A DNA stretch of 64,000 nt. Origin: Sipunculus nudus. Its lineage: Eukaryota; Annelida; Sipuncula; Golfingiida; Sipunculidae. Below the pieces are notes generated by a model, which was not told the origin of the DNA, did no database searches, and saw nothing but the letters and a program-made list of their open reading frames with translations. Position numbers and translations under genes: made by a program. Every line of letters starts with the position of its first letter. The stretch's first letter is position 1. Where the stretch lies: positions 1,309,501-1,373,500 of the forward strand of contig CM049319.1 in assembly GCA_026874595.1 (NCBI GenBank), in the 5' to 3' direction. This document shows, one piece after another, positions 1 to 64,000 of the stretch.

Positions 1-2324
1 TCATTCTTTTATACATTTTCTATGAACATACCAAAAATTAGGTCAGTATTGAGTATTATTTTGAAGTTATGGGCCAACACATAATGCAATTTTTAAAAAA
101 TCAGGAAATATATTTACTCACATGAGAATTGCTGAACCTAGAGACCTTTTTTCAGGAATATAACTTTATTTAATCAAAATTCAATTGTTTACCCAAAATT
201 AGATCTGAATTTTGCAAATTTTTCAAGTTATTAGCATAAATAAAAAACAATACCTTAAATTTTGTCCAACTTTGGCACTGTTGATTTAATTTTCCCAGCA
301 TATATGCATAAGGATTTAATCTTTTAAAATCTGAACTTTCAAAAGAAATTGATTGGAATGAATAGCTTTTATTCATGTTTTCACACACCATGTCAAGTGT
401 TGTTTACATCTAGCCCACCTAGTAGTACAGCCTTCACTTGCATTATGTAACCCACCTCAGGCAGCTTACCTTGGCCCAGCTTGGCCACTACTAGCAGGCT
501 TCCCCTCGCCCTGCACTCATCCCCCCCCCCCCCCCCCCCGTCTGGTGCATAAACTAGATGAATGTTATAATTTTTCTGTATTTTATTTTATTCTTGGACA
601 TGCTACATTTTAGATTTTGTATTGAACCACCAGGGTTACAATGATTAAAGTGTACATTTAATTGTGTCCACAAAGTGGTGTATTGCTGTGAAAGTCTGGA
701 TGTTCATGAGATAAGTAATTCCTTACTTCAGTAGAGTAAAAACTTCACCAGGTGTGAAATTGACTATTAATTCCAGTAATTGATTAAAACTGGGATAGTA
801 ATTAGCACAATGATATTGTTTGTCCCTCATTCAACCAACAGTGTGTATACTTTATTTGAAAAGATGTTTTATTTTGTCAAATTTACTTTTATTTTATTTT
901 GGTGAATAAAATTAAGCATGTCCTGAAAACTCCAATATGCAAAACTTTTTAATAGTGATTCGAGGAATATTCTTGTAGATGCCATGTTGTGGCATTATTT
1001 TCTTTTAAAATCAGTTTAAACATTTATGATTTAAAAATAATAAAATATATGTGTATGCATAATATGACCCAATGTTTTTTACTCTGTATATATAATGAAT
1101 GATTGCAACTTTTGCAACAATTCTAATATTTTAACTTATATTTTCAGGTTTTTTAATTAAAAATTTATAAACCTGTAAATAAAAAAATGATACAGATAAA
1201 AACTTCTTAATGGAAAAAGTGGATCTGCTTAAAAAAATAGGATTATATATAAACTTAAATGCATTATTCTCTTGAAAGTGAAATAAAGGTATTAGTCCAT
1301 TCTGTCCACTTGCCTGTCTATCTGTAAATTTTCGTATGCAACACAGTATCTCAAAACTTTTACTGTTTTTCTTCATGACAGTCTTGTCAGAGTATTAGTT
1401 TGCAATCATATATTTAGAACTTTACTATAACCAAGTAGGAGGGCCCCTTTCCTCTTAGCTTTTCATATTCTTATATAAATGAAAAACATTACAATAGAAT
1501 ATTTCTACATCCACCTTTGTGCTGCCCTCACTTTTCCCTTCTCCGAACCCCATCCCAAAGTCAGCCTCAGTAAGCAAGAACAAGATGAATTAGATATACT
1601 CATACTTTAATATTTTGTATAACTATTCGTCCATAGGTACCTATGTACATGCCAGAAATTATGTCAATATTGTGTAATATGTAGACATAGTGGGCATCAC
1701 AATAATGTACCTTGTCAAGATTAAAGAGATATTGTGTCATACAGTCACAAATTCATAAATCACTTCATCAGCATAGTTAATCATAACATCATATCTGTCA
1801 AATTGAAAGCTTGCAGACTACCATAAACTTTAGATCCTTCAACAAATAGCCTTATCATCATTCTACTACTGCTTATTACTGCTGTCATTGCATTCATATT
1901 TGCTCAAATATATCACAATTTTCAACCCCTCCTAAATAAATAAAAAATAAACCACTATTTTTGACTCTATTAATCCATCAGTCAGGTAATTTCATTTATC
2001 ATTTACTCATATATTACATTACATTCCTTTATAATAGCCCAACATGTCCATGATATTCATAAGCTTTATCGACTCGATATAGTATCACAGTGGAGAAACA
2101 TTTATAGTCCCAATCATGATCAGCTGAGGGCCGTGACCCATGGGTCCCTTGTTTTGTTATGTAATCATAAACAAAGAATGACCTTTCTATAGCCTAACTG
2201 TTTGCATATGACTGGCCTCTGTTTATAGTGTATGAGAGGATAACAAGATTGTATATGTTGATATGATTACTATACCAGACCAGTCTGTGTACCTGGCTTT
2301 TCATATGAATATTATTGTTGACAG
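1..2324. other. Intron or upstream sequence of the ZNF143-like gene, no gene seen
   Basis: AT-rich sequence with no exon I can support; the ORFs here are short and show no family motif. It contains a homopolymer C run of about 18 bases near 522-540. Near 2115-2150 there is a copy of a short motif around 'gacccatgggtc', found again near 13910, suggesting an interspersed repeat. It ends at the acceptor of the first exon I can call (2325). The promoter and N-terminal exons of the + strand gene must lie further left or be too short to recognise. Confidence 0.6.
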
Positions 2325-2432
2325 GTGACAGGGGACCAGCTGATGCAACAGCAACAACAGTTGGTACAGGCAGGTGGTTCTGGTTCTGACCATCAGGTTG
2401 CAACACAAGCTAATCAACAAGGACCTCCAATT
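2325..2432 (+). CDS. ZNF143-like: ZNF143-like, exon: Q-rich N-terminal segment
   Basis: Acceptor ttgttgacag and donor gtaagt bound 36 whole codons (phase 0-0). The peptide begins [12 protein letters not shown] and is Gln/Gly/Ser rich without fingers, as expected for the activation region just N-terminal to the finger array. It splices in frame to the finger-1 exon. Confidence 0.75.
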
Positions 2433-5400
2433 GTAAGTAATATCAGAAATATTTATAATACTTAATATTTGTTAGTTCCTTATTTCTCATTTTATGGTTA
2501 AAAAAATTCTTTGAAGATTACAATGATAGCTTCTGTAATGACTGCCTGAAGTGACCAATTTTGATGTATCTTTACAGAATATCACATTGAAAGAACAATA
2601 AAAACAAATCCCAATAATTCTAAGAGCTAATTGATATGAATTTGATTGAATTTTTATGATCTGAAATGTCCCATGGATAAATAATACTGAAATGGTTCAT
2701 TTGATATTGAATAGAAGAACTATTTATAATTAACAGAAGGTGCATGTGAGCCTGTGTCAGCCCCGAGCGGGAGGAGAGAAGGCTATCAGTCTGGGAGAGA
2801 AGGCTTACAGGTGTCCGTATGAAGGCTGTGGCAGGCTCTATACAACATTTCATCATCTCAAGGTATGTCAAATCTTACTTATACGTATGAAATATAAAGC
2901 CTGGGAGAGAAGGCTTACTTGTGTACATATGAAGTCTGTTGGAGGCTCTATACAACATTTCATCATCTCAAGGTATGTTAAATATTACATATACGTATCA
3001 AATATAAATACCTGGGAGAGAAGGCTTACTTGTGTACATATGAAGTCTGTGGAAGGCTCAAAACATTGTTTCATAATCTTAAAGTTTGTCATCTTACTAA
3101 TCAGTATAACAAGTATCAAATATAAAGCCTGTGGGAGAAGGCTGACTGGAGTCCATATGATGGCTGTGGTCAGGCTCTATACAACATTTCATCATCTCAA
3201 TGTATGTTAAATTTTATGAATATCAAATATAAAGCCTGTGGGAGAAGGCTGACTGGAGTCCATATGATGGCTGTGGTGGGCTCTGTAAAATGTTTCATCA
3301 CTTCAAGTTATGCTTTCCTTATTGGAGTAATGTGGAGTGTTAGTAACAAAAAGAGAAGATTTCATCAGGATCTCACTTGTTATAAGCCAAGTTATAGGCT
3401 CAGGCATACAGGTGAATGGTTATATCAGAAGTGTCGAAACCTGTACATGTACCAAAACAGTGATTAAGCTGATAATTCATAGTCATGTACTTGTATTTTA
3501 ACAATTGTTATCTCAGGTACATGAGAGGTCCCACACAGGAGACAGACCGTTCAAATGCGAGTACCCGAGCTGTGAGAAGGCTTTTGCCACAGGTTACGGT
3601 CTTAAAAGCCACACACGTGTTCATACAGGGGAGAAACCTTACAAGTGCCCAGAGGAGTCATGTAACAAAGCATTCAAGACGTCCGGTGACCTGCAGAAAC
3701 ATATAAGGATACACACAGGTAGGATAAAACACACAGGTAAAGCAATATACACAGGTAGGGTTATACACAAAGGTAAAGTTATACACACAGGCAGAGTAAT
3801 ACACACAGGTGGGCAAAACTAACAGGTAAAGTTATACACACATGTTGGGTAATATATGCAGGTAGAGTTATATACACAGGAAGGGTAATACATGCAGGTA
3901 GAGTTATATACACAGGGAGGGTAAAACATGCAGGTAGAGTTATATACACAGGGAGGGTAATATATGCAGGTAGAGTTATATACACAGGGAGGGCAATACA
4001 TGCAGTAAGGGAAATACACACAGGTAGGGTAATACACACAGGTAGGGTAATACATGCACATAAAGTTATACACACAGGTTGGCAAAACACACAGCTAAAG
4101 TTATACACACATGTTGGGTAATACATGCAGGTAAAGTTATATACACAGGGAGGGTAATACATGCAGGTAGAGTTATATACACAGGGAGGGTAATACATGC
4201 AGGTAGAGTTATATACACAGGGAGGGCAATACATGCAGGTAGAGTTATATACACAGGCAGGGCAATACATGCAGGTAGTGTTATATACACAGGGAGGGTA
4301 ATACATGCAGGTAGAGTTATATACACAGGGAGGGTAATACATGCAGGTAGAGTTATATACACAGGGAGGGTAATACATGCAGGTAGAGTTATATACACAG
4401 GGAGGGTAATACATGTAGGTAGAGTTATATACACAGGGAGGGTAATACACGCAGGTAGAGTTATATACACAGGGAGGGTAATACATGCAGGTAGAGTTAT
4501 ATACACAGGGAGGGTAATACATGCAGGTAGAGTTATATACACAGGGAGGGTAATACATGCAGGTAGAGTTATATACACAGGGAGGGTAATACATGCAGGT
4601 AGAGTTATATACACAGGGAGGGTAATACATGCAGGTAGAGTTATATACACAGGGAGGGTAATACATGCAGGTAGAGTTATATACACAGGGAGGGTAATAC
4701 ATGCAGGTAGAGTTATATACAAAGGGAGGGCAATACATGCAGGTAGAGTTATATACACAGGGAGGGTAATACATGCAGGTAGAGTTATATACACAGGGAG
4801 GGTAATACACGCAGGCAGAGTTATATACACAGGGAGGGCAATACACGCAGGTAGAGTTATATACACAGGGAGGGTAATACATGCAGGTAGAGTTATATAC
4901 ACAGGGAGGGTAATACATGCAGGTAGAGTTATATACACAGGGAGGGTAATACATGCAGGTCGAGTTATATACACAGGGAAGGCAATACATGCAGGTAGAG
5001 TTATATACACAGGGAGGGCAATACATGCAGGTAGAGTTATATACAAAGGGAGGGCAATACATGCAGGTAGAGTTATATACACAGGGAGGGCAATACATGC
5101 AGGTAGAGTTATATACACAGGGAAGGCAATACATGCAGGTAGAGTTATATACACAGGGAGGGTAATACATGCAGGTAGAGTTATATACACAGGGAGGGTA
5201 ATACACGCAGGCAGAGTTATATACACAGGGAGGGCAATACACGCAGGTAGAGTTATATACACAGGGAGGGTAATACATGCAGGTAGAGTTATATACACAG
5301 GGAGGGTAATACATGCAGGTAGAGTTATATACACAGGGAGGGTAATACATGCAGGTAGAGTTATATACACAGGGAAGGCAATACATGCAGGTAGAGTTAT

Positions 5401-8400
5401 ATACACAGGGAGGGCAATACATGCAGGTAGAGTTATATACAAAGGGAGGGCAATACATGCAGGTAGAGTTATATACACAGGGAGGGCAATACATGCAGGT
5501 AGAGTTATATACACAGGGAAGGCAATACATGCAGGTAGAGTTATATACACAGGGAGGGCAATACATGCAGGTAGAGTTATATACACAGGGAGGGTAATAC
5601 ATGCAGGTAGATTTATATACACAGGGAGGGTAATACATGCAGGTAGAGTTATATACACAGGGAGGGTAATACATGCAGGTAGAGTTATATACACAGGGAG
5701 GGTAATACATGCAGGTAGAGTTATATACCAAGGAGGGTAATACATGCAGGTAGAGTTATATACCAAGGAGGGTAATACATGCAGGTAGAGTTATATACAC
5801 AGGGAGGGTAATACATGCAGGTAGAGTTATATACACAGGGAGGGTAATACATGCAGGTAGAGTTATATACACAGGGAGGGTAATACATGCAGGTAGAGTT
5901 ATATACACAGGGAGGGTAATACATGCAGGTAGAGTTATATACACAGGGAGGGTAATACATGCAGGTAGAGTTATATACACAGGGAGGGTAATACACGCAG
6001 GTAGAGTTATATACACAGGGAGGGTAATACACGCAGGTAGAGTTATATACACAGGGAGGGTAAAACACGCAGGTAGAGTTATATACACAGGGAGGGTAAA
6101 ACATGCAGGTAGAGTTATATACACAGGGAGGGTAAAACACGCAGGTAGAGTCATATACACAGGGAGGGTAAAACACGCAGGTAGAGTTATATACACAGGG
6201 AGGGTAATACATGCAGGTAGAGTTATATACACAGGGAGGGTAATACATGCAGGTAGAGTTATATACACAGGGAGGGCAATACATGCAGGTAGAGTTATAT
6301 ACACAGGGAGGGTAAAACATGCAGGTAGAGTTATATACACAGGGAGGGTAATACATGCAGGTAGAGTTATATACACAGGGAGGGTAATACATGCAGGTAG
6401 AGTTATATACACAGGGAGGGTAATACATGCAGGTAGAGTTATATACACAGGTAGGGTAATACACACAGGCAAGGTAGTTGTAGTTGCAGTTACTATGTGC
6501 AGTAGGATAGTGCTACTGCTGCCCTCTACTTATGTGCCAGGAAACCAAATTGATAACCAACATGAAGGTCTCGGCAGCTTACAATAGTATGCTGGACTTT
6601 CTACTATGGATCATCAGGGATTTTTCTGAAAGAGGGCTCACACATAGCAGATGTTGTCCACAATTTTAACATAAGGAACTACATAATGAGTGATCAGGAA
6701 AAATTGGGAGGAAATCAGTAGTGAGACAAGATCACTGAGAGCTCAGGAATTTTTAACATAATCAAGTATTTCCTGATTTTTTTGGGGTTGAGTGGTGTAA
6801 GGATAACATTAGGACACATCTGGATACATTGGTAGACTTTGGTAAACCCTACTGTTAACTCAATGTTTATAAGTCTCTCAAGATACAGTGGAACCCTGCC
6901 TTGGGACCTCCAGACAATTGCGACCATCCCCGCAATAACGATTACTTTTCCTGGTCCTGAATATATGATTCACGTAATCTAGAATTTCACAAAAAAGACC
7001 ACCCCCAAATTATGACCACTATGGTCAGTCCGCAAGATGGTCGTAATTGTGGGGTTCCAGCATTTTTACTGTTTTTGCTATTTTTCATCATTCTTTATCA
7101 TCAGGGTAACTTTATTTCCACATTCTGATGGCTGTGATCTGTGCGTTTTAGGGGAGCGACCATTTAAATGCCCTTTTGAGGGTTGTGACAAGTCTTTCAC
7201 CACCTCCAATATCAGGAAAGTCCACATCCGCACGCACACGGGGGAGCGGCCCTACATCTGTAACCATGAAGGGTGTGGAAGAGCGTTCGCCAGCGCTACA
7301 AATTATAAAAACCATATCCGAATTCACACAGGTAAGCACTTTTCATTTTGAAAATTGTTAAGTCTCCTTCCTTATCTAAGATTCTGAGTATCTCTTGCTT
7401 TTATTTTACATAGTTATTTATCTAGACTAAATTTATATACAAAAATCAAAGCCCCCTGGACTGAGATTGTTCTGCTTTGAACAAACTTATAACTGTTGCA
7501 TGTCTTTTGTACCTTTGGTGGAGATATACATGTAATATTAAACAAGTAAAACATTGGAGGAGTTCAACATGTGATGATGGAGTTACATTTGGTTGAAGGG
7601 TCCAAAGAAAATTATATCACTTCAGATGTTCAACATAAGGCATTGGATTAAGAAGGATTTTATTTAGTCCTGCAGGGACTTACAACTGGAACATTGGAAG
7701 AGAAATGATGTCATATCAGTTTGATATGTCGGTGATTTGTGCAGAATGATGTTCATTAGATATTGACGAAGCTGGTATGTGCTTGGTCTCCATAATCTTA
7801 ATTTGATCATTTCAGGGGAGAAGCCGTATGTGTGTACAGTAGATGGATGTGGCAAGAGATTTACAGAATACTCAAGTCTGTACAAGCATCATGTAGTTCA
7901 CACGCTCACCAAACCCTACTCTTGTAACCACTGTGGGAAAACATACAGACAGACATCCACCCTTGCCATGCACAAAAGGACAGCGCACGGCGAGGACACG
8001 GTCATCGACATCGATATACACCTGGCCAATCAGCAGGACATGTTACCTGAGAACTGTAAGTTGTTAATTATTGGGGCTGTAAAGAAATATTTCTCCTACC
8101 GGTTTCTGTGGTCAGGGGTACAGCAGAGACTCAAAGTCGGGAGATCATGAGTGAATCTCAGCCCAGGAGAGGTGAGATTTTTCACGGTCCGCCACCACCC
8201 AGGGTAAGCGCTCTGCAGGCTTAATGGGGAGACTATGCCAGCAATCATGTTTCACTCACAAACTCTCATTGATTTTTAAATATCTTCACCTTCTCATTAA
8301 TAAATTCCTCTTAATTTCTAGATCATTAATCAAATTCTTTGTTTGCTGTGCTTTGGACAAAGTGTGTAGAAATAACATCTCAAATGACCCTTTTTGTTGA

Positions 8401-11400
8401 TTTATTCTTGTGGCTGTTTGCAGATTGTTTCTCACCAATCACATTTCACCTAATATGTGCTATATATCACTGAGAGACAAATTTTTAAATGTTAGATATC
8501 CCTTTCCAAAATAAGATCAGATATCACCAACACACTACCCAGAAATCTGAGGTGTCTTATTATTCTAACAGGAAATTTCCTTGTATATTTTTGTATGGTA
8601 AAGAGTGTACAGGATGACCAGTCTGTCTTGTCCCAACAGGTGCTATGTATCTGTATTGACCAGCTGTTGACTGACCTTCAGACTGACACACTACATGTAA
8701 TAATAATGATAATGGGCACACAGTGGCAATACGCAGTGTCAGTTTGAAATATACCATTAACCTTGCTTTCATTTTGATTTTCTTCCTTCAAACTGTTCAT
8801 ATGAGGGCAGTTTATATTTTATTTTATAAGTTACACTTTTAATAATTCACCACGTGAGTTCTGTGGTATAGGTAGTCAAAGGGGGAAGTCAAACAGAAAA
8901 GTAAATTACCAACAAGAAAGCATATCAATAGTAGCACTGTGTCTCTGTCCAGTTAGCTTGAGGGTCACATTAAGCATTTGGATCTCATTTTGGTCCATTT
9001 TATGCAACCATTAGGTGTAACATCAGTGTTCCAGACAGTTCCAGATATTGCTTCACCAGACAATGTTTAACTGACTGACACCGGTCTTCTGTAACTGTCG
9101 ATCCCATACAGGTTCATGCGAGTAGATTTAGGTGAAATAGGGTTATATGTTATGATGTATGTAATTTATAGTCATATGGTTTCCATGGTGACAGATGAGC
9201 ATGAACCTCCTCAGAAACAGCCTCATCTCCAGCTTCAGGGAGGCGTAGCAACGAGTGGAGATGTCACTTCAGGAGCTCTCGTAATTAATACCTCAAGCGC
9301 CACACAACAGCCAGTAAGTGGTATAGATAAATTACATATTCTTAAGGAAGCTGGGAGAAAATGTAAGTTACATAAGACATGTACTTTCTGACTGTTGTAT
9401 TTATATACAACTGGATGTCTACAATGTTTTGTCAAACTTTTCAAAAAATTCCTCAAATATTATATCAGGTAGCATATTATTGTTTGAACCTTCATTTAAT
9501 TATATATTGTGTATCTGCTGAAACATGATGTTGTGACAGGTTTACATTTTATCAAGTATTATTTGTAAAGAAGTAAATTATCTTTCAATCTTAAACTGAA
9601 ATCCTTGGATAATTAGCCGTCCTAGCCACCAAATGTTTCTGGCAAATTTTCTATCCCTACAGGTCCAATCACTGGGAAACACTGCACAAAATTAATTTGT
9701 GCCTGTTCACTGTCCCTTGAGTATCTTTATGCCGTATTTCCTTGCCCTTATTAGTCACTATCAGTAACTCTTTACTCTAATTAAAACTAGTCCCTTGGCA
9801 AATACTGTTTTCATACATTTGGGATAGTACACAGCCTAGTGGTAAGGCTATTGGACAGTGGAACATAAGGACACTCTGCAATCCACATGCAGTCTATTCC
9901 AAAGCTCAAAGTGGAAGTGGAGACTGGAGAGACCCCTCAGCTGATCCTCAGGGACATACCAGTACTCTTGTCTTAGACTGCAGGTTATGACTTCTTGGTT
10001 ATCTGTAACTATGGCTCAAATGTGCAAAATCTAAAAGGATCCTGTTCCTGAGTTCCCTCCTCCTTGTATATACTGAGGCTTGCTTTATATTGGCGAGGCT
10101 GAAATTTCGTGATTTCTGTTTTTTAATGTTGTGCAGGGGTTTCATTTTGTGATTGTAACAGAAGCTATAATCTTAGTACATGCAGTAGCATTTGGATATA
10201 TTTTAAATATATAGAATAAATCCTTCAATACCTCACTCACCACTGGTTCATTCATAAGATTATGACCTGTGTCACAGTGGATATATTCCCTTTGATTACT
10301 ACATGTTTTACAATAACTAACGCTTGCATGCATGGGCCAGTTTCAGTAGAATTCAAAGATACGGTTGATGATATGGTTGTTTCCAGAGGTGTGATAACTA
10401 ATCTGTTTGTAAAGCTGCATCATCCCTTCTTGATCATCTTAGTTGATGAGGCATCTTTTCCCCCGAGGATTTCATATTCACGATCATTTCACATTCATGA
10501 AAATCCCAAAATTAAAACCTTCGCATACAAAAAGGCAACCACAGTAAGTCCATTCCCCAAAGAGGCCTGTTACCTGCTTAATTTATTTTATTTTCCTGTA
10601 TTTGTAAAACACATATAATTTTCTTTTCAACAGATGATGGTTACTGGAGAAAATCTCAACATGGCCAACCTGGTGACTGACAGCCAGACATTACAGAATT
10701 TACAACAAAATATAAACGGACAGGGGGGACTCGGCCAGCCAGCTGTGATGGTGGCTGGAGAAAGTGAACAACAGATATACGTGGTCACAGACCCCTCACA
10801 AATACAGTACTTTCAGGTAAGCTGGCTCACTCTCCTGTAAGAAAATGAGTGTCCGTGTATGGGCCAGAAGGAACAGTCCTTGTAGTACATGAAATAAGCA
10901 GTGACACAGAGTAATATCCTAGTAAAATTGAGAGACAAACGTCTACTCCCAGTAATCATCACCAGTTATGGTGTCGATGGTTAATGATTAAGTGACTCCA
11001 ACACAAATAGTTGCACCAACAATTTTCTTTATTCCTGTTCCTGCAGGCATGCAAGCATACTTGAACATTTTCCTACTTCCAACTCACATTAATATGCTAT
11101 TTTATATTTCTTTAGTGCTCACTAGATTGCAGCACATTACTTTCAAGACCCTACTGTGTTCTTATGGAAAGTACTAATATAAGGCAGTCCTTAACCACTA
11201 TATTTGTTTCATTTATAACTGAAATGTGTTTATGATGGGACTTAAAATATTGTGTGTTGCTTCAGTGCATAAAACTAGCACATGTAATTATTGTACATAA
11301 TGGCCTGCAATAGTTATAAATCTGACTAGTGATCAGTAGGCAGTGTGCTATTTTAGACCTGTCAGATCGGTCAGCAGAGTGCTGCTTAAAATGATTTTAT

Positions 11401-14257
11401 CCCTTAATTGTTTTACCCCTTCATACCCATGAAAGATCAGTGTAAAAAGGTTGCAATATATATTCTGAAACATTCATTATTACTATGTACTGTTTTAGCT
11501 CAGCTGACTTTCAGTCATGCTGGGCTATAGCGATGGGTCTTTGTCCGTCGTCCTTCCGTCTGTCCGTCCGGCCGGACGGCCGGCCGTCCATCCGTTAGCA
11601 GGGCACAAATCATAACCGTAGGGGCTAGGGCCATGAACCCTATGCAGTCTTAGAGGTTATAAAAAGATCTCCTTGCAAACCTGAAATTAGGTCACTGCGA
11701 CCTATATTCTCAAAGTTATGGGTCGTGTTTGCACCCCCCAGAAATAACTCTTTGAGAAAAAATTTTCATCCCAAACCTTCCATCTTTCACATACAACTCA
11801 CCTACCAACAGGGGAAGAACCATAATTTTTTTTAGGTCCAAAGGTCAAGGTCACAGGAGCCTCTTCTTTGAAAAGCCTGTGGATGCATTTTAAGCCAACC
11901 CTTTCATCCAAATTCTTTGATTTTTCACATATAGCTCACCTACTAAGTTGGAGAAGAATCCTATAGATTTTGAGGTCACAAGGTCAAAGGTCAGGGTCAC
12001 AGGATCCACTTCTTTGAAAAGGTTGTGGACACATTTCAAGCTAGACTTTTCATTCCAAACCTTCCAGCACTGATATCGCTTCTCTGCCAACAGGGGAAAA
12101 GACCTGTTGATTTTGAGGTCAAAGGTCAAGTTCACAGCACCCACTTCTTGCGTGGAATCATTTTCAGGCAAACTTTTCAATCTGTACCTTCCATCTCTCA
12201 TATATGGCTTACCTACCAATAAGGGAAGAAGCCTATTGATATTGAGGTCAAAAAGTCAAAGGTCAAGGTCACAATATTTAATTGTTCTAAATGCTTGTGA
12301 GCATATTTCAAGTGTAACTGTTCAACCCAAACCTTCAGTCTTTCACATATGCCACATCTATGCATCACTCAGTTTGACTCAAACTTCATATTTATGGGTC
12401 TTTTTGCTTGAATAAATAACTTATTGATTTTGGGGTCAGCTGGTCAGCAGGTTAAAGGTTGCAGGTCAAAGTTATTCACCCATTGGTTGCCAAGTAATTA
12501 CACCAGATTTAAGTGGTTAGTAGTTACCCATCATTTAGAAAGAATCCAGTTGATATATGGGATAAAGGCCAAGGTCATAGGTCAGGGATGTTCACAATTA
12601 CTTATTTTATAGACCATCTCTATTTTTCTTGTATATATAACCATCCCACTCCAGCTGTAACATCTCCCTGTGTGGCTGTAATTGTGAGTGACACTGGTGA
12701 CATATGACTCCCTTTTGTATCAGCCTATTAAGTGATAAGGCTCAGTGATAAGTACCTGGTTACTTCATAACAAAAACACTGTTGTCAGAATGCTTCATCC
12801 AGGCATTAAGACATGAGAGTATAGTGTTAAGGTTTAGCTACTGATTTATAAGATGATGGGAACATTTTGCAGTTTATTTCTATGGAATCCTAGCAATAAA
12901 CTTAGTTTCCTAGATATCTGAATATTTTAATATATATCACCACATATAAAAGCAAGAGTTTGTTCTCATAATATGTGGATGTGTACCTTGATTTAGGATG
13001 GCTTTTTGTTTTATTTCAAGACTCTTAGTCATGCTTTCTGCATTTCTTTTCTTTCAGGTTTGGCAGTTTACCTACCCTGCTGACCCCATTAAAAAGCAGA
13101 GTGATAATAAAAAAATATTGGACTTACACTTTTTACAATTGCATATCTATAAATCTGATATGAGGGCCTGGACATGCCTTTTGAATTATTTTGGGCATTC
13201 ATTACTGGATAATTTGCCCAAGTTTGGTCTCTTATTGGAGAATGTGGGATATCAAATGTCATACTTGTCAGAAATCCATTATGTCTGCCAGTTAGCCACC
13301 TTAGAAATTCTTTCTTCAGTGCAGTTTCAGTAATTTTTCTTTAATGTTTGGTCCGATTTAGAGAATGTTTGTTGTCTGATTTCAGACTTGTCAGAAGTCC
13401 AATATGGCCACCAGGCAACCATCTTTTAATTCCTTTTGATTATATTATCTCAAGAACAGTTAAAGTGAATGCAGTTGGATGTATATTTATGTAATCTTGT
13501 AAAGGATTGGGTCAAATATTTCTGAATAAATATTACCATCATTTATAAAAGTGCAGTACAGTTGGCTTGTTAGAATAAAAATTCATACAGAAGCACCTGT
13601 TTCTCAATAATTCTTGCATGTATTTCCTTGATTTTTGCTATATATTTTGATCTTATATTTTCCCTTTGTGGTGTTTCTTTGAGACTGACAGGTTTCAAGC
13701 AAGCTGTTGGAATAGTTCCTGATAGCTTAACAATCATGCATTTTCCTCAGACCATCAATTCACTGTGTTTTAACCAGACATAGGTGATATATATTTCTGT
13801 TGTCATAGAAAATTTTCAACAAATTGGCAAATTGGTTCTTCAAAATTTGACTGGAAGTTGTGAATCTCAGTCCATGATGTCACAGGTCATGCTTGGCAGC
13901 TGAGCATCATGACCCATGGGTCACTTGTTGAGTTGCTGAAACCTCCCTCAACTGAGTGCCACATGGAGATATTTATTTCAAATTAAGAATGTAAGTGACA
14001 GTAAATAAAAATGAAATAAACAGGGAAAGGTGCAACAGAATTATTGGAAATAACATCAGAACATATGTTTTGTTTTCCTGCAGGTGGCGTTACAGCAGCA
14101 ACAGCAAGCTCAGAACCAGAATGAGGCTGTGACCGGTGACCAAGATCTAGGTCATCTCCAAGGAGACACAGGCCAACCAGTAACAGATGTATCAGAGGAA
14201 GCAAACATGAATATGAATACACAAACAGACGGGTTACCAGAGTCACCACTAGCTTAA
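2325..14257 (+). CDS. ZNF143-like: ZNF143/ZNF76 (Staf)-like C2H2 zinc-finger transcription factor, 3' eight coding exons
   Basis: Eight exons (2325-2432, 2737-2862, 3517-3718, 7152-7331, 7816-8055, 9195-9313, 10634-10816, 14084-14257) join in frame to 1332 nt, 443 residues plus stop; all introns are GT-AG and every phase agrees. The order is a short Q-rich segment, seven tandem C2H2 fingers at about residues 55-280 with TGEKP/TGERP-type linkers, then a Q/T-rich acidic tail. Finger sequences such as [40 protein letters not shown] and [11 protein letters not shown] are diagnostic of the ZNF143/ZNF76 family. That family binds the SBS element of snRNA and many mRNA promoters and recruits Pol II/III factors in the nucleus. 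The start codon and N-terminal activation region are outside the window. Vertebrates have two paralogues; I cannot tell whether this is their single ancestor-type gene. Introns 2 and 3 carry donor-anchored tandem repeats. Confidence 0.9.
2737..2862 (+). CDS. ZNF143-like: ZNF143-like, exon: first half of zinc finger 1
   Basis: 42 codons, phase 0-0, acceptor taacag and donor gtatgt. It carries both Cys of finger 1 ([19 protein letters not shown]); the two His are in the next exon, so the intron cuts the recognition helix. A small internal duplication is visible just before the finger ([13 protein letters not shown]). The exon end and its donor are copied four more times downstream (see repeat 2863-3310). 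Confidence 0.85.
2863..3310 (+). repeat. Degenerate tandem copies (about 4) of the finger-1 exon plus donor, about 110 bp unit
   Basis: The landmark 'ctgggagagaaggct' recurs near 2791 (real exon), 2901, 3012, 3129 and 3236, each time followed by a decayed version of the finger-1 exon and, in copy 2, by an intact 'ctcaag|gtatgt' donor. Copy 2 still reads [26 protein letters not shown] peptide, while later copies lose Cys residues and the donor. No convincing acceptor precedes copies 2-5, so I treat them as intronic exon relics, not functional fingers. Confidence 0.8.
3517..3718 (+). CDS. ZNF143-like: ZNF143-like, exon: zinc finger 1 end, fingers 2 and 3
   Basis: Acceptor ttatctcag; starts [11 protein letters not shown], completing finger 1, then fingers 2 ([12 protein letters not shown]) and 3 ([12 protein letters not shown]), ending in the linker HIRIHTG split after the first base of the Gly codon (phase 1). 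The donor gtagga is immediately followed by the 18/36-bp array, whose first units resemble the last bases of this exon (atacacacag). Confidence 0.92.
3719..6475 (+). repeat. 36-bp minisatellite (two 18-bp half-units), about 76 copies, starting at a splice donor
   Basis: The first units (3719-4130) are irregular 18-mers such as ataaaacacacaggtaaag. They then settle into a 36-bp unit made of two diverged halves, gtagagttatatacacag and ggagggtaatacatgcag. The array begins exactly at the donor of exon 3517-3718, and its seed resembles the junction sequence atacacacag|gtagg. Because 36 is a multiple of three and the unit lacks stops in several frames, long ORFs of several hundred codons appear on both strands; these are low-complexity artefacts. 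Confidence 0.95.
6895..7072. mobile_element. Small foldback (MITE-like) element
   Basis: The left end acagtggaaccctgcc and the right end ggggttccagca...actgt form imperfect terminal inverted repeats, and the inner sequences 'caattgcgaccatcc' and 'gatggtcgtaattgt' also pair. There is no coding capacity. It lies about 80 bp upstream of the next zinc-finger exon. Elements with this 'cagtggaacccc' terminus are common in mollusc genomes as far as I recall; the assignment is tentative. Confidence 0.5.
7152..7331 (+). CDS. ZNF143-like: ZNF143-like, exon: zinc fingers 4 and 5
   Basis: Acceptor gttttag, donor gtaagc, phase 1-1. Encodes [19 protein letters not shown] (finger 4) and [20 protein letters not shown] (finger 5), ending again in HIRIHTG with the Gly codon split. 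It is nearly identical to the vertebrate family in these two fingers, which make base contacts. Confidence 0.95.
7816..8055 (+). CDS. ZNF143-like: ZNF143-like, exon: zinc fingers 6 and 7
   Basis: Acceptor catttcag, donor gtaagt, phase 1-1. Encodes finger 6 ([22 protein letters not shown]) and the shorter finger 7 ([21 protein letters not shown]), then an acidic stretch [12 protein letters not shown] that begins the C-terminal region. The CX2C spacing of finger 7, against CX4C in the other six, is typical of this family. Confidence 0.95.
8056..9194 (+). other. ZNF143-like: Intron of the ZNF143-like gene
   Basis: AT-rich intron between the finger 6/7 exon and the first tail exon. I see no exon, element or strong repeat in it. 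Confidence 0.6.
9195..9313 (+). CDS. ZNF143-like: ZNF143-like, exon: C-terminal tail 1
   Basis: Acceptor ccatggtgacag, donor gtaagt, phase 1-0. Peptide [16 protein letters not shown] followed by a Ser/Thr/Gly segment; no domain. Called from the in-frame junctions on both sides and the Q-rich composition shared with the family tail. Confidence 0.7.
9314..10633 (+). other. ZNF143-like: Intron of the ZNF143-like gene
   Basis: Unique-looking AT-rich intron. A 118-codon ORF at 10262-10618 has no recognisable features and is read as chance. Confidence 0.6.
10634..10816 (+). CDS. ZNF143-like: ZNF143-like, exon: C-terminal tail 2
   Basis: Acceptor cttttcaacag, donor gtaagc, 61 whole codons. Encodes [18 protein letters not shown] and a conserved-looking core [16 protein letters not shown] typical of the acidic/Gln tail of ZNF143-family proteins. 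Confidence 0.8.
11500..12650. repeat. Interspersed repeat with internal tandem copies (about 130 bp)
   Basis: Begins near 'cagctgactttcagtcatgctgggc', includes a GC-rich palindromic stretch (gtccggccggacggccggcc, about 11565-11587), then four or five imperfect direct copies of a unit containing 'aggtcaaggtcacag', 'cttctttgaaaag', 'ccaaaccttcca' and 'cacatatagctcacctac'. The internal ORFs are not protein-like. It resembles dispersed repeats of bivalve genomes; the family name is not known to me. Confidence 0.6.
14084..14257 (+). CDS. ZNF143-like: ZNF143-like, terminal coding exon
   Basis: Acceptor tgttttcctgcag. Reads [20 protein letters not shown], continues through a Gln/Asp/Thr-rich stretch and ends in LPESPLA then TAA at 14255-14257. 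58 codons including stop, phase 0. Confidence 0.85.
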   Translation: MALQQQQQAQNQNEAVTGDQDLGHLQGDTGQPVTDVSEEANMNMNTQTDGLPESPLA

Positions 14258-14930
14258 CCCTGCATCCTTTTGTGCTAGTTTTGTTGCTTTTCATCACATT
14301 ATTTGCAGATCTCACCTTTTGTCACTTAGAATGACATGAACTTAGATTGTGGTTCAGTGACAAATGTCATGACATACTCATTACTTAGGTGTTCACAGGT
14401 CTTTAAGCACATCTTCCTCCCACATCATTTACATGTTATAACAGGTTGCTTATTATTTAGGCAGGTATCCATCACTATTGTGGTAACACTGCCCTTACCT
14501 TATCTAGCATATCCACTATGAAATACCTGCAATTTCAAATTATTTGGTCTCAGGAAATTTACCATGGTTTATCTTAAACAAAATTTTATGCAGTTATTGC
14601 TTCCGACAAAGAGGTTTTCACCTGTATGTGTTTGATGGTCTGTTAGCAGGATAATGCAAGACTCCTGAACTAGTTTGGTTTTCGGACAATTCTTCTTAGA
14701 GGAGTGGCATGTTGACCAGGGAGGACACTATATAAGTTGTGTGAGGAACCAGACAGAGGCAGGTTCAGTGAGAAGTATGTGCTGTATGGAGGGCCATTTT
14801 GGTCAGTTTTGTTCCTTATTGGTGTATACCTGATTTATTGGAGCATCCAATTCTGATCAGGGGTTCACACTTGATGGAAATATTCTGCCTATCTTTACAG
14901 CTGATCGTAATAAAATAAAAATTACAAAAT
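14258..14930 (+). other. ZNF143-like: 3' UTR of the ZNF143-like gene (likely)
   Basis: Follows the stop codon. The first AATAAA polyadenylation signal is at 14909-14914 inside 'cgtaataaaataaa'. The exact cleavage site cannot be read, and longer 3' UTRs using later signals are possible. Confidence 0.5.
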
Positions 14931-17625
14931 TAATTAACACACACATTGTTGAATGTTATTGAAAAAGAACCATGACATTTTATGCACAAACAAAATTCTG
15001 TTTAAAAATGGCTGATTTGTGTCAGTTGATATTGTGGGCTGAGAGTATCAGTGCAATACTGGTAATAGGAGAAGGTACCAGTCTATATTCATACGTAGGA
15101 CAATGTCACAGAGTAAAATGTTATGGTGTTTAAGCCACCTTCCTCTATCTTTGACATCAGATCTCCGTCACTGCACTAACATCGCATCTCTCCTTGTCAC
15201 ACAGCTTCAGGATCTCAAAACGTATTAGAGTGGATATGGCAGATATATTTAAATAATAGAAAAGATGTAAGAATATGGAACCATTTATAAGCCATATAAA
15301 CAAATCACTGAAAATGTCAGCTTGGCCCTTGTAAAGTATATGAACCCTTGCTCTTCGGACTATTTTTCACATGTTAAAGAGTATTTGTTTCATTTGATCA
15401 AATCACCTCTCATCCCTTGCTGTTTCATATTAAAGGACTGGTATCTGAGTATCGATACACATCAGAATGATCAGATAATTGAAGCACAGAGAGACAGCTG
15501 TACACTTTCAGGGTGGTCACTCATTCATACTCGACCACTACATCATCTTTTGTGTTATCTACAAGAAAAACAACACATGTCATCTGCTTAAGCACTTGGT
15601 GTCCATGTTTTTGGCATTATTTTCCTTGAAAACCTTTATACAGAAGCCTGTATTATGAGCATCTTTATTGCAACCAACACCCTGTAAGTATCTGTCAGGC
15701 ATGGTTTTCTGTGCATGTGATTGCTGTCCATGACCATGTACTGGTTGGTTACTGATAAATGTACACCGTGAGAAATGATTTTTAACCTCTCCATTATTTT
15801 ACTTGTACATTTCTAAAAGTTTTTTTTCTGGTCTTTCTGTGTTTATGGTTGTTTTCTCAAGTACATGATGCAGCTTTTGATAATTAATTGTGGAGGAGGA
15901 GTAAAACTGCCAAATGGATTTATGCTGAGTTGTTTTAAGAGTACAAGTTTTCTCACTAGTAGAATGGATTTAATACATAAGCTAGCTTTTGAACTGATTA
16001 TTAGTAAGACTGAACTGTTTGAATTATTTAACGTTTAAATTTCTGTCACAGTCCACCAGTAAGTTAAGAATCAGTTGTTTTAAGTTATTTTGTAGATATT
16101 CTAAATCCTGTGAACAGAGTATAACTGAAGTTTCCTAATTCTTTAGATAAAGAGACCTAGAATTATTTCTGAATTACCTCAGAGGACAAGGAAACAGGTA
16201 CATTTGCTTAAATATTTGTAACTGAAACATTTTTTCTATTTATACTTTTACTACACATTTCTCAAGCTATGATTGGCGTCTTAAAATATTAGAAATTCAA
16301 ATATTCTGCTCTGAACACTACAGACTGAATACTTATATCATTTATGTTATTATACCTGGGTAATCAGTAAGGCTTACCTACCCAAGTCATATATCCAGAC
16401 TGCACTGAATATACACCACACTCCACCCTCAAGCTTCACCATATATAACAAGTTTTGGCACTTGTTCATCACTGAGATTTTCAATTTGTGCACTTGCACC
16501 CCTTTCACGTTGCCCTGAACAGTCTGTGTACTTTGTTTAGCTTATTGTCATTGGCCTTGGTTGCACTGAGAAGTAAGACAGATTATTGCAACATCACAGG
16601 TTCTCTTGTAATCACTTGATCTGCATGTCAAGATGTATCAAGATAAGTTTAATTAGTCCAGATGTCAGTTTAATGAAACATTTGACATGGTTTTAGAAAA
16701 TTGGGGGTTTGAATAATTAGAGGGGTCAAATAATTAGAATAAATATTGTATCAGTGAACAAACATGCTCAGCATGTTATCAAGAATGTGGAATATTTAGG
16801 ATGCACTAAATGTTTCATTGGAGATAAAAAGTAGGCAGCATTCTGAAGTTGGAAAATCCATGGCATTTGATGAGATATTATCACAGTGACTGACCAGGAG
16901 TTCTGTACAACAGTACACAAGATGTTTTTATTTAGAATATTACACTTGTCTTAGATCTGCATCACTTGTTCACGTAATCATCAGGATTGGCATTCTGGTG
17001 CTACATTTATCTTCATCTTCCATAAGAGTTTGATAACATCTGGAAATTGTTCCCTTGGCTACTGAATCTGCCTGTCAATAGTGTCTCACATGAGACTTTT
17101 GCAGATTTCATGTCCACGGGAGCAGAAATGGACATGTATGATAACTTCTTTCATTTTTGGGGGGAAGTTAATCCTCTTTCAAACTTCTTACCTCAATTCC
17201 ACAAGGTATGCATAGTTAACCCTGTATTGTACTATCGAATGGTTATGGCTTACATGTCCCAATGTTATATTACTTGCTGTAGTTTATCTGTGTCTATGTA
17301 CACAATATATTTAAGCATATCAATGATAACCTGCAGTGACAAGGGTAAATTCATTGACCTGAAATTTGATACGATATATAATTATTCCATAATGTGTAGA
17401 TTTACTGTAATCAAAGCTCTCCAACCTGTGGGTGATTCAAAGACTGAGATGTACACATCATACTATCATGTTGTTACTTGCCTAACGATAATATAACTGT
17501 TACAGCTGCACATTTGGAATAGGTTCTAGGATATTGTTATATAGAATGGGTTTCCTTGAAAATCATGAATAAATTAATTTGTATTTGTGTTCATGTATGT
17601 ATATATATATATATATGTGTTCATG

Positions 17626-17665
<40 letters not shown>

Positions 17666-19130
17666 CATATTTATTTTTTCTATCACAAGGCATTTTTAAT
17701 AAATGCTAGTAACACTAAACTATATGGCCTTGTTTATGATCTGAGCATCATTAGCATGTGTGGTAAAAATGTGTGTGCCTGAAAGGTGTACTTATGGATC
17801 ATAGTTTGCGATCAAGAAAGTGATTATCACAGTGTAGTGTCTTTCAGTATGTGTGTGTATGTAGGAGGGGGCAGGGTTACATGCTGTGTGTTCCATCTGC
17901 CAGTGGCATACTTTGTAACACATTTTGGCTGTTCTAAATCTATGTCACTGGAGGGATCAATCTCTTGTTAGGATGTTGTCTGTTATTGTTGTCTCTTATT
18001 GATAAAAGTACAGACTTGACTAGTTGAGTGGCCTTGTGTCTGGTAGGAGGTGCCCCCTGTCTTTACCTCCCTGAATCACTGAATCTTAGTATAACCTGTC
18101 CCCCCTCATTCCAGTAACAATGGATCAGGCATGGAGAGGTAACTCACATGAATTATGTTCCTGCATTAGATATCAAGATACTGTCACTTCTTTCAACTGT
18201 TGCACAATGGACTTTATTACAAATGTAAGGGATTTCATGTATAAAGCAAATAGAAGAATGTTCCTGTAAAATCTTTTTAAGAGTGATTGAGGGAAATGTT
18301 TGCAATTATTTTGGCCACGGTCAGTTTGAATGTTTCTGCCAGAAATTCATCTGAAATAACATCAGAACTGTACATGAGAAGCACAAATTTGAAATGCATA
18401 AATTTTCTGGATCACACTTAGAGGGACATAATAAGGAGCAATATTATGGCTTTTCTTTCAAACTATCAGTTCACTTTCACTTTCCAGGCAAAACCATCCC
18501 AGCATCCTGGTACATTCCTTTGAGCTGTTTACCACATTGTTATGGTTTTGCGTCTCTGTAAACACAGTCCACGTGTATCTGTTTACAATAAGGTCAACAA
18601 GGTCACGTGACTTGAGGTACTATCTTGTGCATGAGCAACGGAGCCCAAACAAAGTAGTCCAAACTAGTCCATGCATTGACCTTCATGTCCTTTGATATAT
18701 CTCTGCTGGATGGACATTATGGGTCGAATGTAAATTTATTGTAGAACCTGTCACGACAGATTTTGGGGCCTCAGCAGAAATGGGTAGCACAGGTCATGTA
18801 TTGTCCCCCAGGCCTGATGTTTCAGCTAGCAGGAACATGTATTACATTTTTGGGACCAAGTCAGGACATCTCATGATTAACAGGTGTTGTGGCCCAAGCG
18901 ATGCATGTTGTCCCACACACTATGTTTATGTTGACGCCTGTGATCCCGCCCGGTCCTTTGTTTTAACACTTGTGTACAGGAGTAAACTGACAGTTTCAGG
19001 GCAATATTTTGGCAGGTACCAATTTATTTCAAAGAGAAGACACTTTTATTTGTGTTAATTCAACATGCTTTATAGGTGATTAGGCCCCTTTAAAAGTTGC
19101 AAACAAAAATAACAGGAAATATTTATACAC
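14931..19130. other. Convergent intergenic region, no gene supported
   Basis: AT-rich sequence between two genes that converge. ORFs of up to 149 codons (17047-17496) lack any motif or splice context. A TA/TG microsatellite sits at about 17596-17670. I see no RNA gene. Confidence 0.6.
17596..17670. repeat. TA/TG dinucleotide microsatellite
   Basis: Two runs of alternating TA separated by a direct repeat of 'gtgttcatgtatgt'. Simple sequence; probably polymorphic. Confidence 0.9.
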
Positions 19131-19145
19131 AACAGAATACTTAAG

Positions 19146-19151
19146 TTTATT
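19146..19151 (-). promoter_or_regulatory. Candidate polyadenylation signal of the thrombospondin-like gene
   Basis: AATAAA on the - strand, about 415 bases after the stop codon at 19568-19570. Other candidates lie within the next 130 bases, so the choice is tentative. Confidence 0.4.
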
Positions 19152-19567
19152 TAACAATGAAGGGACCAGCCCTTAAAAACAGAGTAAAACTGTACAAAGC
19201 TACTTAGCAGTAGGAAAGTAGGCATACTTATATATAAATATATATAAAGTAAAATAATATCACAGGTGTTGGATCCTTGGTCATATAGCATATAAATGTA
19301 AATAATACAAATATAACATGAATATTCATAACATGCTGATATCACAATACACAGGCCCTTAAAATATTATGTACAACATTTCATACAAGCTGCAGCAAAA
19401 AAAATCTGGAAGACCACTTGGATTTTTAATTTTTCCATGGAATTAGGTCTTAACCATAGTCATGCATGGATTTCCCCCATAATACATTAAATAACGGTGC
19501 CACCGAAAATTCAAATGCATATATTCAGGATATGCAGTTAATACTAAATGTATTATGAGGTCAAAGA

Positions 19568-19732
19568 TTAAAGTTCATGATGTATGTAACGCGAGGCATC
19601 TTCGTAAGGCTGGGCCCCATAGTTGACATTGTTGTCCATTGAGAGGAAGGGCATGTCCCATCGTACACTTCTACGTCTGCGACGAGAGTTGTTGGGATAT
19701 GTCAGGACAAATCGGTGCTGATCCATGGAGCT
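19568..19732 (-). CDS. Mega-TSP-like, terminal coding exon with polybasic tail
   Basis: Acceptor acatttcag; 54 codons then TAA. The peptide [15 protein letters not shown] is followed by five consecutive Arg and Ser-Val-Arg, a consensus furin-type cleavage site, and ends RYIHHEL. No known domain; no membrane anchor. Confidence 0.75.
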   Translation of the reverse strand, partial: SSMDQHRFVLTYPNNSRRRRRSVRWDMPFLSMDNNVNYGAQPYEDASRYIHHEL

Positions 19733-21959
19733 CTGAAATGTTAAACAGCTGCATACATGAATAATTCATGAACCAGCTGTTCAAACAGTGTGTATTTCAG
19801 CAGCATGGGAACATTTCTACATGATATTCAAATGGGAAAAAATAGCTCTTAAATGTTACATTAAGATGATTTCTTGAGTAAAATAAATTGTATGTATAAA
19901 AACTAAATAGTGAGCTTTATGGAAAACTTTCACAGACATTAGTATTATTCAAAAAACATGTCTGACTGGATTATTCTCCTGGGCTGTTTCTAGAAATAAT
20001 AGGGAGGTAAGAGGGGACAAACCAATGACCAAAAATTTATAGGATATATGATATGTCTCAATATGTGGGAGTGGGAAGGTTTAACAAACAATGTAATTTG
20101 ATTAATATCAAGAGTTAATAGAGTTTGACTGTGATGTTTAAATCATTTCAATATAAATGGACTTACAAATAACTTGTTTTATATAAACAACATTTAACAA
20201 TTATCACTGTACTTGGTCTTCGTTTTACACCAACACAACAAGTGATCCTACATTCTATTATATGACTAGACATAACTTATTACACTGAATATTACTCTTA
20301 CCAGTCACTATTACCAAGCATTATTGCATTATACACGTGTACTCACATCAACGAACGTGACCCCTCCCTGCATCAGACCATTTGTACCAGCATATCCCTT
20401 GTCTTCTACGTGGGTGGCTGCAAAGTGATTAAAATCCACATTAATCTATTTATAAAAGTAAAAATGATATTTCTGAAGTGTCATCATAATACTGAAACTT
20501 CAACTTTACATCATTCTAATGACCAAGAGTCACATAAATGTCCATTCAAACCTAAGATAGTACAATTGTTGAAATTTTTAGATAACTGAAAAATTATTTT
20601 TAATGTCCATACGTACGGTATGTTTTGGTGAAGTTAATCCAAAATTCATTTAGATATATTTTACAGTGATGGTTTAAACTGGTGAGATCATTATTACATG
20701 ACTGGGTACCTCCAATAAACTGGTCCTACCAGCAGTTTGATTCCCCATTCCTCATAATAATGGACTTTGAGGTATATTCACGGCTGAGGTTATGGTCAAA
20801 GTTATGAGGAACTTTGAGGTATACACACAGCTGAGGTTATTGTCAAATTTATAAGGAACTTTGAGGTATACTCACAGCTGAGGTTATGGTCAAAGTCATA
20901 AGGAACTTTGAGGTATACTCACAGCTGAGGTTATTTTCAAAGTTATAAGGAACATTTAGGTATACTCACGGCTGAGGTTATGGTCAAAGTTATAAGGAAC
21001 TTTGAGGTATATTCACGGCTAAGGGTTATGGTCAAAGTTATAATGAACTCTGAGATATACTCACAGCTGAGGTTATGGTCAAAGTTATAAGGAACTTTAA
21101 GGTATACTCACAGCTGAGGTTATGGTCAAAGTCATAAGGAACTTTGAGGTATACTCACAGCTGAGGTTATTGTCAAAGTTATAATGAACTTTGAGATATA
21201 CTCACAGCTGAGGTTATGGTCAAAGTTATAAGGAACTTTGAGGTATACTCACAGCTGAGGTTATGGTCAAAGTTATAAGGAACTTTGAGGTATACTCACG
21301 GCTGAGGTTATGGTCAAAGTTATAAGGAACATTTAGGTATACTCACGGCTGAGGTTATTGTCAAAATTATAATGGACTTTGAGGTATACACACAGCTGAG
21401 GTTATGGTCAAAGTTATAAGGAACTTTGAGGTATACTCACAGCTGAGGTTATGGTCAAAGTTATAAGGAACTTTGAGGTATACTCACAGCTGAGGTTATG
21501 GTCAAAGTTATAAGAAACTTTGAGGTATACTCACGGCTGAGGTTATGGTCAAAGTTATACGGAACTTTGAGGTATACTCACGGCTGAGGTTATGGTCAAA
21601 GTTATAAGGAACATTGAGGTATACTCACAGCTGAGGTTATGGTCAAAGTTATAAGGAACTTTGAGGTGTACTCACAGCTGAGGTTATGGTCAAAGTTATA
21701 AGAAACTTTGAGGAGTACTCAGAGCTGAGGTTATGGTCAAATTTATAAGGAACTTTGAGGTGTACTCACAGCTGAGGCTATGGTCAAAGTTATAAGGAAC
21801 TTTGAGGTATACTCACGGCTGAGGTTGTGGTCAAAGTTATAATGGACTTTGAGGTATCGCTTGTGGCTTTCCCATTCCATCCCTGCCTTCTGCCAATGTT
21901 GATTGACCTCAGCATCTGGGATGTAGATGTCGTAGATACGAACCTGTAAAATACAGATA

Positions 21960-22001
<42 letters not shown>

Positions 22002-25000
22002 TCATCATATAAACAGAAATCTATGGCTGTTACTGTCACAAACTTTTTTCTAGTAGGGGGGACATATTTCAAAGTTATACAACACCTAGCTGACTGAATC
22101 CTTTTTTATGATGCCTATGGAGACAGGTAGAGGTATGAATCCCATAAAAAGATGAGCTTTTAGTTAATTCTTGTCACAGCTAGAGCATATTTAAAACAAT
22201 GAAATTTAACAATTTTCTTCTATATTTATATCATATAATATACTGGACTGGGAAATAATGAAGCCATTTGGACTTTGCAGTGCACTATTACAGCTGTATC
22301 ACATTTTACCTGTTACCAGTATCCTTCAGCCTGGAGTAATCTCTGAACTAGGGTTATCTCTGGTTAATAACTCAGCGCACAGTACTGATTAATCTCTTAG
22401 CTAGGGTTATCTCTGGTTAATGACTCAGTTCTCAGTACTGAGTAATCTCTTAGCTAGGGTTATCTCTGGTTAATGACTCAGCTCACAGTACTGAGTAATC
22501 TCTTAGCTAGGGTTATCTCTGGTTAATGACTCAGCTCACAGTACTGAGTAATCTCTGAGCTAGGGTTATCTCTGGTTAATGACTCAGCGCACATTACTGA
22601 GTAATCTCTTAACTCATGTTATCTCTAGTTAATGACTCAGCTCACAGTACTGAGTAATCTCTTAGCTAGGGTTATCTCTGGTTAATGACTCAGCTCACAG
22701 TACTGAGTAATCTCTTAGCTAGGGTTATCTCTGGTTAATGACTCAGCTCACAGTACTGAGAAATCTCTTAGCTAGGGTATTCTCATGTTAATGACTCAGC
22801 TCACAGTACTGAGTAATCTCTTAGCTAGGGTTATCTCTGGTCAATGACTCAGCTCACAGTACTGAGTAATCTCTTAGCTAGGGTTATCTCTGGTTAATGA
22901 CTCATCTCACAGTACTGAGTAATCTCTTAGCTAGGGTTATCTCTGGTTAATGACTCAGCTCACAGTACTGAGTAATCTCTTAGCTAGGGTTATCTCTGGT
23001 TAATGACTCAGCTCACAGTACTGAGTAATCTCTGAGCTAGGGTTATCTCTGGTTAATGAATCAGCGCACAGTACTGAGTAATCTCTTAACTCGTGTTTTC
23101 TCTGGTTAATGACTCAGCTCACAGTACTGAGTAATCTCTTAGCAAGGGTATTCTCATGTTAATGACTCAACTCACAGTACTGAGTAATCTCTTAGCTAGG
23201 GTTATCTCTGGTTAATGACTCAGCTCACAGTACTGAGTAATCTCTTAGCTAGGGTTATCTCTGGTTAATGACTCAGCTCACAGTAGGAGTAATCTCTTAG
23301 CTAGGGTTCTCTCTGGTTAATGACTCAGCTCACAGTACTGAGTAATCTCTTAGCTAGGGTTATCTCTGGTTAATGACTCAGCTCATTATTGTACTCACAG
23401 TAATGAGTCTAACAATCTTCTTTAAAATCACAATAATGTTAATTAATTCAAAAGGAATTCATTCATTTTGAATTTTGTCTCTGACATTAGCTCACAACTG
23501 CACCTAGTGTTGTCATCACAATAATGAATCCTATTTAATATCACCTTGATCATTTTCTCATAACAATTAAATCATCGTGAATTTTATCAGATATCACATG
23601 TATGAATGCCTTGTATTACTTAGCAGTTCTCGGTTTAACATGGTATTACTCACCTCATCCATCTGTCCCAGGTAGAAGTTGTACTCGTCTCGTCCCAGGT
23701 ACATCATTGTGCCATTACTACTGGTGTCATTACCCTGTCACCAACAAATAAGTAAAATAGTACTCAAAGGAAAAACTCAGATTTTGACAAATTATCAACT
23801 GTTATTTTAATCTTGGTTTCAGGTAAATCTTGTGTCAATACTCCATTCAAAGTTACTCTTACCCTCTATATTAGTATGAAATAATTCCTAACATGCATAC
23901 ATAACGGAGTGATCAGGGCCATCATGAGAAATATATTATCATGTACCAGGTTCCAGAATAACAATAAATGTGTATCAGTTTTAATATTGTTCATTACACC
24001 ACAACCAAACAAACACTGATTGAAACTTAACCTCCTTGAAGAAAGATCATAACTTACCTGTGGCAGTTACAAGCAATGCAGACATTAGTATGTGATCTTA
24101 TAACACAACTACAAACTTAAAGCATTTATTCACGGCTGCTACTGTTGATACTGTGTGGACCTACCCAGTAAACTGGTGGTACGTTGCTAATGTCAGCATC
24201 CTTCCCTCCTCCAGTCCCATTTACAAACAACGTCAGTTTATAATCTACAGATACATGAATTTTTCTGCTTTTTTCATTTATTATATATGGAAAGCAACAA
24301 AAACAATGAAAACTATGAAAAATATTGAAACATGATAAATAACCTATAGCAATCAAATTGACTTAGCTATTAAATAAATAAGATCAACAAAATTAAAATG
24401 GGAATCAGAAATATCCTAATATAGACACTGATGAAGCCATCCATTCACTTCTTTAGTAAATTAACATGGAAATCATGCATCAAACCAAGGGGACAATGAC
24501 CAATATTTCATCAGCGTGTCCTTCTTTTCTAAAAACAAATGTGCAGTTTTCACTTATAATCTTAATACTATTTCAATTTCAGGCAAATTATCATTCTTGC
24601 ATAATATTTGAAAATTGGTTGAAAGGTGAATTAGCATTGAGATTTTAAGGAGGTCTTGGCCCTGATAAGCACTGTCTAGTCTACTGATCATGTGCTTTAC
24701 AGTATCTTAGGCCAAAATAAAAAAAAGTATGGTTCTGGGACACTTTTTTCAGAAATCAATGTGAGTGGGCAGTTTTTTATTTTTCTAAAATTGGTAAGTT
24801 TCTTTTGAAAATCAAAATAGAAATTTTTGATGCGGGGGTTTAAAATTGATGCAGGCAGTACCTGAGAACCATACCTTTTATTTTTTTTGCCTTAGGAACA
24901 ATGTTTGATATCAAAACTTAACACCATTTCATGTTAGTGTTATCTTTAAAGTACTCATTTACCATGTACAAACAAATATTTTTTGTGATGGCTCTGTATA

Positions 25001-28000
25001 AGGAAGAAATCATGAAAATAATATTATAATGATTCCTGAGAAATCTGACATTTTGAATACAAGCTAACCATTATGGAGAAATTTGCATAATAACAAGTTC
25101 TGATACCTTCTGCATCATATCTCATGGCCACATGATTCCATATGTCAGCTTTGAGAGTAGTTGCCCCGGTAGCCACCACTGTACCATACTGTCCACTTAG
25201 CCTGCTGTTTTGTATGTACATGCACAGTGTGCCATTTGAGTTACAGATCAGGGGAAGCCGGGCTCCAGTGGAGTTGGTCGGGAACTTGATCCATGCCTCC
25301 ATGGTGAAACTTGTGTTGATTCTCAACGTGTAGATGTCACTCACTTCTACAGCGTCGTCCACCCCGTCAAAGGACAGAGCCTCGTTCTCTCTGTCACATA
25401 AGGTAGGACGTCATTAGATATCAGGATATGTTCTTACCCACATATACTATATCAACCATCATGTGTTTTTTTTTTACTTGTTTAAGGGTGTGCTTCAGAA
25501 TGGTTACAATAGGTTTAATGCATCCACAAGGGCAGGAGTTAAATTTGAATTGCAGTAATTCATTGAAAGTCTGCCTCAACATAGAGAAGAGCATATTTCT
25601 GTTACTGCCATAAAATCAGCACATTTTATACAACAGCATGTTGTTTTCATTCACTTGTTATTGTGTTTCAATGCTGAGATAAATCATAAAGTTTTCTTGC
25701 AGAAAACACATGACAGGTTTTTACTTGATTTCTTTTGTACACGTTTCACTAGGTACTAATTTTTTCATAAAGTTTTATCAATATAAAGGTTGGATGAGCC
25801 AACCTACTTCTCAGCAGTACAGTGAAATAACAGCCATGAAGGCTGATGACTATTTTTCAATATAAAATGATACATTGGATGTGCCCCTCTACCTCTCTGC
25901 ACACTGATACCAGATGTTTGAGAAGATGGCTCCAGACTGATGATGAGCAAACACGCCGACGCGACCTCCCATTATAGTGGTATCATAAATACTGCCAGAG
26001 TCAGCAATCACTGTGTCCTTCAGTTTTATCATCACTCTGAAAGTTACATGGGAAATATCTTCTCAAACAGAGTCATACTGAGACATATGGAATAAAAAAA
26101 AATAAATGTACTACTGCTTCATCTCAAAGTTAAGAGTTAAAATTGGTTGACTTCTATGAACTAAATCCTGTTATCACTATGTGATATTTAAAAATATTGG
26201 TATCCTACTTTCATTTTGAGGCCCTCACTGACAATTATCACTTTACATATGGACATGGGAACAGTATTTGTCCGGTGATGGACTTGTCAGCAGCAGATGC
26301 TCAGTACAATATGAGGTGTGATTAGAACAGTCAGCTGATGTACATACCTGATCAGATGCTCAGAACAAAATGAGGAGTGATGAGAACAGTCAGCTGATGT
26401 ACATACCTGATCAGATGCTCAGGACAATATGAGGAGTGATTAGAACAGTCAGCTGATGTGCATACCTGATCAGATGCTCAGGACAATATGAGGAGTGATT
26501 AGAACAGTCAGCTGATGTACATACCTGATCAGATGCTCAGGACAATATGAGGAGTGATTAGAACAGTCAGCTGAAGTACATACCTGATCAGATGCTCAGG
26601 ACAATATGAGGAGTGATAAGAACAGTCAGCTGAAGTACATACCTGAGGAGTGATGAGAACAGTCAGCTGATGTACATACCTGATCAGATGCTCAGGACAA
26701 TATGAGGAGTGAGTAGAACAGTCAGCTGATGTACATACCTGATCAGATGCTCAGGACAATATGAGGAGTGATTAGAACAGTCAGCTGATGTACATACCTG
26801 ACGGATGCTCAGGACAGTATGAGGGGTGATTAGAACAGTCAGCTGAAGTACATACCTGATCAGATGCTCAGGACAATATGAGGAGTGATTAGAACAGTCA
26901 GCTGAAGTACATACCTGAGGAGTGATGAGAACAGTCAGCTGATGTACATACATGATCAGATGCTCAGGACAATATGAGGAGTGATGAGAACAGTCAGCTG
27001 ATGTACATACCTGATCAGATGCTCAGAACAATATGAGGAGTGATGAGAACAGTCAGCTGATGTACATACCTGATCAGATGCTCAGGACAATATGAGGAGT
27101 GATGAGAACAGTCAGCTGATGTACATACCTGATCAGATGCTCAGGACAATATGAGGAGTGATTAGAACAGTCAGCTGATGTACATACCTGATCAGATGCT
27201 CAGGACAATATTAGGAGTGATTAGAACAGTCAGCTGATGTACATACCTGATCAGATGCTCAGGACAATATGAGGAGTGATTAGAACAGTCAGCTGATGTA
27301 CATACCTGAGGAGTGATGAGAACAGTCAGCTGATGTACATACCTGATCAGATGCTCAGGACAATATGAGGAGTGATGAGAACAGTCAGCTGATGTACATA
27401 CCTGATCAGATGCTCGGGACAATATGAGGAGTGATGAGAACAGTCAGCTGATGTTTATACCTGATCAGATGCTCAGGACAATATGAGGAGTGATGAGAAC
27501 AGTCAGCTGATGTACATACCTGATCAGATGCTCAGGACAATATGAGGAGTGATGAGAACAGTCAGCTGATGTACATACCTGAGGAGTGATGAGAACAGTC
27601 AGCTGATGTACATACCTGATCAGATGCTCAGGACAATATGAGGAGTGATGAGAACAGTCAGCTGATGTACATACCTGATCAGATGCTCGGGACAATATGA
27701 GGAGTGATGAGAACAGCCAGCTGATGTTTATACCTGATCAGATGCTCAGGACAATATGAGGAGTGATGAGAACAGTCAGCTGATGTACATACCTGATCAG
27801 ATGCTCAGGACAATATGAGGAGTGATTAGAACAGTCAGCTGATGTACATACCTGATCAGATGCTCAGGACAATATGAGGAGTGATGAGAACAGTCAGCTG
27901 ATGTACATACCTGATCAGATGCTCAGGACAAAATGAGGAGTGATGAGAAGAGTCAGCTGATTTACATACCTGATCAGGCGCTCAGGACAATATGAGGAGT

Positions 28001-31000
28001 GATGAGAACAGTCAGCTGATGTACATACCTGATGAGACGCTCAGGACAATATGAGGAGTGATGAGAACAGTCAGCTGATGTACATACCTGATCAGGCGCT
28101 CAGGACAATATGAGGAGTGATGAGAACAGTCAGCTGATGTACATACCTGATGAGACGCTCAGGACAATATGAGGAGTGATGAGAACAGTCAGCTGATGTA
28201 CATACCTGATGATATGCTCAGGACAATATGAGGAGTGATTAGAACAGTCAGCTGATGTACATACCTGATCAGATGCTCAATACAATGTGAGGAGTGATTA
28301 GAACAGTCAGCTGATGTACATACCTGATCAGATGCTCAGGACAATATGAGGAGTGATGAGAACAGTCAGCTGATCTACATACCTGATCAGACGCTCAGGA
28401 CAATATGAGGAGTGAAGAGAACAGTCAGCTGATGTACATACCTGATGAGACGCTCAGGACAATATGAGGAGTGATGAGAACAGTCAGCTGATGTACATAC
28501 CTGATGAGATGCTCAGGACAATATGAGGAGTGATTAGAACAGTCAGCTGATGTACATACCTGATGAGATGCTCAGGACAATGTGAGGAGTGATGTGAACA
28601 GTCAGCTGATGTACATACCTGATCAGACGCTCAGGACAATATGAGGAGTGATGAGAACAGTCAGCTGATGTACATCCTGATCAGACGCTCAGGACAATAT
28701 GAGGAGTGATGAGAACAGTCAGCTGATGTACATCCTGATCAGATGCTCAGGACAATATGAGGTGTGATGAGAACAGTCAGCTGATGTACATACCTGATCA
28801 GATGCTCAGGACAATATGAGGAGTGATGAGAACAGTCAGCTGATGTACATACCTGATCAGATGCTCAGAACAATATAAGGAGTGATGAGAACAGTCAGCT
28901 GATGTACATACCTGATCAGATGCTCAGGACAATATGAGGAGTGATGAGAACAGTCAGCTGATGTACATACCAGATCAGATGCTCAGGACAATATGAGGAG
29001 TGATGAGAACAGTCAGCTGATGTACATACCAGATCAGATGCTCAGGACAATATGAGGAGTGATGAGAACAGTCAGCTGATGTACATACCAGATCAGATGC
29101 TCAGGACAATATAAGGAGTGATGAGAACAGTCAGCTGATGTACATACCTGATCAGATGCTCAGGACAATATGAGGAGTGATTAGAACAGTCAGCTGATGT
29201 ACATACCTGATCAGATGCTCAGGACAATATACGGAGTGATGAGAACAGTCAGCTGATGTACATACCTGATCAGATGCTCAGGACAATATGAGGAGTGATG
29301 AGAACAGTCAGCTGATGTACATACCTGATCAGATGCTCAGGACAATATGAGGAGTGATCAGAACAGTCAGCTGATGTACATACCTGATCAGATGCTCAGA
29401 ACAATATGAGGAGTGATTAGAACAGTCAGCTGATGTACATACCTGATCAGATGCTCAGGACAATATGAGGAGTGATCAGAACAGTCAGCTGATGTACATA
29501 CCTGATCAGATGCTCAGTACAATGTGAGGAGTGATTAGAACAGTCAGCTGATGTACATACCTGATCAGATGCTCAGGACAATATGAGGAGTGATGAGAAC
29601 AGTCAGCTGAAGTACATACCTGATCAGATGCTCAGGACAATATGAGGAGTGATCAGAACAGTCAGCTGATGTACATACCTGATCAGATGCTCAGGACAAT
29701 ATGAGGAGTGATCAGAACAGTCAGCTGATGTACATACCTGATCAGATGCTCAGGACAATGTGAGGAGTGATTAGAACAGTCAGCTGATGTACATACCTGA
29801 TCAGATGCTCAGAACAATATGAGGAGTGATGAGAACAGTCAGCTGATGTACATACCTGATCAGATGCTCAGGACAATATGAGGAGTGATGAGAACAGTCA
29901 GCTGATGTACATACCTGATCAGATGCTCAGGACAATATGAGGAGTGATTAGAACAGTCAGCTGATGTACATACCTGATCAGATGCTCAGGACAATATGAG
30001 GAGTGATGAGAACAGTCAACTGATGTACATACCTGATCAGATGCTCAGGACAATATGAGGAGTGATGAGAACAGTCAGCTGATGTACATACCTGATCAGA
30101 TGCTCAGGACAATATGAGGAGTGATGAGAACAGTCAGCTGATGTACATACCTCGTCAGATGCTCAGGACAATATAAGGAGTGATGAGAACAGTCAGCTGA
30201 TGTACATACCTGATCAGATGCTCAGGACAATATGAGGAGTGATGAGAACAGTCAGCTGATGTACATACCTGGTCAGATGCTCAGGACAATATAAGGAGTG
30301 ATGAGAACAGTCAGCTGATGTACATACCTGATCAGATGCTCAGGACAATATAAGGAGTGATGAGAACAGTCAGCTGTTGTACATACCTGATCAGATGCTC
30401 AGGACAATATGAGGAGTGAGGAGAACAGTCAGCTGATGTACATACCTGGTCAGATGCTCAGGACAATATAAGGAGTGACGAGAACAGTCAGCTGATGTAC
30501 ATACCTGATCAGATGCTCAGGACAATATGAGGAGTGATGAGAACAGTCAGCTGATGTACATACCTGATCAGATGCTCAGGACAATATGAGGAGTGATGAG
30601 AACAGTCAGCTGATGTACATACCTGATCAGATGCTCAGGACAATATGAGGAGTGATGAGAACAGTCAGCTGTTGTACATACCTGATCAGATGCTCAGAAC
30701 AATATGAGGAGTGATGAGAATAGTCAGCTGAGGTACATACCTGATCAGATGCTCAGAACAATATGAGGAGTGATGAGAATAGTCAGCTGAGGTACATACC
30801 TGATCATGCCGATGGACGGACGGTGGAAGACATACCACTTGTACGACGTACGACACTCCCAGCTGGCAAGAGCTGGGTCATGCCACAGGATCTTAACCTC
30901 ATTGGCTGTGTCAACAGTGTGCCACAACGCATCAGAGAGGGCAGCAGAGGGGCCAGATGCAGAGTCTACTACCTACAAGTACAAAAGGCTATATAGTAAA

Positions 31001-34000
31001 ATAGGTCTGTCAAATTATTCATCTGTCAAATTACAAAAGGGTATTTATTTACTTTACATATGGGCACAAGGCTCAGTAATACCAGTAATAACAAACAGGG
31101 AGGACACAACTTAAAAACAACATTTGTTTAAAATGAAGAGAAAAAAAAATTTTAATACTTATATAAATGTACATGTAGTAATTTAATCTCCCACCTTACT
31201 AAAACCCTGGTAAATTATGACCAAGACACTATGATGACCACTTGTTCATGTCCTGGTAAAACATATGACAGCTTACTATTAATATATCTGGCACAAATCT
31301 TCTCATTGTATGGAAAGTTGTTGATATTAATGGGGACTTAATGTATGTATTATAATTGATAAATAACCTTTATCTTTTATTCAAGTTGCAAACATTCACA
31401 AAACAAACTTTCATGACAGTTTTATTCCACTAAGCAGTGTTCCAAGTATATGTATATGTATGTATGTATGTATATATATTTATATATATATATGTATATA
31501 ATATATATAAATCTCATCAGTATGCCATCTCCCATAACCATGGAAACATTTAACTGTGGTAACACTGACCTTGAGCTGAAGGCCTTTGATGCCGGCTTTG
31601 TACGGGGAGCCAGTTCCGATGTTCATGTGCTGGTGGCGCCATATGAGGGCATAAAATTTACGGTTGTTTTGGTAACCAAATATGACCCCGATGTAACCAG
31701 CACAGACGTCTTGGTTCACAAACATGGTCCCTGTGTAATCCATGGGGCCCAGGTTGTCCATACCTGTGTAGTTAGTTAACATATTTTGCTGAGTTCAAAA
31801 GACAGAGACAGTGACACAGATATTAATATGGAAAAACTTTATCAGCACCTACATACACTGATAAAGCTACTGACATTTAATAAAAAATGAAGAAGTGAAG
31901 CCACAATTATTAGGTTATGTTAACAATGTTAAAGGCAAATTAATGAAGTTTAATAAAATCATTGCCTAACAACTACCTCGGTTTAGTAACAACCGCAAAA
32001 GGATGACCATTTTTTTTTTTTTTTTTTTTTGCATAAGCATACAGCAACAAGTGGTCAGTTATTCTGAGTGCATTGTAGCATTTGTATTCTGTGCATATAA
32101 GAGATATGGGTTGGGAATTAAAACACTGAATATTGTTATAAGAATTCATCAAAGGAAAAAGTTATGTGTCATCACTAAAATAACAACATTTATTGAAAAC
32201 ACATGTATCACAAAATCACCTATATGTTCACTCTAGTTCAGTTTGTTGTAAAGGAAAGTTACTCACCTACAAGCATTGCTGTGACATTTGTGACCTCAAT
32301 TTGCCGTAGTTCTCGGCCCTGGTGTAGAACCTGCCAAGCTGGAGCCTTCATGCCGCCAGCTGGGTTGACGGTAATCTGTATGTTATCTTTCAGACTCGGT
32401 GTCTGCTTGAGTTTGTTACGAGGACAGTTGTCTAACTGATCGATGACTCCGTCTCCGTCATAGTCATTATCACAGGCGTCACCAACATGATTACCTGAAA
32501 ATCACAAGTGACATAATTATACACACCTATGTCAAAATCTAACAGGTACATTTAATTTTAAGAATTTGTTCCAAAGACCCATCAGACAAGTTCTTAAATT
32601 TAAATTAAACAATTTCCTGCATCATCAACATAATTATCTGAAACAGACAGGTTACAATCTAAATTATATTCAAGTTTGTCTTTTTCTTAACAGATGAATA
32701 TAATTCTAAGACTTGGTTCGAAATGCCCATCAGACCAGTTGCTCAATTGACTAACAATATCCTGATAATCAACATGATTACGGGGAATATATGAGGTAAC
32801 CATAATATACACAGATATGTAGTATGACAGGATAATTGTATTTGCTTCACTTAATTTAAACTTGAGTAACTGAGTATAATCAACACTCATGAGCTCCCGC
32901 AACCCTTGAGGCTACCATTTACAGTGAAATCATTTGAGAGTGAAATAAATACTGGCTATGTATTTGCTTCACTTAATTTAAACTTGAGTAACTGAGTATA
33001 ATCAACACTCATGAGCTCCCGCAACCCTTGAGGCTACCATTTACAGTGAAATCATTTGAGAGTGAAATAAATACTGGCTATGTATTTGCTTCACTTAATT
33101 TAAACTTGAGTAACTGAGTATAATCAACACTCATGAGCTCCCGCAACCCTTGAGGCTACCATTTACAGTGAAATCATTTGAGAGTGAAATAAATACTGGC
33201 TATGTATTTGCTTCACTTAATTTAAACTTGAGTAACTGAGTATAATCAACACTCATGAGCTCCCGCAACCCTTGAGGCTACCATTTACAGTGAAATCATT
33301 TGAGAGTGAAATAAATACTGGCTATGTATTTGCTTCACTTAATTTAAACTTGAGTAACTGAGTATAATCAACACTCATGAGCTCCCGCAACCCTTGAGGC
33401 TACCATTTACAGTGAAATCATTTGAGAGTGAAATAAATACTGGCTATCATGATTGCAGTTACATACAGAGGTAAGCAATTAGACAGTCTGAAACAGCTTC
33501 AGCACATATACATCCAGCAGCTAGAAATCTTCTGTTGGGTTTAGTTTAAATACAAGTATATATTTGATATTTATATTATCATGAAAATAAATGGTTAATA
33601 ATTGTAAATTGATTCTGAGATATGTTTTAACTTTTATTTGTGGCCCAGCTGTTAGCAGCAAATGTGTCTAAATAGCAATTTCACAACAGTAAACCAGTGG
33701 TTTAACAACCCTAGGAAGCTGGCCCATCTATATACGGTTAACAGGACGTCTCCGATTGGAGGTCGAGAAGAAGCAAGATTACTGCCCCAATGTAGCTGTT
33801 CATTCATTTCTGAAGATTGATGACTGAGGTACAATTAGCCTAAACAATGTCACCCTGTCACCTTCTACATAACCTTATAAGGAAAGATGATCACGGAGGT
33901 TTACACAACTTTACACCTTTGGTATGGTACCCTCCAGGTACCTGACCCCCCCCCCCCCCCCCTCCACCCCTGTTTGTAAAATCCTCAATTTGCCCCTGGG

Positions 34001-37000
34001 TAATACAACTATTTTCAAGATAGGTTTCTGCCAGGCCAGTAGTAGTCTACTGTTGATACTAGTCAGTCAAGCTACTCAGCTGGGCTTCACGACCAATTAG
34101 TCACTTGTTAATTTCTTTTTCATACATACCATTGACGTCACTTTGTGTAGGGTTCTGTATACATACTGTTGACGTCACTGTGTAGGGTTCTGTATACATA
34201 CCATTGGCGTCACTCTGTGTAGGGTTCTGTATACATACTGTTGAAGTCAGTCTGTGTAGGGTTCTGTATTCATACCACTGGATTCAGTCTGTGTAGGGTT
34301 CTGTATTCATACCACTGGTGTCAGTCTGTGTAGGGTTCTGTATACATACTGTTGATGTCAGTCTGTGTAGGGTTCTGTATACATACTGTTGATGTCAGTC
34401 TGTGTAGGGTTCTGTATACATACTGTTGATGTCAGTCTGTGTAGTGTTCTGTATTCATACCACTGGTGTCAGTCTGTGTAGGGTTCTGTATTCATACCAC
34501 TGGTGTCAGTCTGTGTAGGGTTCTGTATACATACTGTTGACGTCAGTCTGTGTAAGGTTCTGTATTCATACCACTGGTGTCAGTCTGTGTAGGGTTATGT
34601 ATACATACCATTGGCGTCAGTCTGTGTAGGGTTCTGTATCAGCAGACAGTTGTCATTCTCATTCAGTACACCGTCATTATCCATGTCAGGGTCACAACCG
34701 TCACCTGAAAAGTAGAAAGTCAACTAAAAAATGATGTACTGAATTGTTTTGTGGATTGATATTCATTATACAAGTGTCCATTGCACAGCCGTGAACATTC
34801 TGTAATGACTTGGATATTTCAGACACTATCAAAACATTTACTATGGCTGAAGAATTTACATGATGATCCCTTCATGATTTGAGGAGGTCAAGAGTTATTT
34901 ACAATATAAGAACCCCCAACTGAAATAATGATATCCAGTAGTAAACATAATACAGGTAAGGGTCCCACTTTATTTGGTGAGTCTAGAACCATTATTATAG
35001 GTTCAATAGAATCCTTGATAATTATTTCACAAGAGACCAGATTTACTCTTACAACTTTTTCTATTTCATGACTAGAAAATCCTATGTAGCTGTACTGTCA
35101 TGATCAATATCAGTTTAAAAGATTCCTAGGTTTTAATTATCTCTACCTGTTCCATCCCCATCAGTGTCCAGCTGATCTGCATTAGGGGTTGTCGGGCAAT
35201 TATCCAAAGAGTCAATGATTCCATCACCATCACTATAAACAAAAAGGTCAGGGTGGGTCAAGAGGTACTGTATTGTTTGTATTAATTCAAACTTTATATT
35301 AGTTCAACCAAGTGCTGTCATTTATCAAGATCTATACTCATATATGAAATATTTATTAAATTTTTATTAATAAATACATAATGGTTACTATAAGATTTTT
35401 ATGTCACAATATCGAGTCCATATGTTTTTTGCATTTAAGTTCCATTCAACATACCCAGCTGATTTTTCTCTACTATATAATCCAGCCTACAATTTGACAG
35501 GTTATAAATCTGTCAAAAAGCAAAATAACATGAACAAAAGAATTACAAATAAAATACTCAATCTCTGTCAGCAATATTCACCATGCTGGCCTTAATACTC
35601 ACATATCAAGTCCATCACATGCATCACCATTGCCGTCCATGTCGGTGTCAGTTTGTGTTGGGTTGGAGACGGCAGGACAGTTGTCACACAGGTCACCAAC
35701 CCCATCACCATCACCATCAGCTTGGGCTGGTATTCAAGTAAGGGTCAAAGTTCAGACATGATAAAATTTAAACAATGTAAATATTTCAGATTATTACTCA
35801 AAATCACAGTGTCCAGGTATGCCTTATCAATAAATATGACTTACCCGGTAAACATAATTGAAAGTTAACAAACAGGCTTTCAGAAAAATTGTGCATATCA
35901 ATAACCAATGTTTGGTTGTATCAAATGAGAACATCAATGACATAGTGTCCATCCAGCACCTTTGCAACATAAAATGATGCAACTTTCACTGAGTGCATGT
36001 AATGAACTCACTGATGATAACAGGCCCCACCTGTTGATTAAAAATTCTTTGTACGGAGAAGAAGTAATTTTTTGTGATTTTGAGAGTTTGCATAAATTTG
36101 CATTATTAATGAAATTTTAAAATTCTGTGTAAATCTTTTAAAGCCCACATCTAGCCCTATCAGATAAAACAAAGTCAAAATCAGTAAAGAAATAAAGTTG
36201 AAGAAGCATGTTTTGTAGACAGTGGATGGATTGCAAACAGACGGACAGACAAAAGGAAACCAGGTGCTGAATAGCCATAGCATAAGCTCATCAGGCCTAT
36301 GTCCAGATGAGCTAAAAATATGGATATTTGTAAAACAAATGTATTCACATAATTACATCTGCTTTCGAATATTTGTTGTATGTTTGTTAAATCCCAGCTC
36401 ACCTGGATCAGCCACATTTGGACACTTGTCGACACCATTCAGAATGCCGTCACCATCTATGTCATTGTCACACAGGTCTCCTGTACCGTCACCATCCGTG
36501 TCTTTCTGATCGAGGTTATATAGACCTGGACAGTTGTCACACACATCTCCTGTCAGGTCACCGTCACCGTCCGCCTGGTCAATGTTGTAATGATTCGGGC
36601 AGTTGTCCTACAATAAAATAAGCATATTTATGTTTATGTCATGCTTGCAAGAAAGAAATAAAGCAACATTCCAACAGAAACAGTTATTAACAAAAAGAAC
36701 AAAAAGAACAGTAAGCTACTAAATATCCAATCTCTGTGCAGGTCAAAATGTTCACTCTGGCACTATGGCTTCTCACATGTAATACAAATATTATACAGAA
36801 TCCTATATACAGGTGGATGATGTGTTAACAGCTCGACTTTACTTGACTGTCAGTCAAATTTGCAAAGGAACACATCATTTAAATGTTGTGACAAACATAA
36901 ATATTTGAAATTAGATGAAAATTATCAAAAGTTGCCAGAAGAGAAGATGAAAAAGAGTCAGTTTAAGCCAATAAACCTGACTTTTGTCAAGCATTACACT

Positions 37001-40000
37001 ATGTACTGCTCATGGACAAATTTAATGAATGCAAAAACAGTGGTATGAAGACCAAGTCTCCCCTTCAAGTTTTTAATTATTTTTACAAAAACATTTTTCT
37101 GTCATATAGACTGCATCACAATGGTAAAATACAACTTCACTCATACAAAGGAACAACCCTCAGTTTTAAAAATGTTAAACAAATGTTAAACAAATATGAG
37201 CTACCTGAAGAAAATGGTGAAAGTCTTGAACACAAAAAGTATTGGCAGTGCTGGAATTGGTCTGTTAATAATTTGTAATAATATAAACACTACAATTAAT
37301 TGATTTTTATCTATCAAATACAACCCAAGCACCCTGTGTAATAATTACGAAGCTGACATTAGAGCAGTCCATGTTCTCCAGTGATTATCAGGTTTGTACC
37401 TCTGAGCTGGTGTATCAAGAGGTACAGGTCTCAATATAACTGTGTGTATACATACCATAAGATCAAATATTGTATCATTGTCATCATCGTCATCACACGG
37501 ATCACCCTGGCCATCACGGTCATTGTCTTCCTGCCCGCTGTTAGGGGTGTCAGGACAGTTGTCCTGGGGACATGAGAATAGAAAAATTTAAATATAATGT
37601 CTCTAACATGTGGATTATAAACCCAGACAGTAAGCTGGCAGCAGGTTACAAGCTCTTCTTCCACAGAATATACAGTTCATATATAATGTATGTCTGTGTT
37701 CCAATGTAATGTGAGTAAATGTTCACAAATTCAAAATATTTGTGTGAGATAACATATATAATAAAGTGAGAGATTTTTTGCAAATATTCACATTTATTTT
37801 GAATAACAAAGACAATTAAATCTAAAAAGTATAAGATACTCTTTTTTCATGACTTGATTAATGATAAATATAGTGTTTGAATAAGCATTTCTGGTACCAC
37901 AATTTGGTGACACGTAGAGACATATGATATGATCCATCTGGAGTTCCCTGGACTTTTGTTTAAAAAAAAAATACAAATCCACCTGCCTTTTTACAACCTT
38001 CCTCAAGACATGACAGTGGTATAGTGACAATACCGTCTTGATCTGGATCCAGGCCACAGAGTTTCCCGTTCCCGGCCCAGCCATTATTGCACTGAAATAT
38101 CAAATTAATTGTCATTTAATAACTGCAAGAAGGTACCAAACCGTACTTTAAGGTAGAAAATATAGAATGTTAAAATATCCCAAGTACTGTGTCATGGAGT
38201 CAAATCGAAGCAAGAATGACTGTTTAATGCATGGTAACAGGTGGAATAGTGGTGGTCATAAGTTTTGGAATTATTTCTTTAAAATCTTCATACCTCACAC
38301 TTGTACTGTCCTGGACCTGTGTAGATGCAGGACGCCTCCTGGTGGCAGTCATGGACACCGCTGGCACAGAAGTTGGCAGGCTTACAGCCATAAAATGAGC
38401 TGCCAATCCAGCCAGTCTTACATGGTCCACATATAAAACTTCCCTTCAAATAGAATATTTATGAATATATATCACAAATTATCAGAAAATTATCCAGTAA
38501 AATCAAATGAATTGTACATATATGCACATGGCACTATGACAAGCAAGGTCAATATAAATTTAAATGTTAAAACTTCTGTAATGAATAAATATATACCTGT
38601 GTTACTCATTTCTAGTTTACTTAATCTTTCAGCATTAGTTAAAGTTTTACTTCACAAATGGACACTTTAAAGTATGCAAAATATACACAGCAATTTTAAT
38701 ACTGACCAGAAGTCAGTGGATTAGTGCTTACAACTTAAATGCTACATACCAGCAGGAAAAAACTGATTATCAAAGCAGGTTATTAAATGTAATAAATATA
38801 ATTAAATGTAATTATAAATATAATTTAACGCCAATAGTAAATCTTACCACTGTGTTATAACAGTAAGCATTGGGATCACATCCTCCATTGTTGGTGGCAC
38901 ATTCATCCACATCCCAGCAGCGCTGTGTAACCACGGAGTCATGCTGCCCATTACAGCTATCCAGGAAGTTCCTCCGCTTGAGGGTGGCTCCCAGGGCGTC
39001 CTCGTACGTCCCCTCATAGCCCCATGGACATTCCTTACACTGGTAACCCGGCACCATGTTCTGACAAGTTGCGGGGTCCCAGCATGGGTTGTATGCTGTG
39101 CACTGAAAAGAAAAACAATTTACTATTGATAAAGTATTTTCCAAAGATGTGACTTTGTGAATTCTGTGTTTGGTCCAGGCAGAGTTTTGGTTGTTCGCCT
39201 CACATAATTAATATTTAAGAGACAATGAGTTGGTTGTAGGTTTTGCCATCAGATGGCAACACTAGTCCATCATGTAGTCAGACCTGTAAGACCATAACTT
39301 GTAACTGTACCATACAATAAGATGGCAAACAACATAAATGATCTGGCTATGTAAAGAAATATTAAAACTGATTATCAGCCCGATTAAAGTGATTGAATTA
39401 ATTAGTGATAAAATAAAAGCTTACCAAGATAAAATGTTAGTAGTGATTACTGACTGTGTCATCAATATGATGGAGTGAAAATATTTATACAGGGTAACCT
39501 TGGTTACAGATAATTACTGTACAGCAGTCGTAAAGTTATTATGACTTGAAAATGTACACAGAATAATCTAAATTCTACAGTCTTAATTAAATACCTTAAA
39601 GTAACAAAAACAACAGACAGTCCAAGGGAAGAATTAACAGATTTAGTGTTCCACTTACTGTAGCTTTGTTATAAAAATATACCAACCTCATTGATGTCAG
39701 TGCATGTGGTGCCATCTCCAGAGTATCCTGTAGGACAGTCCAGACAAATATGGGTGTGTGCTCCGCCACTTTTCACATTGACACACTGGGCATCTGCATC
39801 TGCGGACGTGAAACACGGCTTAGTTGTGGCCATGCAGGGACACTGGGTGGTGTCTGTACACAACTGGCAGCGGCCCCCTGCCTCGTCTGCCCAGCTTCCG
39901 TACGGGCAGGGTTCACATCGATCTTTCATCTTACTGGAGCTGTACCCAGCAGGACAAGGAAGGCAAGCAGTGGCCATTGTAGCATTTACGTAGAAACCAG

Positions 40001-43000
40001 GATTACACATGGTGCAGTATTCTGAAATAAATAAAACAAATGACAGTTTTATAATCATTCATGAAATACTGTGGGAGTGGTTAATTTAAAGTGTCTGAAT
40101 ATTCATACTTTTTTCATTTTACAGCATTAGCACAGTTCAAATTTTCAAACAAATCAATATGTACAAGTTGTTCATTTCAAATCAAATTATGACATTATTT
40201 AAATGATCATATAAAAAAATGTTTACAGCACAACCTACCTCCCACCTAACAAGCTCTGGTTGACCGCATATATGCTACAGGTGACTAGTACCTTGACGGT
40301 AAGGTGTAAATAATATGTGATTAACCATAAAAATAACGTTTGATGATGCAATGGTATGGCACCCAGCCAGTCTAAGCAGCCCACAAAGTGTGAACAAAAA
40401 ATAAAGCTAACAAGAATCATCAGGCTGGCTCTCTGTCATACTTCAAAGCCAGGGAGAGGAGGGTCTAAAGTGGTCCCTCTGTACACTGGTAATGCTGTCC
40501 ACCTCTACATGCGTGCCCTGGCTCACACTGAGTACAGGTGGTTGGACAGTGTGTTACTTACCTACATGACCTTCAGACAACATTCCCTCTGTACACTAGT
40601 ACCGCTGTCCACCTCTACACGCATACCCTGGCTCACACTGAGTACAGGTGGTTGGACAGTGTGTTATTTACCTACATGACCATCAGACCATGTTCCCTCT
40701 GTACACTGGTACTGCTGTCCACCTCTACATGCGTACCCTGGCTCACACTGAGTACAGGTGGGTGGACAGTGTGTTACTTACCTACATGACCATCAGACCA
40801 CGTTCCCTCTGTACACTAGTACCACTGTCCACCTCTACACGTGTACCCTGGCTCACACTGAGTACAGGTGGTTGGACAGTGTGTTATTTACCTACATGAC
40901 CATCAGACCACGTTCCCTCTGTACACTGGTACTGCTGTCCACCTCTACATGCGTACCCTGGCTCACACTGAGTACAGGTGGTTGGACAGTGTGTTACTTA
41001 CCTACATGACCATCAGACAACACTCCCTCTGTACACTAGTACTGCTGTCCACCTCTACACGTGTACCCTGGCTCACACTGAGTACAGGTGGGTGGACAGT
41101 GTGTTATTTACCTACATGACCATCAGACCACATTCCCTCTGTACACTGGTACTGCTGTCCACCTCTACATGCGTACCCTGGCTCACACTGAGTACAGGTG
41201 GTTGGACAGTGTGTTATTTACCTACATGACCATCAGACCACGTTCCCTCTGTACACTAGTACCGCTGTCCACCTCTACATGCGTACCCTGGCTCACACTG
41301 AGTACAGGTGGGTGGACAGTGTGTTACTTACCTACATGACCATCAGACCACGTTCCCTCTGTACACTAGTACCACTGTCCACCTCTACACGTGTACCCTG
41401 GCTCACACTGAGTACAGGTGGTTGGACAGTGTGTTATTTACCTACATGAGCATCAGACCACGTTCCCTCTGTACACTGGTACTGCTGTCCACCTCTACAT
41501 GCGTACCCTGGCTCACACTGAGTACAGGTGGTTGGACAGTGTGTTACTTACCTACATGACCATCAGACAACATTCCCTCTGTACACTAGTACCGCTGTCC
41601 ACCTCTACATGCGTACCCTGGCTCACACTGAGTACAGGTGGGTGGAGAGTGTGTTACTTACCTACATGACCATCAGACCACGTTCCCTCTGTACACTAGT
41701 ACCGCTGTCCACCTCTACACGCGTACCCTGGCTCACACTGAGTACAGGTGGTTGGACAGTGTGTTACTTACCTACATGACCATCAGACCACGTTCCCTCT
41801 GTACACTAGTACCACTGTCCACCTCTACACGTGTACCCTGGCTCACACTGAGTACAGGTGGTTGGACAGTGTGTTATTTACCTACATGACCATCAGACCA
41901 CGTTCCCTCTGTACACTAGTACCACTGTCCACCTCTACACGTGTACCCTGGCTCACACTGAGTACAGGTGGTTGGACAGTGTGTTACTTACCTACATGAC
42001 CATCAGACCACGTTCCCTCTGTACACTAGTACCACTGTCCACCTCTGCACGTGTACCCTGGCTCACACTGAGTACAGGTGGGTGGAGAGTGTGTTACTTA
42101 CCTACATGACCATCAGACCACATTCCCTCTGTACACTGGTACTGCTGTCCACCTTGTTGCATGGACGTCACCCGGACATCGGAAGATGGCGCCACGAAGT
42201 GGTGTGGCCGCCCCCGTTTCCACGCTTATGGATCCACCCCGCTATCAGTGACTACTGACGCACTTTTAGAAACATAAAAACTATTCTTGGACCATTCAGT
42301 ACTGGTTTTGCAGTTCTGCCGGCGCTATCGTTTCTCTCAAGCAAAACCACAAACTTCTGCGGTTTCCACCCATTGTTGAAAACCTATAAAAGAACTCGCC
42401 TGCAGTTCGAGGCGGGACTATTGACTTCGCCAACGCCACGTTGCTGTTATCCCCGGGGACCGTGACCGTGGGCTCTTGGTCCCCAAGCCCACGGAATGCC
42501 ATAAACCACGCCATGAACTTTATTATTTAGGAAGAGGAGAGACTTTATGTTTGTTTGGTGCCACATGGATTAATACAGGACTTCAGTTTTGTGTGTGCCC
42601 GAATTATGTGTTGATGATGGACTTCAGTTTCTCGTATACCGGATTCAGTTAAGTATTTCGTTACAGTTCGTTATTTAGAGACTCGGTTTTCGTCAGAGAC
42701 TTGGTTATAAATTACGTTATGTATTGACTATTATATTATTTGTGTATGAATGTAAATATTGTAATCTAGTAATATAGTACTGTTTTTGCACCCATATTTT
42801 GGTTACGTATTCATTTGAAGAGAACGTGTCTGAGCATATGTGTTACGGTTCGGCCTGAGTTGTTTGGTGTGAAAAGGGACCGTAACATAATGGCGACCGC
42901 GACGAGACCCTGTATTTCGTAATAACGGCTACATTTGGATGTAAAATTTCACAGTGGTCTCTATAACTTCTAGGTATTGAACTAGTATTTAACTACAATT

Positions 43001-46000
43001 GAACTCGGATATTTCTCAGACACGTTATCTTGATACTTTGCAAATATGGGTACGGAATTTAAACCAAATGAAATTATACCACAATTAAGAGAAAATAGGA
43101 GCTTATTGTATACGTTAAAGAAAAATGAACTTGAAATTGTTGCTCTACATTTAAATATTGACATCATGGATGTATGCACTGTAGAGGGTTTAAGAAATGT
43201 ACTTAAGAAATCATTATATGGTGATGTAGAAAGTAAAGAGGAATCTGATTTGGAGGAAAAACCTATTAAGGAACCTCTTGGGGCAACGGCTATTGACCCG
43301 ATAGAACTAGAATTGAGAAAGTATGAACTTAAATTGAAATATGAAGCGGAAATCCGTAGATGTGAAATCGAAAGAGAAACGCAAATTAAGTTGAAAGAGT
43401 TAGAGTTACAAAATCCTCAAAATCGTAAAGCACATGAGCCGTCTGAATTCCTATTCAGAAATTCGACAAAAGTACCTCCCTTCAATGAAAATGAAGTGGA
43501 GCGTTATTTCAGTTATTTTGAACGGGTGGCCACTTTAATGGCTTGGCCTAAAGGCCAGTGGACCCTGTTGTTACAAAGCGTTCTGGTTGGTCGCGCACAG
43601 GACGTTTACACTGCGCTCACAGACCAACAATGCAGGGATTACGACACTGTAAAAGAGGTCATTCTGAGAGCCTATGAATTAGTCCCCGAAGCGTATCGCT
43701 TAAAATTTAGGAATGCCACCAAAAGAGAAAATCAATCTCATGTTGAATATGCTAGAGACAAAGAAAGTGCATTTAATAGATGGTGTCAGTCTATGAAAAT
43801 TGATCAGGACTTTGAAAAACTCAAACAACTAATTTTGATAGAAGAGTTCAAAAGGCATATCCGTAGTGACATTAAAATATTTTTGGATGAACATAAAGTA
43901 AGGAATGTAAACGAGGCTGGTGTCCTGGCAGATGAATTTGCCTTGACGCACCGCCCCAGTTATACCAGTCACAGGAGGAGGTATGGTGAGAAAAGAGAAG
44001 GTAGCAAAAGCCCAAAACTGGGTCGGAGAAAGGGTAGTCCCTACTATCGGGGTCACTCCGGCTCAGGTAAACCACAGTCCGATCATGGTAAACCCCAGTG
44101 TAAAAGTCAATCTGACTCTCCTGCTCAACATAAAGAGGGACAACCTAGGACTGGACCCAAATATTGTACATTCTGTGAGTTCAAGGGGCATACAGAATCT
44201 GAGTGTTACAGAAAAAGATACGGTCAAAGTAAGCCTAAACCTAATGCATTGACTGTTACGCAGAGCATGAAACCGGTAACAATGCCCAGTAAACTAGAGA
44301 CTAAAGGTGAAACACAAAGCCCTGTCCACGAGAGCTTTCAGCCCTTTGTGTCAGATGGCTTTGTTCAGTTAGAGGGTAACCATGCAAGAAAGGCCCGTGT
44401 TAAAATCTTAAGGGATACCGGGGCAACCCAAAGCCTCGTTTTGAAATCTGTTCTTCCCTTCTCTAAAGAGAGTTACGCGGGGTGTTCAGTTCTAGTCCAG
44501 GGCGTTAATTCGGAATTTTTAGAAGTTCCATTACACAGAGTGAAACTAGAATCTGATTTAGTCTCTGAATTTGTAACTGTAGGAGTTTGTTCAAAGTTGC
44601 CAGTAGAGGGCGTTTCGCTCCTCCTAGGCAACGATTTAGCTGGTGACAGAGTGAAAATTGATCCCAGAATGACAAAATTGCCGAGCACTGATAGGGACAC
44701 AGACCTGCTCCAGCAGGAGTTTCCGGGCGTATTTCCAGGCTGTGTAGTGACTCGAGCGATGAGTAAAAAGGCAAGTCTGAAACCAGAGAGTTCTGTACTT
44801 GACCTCTCGCAAACCTTTATGGCGCATTCTAACGATGACGTCAGTGGCTTAAAGCCCGTTACGCGAGTAAATATTAAATCGCCCGTATGTGACCCAAGTG
44901 GCACACCCAGTCCAAAGGACTCGACTACAAATGTAGTACAGGGCAAACAGACCCTGAATAGAAATCTCCAAAGGAGTACAAACGGCGTGAAATCGCCTGA
45001 TCAAAATGGGCATGAACAGTTAAAGAAGGATAGGAGTGTAAAGAATGTAGAAGTTAGCATGAAAACTGATGATTTGATAGAAATGCAAAAGAAAGATCCT
45101 GATATTGCCTCCCTTAGAGAAAATGCCTTGACTAAAGAGGAAGCAGATAAAGTTCCAACTTGTTTCACCTTACAGAATGATGTACTAGTCAGAAAATATA
45201 GACCTCCCACCACACCAGCGGACGAAACGTGGAATACTCTTTATCAAATTGTAGTTCCCCCCGAGTATCGCCCAGAAATCTTAAAACTTGCACATGATCA
45301 TCCTATGGCAGGACATTTGGGTGTCAGGAAAACCAAACACAAAATTCTCCAACACTTCTATTGGCCCAAGTTAAAACGAGACGTGGCGAAATACTGTAAA
45401 ACTTGTCATGTGTGTCAAATGATTGGAAAACCAACCCACCAAATTAGTCCTGCGCCACTCTCGCCCATACCAGCAACACATGATGCGTTTGAATCAGTAA
45501 TACTTGACTGTGTAGGACCGCTAAGAAAAACTAAACATGGCAATGAATATGTTCTAACAATCATGTGTACTGCAACTAGATTTCCAGAAGCAATTCCTCT
45601 TAGAACTATATCTGCAAAGAAAATTGTTGAAGCTCTGGTTAAATTTTTTACTACTTTTGGCTTACCAAGAACAATACAAACGGATCAAGGTTCAAATTTC
45701 ATGTCAAATATATTTGCCCAGGTTATGGAAGAGCTAGGCATAAAACACTACAAATCCAGTGCCTACCATCCTGAGAGTCAAGGTGCTCTAGAGCGATTTC
45801 ATCAAACTCTCAAAAACATGATTAGAGCTTATTGTCTTGACACTGGGAACCAGTGGGATGAGGGTTTACCCTTTTTGATATTTGCAGCCCGAGAAGCAGT
45901 GCAAGAAAGCTTAGGGTTTAGCCCTTTTGAATTAGTGTATGGGCACTGTGTAAGAGGCCCCCTGGCGGTGTTAAAAGACACTTGGATCGAAAACAGTTCT

Positions 46001-49000
46001 CAAAGTAGCTTGTTAAAATATGTTCAGGAATTCAAGGAGAAATTAAGTAGGGCAAATGAAATCGCCCAAGAACATTTAAAGAAAGCCCAAAACAAAATGA
46101 AAGTATGGTATGACAAAAAGACGACAAAAAGAGAATTTAAACCTGGTGATAAAGTTCTGGTATTATTCCCAATTCCAGGACATCCCCTGCAAGCAAAATA
46201 CTCTGGACCATACAAAGTTGTTGAGAAGAAATCAGATTTGAATTATGTGATTGATACTCCTGATCGTAGAAAGTCGCATCAACTTTGTCATATAAATATG
46301 TTGAAAGAATATCATGACAGATCAGCAGAAACATGTCAATCTAGTCCTCCCCAAACAAATTTGATACTCATTAAAGAAACTGAAAAGAATGCCGAGGATA
46401 TTCTCATGAAGAAAACTGAACATCCTGTAAAACTGAACAACTCTGATATTTTAAATAATTTAGATCAGAAATTGTCACATTTGGATTTCGATCAGTTATC
46501 AGAGTTGAAGGAAATCCTGCTAAATTATGACTCTTTATTTCCTGATGTCCCCAGTAGAACTAATGTACTACAGCATGATGTAGACGTAGGAGATGCTTCC
46601 CCTATTAAACAGGCACCATATAGAGCTGGTCCCCAAAAGTTACAAGCCATAAAGAATGAAATCAAGTATATGATAGAGAATGATATTATTGAAAACAGCA
46701 GTAGTGCCTGGAGTTCCCCATGTTTGTTGATAAAGAAGCCTGATATGACCTACAGATTTTGTACAGACTATCGAAAAGTTAACACTGTAACAATAACAGA
46801 TACTTACCCTTTGCCCAGAGTGGAAGATTGCATTGATAAGATTGGATCTGCTACGTATATTAGCAAGTTAGATCTGTTGAAAGGTTATTGGCAGGTACCT
46901 CTTACCGAACGGGCTAAGCAAATATCTGCGTTTGTAACGCCAAACGGTTTGTTCCAGTACAAAGTTATGCCCTTCGGAATGAAAAATGGGCCAGCCTGCT
47001 TCATGAGACTTATGAATTGTGTATTATCTGGCTTAGATAACTGTACTTGCTATATTGATGATGTTGTTGTATACAATCACATATGGGAAGATCATAAACA
47101 AAGTTTGGTAGAACTCTTTGAGAGACTGAAAAAAGCAGGATTGACAGTTAATCTTGCCAAGAGTGATTTTTGTCGTGCAACTGTAACATATTTAGGGCAC
47201 GAAGTAGGTCAAGGTTGTGTAAAACCAATTGCCAGTAAAGTATCTGCTATCGTAGAATTTCCAGTTCCTACTAATCGCAAGGAACTAATGCGATTCTTAG
47301 GAATGACTGGGTATTACAGGAAATTTTGTCAAAACTTTGCAGAAGTTGTAAATCCGTTAACGGACCTATTGAAAAAGGACAGAAAATTCCATTGGAATAA
47401 AAACTGTCAAAATGCTTTTGAAAGAGCCAAAGCTATATTACAAAGTGCACCTGTGTTACAGGCTCCAAATTTTGATAAACCGTTTTCTCTCATGACGGAT
47501 GCCAGCGATTGCGGTGTAGGCGCTGTGCTCATCCAAGACGATGACTTTAACATAAGTCATCCGGTTTGCTACTATTCAAAGAAATTTTTACCTCGTCAAA
47601 AGAATTATTCTACTATTGAAAAGGAAACTCTGTCACTATTGATGGCGTTACAGCACTTTGAAGTATATTTGGGCTCTACGCCGTATGATATAACTGTTTA
47701 TACAGATCATAATCCCATAACATTTCTTCATAAGATGAAGAATAATAATCAGAGATTAATGAGATGGAGTCTAGCCCTGTCAGAGTTTAACCTAGTTATC
47801 AAACACATCAAGGGCTCCGATAACATAATCGCTGATACGTTATCGAGACGTCATTAATTTTGATCTGATGATTGCCTCTTGTTATAGCCTCGGACATGTT
47901 TTGTCCTTTGGAAGAGTTGTATTACATATATTACATGTATTAAGATATTGCTGATTATACTATTTGTGATGATGATAATTAATTAGCTGTAAGAAGCATA
48001 AACTAATGCTTAAGATGTCAAACTACTCATATACTCGTCATACAGTGCTAATGCTTTGCTCTCCTTACCTTCTTTCTTTTAAGGGTGGGGGTGTTGCATG
48101 GACGTCACCCGGACATCGGAAGATGGCGCCACGAAGTGGTGTGGCCGCCCCCGTTTCCACGCTTATGGATCCACCCCGCTATCAGTGACTACTGACGCGC
48201 TTTTAGAAACATAAAAACTATTCTTGGACCATTCAGTACTGGTTTTGCAGTTCTGCCGGCGCTATCGTTTCTCTCAAGCAAAACCACAAACTTCTGCGGT
48301 TTCCACCCATTGTTGAAAACCTATAAAACGAACTCGCCTGCAGTTCGAGGCGGGACTATTGACTTCGCCAACGCCACGTTGCTGTTATCCCCGGGGACCG
48401 TGACCGTGGGCTCTTGGTCCCCAAGCCCACGGAATGCCATAAACCACGCCATGAACTTTATTATTTAGGAAGAGGAGAGACTTTATGTTTGTTTGGTGCC
48501 ACATGGATTAATACAGGACTTCAGTTTTGTGTGTGCCCGAATTATGTGTTGATGATGGACTTCAGTTTCTCGTATACCGGATTCAGTTAAGTATTTCGTT
48601 ACAGTTCGTTATTTAGAGACTCGGTTTTCGTCAGAGACTTGGTTATAAATTACGTTATGTATTGACTATTATATTATTTGTGTATGAATGTAAATATTGT
48701 AATCTAGTAATATAGTACTGTTTTTGCACCCATATTTTGGTTACGTATTCATTTGAAGAGAACGTGTCTGAGCATATGTGTTACGGTTCGGCCTGAGTTG
48801 TTTGGTGTGAAAAGGGACCGTAACAACCTCTACACGTGTACCCTGGCTCACACTGAGTACAGGTGGTTGGACAGTGTGTTACTTACCTACATGACCATCA
48901 GACCACGTTCCCTCTGTACACTAGTACCGCTGTCCACCTCTACACGTGTACCCTGGCTCACACTGAGTACAGGTGGTTGGACAGTGTGTTACTTACCTAC

Positions 49001-52000
49001 ATGACCATCAGACCACGTTCTCTCTGTACACTAGTACCACTGTCCACCTCTACACGCGTACCCTGGCTCACACTGAGTACAGGTGGTTGGACAGTGTGTT
49101 ATTTACCTACATGACCATCAGACCATGTTCCCTCTGTACACTAGTACCACTGTCCACCTCTACACGTGTACCCTGGCTCACACTGAGTACAGGTGGTTGG
49201 ACAGTGTGTTATTTACCTACATGACCATCAGACCATGTTCCCTCTGTACACTGGTACTGCTGTCCACCTCTACACGTGTACCCTGGCTCACACTGAGTAC
49301 AGGTGGTTGGACAGTGTGTTATTTACCTACATGACCATCAGACCACGTTCCCTCTGTACACTGGTACTGCTGTCCACCTCTACATGCGTACCCTGGCTCA
49401 CACTGAGTACAGGTGGTTGGACAGTGTGTTACTTACCTACATGACCATCAGACCACACTCCCTCTGTACACTAGTACCGCTGTCCACCTCTACACGCGTA
49501 CCCTGGCTCACACTGAGTACAGGTGGTTGGACAGTGTGTTACTTACCTACATGACCATCAGACCACGTTCCCTCTTTACACTAGTACCGCTGTCCACCTC
49601 TACACGCGTACACTGGCTCACACTGAGTACAGGTGGTTGGACAGTGTGTTACTTACCTACATGACCATCAGACCACGTTCCCTCTGTACACTGGTACCGC
49701 TGTCAACCTCTACACGCGTACCCTGGATCACACTGAGTACAGGTGGGTGGACAGTGTTTTACTTACCTACATGACCATCAGACAACATTCCCTCTGTACA
49801 CAAGTAATGCTGTCCACCTCTACACGCGTACACTGGCTCACACTGAGTACAGGTGGTTGGACAGTGTGTTACTTACCTACATGACCATCAGACCACGTTC
49901 CCTCTGTACACTGGTACCGCTGTCCACCTCTACACGCATACCCTGGCTCACACTGAGTACAGGTGGTTGGACAGTATGTGCCGTTACATTCTGAATATGT
50001 TGTTGGTTCACACTTTGTAGCGTAGCCATCATGGCAAATCTGTTAATGAAACAGAATAGTGAATAAATCAAATCAAACAAAAAAGGATAACTTGCCTCTA
50101 ATTATCCTTTCTGTACCCTTACAACAAACCTTGAAGCCTGGACTTAAAAGTGCCATTGTATGAGCAATTAAAATATACCTTGGGACTCAATTGGTTTTTT
50201 TCATCATAGCTTTATCAAATAAATTACATGTGCTCTTATATTATAATTAAAATCTCAGAGTCCGGCTATAATGGGTTTATTGATTTTACCCTGTCATCTC
50301 TCACTGATATTGCCAGATGGTACTTACTTCCACAACAATGGCTACTTCTGTTGAACAATCAAGTTATGATTACAGGTCTAATCATTGTCTATGATATATT
50401 ATCCAAAATACTGGTATTAGGAAGGATCAAAACTAAACATTAATGCCTAATGGTCCATACCCATCCCAGAGGGCATGGAGAGCACTCCTGTGCCAGACCA
50501 AATGAATGTTCTGTTGGATTCCTCCCACAAGTTGAGTTGCTCATAGGTGGATCACAGCGACCACAGGGAAGTTGTACACCATCTCCAAGACAGTACCACG
50601 AGGTCTCACAGCGCTGGCAGGAAGTATCATCTGTAATCATGAAGTTATTGCTTTATCAAACTAGGATGGCACTTAGTCAAACACACACCTCAATAAGCCA
50701 AAACAAGCCCCGTGAATCCCAGTCCCATCATTTTGTTGTCTTATTTCATATGTACAGTTACTCATTAAATAATAGGTTGAATTTTGCTCCCTCTGTGTTC
50801 CCATTTCATTGACCGATTATGACTTTAAGACTATTTCATCTTAGCCATGTAGCCATTGCCAGTGAATAGGATACCTGCCTAGCAAGAAGCACACAGAGCC
50901 AATGTTGTTACATTTCATTTTGACTGACAGCTCACCAGCCCAGCAATGGGTGTGCATTGACCACAGGCTGAGAAAGAGAGACCTAACACCCGTCAGCACA
51001 GAGCCCAATGTATGCAGATTGCTGGGCCGCTGAGCTGTCAGTCTAAGGAAATCTATCAACATTGGCTCTGTGCACTCCTTGCTGGGCTGGCATCTGTTTT
51101 GCTAGCAATGGATATATGGCTATGATAAAACAGTTGTTATGTCACAATAGGTCGATGAAGTGGGCATGCAGAGGGAGCGAAATTTGGTGTATTATTTTAT
51201 AAGAGTTATGTACAGTATTTTTATAAACATTCATACCCTTCAATAATTCAATTATGATTCATTCAACGAAGACATTTTCATAATTTTTTAAGAATCAAAT
51301 TGACCAAGGTCTACAAGGTCTACAAGGTCTACAATCAAACTACAAGGTCTGTGAGAAATGATTCTTTAATTATGTTCAATTCATTGAGCTGTGAGGAGAT
51401 CGAGTTCTGAATATAACTTTGCAAAGTAATACACTTTAACTAATTAACTGTTTCTGTGTTTTAAAAAAGATTGGCTTGGTTTCTGTATTATTTATAATGA
51501 TTATACAATAATCCACATTGAATTTATGCTCAAACATTGTTTCTGTGTTTTAACTGTTTCTGTGTTTTAAAAAAGATTGGCTTGGTTTCTGTATTATTTA
51601 TAATGATTATACAATAATCCACATTGAATTTATGCTCAAACATTTGACTTACAGAATTTTTGTTCCGCATAAGAACAGCCAATCAGCTCAAAGCGTAGGC
51701 CAATATGGTTGTTCCATGTCTGTGGGTTGATGCGAATGTACTGTCCATACAGAGGGGGGTCCAGCTGTACTTTAGTGACCGTGTGCTGGTCTGTTGTCCC
51801 TGTCAGAATCTGAAAGAAAAAAGCATTAATCCACATAACAATATTCTTATTCATATATTAATATTCTTACTATTCAAATGATGATCTATACAATCTATAT
51901 GATCTATACAATACAGCATTATTACATATAATTGTTTCATTTTTATTGCAACTAGCAAAATGCTCCATGTTACTATCTCACAAGCACAATAATTCTCATT

Positions 52001-55000
52001 AACTTTAGGTATGAGACCCCTCAGTTTTAGCCCTGTGTTTTTCAGTTTCTACAAATGGCAGCACTGTGGCCACACTGGATGTCAGATAATTCTGAAATTT
52101 ATCACTTCAAATAATCTAAAAGAGACCACTTCTCAGAAAAATCACAGCATATTATAAAAAGTTACTATGAAAGGATTTAAGCCTGGCAGCCATATTGGAT
52201 TTAACAGGAGTCTAAAATAAGAAAGGACAATTGATGTGATAACTGACTATGTAGTATCATGTGTCCATGCAGCAGTTGATTTATTGTTTTCATTCAATGT
52301 CAAATCATTACATTGTAAACAATGTTAAATCTCACTGTATTTCCATTGGTGTCATTATACACACTGAATCCTGTGTTATTATTGGCTGAGAGCAGACGGA
52401 ACGACGTGACCCAGCTGGCCTCACTGTCATGTCCCTGGATCCACACCTCCCGAATCTTGTAGTACTCCTGTAGATCCACCTGGATCCACTGGTTGGTGTC
52501 ATCGGTCAGCGGCATCCAACCTCCAGTCAGACCATCCAAGGATACTGCATGGAGAATGACAGGTCACAACCAACATGACATTCATGAATATTAAACTTAA
52601 TGAATATTTGGAATTTATTAAACAATTAAATATAATTACATCAAATATTTATGAACTAAAGGAAGTCAAATATTTTTATCCATATACTTGGACAGAAAAA
52701 TAAAATCTTGGCTTCCTTAGACAGGTTTACTTTTCTTCTATCAATAAAAGCTAGCCTTTATAAGCCAATGCTATAAGCCACATAAAAGATTCTACAGAAA
52801 TTTAAATATCTATAAAAATAAAAGCAGAGTATTTGTGATGAAATGAAAGTTTGAATTGTTACAGGTAAATCAGTGGCTGTGGATAAAAAAGCCCACAGTG
52901 TGTACTGCATGTACTGACATGTAAACTGTAACCTGGGAGAGTAGTCATGTTGATTCTGCCTCGGTCCGGTTTACAGTGTGTACTGTATAGGATTACTGAC
53001 ATGTGAACTGTACCTGGGAGAGTAGTCATGTTGATTCTGCCTCGGTCCGGATTACAGTGTGTACTGTATAGGATTACTGACATGTGAACTGTACCTGGGA
53101 AAGTAGTTATGTTGATTCTGCCTCGGTCCGGTTTACAGTGTGTACTGTATAGGATTACTGACATGTGAACTGTACCTGGGAGAGTAGTCATGTTGATTCT
53201 GCCTCTGTCCGGTTTACAGTGTGTACTGTATAGGATTACTGACATGTGAACTGTACCTGGGAGAGTAGTCATGTTGATTCTGCCTCTGTCCGGTTTACAG
53301 TGTGTACTGTATAGGATTACTGACATGTGAACTGTACCTGGGAGAGTAGTCATGTTGATTCTGCCTCTGTCGGGTTTACAGTGTGTACTGTATAGGATTA
53401 CTGACATGTAAACTGTACCTGGGAGAGTAGTCATGTTGATTCTGCCTCGGTCTGGTTTACAGTGTGTACTGTATAGGATTACTGACATGTGAACTGTACC
53501 TGGGAGAGTAGTCATGTTGATTCTGCCTCGGTCTGGTTTACAGTGTGTACTGTATAGGATTACTGACATGTGAACTGTACCTGGGAGAGTAGTCATGTTG
53601 ATTCTGCCTCGGTCCAGTTTACAGTGTGTACTGTATAGGATTACTGACATGTGAACTGTACCTGGGAGAGTAGTCATGTTGATTCTGCCTCTGTCCGGTT
53701 TACAGTGTGTACTGTATAGGATTACTGACATGTGAACTGTACCTGGGAGAGTAGTCATGTTGATTCTGCCTCTGTCCGGTTTACAGTGTGTACTGTATAG
53801 GATTACTGACATGTAAACTGTACCTGGGAGAGTAGTCATGTTGATTCTGCCTCGGTCTGGTTTACAGTGTGTACTGTATAGGATTACTGACATGTAAGCT
53901 GTAACCTGGGAGAGTAGTCATGTTGATTCTGCCTCCGTCCGGTTTACAGTGTGTACTGTATAGGATTACTGACATGTAAACTGTACCTGGGAGAGTAGTC
54001 ATGTTGATTCTGCCTAGGTCCGGTTTACAGTGTGTACTGTATAGGATTACTGACATGTAAACTGTACCTGGGAGAGTAGTCATGTTGATTCTGCCTCGGT
54101 CCGGTTTACAGTGTGTACTGTATAGGATTACTGACATGTAAGCTGTAACCTGGGAGAGTAGTCATGTTGATTCTGCCTCCGTCCGGTTTACAGTGTGTAC
54201 TGTATAGGATTACTGACATGTAAACTGTACCTGGGAGAGTAGTCATGTTGATTCTGCCTAGGTCCGGTTTACAGTGTGTACTGTATAGGATTACTGACAT
54301 GTAAACTGTACCTGGGAGAGTAGTCATGTTGATTCTGCCTAGGTCCGGTTTACAGTGTGTACTGTATAGGATTACTGACATGTAAACTGTACCTGGGAGA
54401 GTAGTCATGTTGATTCTGCCTCGGTCCGGTTTACAGTGTGTACTGTATAGGATTACTGACATGTAAACTGTACCTGGGAGAGTAGTCATGTTGATTCTGC
54501 CTCGGTCCGGTTTACAGTGTGTACTGTATAGGATTACTGACATGTAAACTGTACCTGGGAGAGTAGTCATGTTGATTCTGCCTCGGTCCGGTTTACAGTG
54601 TGTACTGTATAGGATTACTGACATGTAAACTGTACCTGGGAGAGTAGTCATGTTGATTCTGCCTCGTCCGGTTTACAGTGTGTACTGTATAGGATTACTG
54701 ACATGTAAACTGTACCTGGGAGAGTAGTCATGTTGATTCTGCCTCGGTCCGGTTTACAGTGTGTACTGTATAGGATTACTGACATGTAAACTGTACCTGG
54801 GAGAGTAGTCATGTTGATTCTGCCTCGGTCCGGTTTACAGTGTGTACTGTATAGGATTACTGACATGTAAACTGTACCTGGGAGAGTAGTCATGTTGATT
54901 CTGCCTCGGTCCAGTTTACAGTGTGTACTGTATAGGATTACTGACATGTAAACTGTACCTGGGAGAGTAGTCATGTTGATTCTGCCTCGGTCCGGTTTAC

Positions 55001-58000
55001 AGTGTGTACTGTATAGGATTACTGACATGTAAACTGTACCTGGGAGAGTAGTCATGTTGATTCTGCCTTGGTCCGGTTTACAGTGTGTACTGTATAGGAT
55101 TACTGACATGTAAACTGTACCTGGGAGAGTAGTCATGTTGATTCTGCCTTGGTCCGGTTTACAGTGTGTACTGTATAGGATTACTGACATGTAAACTGTA
55201 CCTGGGAGAGTTAATAAGTCATGTTGATTCTGCCTAGGTCCAGTTTACAGTGTGTACTGTATAGGATTACTGACATGTAAACTGTACCTGGGGGAGTAGT
55301 CATGTTGATTCTGCCTCGGTCCGGTTTACAGTGTGTACTGTATAGGATTACTGACATGTAAACTGTACCTGGGAGAGTAGTCATGTTGATTCTGCCTAGG
55401 TCCGGTTTACAGTGTGTACTGTATAGGATTACTGACATGTAAACTGTACCTGGGAGAGTAGTCATGTTGATTCTGCCTAGGTCCGGTTTACAGTGTGTAC
55501 TGTATAGGATTACTGACATGTAAACTGAACCTGGGAGAGTAGTCATGTTGATTCTGCCTCGGTCCGGTTTACAGTGTGTACTGTATAGGATTACTGACAT
55601 GTAAACTGAACCTGGGAGAGTAGTCATGTTGATTCTGCCTCGGTCCGGTTTACAGTGTGTACTGTATAGGATTACTGACATGTAAACTGTACCTGGGAGA
55701 GTAGTCATGTTGATTCTGCCTCGGTCCGGTTTACAGTGTGTAATGTATAGGATTACTGACATGTAAACTGTACCTGGGAGAGTAGTCATGTTGATTCTGC
55801 CTCGGTCCGGTTTACAGTGTGTACTGTATAGGATTACTGACATGTAAACTGTACCTGGGAGAGTAGTCATGTTGATTCTGCCTCGGTCCGGTTTACAGTG
55901 TGTACTGTAAAGGATTACTGACATGTAAACTGTACCTGGGAGAGTAGTCATGTTGATTCTGCCTCGGTCCAGTTTACAGTGTGTACTGTATAGGATTACT
56001 GATATGTAAACTGTACCTGGGAGAGTAGTCATGTTGATTCTGCCTCGGTCCAGTTTACAGTGTGTACTGTATAGGATTACTGACATGTAAACTGTAACCT
56101 GGGAGAGTAGTCATGTTGATTCTGCCTCGGTCCGGTTTACAGTGTGTACTGTATAGGATTACTGACATGTAAGCTGTAACCTGGGAGAGTAGTCATGTTG
56201 ATTCTGCCTCGGTCCGGTTTACAGTGTGTACTGTATAGGATTACTGACATGTAAACTGTACCTGGGAGAGTAGTCATGTTGATTCTGCCTTGGTCCGGTT
56301 TACAGTGTGTACTGTATAGGATTACTGACATGTAAACTGTACCTGGGAGAGTAGTCATGTTGATTCTGCCTCGGTCCGGTTTACAGTGTGTACTGTATAG
56401 GATTACTGACATGTAAACTGTACCTGGGAGAGTAGTCATGTTGATTCTGCCTCGGTCCGGTTTACAGTGTGTACTGTATAGGATTACTGACATGTAAGCT
56501 GTAACCTGGGAGAGTAGTCATGTTGATTCTACCTCGGTCCGGTTTACAGTGTGTACTGTATAGGATTACTGACATGTAAACTGTACCTGGGAGAGTAGTC
56601 ATGTTGATTCTGCCTCGGTCCGGTTTACAGTGTGTACTGTATAGGATTACTGACATGTAAACTGTACCTGGGAGAGTAGTCATGTTGATTCTGCCTCGGT
56701 CCGGTTTACAGTGTGTACTGTATAGGATTACTGACATGTAAACTGTACCTGGGAGAGTAGTCATGTTGATTCTGCCTCGGTCCGGTTTACAGTGTGTACT
56801 GTATAGGATTACTGACATGTAAACTGTACCTGGGAGAGTAGTCATGTTGATTCTACCTCGGTCCGGTTTACAGTGTGTACTGTATAGGATTACTGACATG
56901 TAAACTGTACCTGGGAGAGTAGTCATGTTGATTCTGCCTCGGTCTCGTTTACAGTGTGTACTGTATAGGATTACTGACATGTAAACTGTACCTGGGAGAG
57001 TAGTCATGTTGATTCTGCCTCGGTCCGGTTTACAGTGTGTACTGTATAGGATTACTGACATGTAAACTGTACCTGGGAGAGTAGTCATGTTGATTCTGCC
57101 TCGGTCCGGTTTACAGTGTGTACTGTATAGGATTACTGACATGTAAACTGTACCTGGGAGAGTAGTCATGTTGATTCTGCCTCGGTCCAGTTTACAGTGT
57201 GTACTGTATAGGATTACTGACATGTAAACTGTACCTGGGAGAGTAGTCATGTTGATTCTGCCTCGGTCCGGTTTACAGTGTGTACTGTATAGGATTACTG
57301 ACATGTGAACTGTACCTGGGAGAGTAGTCATGTTGATTCTGCCTAGGTCCGGTTTACAGTGTGTACTGTATAGGATTACTGACATGTAAACTGTACCTGG
57401 GAGAGTAGTCATGTTGATTCTGCCTAGGTCCAGTTTACAGTGTGTACTGTATAGGATTACTGACATGTAAACTGTACCTGGGAGAGTTGTCATGTTGATT
57501 CTGCCTAGGTCCAGTTTACAGTGTGTACTGTATAGGATTACTGACATGTAAACTGTACCTGGGAGAGTTGTCATGTTGATTCTGCCTCGGTCCAGTTTAC
57601 AGTGTGTACTGTATAGGATTACTGACATGTAAACTGTACCTGGGAGAGTAGTCATGTTGATTCTGCCTCGGTCCAGTTTACAGTGTGTACTGTATAGGAT
57701 TACTGACATGTAAACTGTACCTGGGAGAGTAGTCATGTTGATTCTGCCTCGGTCCGGTTTACAGTGTGTACTGTATAGGATTACTGACATGTAAACTGTA
57801 CCTGGGAGAGTAGTCATGTTGATTCTGCCTCGGTCCGGTTTACAGTGTGTACTGTATAGGATTACTGACATGTAAACTGTACCTGGGAGAGTTGTCATGT
57901 TGATTCTGCCTCGGTCCGGTTTACAGTGTGTACTGTATAGGATTACTGACATGTGAACTGTACCTGGGAGAGTAGTCATGTTGATTCTGCCTCGGTCCGG

Positions 58001-61000
58001 TTTACAGTGTGTACTGTAAGGATTACTGACATGTGAACTGTACCTGGGAGAGTAGTCATGTTGATTCTGCCTCGGTCCGGTTTACAGTGTGTACTGTATA
58101 GGATTACTGACATGTAAACTGTACCTGGGAGAGTAGTCATGTTGATTCTGCCTCGGTCCGGTTTACAGTGTGTACTGTATAGGATTACTGACATGTAAAC
58201 TGTACCTGGGAGAGTAGTCATGTTGATTCTGCCTAGGTCCGGTTTACAGTGTGTACTGTATAGGATTACTGACATGTAAACTGTACCTGGGAGAGTAGTC
58301 ATGTTGATTCTGCCTAGGTCCGGTTTACAGTGTGTACTGTATAGGATTACTGACATGTGAACTGTACCTGGGAGAGTAGTCATGTTGATTCTGCCTCGGT
58401 CCGGTTTACAGTGTGTACTGTATAGGATTACTGACATGTAAACTGAACCTGGGAGAGTAGTCATGTTGATTCTGCCTAGGTCCAGTTTACAGTGTGTACT
58501 GTATAGGATTACTGACATGTAAACTGAACCTGGGAGAGTAGTCATGTTGATTCTGCCTAGGTCCAGTTTACAGTGTGTACTGTATAGGATTACTGACATG
58601 TAAACTGAACCTGGGAGAGTAGTCATGTTGATTCTGCCTAGGTCCAGTTTACAGTGTGTACTGTATAGGATTACTGACATGTGAACTGTACCTGGGAGAG
58701 TAGTCATGTTGATTCTGCCTAGGTCCAGTTTACAGTGTGTACTGTATAGGATTACTGACATGTGAACTGTACCTGGGAGAGTAGTCATGTTGATTCTGCC
58801 TAGGTCCAGTTTACAGTGTGTACTGTATAGGATTACTGACATGTGAACTGTACCTGGGAGAGTAGTCATGTTGATTCTGCCTCGGTCCGGTTTACAGTGT
58901 GTACTGTATAGGATTACTGACATGTAAACTGTACCTGGGAGAGTAGTCATGTTGATTCTGCCTCGGTCCGGTTTACAGTGTGTACTGTATAGGATTACAG
59001 ACATGTGAACTGAACCTGGGAGAGTAGTCATGTTGATTCTGCCTCGGTCCGGTTTACAGTGTGTACTGTATAGGATTACTGACATGTAAACTGAACCTGG
59101 GAGAGTAGTCATGTTGATTCTGCCTCGGTCCGGTTTACAGTGTGTACTGTATAGGATTACTGACATGTAAACTGAACCTGGGAGAGTAGTCATGTTGATT
59201 CTGCCTCGGTCCGGTTTACAGTGTGTACTGTATAGGATTACTGACATGTAAACTGAACCTGGGAGAGTAGTCATGTTGATTCTGCCTCGGTATGGTTTAC
59301 AGTGTGTACTGTATAGGATTACTGACATGTAAACTGAACCTGGGAGAGTAGTCATGTTGATTCTGCCTCGGTCCGGTTTACAGTGTGTACTGTATAGGAT
59401 TACTGACATGTAAACTGAACCTGGGAGAGTAGTCATGTTGATTCTGCCTCGGTCCGGTTTACAGTGTGTACTGTATAGGATTACTGACATGTGAACTGAA
59501 CCTGGGAGAGTAGTCATGTTGATTCTGCCTCGGTCCGGTTTACAGTGTGTACTGTATAGGAAAACTGACATGTAAACTGAACCTGGGAGAGTAGTCATGT
59601 TGATTCTGCCTCGGTCCGGTTTACAGTGTGTACTGTATAGGATTACTGACAAGTAAACTGTACCTGGGAGAGTAGTCATGTTGATTCTGCCTCGGTCCGG
59701 TTTACAGTGTGTACTGTATAGGATTACTGACATGTAAACTGTACCTGGGAGAGTAGTCATGTTGATTCTGCCTCGGTCCGGTTTACAGTGTGTACTGTAT
59801 AGGATTACTGACATGTAAACTGAACCTGGGAGAGTAGTCATGTTGATTCTGCCTCGGTCCGGTTTACAGTGTGTACTGTATAGGATTACTGACATGTAAA
59901 CTGAACCTGGGAGAGTAGTCATGTTGATTCTGCCTCGGTCCGGTTTACAGTGTGTACTGTATAGGATTACTGACATGTGAACTGTACCTGGGAGAGTAGT
60001 CATGTTGATTCTGCCTCGGTCCGGTTTACAGTGTGTACTGTATAGGATTACTGACATGTGAACTGAACCTGGGAGAGTAGTCATGTTGATTCTGCCTCGG
60101 TCCGGTTTACAGTGTGTACTGTATAGGATTACTGACATGTGAACTGAACCTGGGAGAGTAGTCATGTTGATTCTGCCTCGGTCCGGTTTACAGTGTGTAC
60201 TGTATAGGATTACTGACATGTAAACTGAACCTGGGAGAGTAATTATGTTGATTCTGCCTCGGTCCAGTTTACAGTGTGTACTGTATAGGATTACTGACAT
60301 GTAAACTGAACCTGGGAGAGTAATTATGTTGATTCTGCCTCGGTCCGGTTTACAGTGTGTACTGTATAGGATTACTGACATGTAAACTGAACCTGGGAGA
60401 GTAATTATGTTGATTCTGCCTCAGTCCGGTTTACAGTGTGTACTGTATAGGATTACTGACATGTAAACTGTACTTGGGAGAGTAGTCATGTTGATTCTGC
60501 CTCGGTCCGGTTTACAGTGAGTACTGTATAGGATTACTGACAAGTAAACTGTACCTGGGAGAGTAGTCATGTTGATTCTGCCTAGGTCCAGTTTACAGTG
60601 TGTACTGTATAGGATTACTGACATGTAAACTGAACCTGGGAGAGTAGTCATGTTGATTCTGCCTAGGTCTGGTTTACAGTGAGTACTGTATAGGATTACT
60701 GACAAGTAAACTGTACCTGGGAGAGTAGTCATGTTGATTCTGCCTAGGTCCAGTTTACAGTGTGTACTGTATAGGATTACTGACATGTAAACTGAACCTG
60801 GGAGAGTAGTCATGTTGATTCTGCCTAGGTCCAGTTTACAGTGTGTACTGTATAGGATTACTGACATGTGAACTGTACCTGGGAGAGTAGTCATGTTGAT
60901 TCTGCCTAGGTCCAGTTTACAGTGTGTACTGTATAGGATTACTGACATGTAAACTGTACCTGGGAGAGTAGTCATGTTGATTCTGCCTCGGTCAGGCTTA

Positions 61001-63086
61001 CTCTTCTCTTGGTAAGATGAGGCTGTGATCCAGTCATCAGGAATGAATGCCTTCTCCATCCCTATCACCTTCTTACATTCTGGGACAAAAAAAAGGGCAC
61101 ACACCTGGATTTTATCTCTTGAAACAATAGCTACTGTCTGCTTAACAATTCACAAAATCTTGTGAAATATACAAACACAATCAACCGACTCTCATTAGAA
61201 GAGGTAGCATAGCAATTCAGGTAGGTATTAAATAAACGTATTTACTATGAGACAATTTTGACCTGTCTTTGATGAGGAACAACCTCAGAGTGGTCATTCC
61301 TGTTTATCCTGGGGATAACAGTGGCATGGACCTTTAAATTTGAATATGACACAATGACGCCATCTCTCTTTTAATGTTGCGCACACACATCTGAGAGATG
61401 GAGTACATGGATGGAGTCATTGTGTCATATTCAAATTTAAAGACCATACCACTGTGGTGTCATGTCTGATGTACTGCCAAAGGTACATAGTGTATGATCA
61501 TTGGCTTCATCTGGCAGATAAATGTTTTTTTACAATGGACCATTATCTCATATTTTAGCTTCAATTTACTGTATGGAATTGATAAAAATAAGTATAGTAC
61601 TTTGCTGCACACTTAATCACAACAATACTTTCCTGTTATACTGCAGGGGCTGAAATTGTAAACTTTGGTCTTTATTACAAATTATCCGAAACAAAAAGGT
61701 GGAGATGGGTAATGACAGAGAGTATAATCTCCACTGTACATTCTGTACAACAAACAACCACAAATTATACATTCCATGCAACACTGGTCTTGTATGCCTA
61801 GGCTTGGAGTTGGTTTTGAGCTATCTCCTATGCTTCTAAGTTAATTTTACTGCTAATTAAAGTTGATTGAAATCCCTCAGATCCTTACCAAAAATGTACT
61901 GGTAGTATCCAGGGACCCTCAGGTATACCTCGCCTGTCACATTATTTACAACAAAATCATAAACGATCGGGAAGAACTCCACATCCACCAGACACGAGTT
62001 GCTCAGCACCACAGTGACATTGGCGTATGTCCCACGTGTAGGGACGCCTCCGTCAGTGACAATAACGACAAATGTGATGTTGGTTGTCTGGGAGTAGACG
62101 TCCCTCAGTAGGTCCAGAGAGTCATTGTATGACACTGGGGGGCTGTCAGAAACAATTGTTACTCTTAATAAACTTTTCATTTATCTTAAATCTTGGTAAA
62201 ATATGGAGAAGCCATCTTCATTACAATAGCAATTCTTGATACATGCCTTTTTTCTGCATGAAATGTTAATAAATTAAACAATCCACTAGGAATGGTTCTA
62301 GTATAATGTCCTAAAAAACTTTCCTTTACAGGACACTGAAGTATTTGTTACTTAACTAAATTTTTAAAGCAAGTGTCCTATTCATGTAAAATAATCAATT
62401 TAACTCAGAGCAGACTGTGACATGCACATATATATTTCTATATATGGTGATAACTTTCAATGTTATTAACACATTAACACACTTGAGAGTGAACCATCAC
62501 TTGAAAACAAGGCCAGTAACTTCTATGAATTATGCAATAGTGACCTAATTTTTGACAGGTCCATATAGTATATACAAATGAATATTTATGTAAAATACCA
62601 ATAAACAATCCTATTGCTTTTGAAAGTAGGCAGTCTTTAAATGTAACTGTTCATAGAATTTTATTGGCAAATGCAGGTTTTGCGTAATTTCATTGTGAAC
62701 AAAGCCAGAGTGACTCAGTTTCAGGTTTGGAAGGAGAACTGAGGGACATCTAACACTTTGCAGAATTTTAGATTCCTGGGGATAATGGTTTCAAAACATG
62801 TCAGTTTAAAAGATGGACAGATAGACCGGCAGAGACGAAAAGCCAATAGCAAGGACCTTCACCATAGCTCAGTTAACTTATAGTCTGAGCTAATAACATA
62901 CAGATACATGGCTTACTCTTCCACAATGTTCTTCCTCTGGAAGAAAAGCTCCTGGTTGATGGTGCTGTCAGCATCTGAAGCATTCGGGGTTATTATGGCA
63001 GCCATCTGGAGGGCGGGGTCAGCCACCACTTCAAATACTCTCTCCTGAAGGATTGGGCAGTTGTCATTCACATCCTTGACCTTGAC
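19568..63086 (-). CDS. Mega-thrombospondin-like extracellular matrix protein, 3' 26 coding exons
   Basis: Twenty-six exons on the - strand join to 4254 nt (1417 residues plus stop) with every phase matching. Order of domains in window residues: end of cadherin repeats (1-125, linker DVNDNCP); F5/8-type C discoidin domain (142-297); Cys-rich ephrin-receptor/GCC2-like modules (300-490); EGF and TSP-type EGF modules (490-675); calcium-binding TSP type-3 repeats rich in DxDxDGxGD and DNCP (675-930); TSP C-terminal L-lectin-like domain (930-1146) with ALWHT and LWHDP; one LamG domain (1150-1310); basic tail. A cadherin-containing giant with a TSP C-terminal half matches the invertebrate mega-thrombospondins; these are secreted matrix proteins expected to bind calcium, matrix and cell-surface partners. 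Canonical TSPs lack discoidin and cadherin and end at the TSP C-domain, so LamG after it is notable. No transmembrane segment is seen. The N-terminus is beyond the right edge. Confidence 0.88.
20347..20417 (-). CDS. Mega-TSP-like, exon C-terminal to LamG
   Basis: Acceptor ctttgcag, donor gtgagt, phase 1-0. Short peptide [23 protein letters not shown] without a recognised fold. Supported by matching phases on both sides. Confidence 0.7.
20762..21816 (-). repeat. 47-bp tandem array (about 22 copies) of exon end plus 5' splice site
   Basis: On the - strand each unit is about 40 nt copied from the end of exon 21817-21943 (reading [12 protein letters not shown]) followed by the donor gtgagtat. 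The exon itself is copy 1 and the array runs directly into the intron. Copies differ by scattered substitutions (for example cacagctg/cacggctg); nearly all keep GTGAGT, and a few near the middle have a changed donor. Confidence 0.95.
21817..21943 (-). CDS. Mega-TSP-like, exon: end of LamG
   Basis: Acceptor tattttacag, donor gtgagt, phase 0-1. Begins [17 protein letters not shown], the typical last strand and 'DAE' end of a LamG/concanavalin-like domain (preceded by DE in the upstream exon). Its last 40 bases seed the 47-bp array. Confidence 0.85.
21960..21999. repeat. AT dinucleotide microsatellite in the polypyrimidine region of an intron
   Basis: A run of TA repeats about 15 bases upstream (gene sense) of the acceptor of exon 21817-21943; length variation here could affect branch point or acceptor recognition. 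Confidence 0.85.
22330..23385. repeat. 53-bp minisatellite, about 20 copies, mid-intron
   Basis: Unit gagtaatctcttagctaggg followed by ttatctctggttaatgactc and agctcacagtact. Copies are 90-100 % alike by eye with a few degenerate ones. It lies inside the intron between exons 21943 and 23654, about 270 bases from the nearest exon. Unlike most arrays in this window its unit does not resemble either flanking exon. Confidence 0.95.
23654..23734 (-). CDS. Mega-TSP-like, exon: LamG core
   Basis: 27 whole codons, acceptor tggtgacag, donor gtgagt. Reads [26 protein letters not shown], with the LamG signature LGRD...YLGQMDE. Confidence 0.88.
24165..24244 (-). CDS. Mega-TSP-like, exon: LamG middle
   Basis: Acceptor atctgtag, phase 1-0. 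Reads [20 protein letters not shown] and ends PPVYW. The donor gtaggt inside an open stretch was chosen because it is the one that keeps phase with the next exon; a reading through to 24132 would break the frame. Confidence 0.75.
25107..25390 (-). CDS. Mega-TSP-like, exon: LamG first half
   Basis: Acceptor tatgtgacag, donor gtatca, phase 2-1. Starts [16 protein letters not shown] and includes FTMEAWIKF and [11 protein letters not shown], the classic strands of a LamG/pentraxin-like jelly roll (FDG...ME.WI.....W.HVA...). Confidence 0.92.
25893..26036 (-). CDS. Mega-TSP-like, exon: end of TSP C-terminal domain
   Basis: Acceptor taactttcag, donor gtagag, phase 2-2. Reads [31 protein letters not shown] and ends [10 protein letters not shown], matching the last strands of the TSP C-domain (DSG.IYD....GGR.G.F..SQ....S...Y.C). 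Confidence 0.93.
26293..30799 (-). repeat. 59-bp tandem array (about 76 copies) spanning a 5' splice site
   Basis: On the - strand each unit contains 'gcatctgatcag|gtatgtacatcagctgactg' and then 'ttctcatcactcctcatatt'. The real exon 30800-30972 ends 'gcatgatcag|gtatgtac', so about 10-12 exon bases plus the donor and about 47 intron bases make the unit. A few short units lack about 25 bp (for example near 26640, 26925, 27305, 27580). Most copies keep CAG|GTATGT perfectly. 59 is not a multiple of three, so read-through hits stops. Confidence 0.95.
30800..30972 (-). CDS. Mega-TSP-like, exon: TSP C-terminal domain, LWHDP region
   Basis: Acceptor tacttgtag, donor gtatgt, phase 0-2. Reads [32 protein letters not shown] and [15 protein letters not shown], the most conserved block of the TSP C-domain (GPG..L..ALWHT...V..LWHDP...W.....Y.W...HRP..G.IR). 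Confidence 0.95.
31440..31512. repeat. TATG/TA microsatellite
   Basis: Alternating gtatgtatgt and tatatata runs within the intron between exons 31570 and 30972. Confidence 0.8.
31570..31763 (-). CDS. Mega-TSP-like, exon: TSP C-terminal domain, middle
   Basis: Acceptor aactacacag, donor gtcagt, phase 1-0. Reads [36 protein letters not shown] and GIKGLQLK. Equivalent of the GT..VNT..DDDYAGF.FGYQ block, with the acidic DDD run replaced by QDVC, which adds an unpaired-looking Cys. Confidence 0.93.
32267..32494 (-). CDS. Mega-TSP-like, exon: last type-3 repeat and start of TSP C-domain
   Basis: Acceptor tgattttcag, donor gtgagt, phase 1-1. Begins [20 protein letters not shown], then DNCPRNK, then the lectin-like fold ([30 protein letters not shown]). 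Confidence 0.95.
32838..33447. repeat. 122-bp tandem repeat, five essentially perfect copies, mid-intron
   Basis: The landmark 'tttgcttcacttaatttaaa' recurs at 32841, 32963, 33085, 33207 and 33329, exactly 122 bp apart, and I see no difference between copies. It lies within the intron between exons 34609 and 32494, not at a splice site. The lack of divergence implies very recent expansion or an assembly effect. Confidence 0.95.
33950..33963. repeat. Poly-C tract
   Basis: A run of C residues embedded in a 'ctgacccc...ctccacccctg' context; simple sequence with no clear role. Confidence 0.8.
34122..34608 (-). repeat. 37-bp tandem array (about 13 copies) of exon end plus 5' splice site
   Basis: On the - strand each unit reads 'cagaaccctacacagactga' then 'cgccaatg|gtatgtata' with variants (caccagtg|gtatga). 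It copies about the last 28 nt of exon 34609-34704 (QNPTQTDAN) plus about 9 nt of intron including the donor. The exon is copy 1. Confidence 0.93.
34609..34704 (-). CDS. Mega-TSP-like, exon: TSP type-3 repeat
   Basis: Acceptor cttttcag, donor gtatgt, phase 1-1. Reads [19 protein letters not shown] then [12 protein letters not shown], a calcium-binding type-3 motif pair. Confidence 0.95.
35147..35232 (-). CDS. Mega-TSP-like, exon: TSP type-3 repeat
   Basis: Acceptor tgtttatag, donor gtagag, phase 2-1. Reads [20 protein letters not shown] and LDTDGDGTG. Confidence 0.95.
35603..35726 (-). CDS. Mega-TSP-like, exon: TSP type-3 repeats
   Basis: Acceptor gaataccag, donor gtgagt, phase 1-2. Reads [40 protein letters not shown]. 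The acceptor was chosen because it restores the '...[11 protein letters not shown]' continuity across the junction. Confidence 0.93.
36403..36607 (-). CDS. Mega-TSP-like, exon: TSP type-3 repeats
   Basis: Acceptor tttattgtag, donor gtgagc, phase 0-1. Reads [60 protein letters not shown] and KCPNVADP: tandem type-3 motifs with regular DNCP spacing. Confidence 0.95.
37456..37563 (-). CDS. Mega-TSP-like, exon: TSP type-3 repeat
   Basis: 36 whole codons, acceptor atgtccccag, donor gtatgt. Reads [20 protein letters not shown] then [16 protein letters not shown]; the [19 protein letters not shown] string is almost identical to canonical thrombospondins. Confidence 0.95.
37987..38091 (-). CDS. Mega-TSP-like, exon: end of EGF, start of type-3 repeats (GC donor)
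   Basis: 35 codons, acceptor atatttcag. Reads [20 protein letters not shown] and [10 protein letters not shown]. Family alignment (CKK followed by DNCP) and phase 0 require the exon to end at AAAAAG, giving a non-canonical donor GCAGGT; the nearby GT (gtggat) would shift the frame. Confidence 0.85.
38294..38443 (-). CDS. Mega-TSP-like, exon: TSP-type EGF module
   Basis: 50 codons. Reads [20 protein letters not shown] then [18 protein letters not shown]; the GSF.CG.C..G..G....GC motif is the thrombospondin EGF2/3 signature. The acceptor is a plain 'tttgaag' chosen by phase and homology. Confidence 0.9.
38848..39102 (-). CDS. Mega-TSP-like, exon: TSP EGF modules
   Basis: 85 codons, acceptor tcttttcag, donor gtaaga. 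Reads [34 protein letters not shown] and [25 protein letters not shown]...CD marks a calcium-binding EGF followed directly by the GSF module in the next exon, as in thrombospondins. Confidence 0.93.
39687..40021 (-). CDS. Mega-TSP-like, exon: GCC2/ephrin-receptor-like and EGF modules
   Basis: Acceptor ttatttcag, donor gttggt, phase 1-0. Reads [40 protein letters not shown] (Cys-rich GYSS..C.PCP.G repeats of the ephrin-receptor-like/GCC2 type), then [20 protein letters not shown], ending in the DINE start of a calcium-binding EGF. Confidence 0.92.
40472..42154 (-). repeat. 110-bp tandem array, distal part (about 15 copies), of exon plus 5' splice site
   Basis: Each unit on the - strand contains about 102 nt of exon 49877-50039 (reading [32 protein letters not shown]) followed by the donor gtaagta. 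Many units carry TAC-TAG where the true exon has TAC-CAG, an in-frame stop, so they cannot serve as coding exons. The array is split from its proximal part (48826-49876) by an LTR retrotransposon. Confidence 0.95.
42151..42154. other. Target-site duplication, left copy (acct)
   Basis: acct directly precedes the 5' LTR and is repeated at 48826-48829 after the 3' LTR. Removing the element and one copy restores an uninterrupted 110-bp repeat unit (ctgtccacctctacac). Confidence 0.93.
42155..42887 (+). repeat. 5' LTR
   Basis: Begins tgttgcatggacgtcacc and ends gggaccgtaaca (TG...CA). Compared with the 3' LTR I find one base change (gacgcac/gacgcgc) and one missing C (aaaagaac/aaaacgaac) across 733 bases. 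Contains the candidate TATA box at 42385-42391. Confidence 0.95.
42385..42391 (+). promoter_or_regulatory. Candidate TATA box of the 5' LTR
   Basis: tataaaa in the middle of the LTR, followed by a GC-richer segment; the right kind of position for the U3/R boundary promoter. The single indel between LTRs falls just after it. Confidence 0.55.
42891..42908 (+). promoter_or_regulatory. Primer-binding site
   Basis: tggcgaccgcgacgagac starts three bases after the 5' LTR. TGG at the start is complementary to the CCA end of a tRNA. The specific tRNA cannot be named with confidence. Confidence 0.7.
43046..47857 (+). CDS. gag-pol: Gag-Pol polyprotein of the Gmr1-like retrotransposon (SCAN-like Gag)
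   Basis: One uninterrupted ORF of 1603 codons. Coiled-coil-like charged segment about 87-123. Gag capsid with YELVPEAYR at 210-218 followed by a helix-rich block resembling the vertebrate SCAN domain (LIEEF...I...LDEH....[10 protein letters not shown]) to about 290. CCHC zinc knuckle C374-C377-H382-C387. Aspartic protease DTG at 457-459. Integrase HHCC zinc finger about 750-792, catalytic triad D821, D880, E916 (DX35E) and GPY at 1054-1056. Reverse transcriptase with YIDD at 1336-1339. RNase H with D1485, E1527, D1554. All expected catalytic residues are present and there is no frameshift, so the copy looks potentially active. Placement of integrase before RT is unusual for Ty3/gypsy and shared with Gmr1-like elements. 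Confidence 0.95.
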   Translation: MGTEFKPNEIIPQLRENRSLLYTLKKNELEIVALHLNIDIMDVCTVEGLRNVLKKSLYGDVESKEESDLEEKPIKEPLGATAIDPIELELRKYELKLKYEAEIRRCEIERETQIKLKELELQNPQNRKAHEPSEFLFRNSTKVPPFNENEVERYFSYFERVATLMAWPKGQWTLLLQSVLVGRAQDVYTALTDQQCRDYDTVKEVILRAYELVPEAYRLKFRNATKRENQSHVEYARDKESAFNRWCQSMKIDQDFEKLKQLILIEEFKRHIRSDIKIFLDEHKVRNVNEAGVLADEFALTHRPSYTSHRRRYGEKREGSKSPKLGRRKGSPYYRGHSGSGKPQSDHGKPQCKSQSDSPAQHKEGQPRTGPKYCTFCEFKGHTESECYRKRYGQSKPKPNALTVTQSMKPVTMPSKLETKGETQSPVHESFQPFVSDGFVQLEGNHARKARVKILRDTGATQSLVLKSVLPFSKESYAGCSVLVQGVNSEFLEVPLHRVKLESDLVSEFVTVGVCSKLPVEGVSLLLGNDLAGDRVKIDPRMTKLPSTDRDTDLLQQEFPGVFPGCVVTRAMSKKASLKPESSVLDLSQTFMAHSNDDVSGLKPVTRVNIKSPVCDPSGTPSPKDSTTNVVQGKQTLNRNLQRSTNGVKSPDQNGHEQLKKDRSVKNVEVSMKTDDLIEMQKKDPDIASLRENALTKEEADKVPTCFTLQNDVLVRKYRPPTTPADETWNTLYQIVVPPEYRPEILKLAHDHPMAGHLGVRKTKHKILQHFYWPKLKRDVAKYCKTCHVCQMIGKPTHQISPAPLSPIPATHDAFESVILDCVGPLRKTKHGNEYVLTIMCTATRFPEAIPLRTISAKKIVEALVKFFTTFGLPRTIQTDQGSNFMSNIFAQVMEELGIKHYKSSAYHPESQGALERFHQTLKNMIRAYCLDTGNQWDEGLPFLIFAAREAVQESLGFSPFELVYGHCVRGPLAVLKDTWIENSSQSSLLKYVQEFKEKLSRANEIAQEHLKKAQNKMKVWYDKKTTKREFKPGDKVLVLFPIPGHPLQAKYSGPYKVVEKKSDLNYVIDTPDRRKSHQLCHINMLKEYHDRSAETCQSSPPQTNLILIKETEKNAEDILMKKTEHPVKLNNSDILNNLDQKLSHLDFDQLSELKEILLNYDSLFPDVPSRTNVLQHDVDVGDASPIKQAPYRAGPQKLQAIKNEIKYMIENDIIENSSSAWSSPCLLIKKPDMTYRFCTDYRKVNTVTITDTYPLPRVEDCIDKIGSATYISKLDLLKGYWQVPLTERAKQISAFVTPNGLFQYKVMPFGMKNGPACFMRLMNCVLSGLDNCTCYIDDVVVYNHIWEDHKQSLVELFERLKKAGLTVNLAKSDFCRATVTYLGHEVGQGCVKPIASKVSAIVEFPVPTNRKELMRFLGMTGYYRKFCQNFAEVVNPLTDLLKKDRKFHWNKNCQNAFERAKAILQSAPVLQAPNFDKPFSLMTDASDCGVGAVLIQDDDFNISHPVCYYSKKFLPRQKNYSTIEKETLSLLMALQHFEVYLGSTPYDITVYTDHNPITFLHKMKNNNQRLMRWSLALSEFNLVIKHIKGSDNIIADTLSRRH
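47858..48080 (+). other. Short non-coding segment between pol and the polypurine tract
   Basis: About 220 bases, AT-rich, no ORF of note; excludes an env gene in this copy. Confidence 0.8.
48081..48091 (+). promoter_or_regulatory. Polypurine tract
   Basis: aagggtggggg abuts the first base of the 3' LTR; interrupted by one T, preceded by a pyrimidine-rich stretch (tctttctttt). Expected plus-strand primer. Confidence 0.75.
48092..48825 (+). repeat. 3' LTR
   Basis: 734 bases, same ends as the 5' LTR with two differences in total. Followed directly by the acct target duplication and the resumed 110-bp array. Confidence 0.95.
48826..49876 (-). repeat. 110-bp tandem array, proximal part (about 10 copies)
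   Basis: Continuation of the array at 40472-42154 on the exon side of the retrotransposon; the copy at the right end is the real exon 49877-50039. Donor gtaagt is kept in most units and varies to gtaaat in some (ttattta/ttactta on the + strand). Confidence 0.95.
49877..50039 (-). CDS. Mega-TSP-like, exon: Cys-rich module; copy 1 of the 110-bp array
   Basis: Acceptor tcattaacag, donor gtaagt, phase 0-1. Reads [40 protein letters not shown] and [12 protein letters not shown]. This copy is recognised as the functional exon because it has a unique 5' part with an acceptor, no in-frame stop, and phase agreement with exon 39687-40021 almost 10 kb downstream. Confidence 0.9.
50461..50630 (-). CDS. 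Mega-TSP-like, exon: Cys-rich module
   Basis: Acceptor atgattacag, donor gtatgg, phase 1-0. Reads [35 protein letters not shown] and CSPCPLGW: ephrin-receptor/TNFR-like Cys spacing. Confidence 0.9.
50740..51225. repeat. Long imperfect inverted repeat (foldback, about 480 bp)
   Basis: The left arm (about 50740-50960) and the reverse complement of the right arm (about 51000-51225) share long matches, including 'gctccctctg', 'gcacacagagccaatgttg' with 'gtgcacagagccaatgttg', and 'gactgacagctca..agcccagcaat' with 'gactgacagctcagcggcccagcaat'. Roughly 75-85 % alike by eye. No coding capacity. A MITE or solo foldback element in an intron; transcription would give a long hairpin. Confidence 0.8.
51446..51652 (-). 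repeat. 106-bp tandem duplication next to a splice donor
   Basis: The block from 'aactgtttctgtgttttaaa' to 'tatgctcaaacat' occurs at 51446 and again at 51552, essentially identical. The second copy ends a few bases before the donor gtaagt of exon 51653-51809, so the duplication abuts but does not include the exon. Confidence 0.88.
51653..51809 (-). CDS. Mega-TSP-like, exon: discoidin domain C-terminal half
   Basis: Acceptor ttctttcag, donor gtaagt, phase 0-1. Reads [20 protein letters not shown] then [13 protein letters not shown]: the conserved '..P..aRYiRi.P..W...I.lR.EllGC' end of an F5/8-type C domain, with the closing Cys. Confidence 0.94.
52336..52544 (-). CDS. Mega-TSP-like, exon: discoidin domain middle
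   Basis: Acceptor ctccatgcag, donor gtgaga, phase 1-0. Reads [20 protein letters not shown] then [19 protein letters not shown], typical of F5/8C (GGW.......QWIQVDL). Confidence 0.94.
52893..60959 (-). repeat. 81-bp tandem array (about 100 copies) of exon end plus 5' splice site
   Basis: On the - strand each unit carries about 38 nt from the end of exon 60960-61079 ([12 protein letters not shown]), the donor cag|gtacag, and about 43 nt of intron. Because 81 is divisible by three and the unit has no stop in the exon frame, read-through gives 27-residue repeats ([27 protein letters not shown]) for hundreds of codons, broken by rare nonsense changes and indels (near 60420 and 58018). Copies differ at a few sites (cggtccgg/aggtccag, gtaaactg/gtgaactg) in locally homogenised blocks. 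Confidence 0.96.
60960..61079 (-). CDS. Mega-TSP-like, exon: discoidin domain start; copy 1 of the 81-bp array
   Basis: Acceptor ttttgtcccag, donor gtacag, phase 1-1. Reads [20 protein letters not shown] then [19 protein letters not shown], the C..plGm..g.I.d..ItASS start of an F5/8C domain. The next coding exon is more than 8.4 kb away across the array and joins in frame. Confidence 0.93.
61317..61458. repeat. Short inverted repeat with 27-bp perfect core
   Basis: The 27-base arm starting 'ctttaaatttgaatatgaca' (61332-61358) is matched perfectly by its reverse complement near 61415-61441, and the flanks (cagtggcatgg / ccataccactg; gccatctctc / gagatgg) extend the arms imperfectly. About 55 bases of loop. 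MITE-like or hairpin-forming; no coding. Confidence 0.85.
61889..62142 (-). CDS. Mega-TSP-like, exon: last cadherin repeat end and linker
   Basis: Acceptor gtttctgacag, donor gtaagg, phase 2-1. Reads [20 protein letters not shown] then [11 protein letters not shown], the 'VTDGG.P....A.V.V.V' ending of a cadherin repeat, followed by a 45-residue linker ([20 protein letters not shown]) into the discoidin Cys. Confidence 0.9.
62917..63086 (-). CDS. Mega-TSP-like, exon: cadherin repeat linker and start of last repeat
   Basis: Donor gtaagc, phase 0-2; acceptor attaag is weak. Reads [20 protein letters not shown] and [22 protein letters not shown] is the calcium-binding DxNDNxP inter-repeat linker and DAD the DxD motif, so at least one further cadherin repeat must lie upstream outside the window. 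Confidence 0.88.
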
Positions 63087-64000
63087 CTTAATAAAAAAAT
63101 ATATAACATCACTGACCTTGATGACCCTGACATGGTTAAAATTCATCCTCATTTAGTATGACCTGAATAACCAATACACTTAATTCAGTTTTGTACTAAT
63201 CAGTTGTTCCATGGGGCATATACACCTAAAAAATATGAGTGATTATATACTTTTAACACTTATTTTAATTTCTACAAAAGACATTGTAAAAAGTACACTG
63301 TAAAATAAAACACTTGATTTAATCGATTTGCTTGAATTATTTTTAAAAATGAAAGAAAAATGTAATATCAATGACAAAATAATGATAACTACCTATCATA
63401 CCATGGAGGATGATCAGAGTAACAGGAACTTGCTTCAGGCATTTAAAATACAAGTTATAATGACCTTTAATGTGTATTCATCAAAGCTATAATTAAACAG
63501 AACTTGGATAAATATAATTTATCATGACAAAGTTCATCTGTTTGAATCTGTTTAAGTCAGTGTCAGAAATATCAAACAATATCTGTTTCAACCAATGTAA
63601 AAGTCAGTGTCAGATATATCAAACTATACCTATTTCAACCTAACTTCAGATCTTATTCAGGTCTAAAATCTGATCATTTTTCCTCACACATGACAAACAC
63701 TGAATATGAAAAACTGGACATATCCAATATATCAAGTTCTTCCATTCTATAACTTTCCTATGATCTCCTGTGCTGCATAATCTGACCACCAGCAGCAGGA
63801 TAAGACAGAGTTCCTCTTGATCAATAAAGAAACGCTGCCTTTATCCTGAAGCCAGAGGTCAAGGTCACTTAAAAGTGTCACATTCTGGCCCTGACATAAA
63901 ATACAGACCCTCTCCTTACTTGAACAACTATTTCAAACACTTCTCTAAAAAACCCTCCAAATAACAGACACCACTATATTACAGACACCTCCCTGTAACA
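63087..64000 (-). other. Upstream intron of the mega-TSP-like gene
   Basis: AT-rich; no exon seen before the window edge. A short imperfect direct repeat (aagtcagtgtcagaaatatcaaac) occurs near 63555 and 63601. Confidence 0.6.

Follow-up and report, generated by a model that had tools for sequence, protein, structure and literature searches.

Why should so many introns at one locus of Sipunculus nudus open with a minisatellite whose repeat unit carries the end of the upstream exon together with its splice donor, and are acceptors really spared? The window considered here is the whole stretch of 64,000 nucleotides that was analysed, C14:1309501-1373500 in a genome of 1.43 Gb and 153 contigs. 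It contains the 3' parts of two genes, identified from open frames and Pfam:

2325..14257, + strand: C2H2 zinc-finger gene, 3' part, 8 exons
19568..63086, - strand: F5/8C-EGF-TSP_3-TSP_C-Laminin_G_3 gene, 3' part, 26 exons

Both genes were rebuilt by hand. The eight exons of the + strand gene share one open frame and encode C2H2 fingers recognised by Pfam; from these fingers we take the gene to be ZNF143/ZNF76 (Staf)-like, and MTF-1, considered as its identity, was dropped because the fingers read like ZNF143/ZNF76. The 26 exons of the - strand gene join into 1418 codons including the stop, the sole stop being at the end, and Pfam identified F5/8 type C, EGF, TSP_3, TSP_C and Laminin_G_3 domains. 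The intron after exon 37987-38091 (- strand) is of the GC-AG type, and the frame closes only with the GC donor. Window donor positions were fixed by the open reading frames of the rebuilt genes. Together the two gene models have 32 introns (49,866 intron bases), in agreement with the 32 complete introns counted in the first-pass annotation.

Tandem arrays at the splice junctions of the window

Thirty-eight TRF rows were reduced to ten arrays by merging overlapping rows and treating two 110-bp rows as one; the rows dropped were microsatellite-like or short, such as a TA-rich 30-bp row at 17582-17646, outside both genes. The first-pass annotation had proposed seven donor-spanning arrays, and comparison of TRF output with the rebuilt exons located every one at the place named. 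In these seven of the ten window minisatellites, which cover a donor, the coding exon is copy 1:

2791..3312, + strand: 110-bp array, 4.7 copies, at the donor after exon 2737-2862 (TRF); unit of 72 bp exonic and 38 bp intronic
3709..6469, + strand: 18/36-bp array at the donor after exon 3517-3718 (TRF); unit of about 8 bp exonic and 10 bp intronic
52912..61001, - strand: 81-bp array, about 100 copies, at the donor of exon 60960-61079 (TRF)
48826..49979, - strand: 110-bp array, donor-proximal piece, at the donor of exon 49877-50039 (TRF); unit of 103 bp exonic and 7 bp intronic
40474..42154, - strand: remainder of the 110-bp array of donor 49877, beyond a retroelement (TRF, same unit)
34122..34639, - strand: 37-bp array at the donor of exon 34609-34704 (TRF); unit of 31 bp exonic and 6 bp intronic
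26294..30806, - strand: 59-bp array at the donor of exon 30800-30972 (TRF); unit of 7 bp exonic and 52 bp intronic
20757..21857, - strand: 47-bp array at the donor of exon 21817-21943 (TRF); unit of 41 bp exonic and 6 bp intronic

These donor-seeded arrays amount to 20,340 bases, about 41% of window intron length, and all array bases to 44.5%. The pieces 40474-42154 and 48826-49979 are one 110-bp array split by an insertion:

42155..48825: LTR retroelement within the 110-bp array (LTRs, junctions)

Its LTRs are 99.7% identical over 734 bp and an ACCT repeat lies on both flanks. Since a retroelement with near-identical LTRs cuts it, the 110-bp array is older than this young insertion. The element has a single long open frame of 1607 codons (43034-47854).

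The other three arrays cover no junction:

51444..51644, - strand: 106-bp duplication, 1.9 copies (TRF)
22334..23385, - strand: interior 53-bp array (TRF)
32837..33447, - strand: interior 122-bp array (TRF)

The first begins 8 bp inside the donor of exon 51653-51809, leaving the donor itself uncovered, and the second lies 268 bp past the donor of exon 23654-23734. The five copies of the 122-bp array are scored by TRF as 100% alike, which points to a very recent or homogenised array.

Thus the ten window arrays cover seven donors and no acceptor. When positions within introns were drawn at random for the ten arrays, which could extend by up to 100 bp into an exon, they covered on average 0.52 donors and 0.52 acceptors, and the maximum number of donors in 20,000 runs was five. 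The window arrays are far from random placement. A test independent of TRF, which asked whether the 50-bp junction recurs in the adjoining intron, gave the same seven of 32 donors with scores of 51-100 (next best 24, shuffle maximum 26), and just one of 32 acceptors, 32494, scored above its own shuffle maximum (31 vs 27). This acceptor is the site of a decayed array:

32430..32860, - strand: worn ~142-bp triplication across the acceptor of exon 32267-32494 (junction test, pair alignment)

The coordinates are those of the stretch compared, which at its upstream end runs into the margin of the 122-bp array. Its pair scores were 70, 74 and 57, against a maximum of 59 in 200 shuffles run for the first pair only. 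The 7:0 ratio of donors to acceptors claimed initially therefore holds for intact arrays and becomes 7:1 when decayed ones are counted.

Because their units are unrelated to one another, the seven donor arrays represent independent events, as had been proposed, and each unit matches its own exon. Agreement between the exon copy and the consensus of the other copies was 0.79-1.00, measured over the exonic part plus six bases (the exonic part being only 7-8 bp at 3718 and 30800); in the 81-bp array the exon copy is identical to the consensus of the remaining copies over 40 bp. A single mobile or dispersed satellite inserting at donors would account for the occurrence of every array at the same kind of place, but units that differ wholly and derive each from its own exon refute it, and we give this explanation practically no chance.

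Donor and acceptor arrays elsewhere in the genome

We looked for similar arrays in twenty 10-kb stretches (200 kb) around kinase exons, picked regardless of repeats. The search used TRF, a small exon finder and the junction test, here applied to 71 donors and 72 acceptors of predicted exons, and each case was then read. At its loosest setting the exon finder made 71 predictions in the window, of which 32 overlapped a true exon, and it placed 24 of the 34 exons exactly. The sample yielded three donor-spanning arrays (L010 at about 714, L022:2085 and L026:4926), three acceptor-spanning arrays (L013:7265-8484; L024:3794-4164, with five exonic bases; and L010:3804, a worn case with a single extra copy) and one donor-adjacent array (L018, beginning 8 bp inside the intron). 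The donors of L010 and L022 came from TRF and reading rather than from the junction test, and two further loci above the donor threshold of that test, L022:3935 and L027:8847, are outside the count of three. Pfam matches were obtained for the exons of L022, L026, L018 (kinase) and L024 (kinase), with none for the two exons of L010 or that of L013; Pfam-supported cases alone number two donors, one acceptor and one adjacent array, instead of three, three and one. The sample is small, yet it is not 7:0. The idea that donors alone are affected is contradicted by these acceptor-spanning arrays (3 vs 3) and by four of the five acceptor arrays inspected in the motif scan described below.

Several candidates in the sample were left uncounted: L022:7453, L004:2471 and L028:45, where the junction was unconvincing; L015:7980, where a weak predicted exon lies 10 bp away; and L011:7042, where the overlap was merely 3 bp. 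The same applies to TE-like tandem families of 143, 279-290 and 340 bp, which the script had labelled as acceptor cases (L018:6922, L027:3992), and to L018:2199, which passed the junction-test threshold as a donor but reads as TE-like. The ~143 and 279-290-bp tandem families are a separate repeat class that recurs across loci, some of its units being TGACCTTGACCTTTGACC-like, and phrases similar to them occur in the window near 11800-12300. Members of these families were noted at:

L013:614-2585
L012:6522-8621
L014:9418-10000
L024:2067-3021
L018:6922-8042
L027:3992-4707

For a genome-wide view we searched for three copies of a 9-mer spaced 10-40 bases apart, which covers periods up to 49 bp. 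Outside the window, exons were recognised by open frame, by splice signals and by eye, and some of them by Pfam as well. The triple of the consensus donor CAGGTAAGT gave 303 overlapping matches, representing at least 17 distinct arrays by hand count in C1-C7, and the reversed triple gave 132 matches and four distinct arrays in C1-C7. Single copies of CAGGTAAGT and its reverse numbered 15,332 and 12,946, those within arrays included. The excess of donor arrays over this one control motif had P = 0.010.

Twelve of the 17 listed tandem-donor arrays start in an exon-like reading frame whose own donor opens the series: L031, L033, L034, L035, L039, L040, L043, L044, L045, L046, L048 and L049. The exon of L040 is on the other strand, and that of L044 was missed by the exon finder and read by eye. 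No exon was found at three of the 17 (L029, L041 and L042), and for the remaining two (L047 and L050) the sequence was taken short of the upstream edge. L047 (G000:C6:27275460-27282774) is a tandem-donor array with a 47-bp unit and matches over 7 kb. Pfam, queried with peptides of 29-109 residues, supported five of the twelve exons, with E values from 1e-10 to 0.016, only L046 being above the curated cut-off:

L046: thioredoxin, 1e-10
L035: ABC_membrane, 7e-5
L048: permease, 7e-4
L040: spectrin, 0.004
L034: PH, 0.016

The other seven gave no Pfam match, and their exons are read by eye from frame and splice signals. A script label that made L035 the acceptor of an opposite-strand exon was overruled by reading, and its ABC_membrane match supports the donor reading.

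The acceptor 9-mer TTTTTCAGG behaved similarly. Its triple gave 108 matches in at least 12 distinct arrays (listed to C14), and its reverse gave 19 matches in three arrays in the whole genome (P = 0.016); single copies numbered 47,098 and 48,268, respectively. A likely exon lies at the end of four of the five acceptor arrays inspected (L051, L052, L053 and L055), while L054 showed none. Two of these exons had Pfam matches, both below the curated cut-off (L052, COR-A, 1e-5; L053, sodium:solute symporter, 8e-4). Junction arrays of both kinds recur at many loci of the genome.

Within C1-C7 there were 17 donor arrays (control 4) compared with six acceptor arrays (control 2). A real site carries the exact 9-mer with a probability of about 0.0167 for donors and 0.0094 for acceptors, as estimated from 80 sites each (32 of the window and 48 of predicted exons). 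A rough correction for this difference suggests a per-site donor excess of about 1.7-fold, with a wide error.

Conservation, unit edges and the origin of the arrays

The first-pass annotation had raised the possibility of a selected role for strings of donors. Such strings might be kept for U1 recruitment, protection from early polyadenylation or splicing control, and both their number (up to about 100 copies in the 81-bp array) and the retention of the donor GT in 94-100% of copies could be taken to favour this. We addressed this by column conservation, for which 13 of 15 rows were usable, the array at 2862 (one copy) and the 40474 piece (aligned at a wrong site) being left out. The donor columns were no better kept than others: their rank among 9-column windows had a median of 0.53 (range 0.15-0.85). 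For the 18/36-bp array the GT value of 95% belongs to the other half of the 36-bp unit and not to the register of the exon, where GT is lost from most units. The period, too, ignores the reading frame, being a multiple of three in seven of 22 donor arrays, the level expected by chance, so the inner donors are unlikely to extend the protein. Given, in addition, that acceptor arrays exist and that a retroelement sits in one of the donor arrays, a function of the donor strings seems to us very improbable.

We consider it probable that the arrays are instead near-neutral minisatellites of the junction, tolerated because they are removed along with the intron. Formation would begin with tandem duplication of a short piece of DNA across an exon-intron boundary, and the array would then presumably grow by slippage or unequal exchange. 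The intron-side copies would be spliced out while the copy adjoining the exon keeps the working site, that is, the first donor or the last acceptor. With mRNA and protein unchanged, the array could drift almost neutrally. Exon-derived DNA would be able to grow in this way only at exon edges, because inside an exon the protein would change. Purging is probably more frequent for acceptor arrays, since additional acceptors upstream would be encountered first and would pull intron sequence into the mRNA. This account supposes correct splicing at the exon copy, with which the predicted open frames over 26 and eight exons are consistent. Two observations count against it: decay has set in by copy four of the array at 2862, and GT persists in the exon's own register in only 11 of the 77 copies at 3718. 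Tolerance alone also leaves something to be explained, since seven of ten window arrays are at donors though the intron interior far exceeds the junctions, which asks for a bias in formation, and since the edges of the repeat units are clustered.

This clustering was seen in 22 donor arrays (seven of the window, three of the sample and 12 found by motif), whose units were delimited by ungapped extension; the edges of L045 and L048, for which the program's best period was a multiple, were settled by eye. The intronic part of the unit measures 6-14 bp in 13 of the 22 arrays, where 5.4 are expected if edges are uniform from +6 to the period (P = 0.0004), and use of the program's rows for L045 and L048 gives 12 of 22 (P = 0.0006). 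The range of +6 to +14 was, however, picked after the values had been seen, and the wider range of +6 to +20 gives a weaker result (14 of 22 against 8.8 expected, P = 0.014). Among the ten arrays not chosen by motif, five have edges at +6 to +14, with 2.1 expected (P = 0.027). In six acceptor arrays, L053 being outside this set, the intronic parts were 19, 22, 31, 70, 90 and 132 bp, the 70-bp value being read over two periods.

A unit edge nearer than +6 would break the donor in the exon copy, so that purging of such units is to be expected; the pile-up just above +6 is unexplained by purging alone. Breaks or template switching just past the donor, for which a paused polymerase or U1-bound nascent RNA are proposed settings, might seed tandem duplications and place the right edge of the unit where it is found. 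The rough per-site donor excess fits such mutation tied to the 5' splice site, as do the two donor-adjacent arrays that begin 8 bp inside their introns (51653 and L018). Against it, acceptors also seed arrays, and their units too can hold little intron (19 and 22 bp in two of six); the post hoc range and the reading of edges by ungapped extension further weaken the argument from edges. Moreover, exons of the window are richer in G+C than its array-free non-exon DNA (0.50 vs 0.34). With purging below +6, exon-rich units that carry a minimal splice site may arise without any special mechanism, and the same unit anatomy could follow if minisatellites grow preferentially from exon-like DNA. A reading based on strand skew or R-loops was rejected, as the composition profile gave a mixed G-skew of the arrays in gene orientation. 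We regard a donor-tied mutational mechanism as unlikely, and we judge quite unlikely the broader proposal that DNA near splice sites is a genome-wide hot spot of minisatellite birth, where breaks or template switches at +6 to +14, coupled to transcription and U1 binding, seed exon-derived arrays and much of the growth of introns starts at splice sites.

Precedents and implications

Minisatellites at exon-intron junctions have a counterpart in the lancelet (amphioxus), where the original Adh paper is reportedly that of Canestro et al. 2002. The first-pass annotation knew of no description of the pattern; two reports on lancelet 'mirages' describe the same geometry (PMC3087553, PMC3902484). These minisatellites are found at 5' and 3' boundaries in the Adh3 and globin genes, and RT-PCR is said there to suggest regular splicing (PMC3087553); similar, imperfect repeats are described in PGBD5, and troponin C is mentioned (PMC3902484). 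In S. nudus, likewise, the unit lies across the exon-intron boundary, at 7 of 32 window donors, both donors and acceptors are affected, and the units of the seven window arrays are gene-specific and not dispersed. The present arrays belong to another genome, of 1.43 Gb, in which they occupy 7 of 32 window introns with up to about 100 copies, and are known from the DNA of one assembly.

Other systems resemble the arrays less closely, as far as the available parts of the sources indicate. Human segmental duplications have internal tandem repeats at exon-intron boundaries (PMC2812944), but these alter the introns and transcripts of recent paralogues, whereas the present arrays are intronic and leave the exon in place. 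Intron gain by AGGT duplication has been reviewed with the Rogers model, ATP2A1 and cases from fission yeast and potato (PMC4974935). There, as here, the duplicated segment holds AG|GT, but the process creates a new intron, whereas here the duplication is taken to widen a pre-existing one. The fission yeast genes of that review, with a 24-bp AGGT-bearing exon segment in several copies (PMC4974935), are the nearest case found outside chordates. Intronic minisatellites have also been described without the junction geometry (PMC4039745; in a mollusc, PMC6905558). Among the open-access sources searched, in the parts available, no report from outside chordates was found in which repeats of this junction geometry leave the exon in place.

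The arrays are thus best filed with the lancelet mirages. The exclusion of acceptors fails; what remains is a donor excess of modest size, together with unit edges that cluster just past the donor. What had been described in a handful of lancelet genes is seen here at many loci in a different genome, where donor-seeded arrays may be a main route of intron growth. Through the clustering of edges, a mutation mechanism coupled to splicing becomes open to test. The arrays also provide many natural examples of almost identical splice sites in competition, through which site choice could be studied, and new introns or exons may arise from them.
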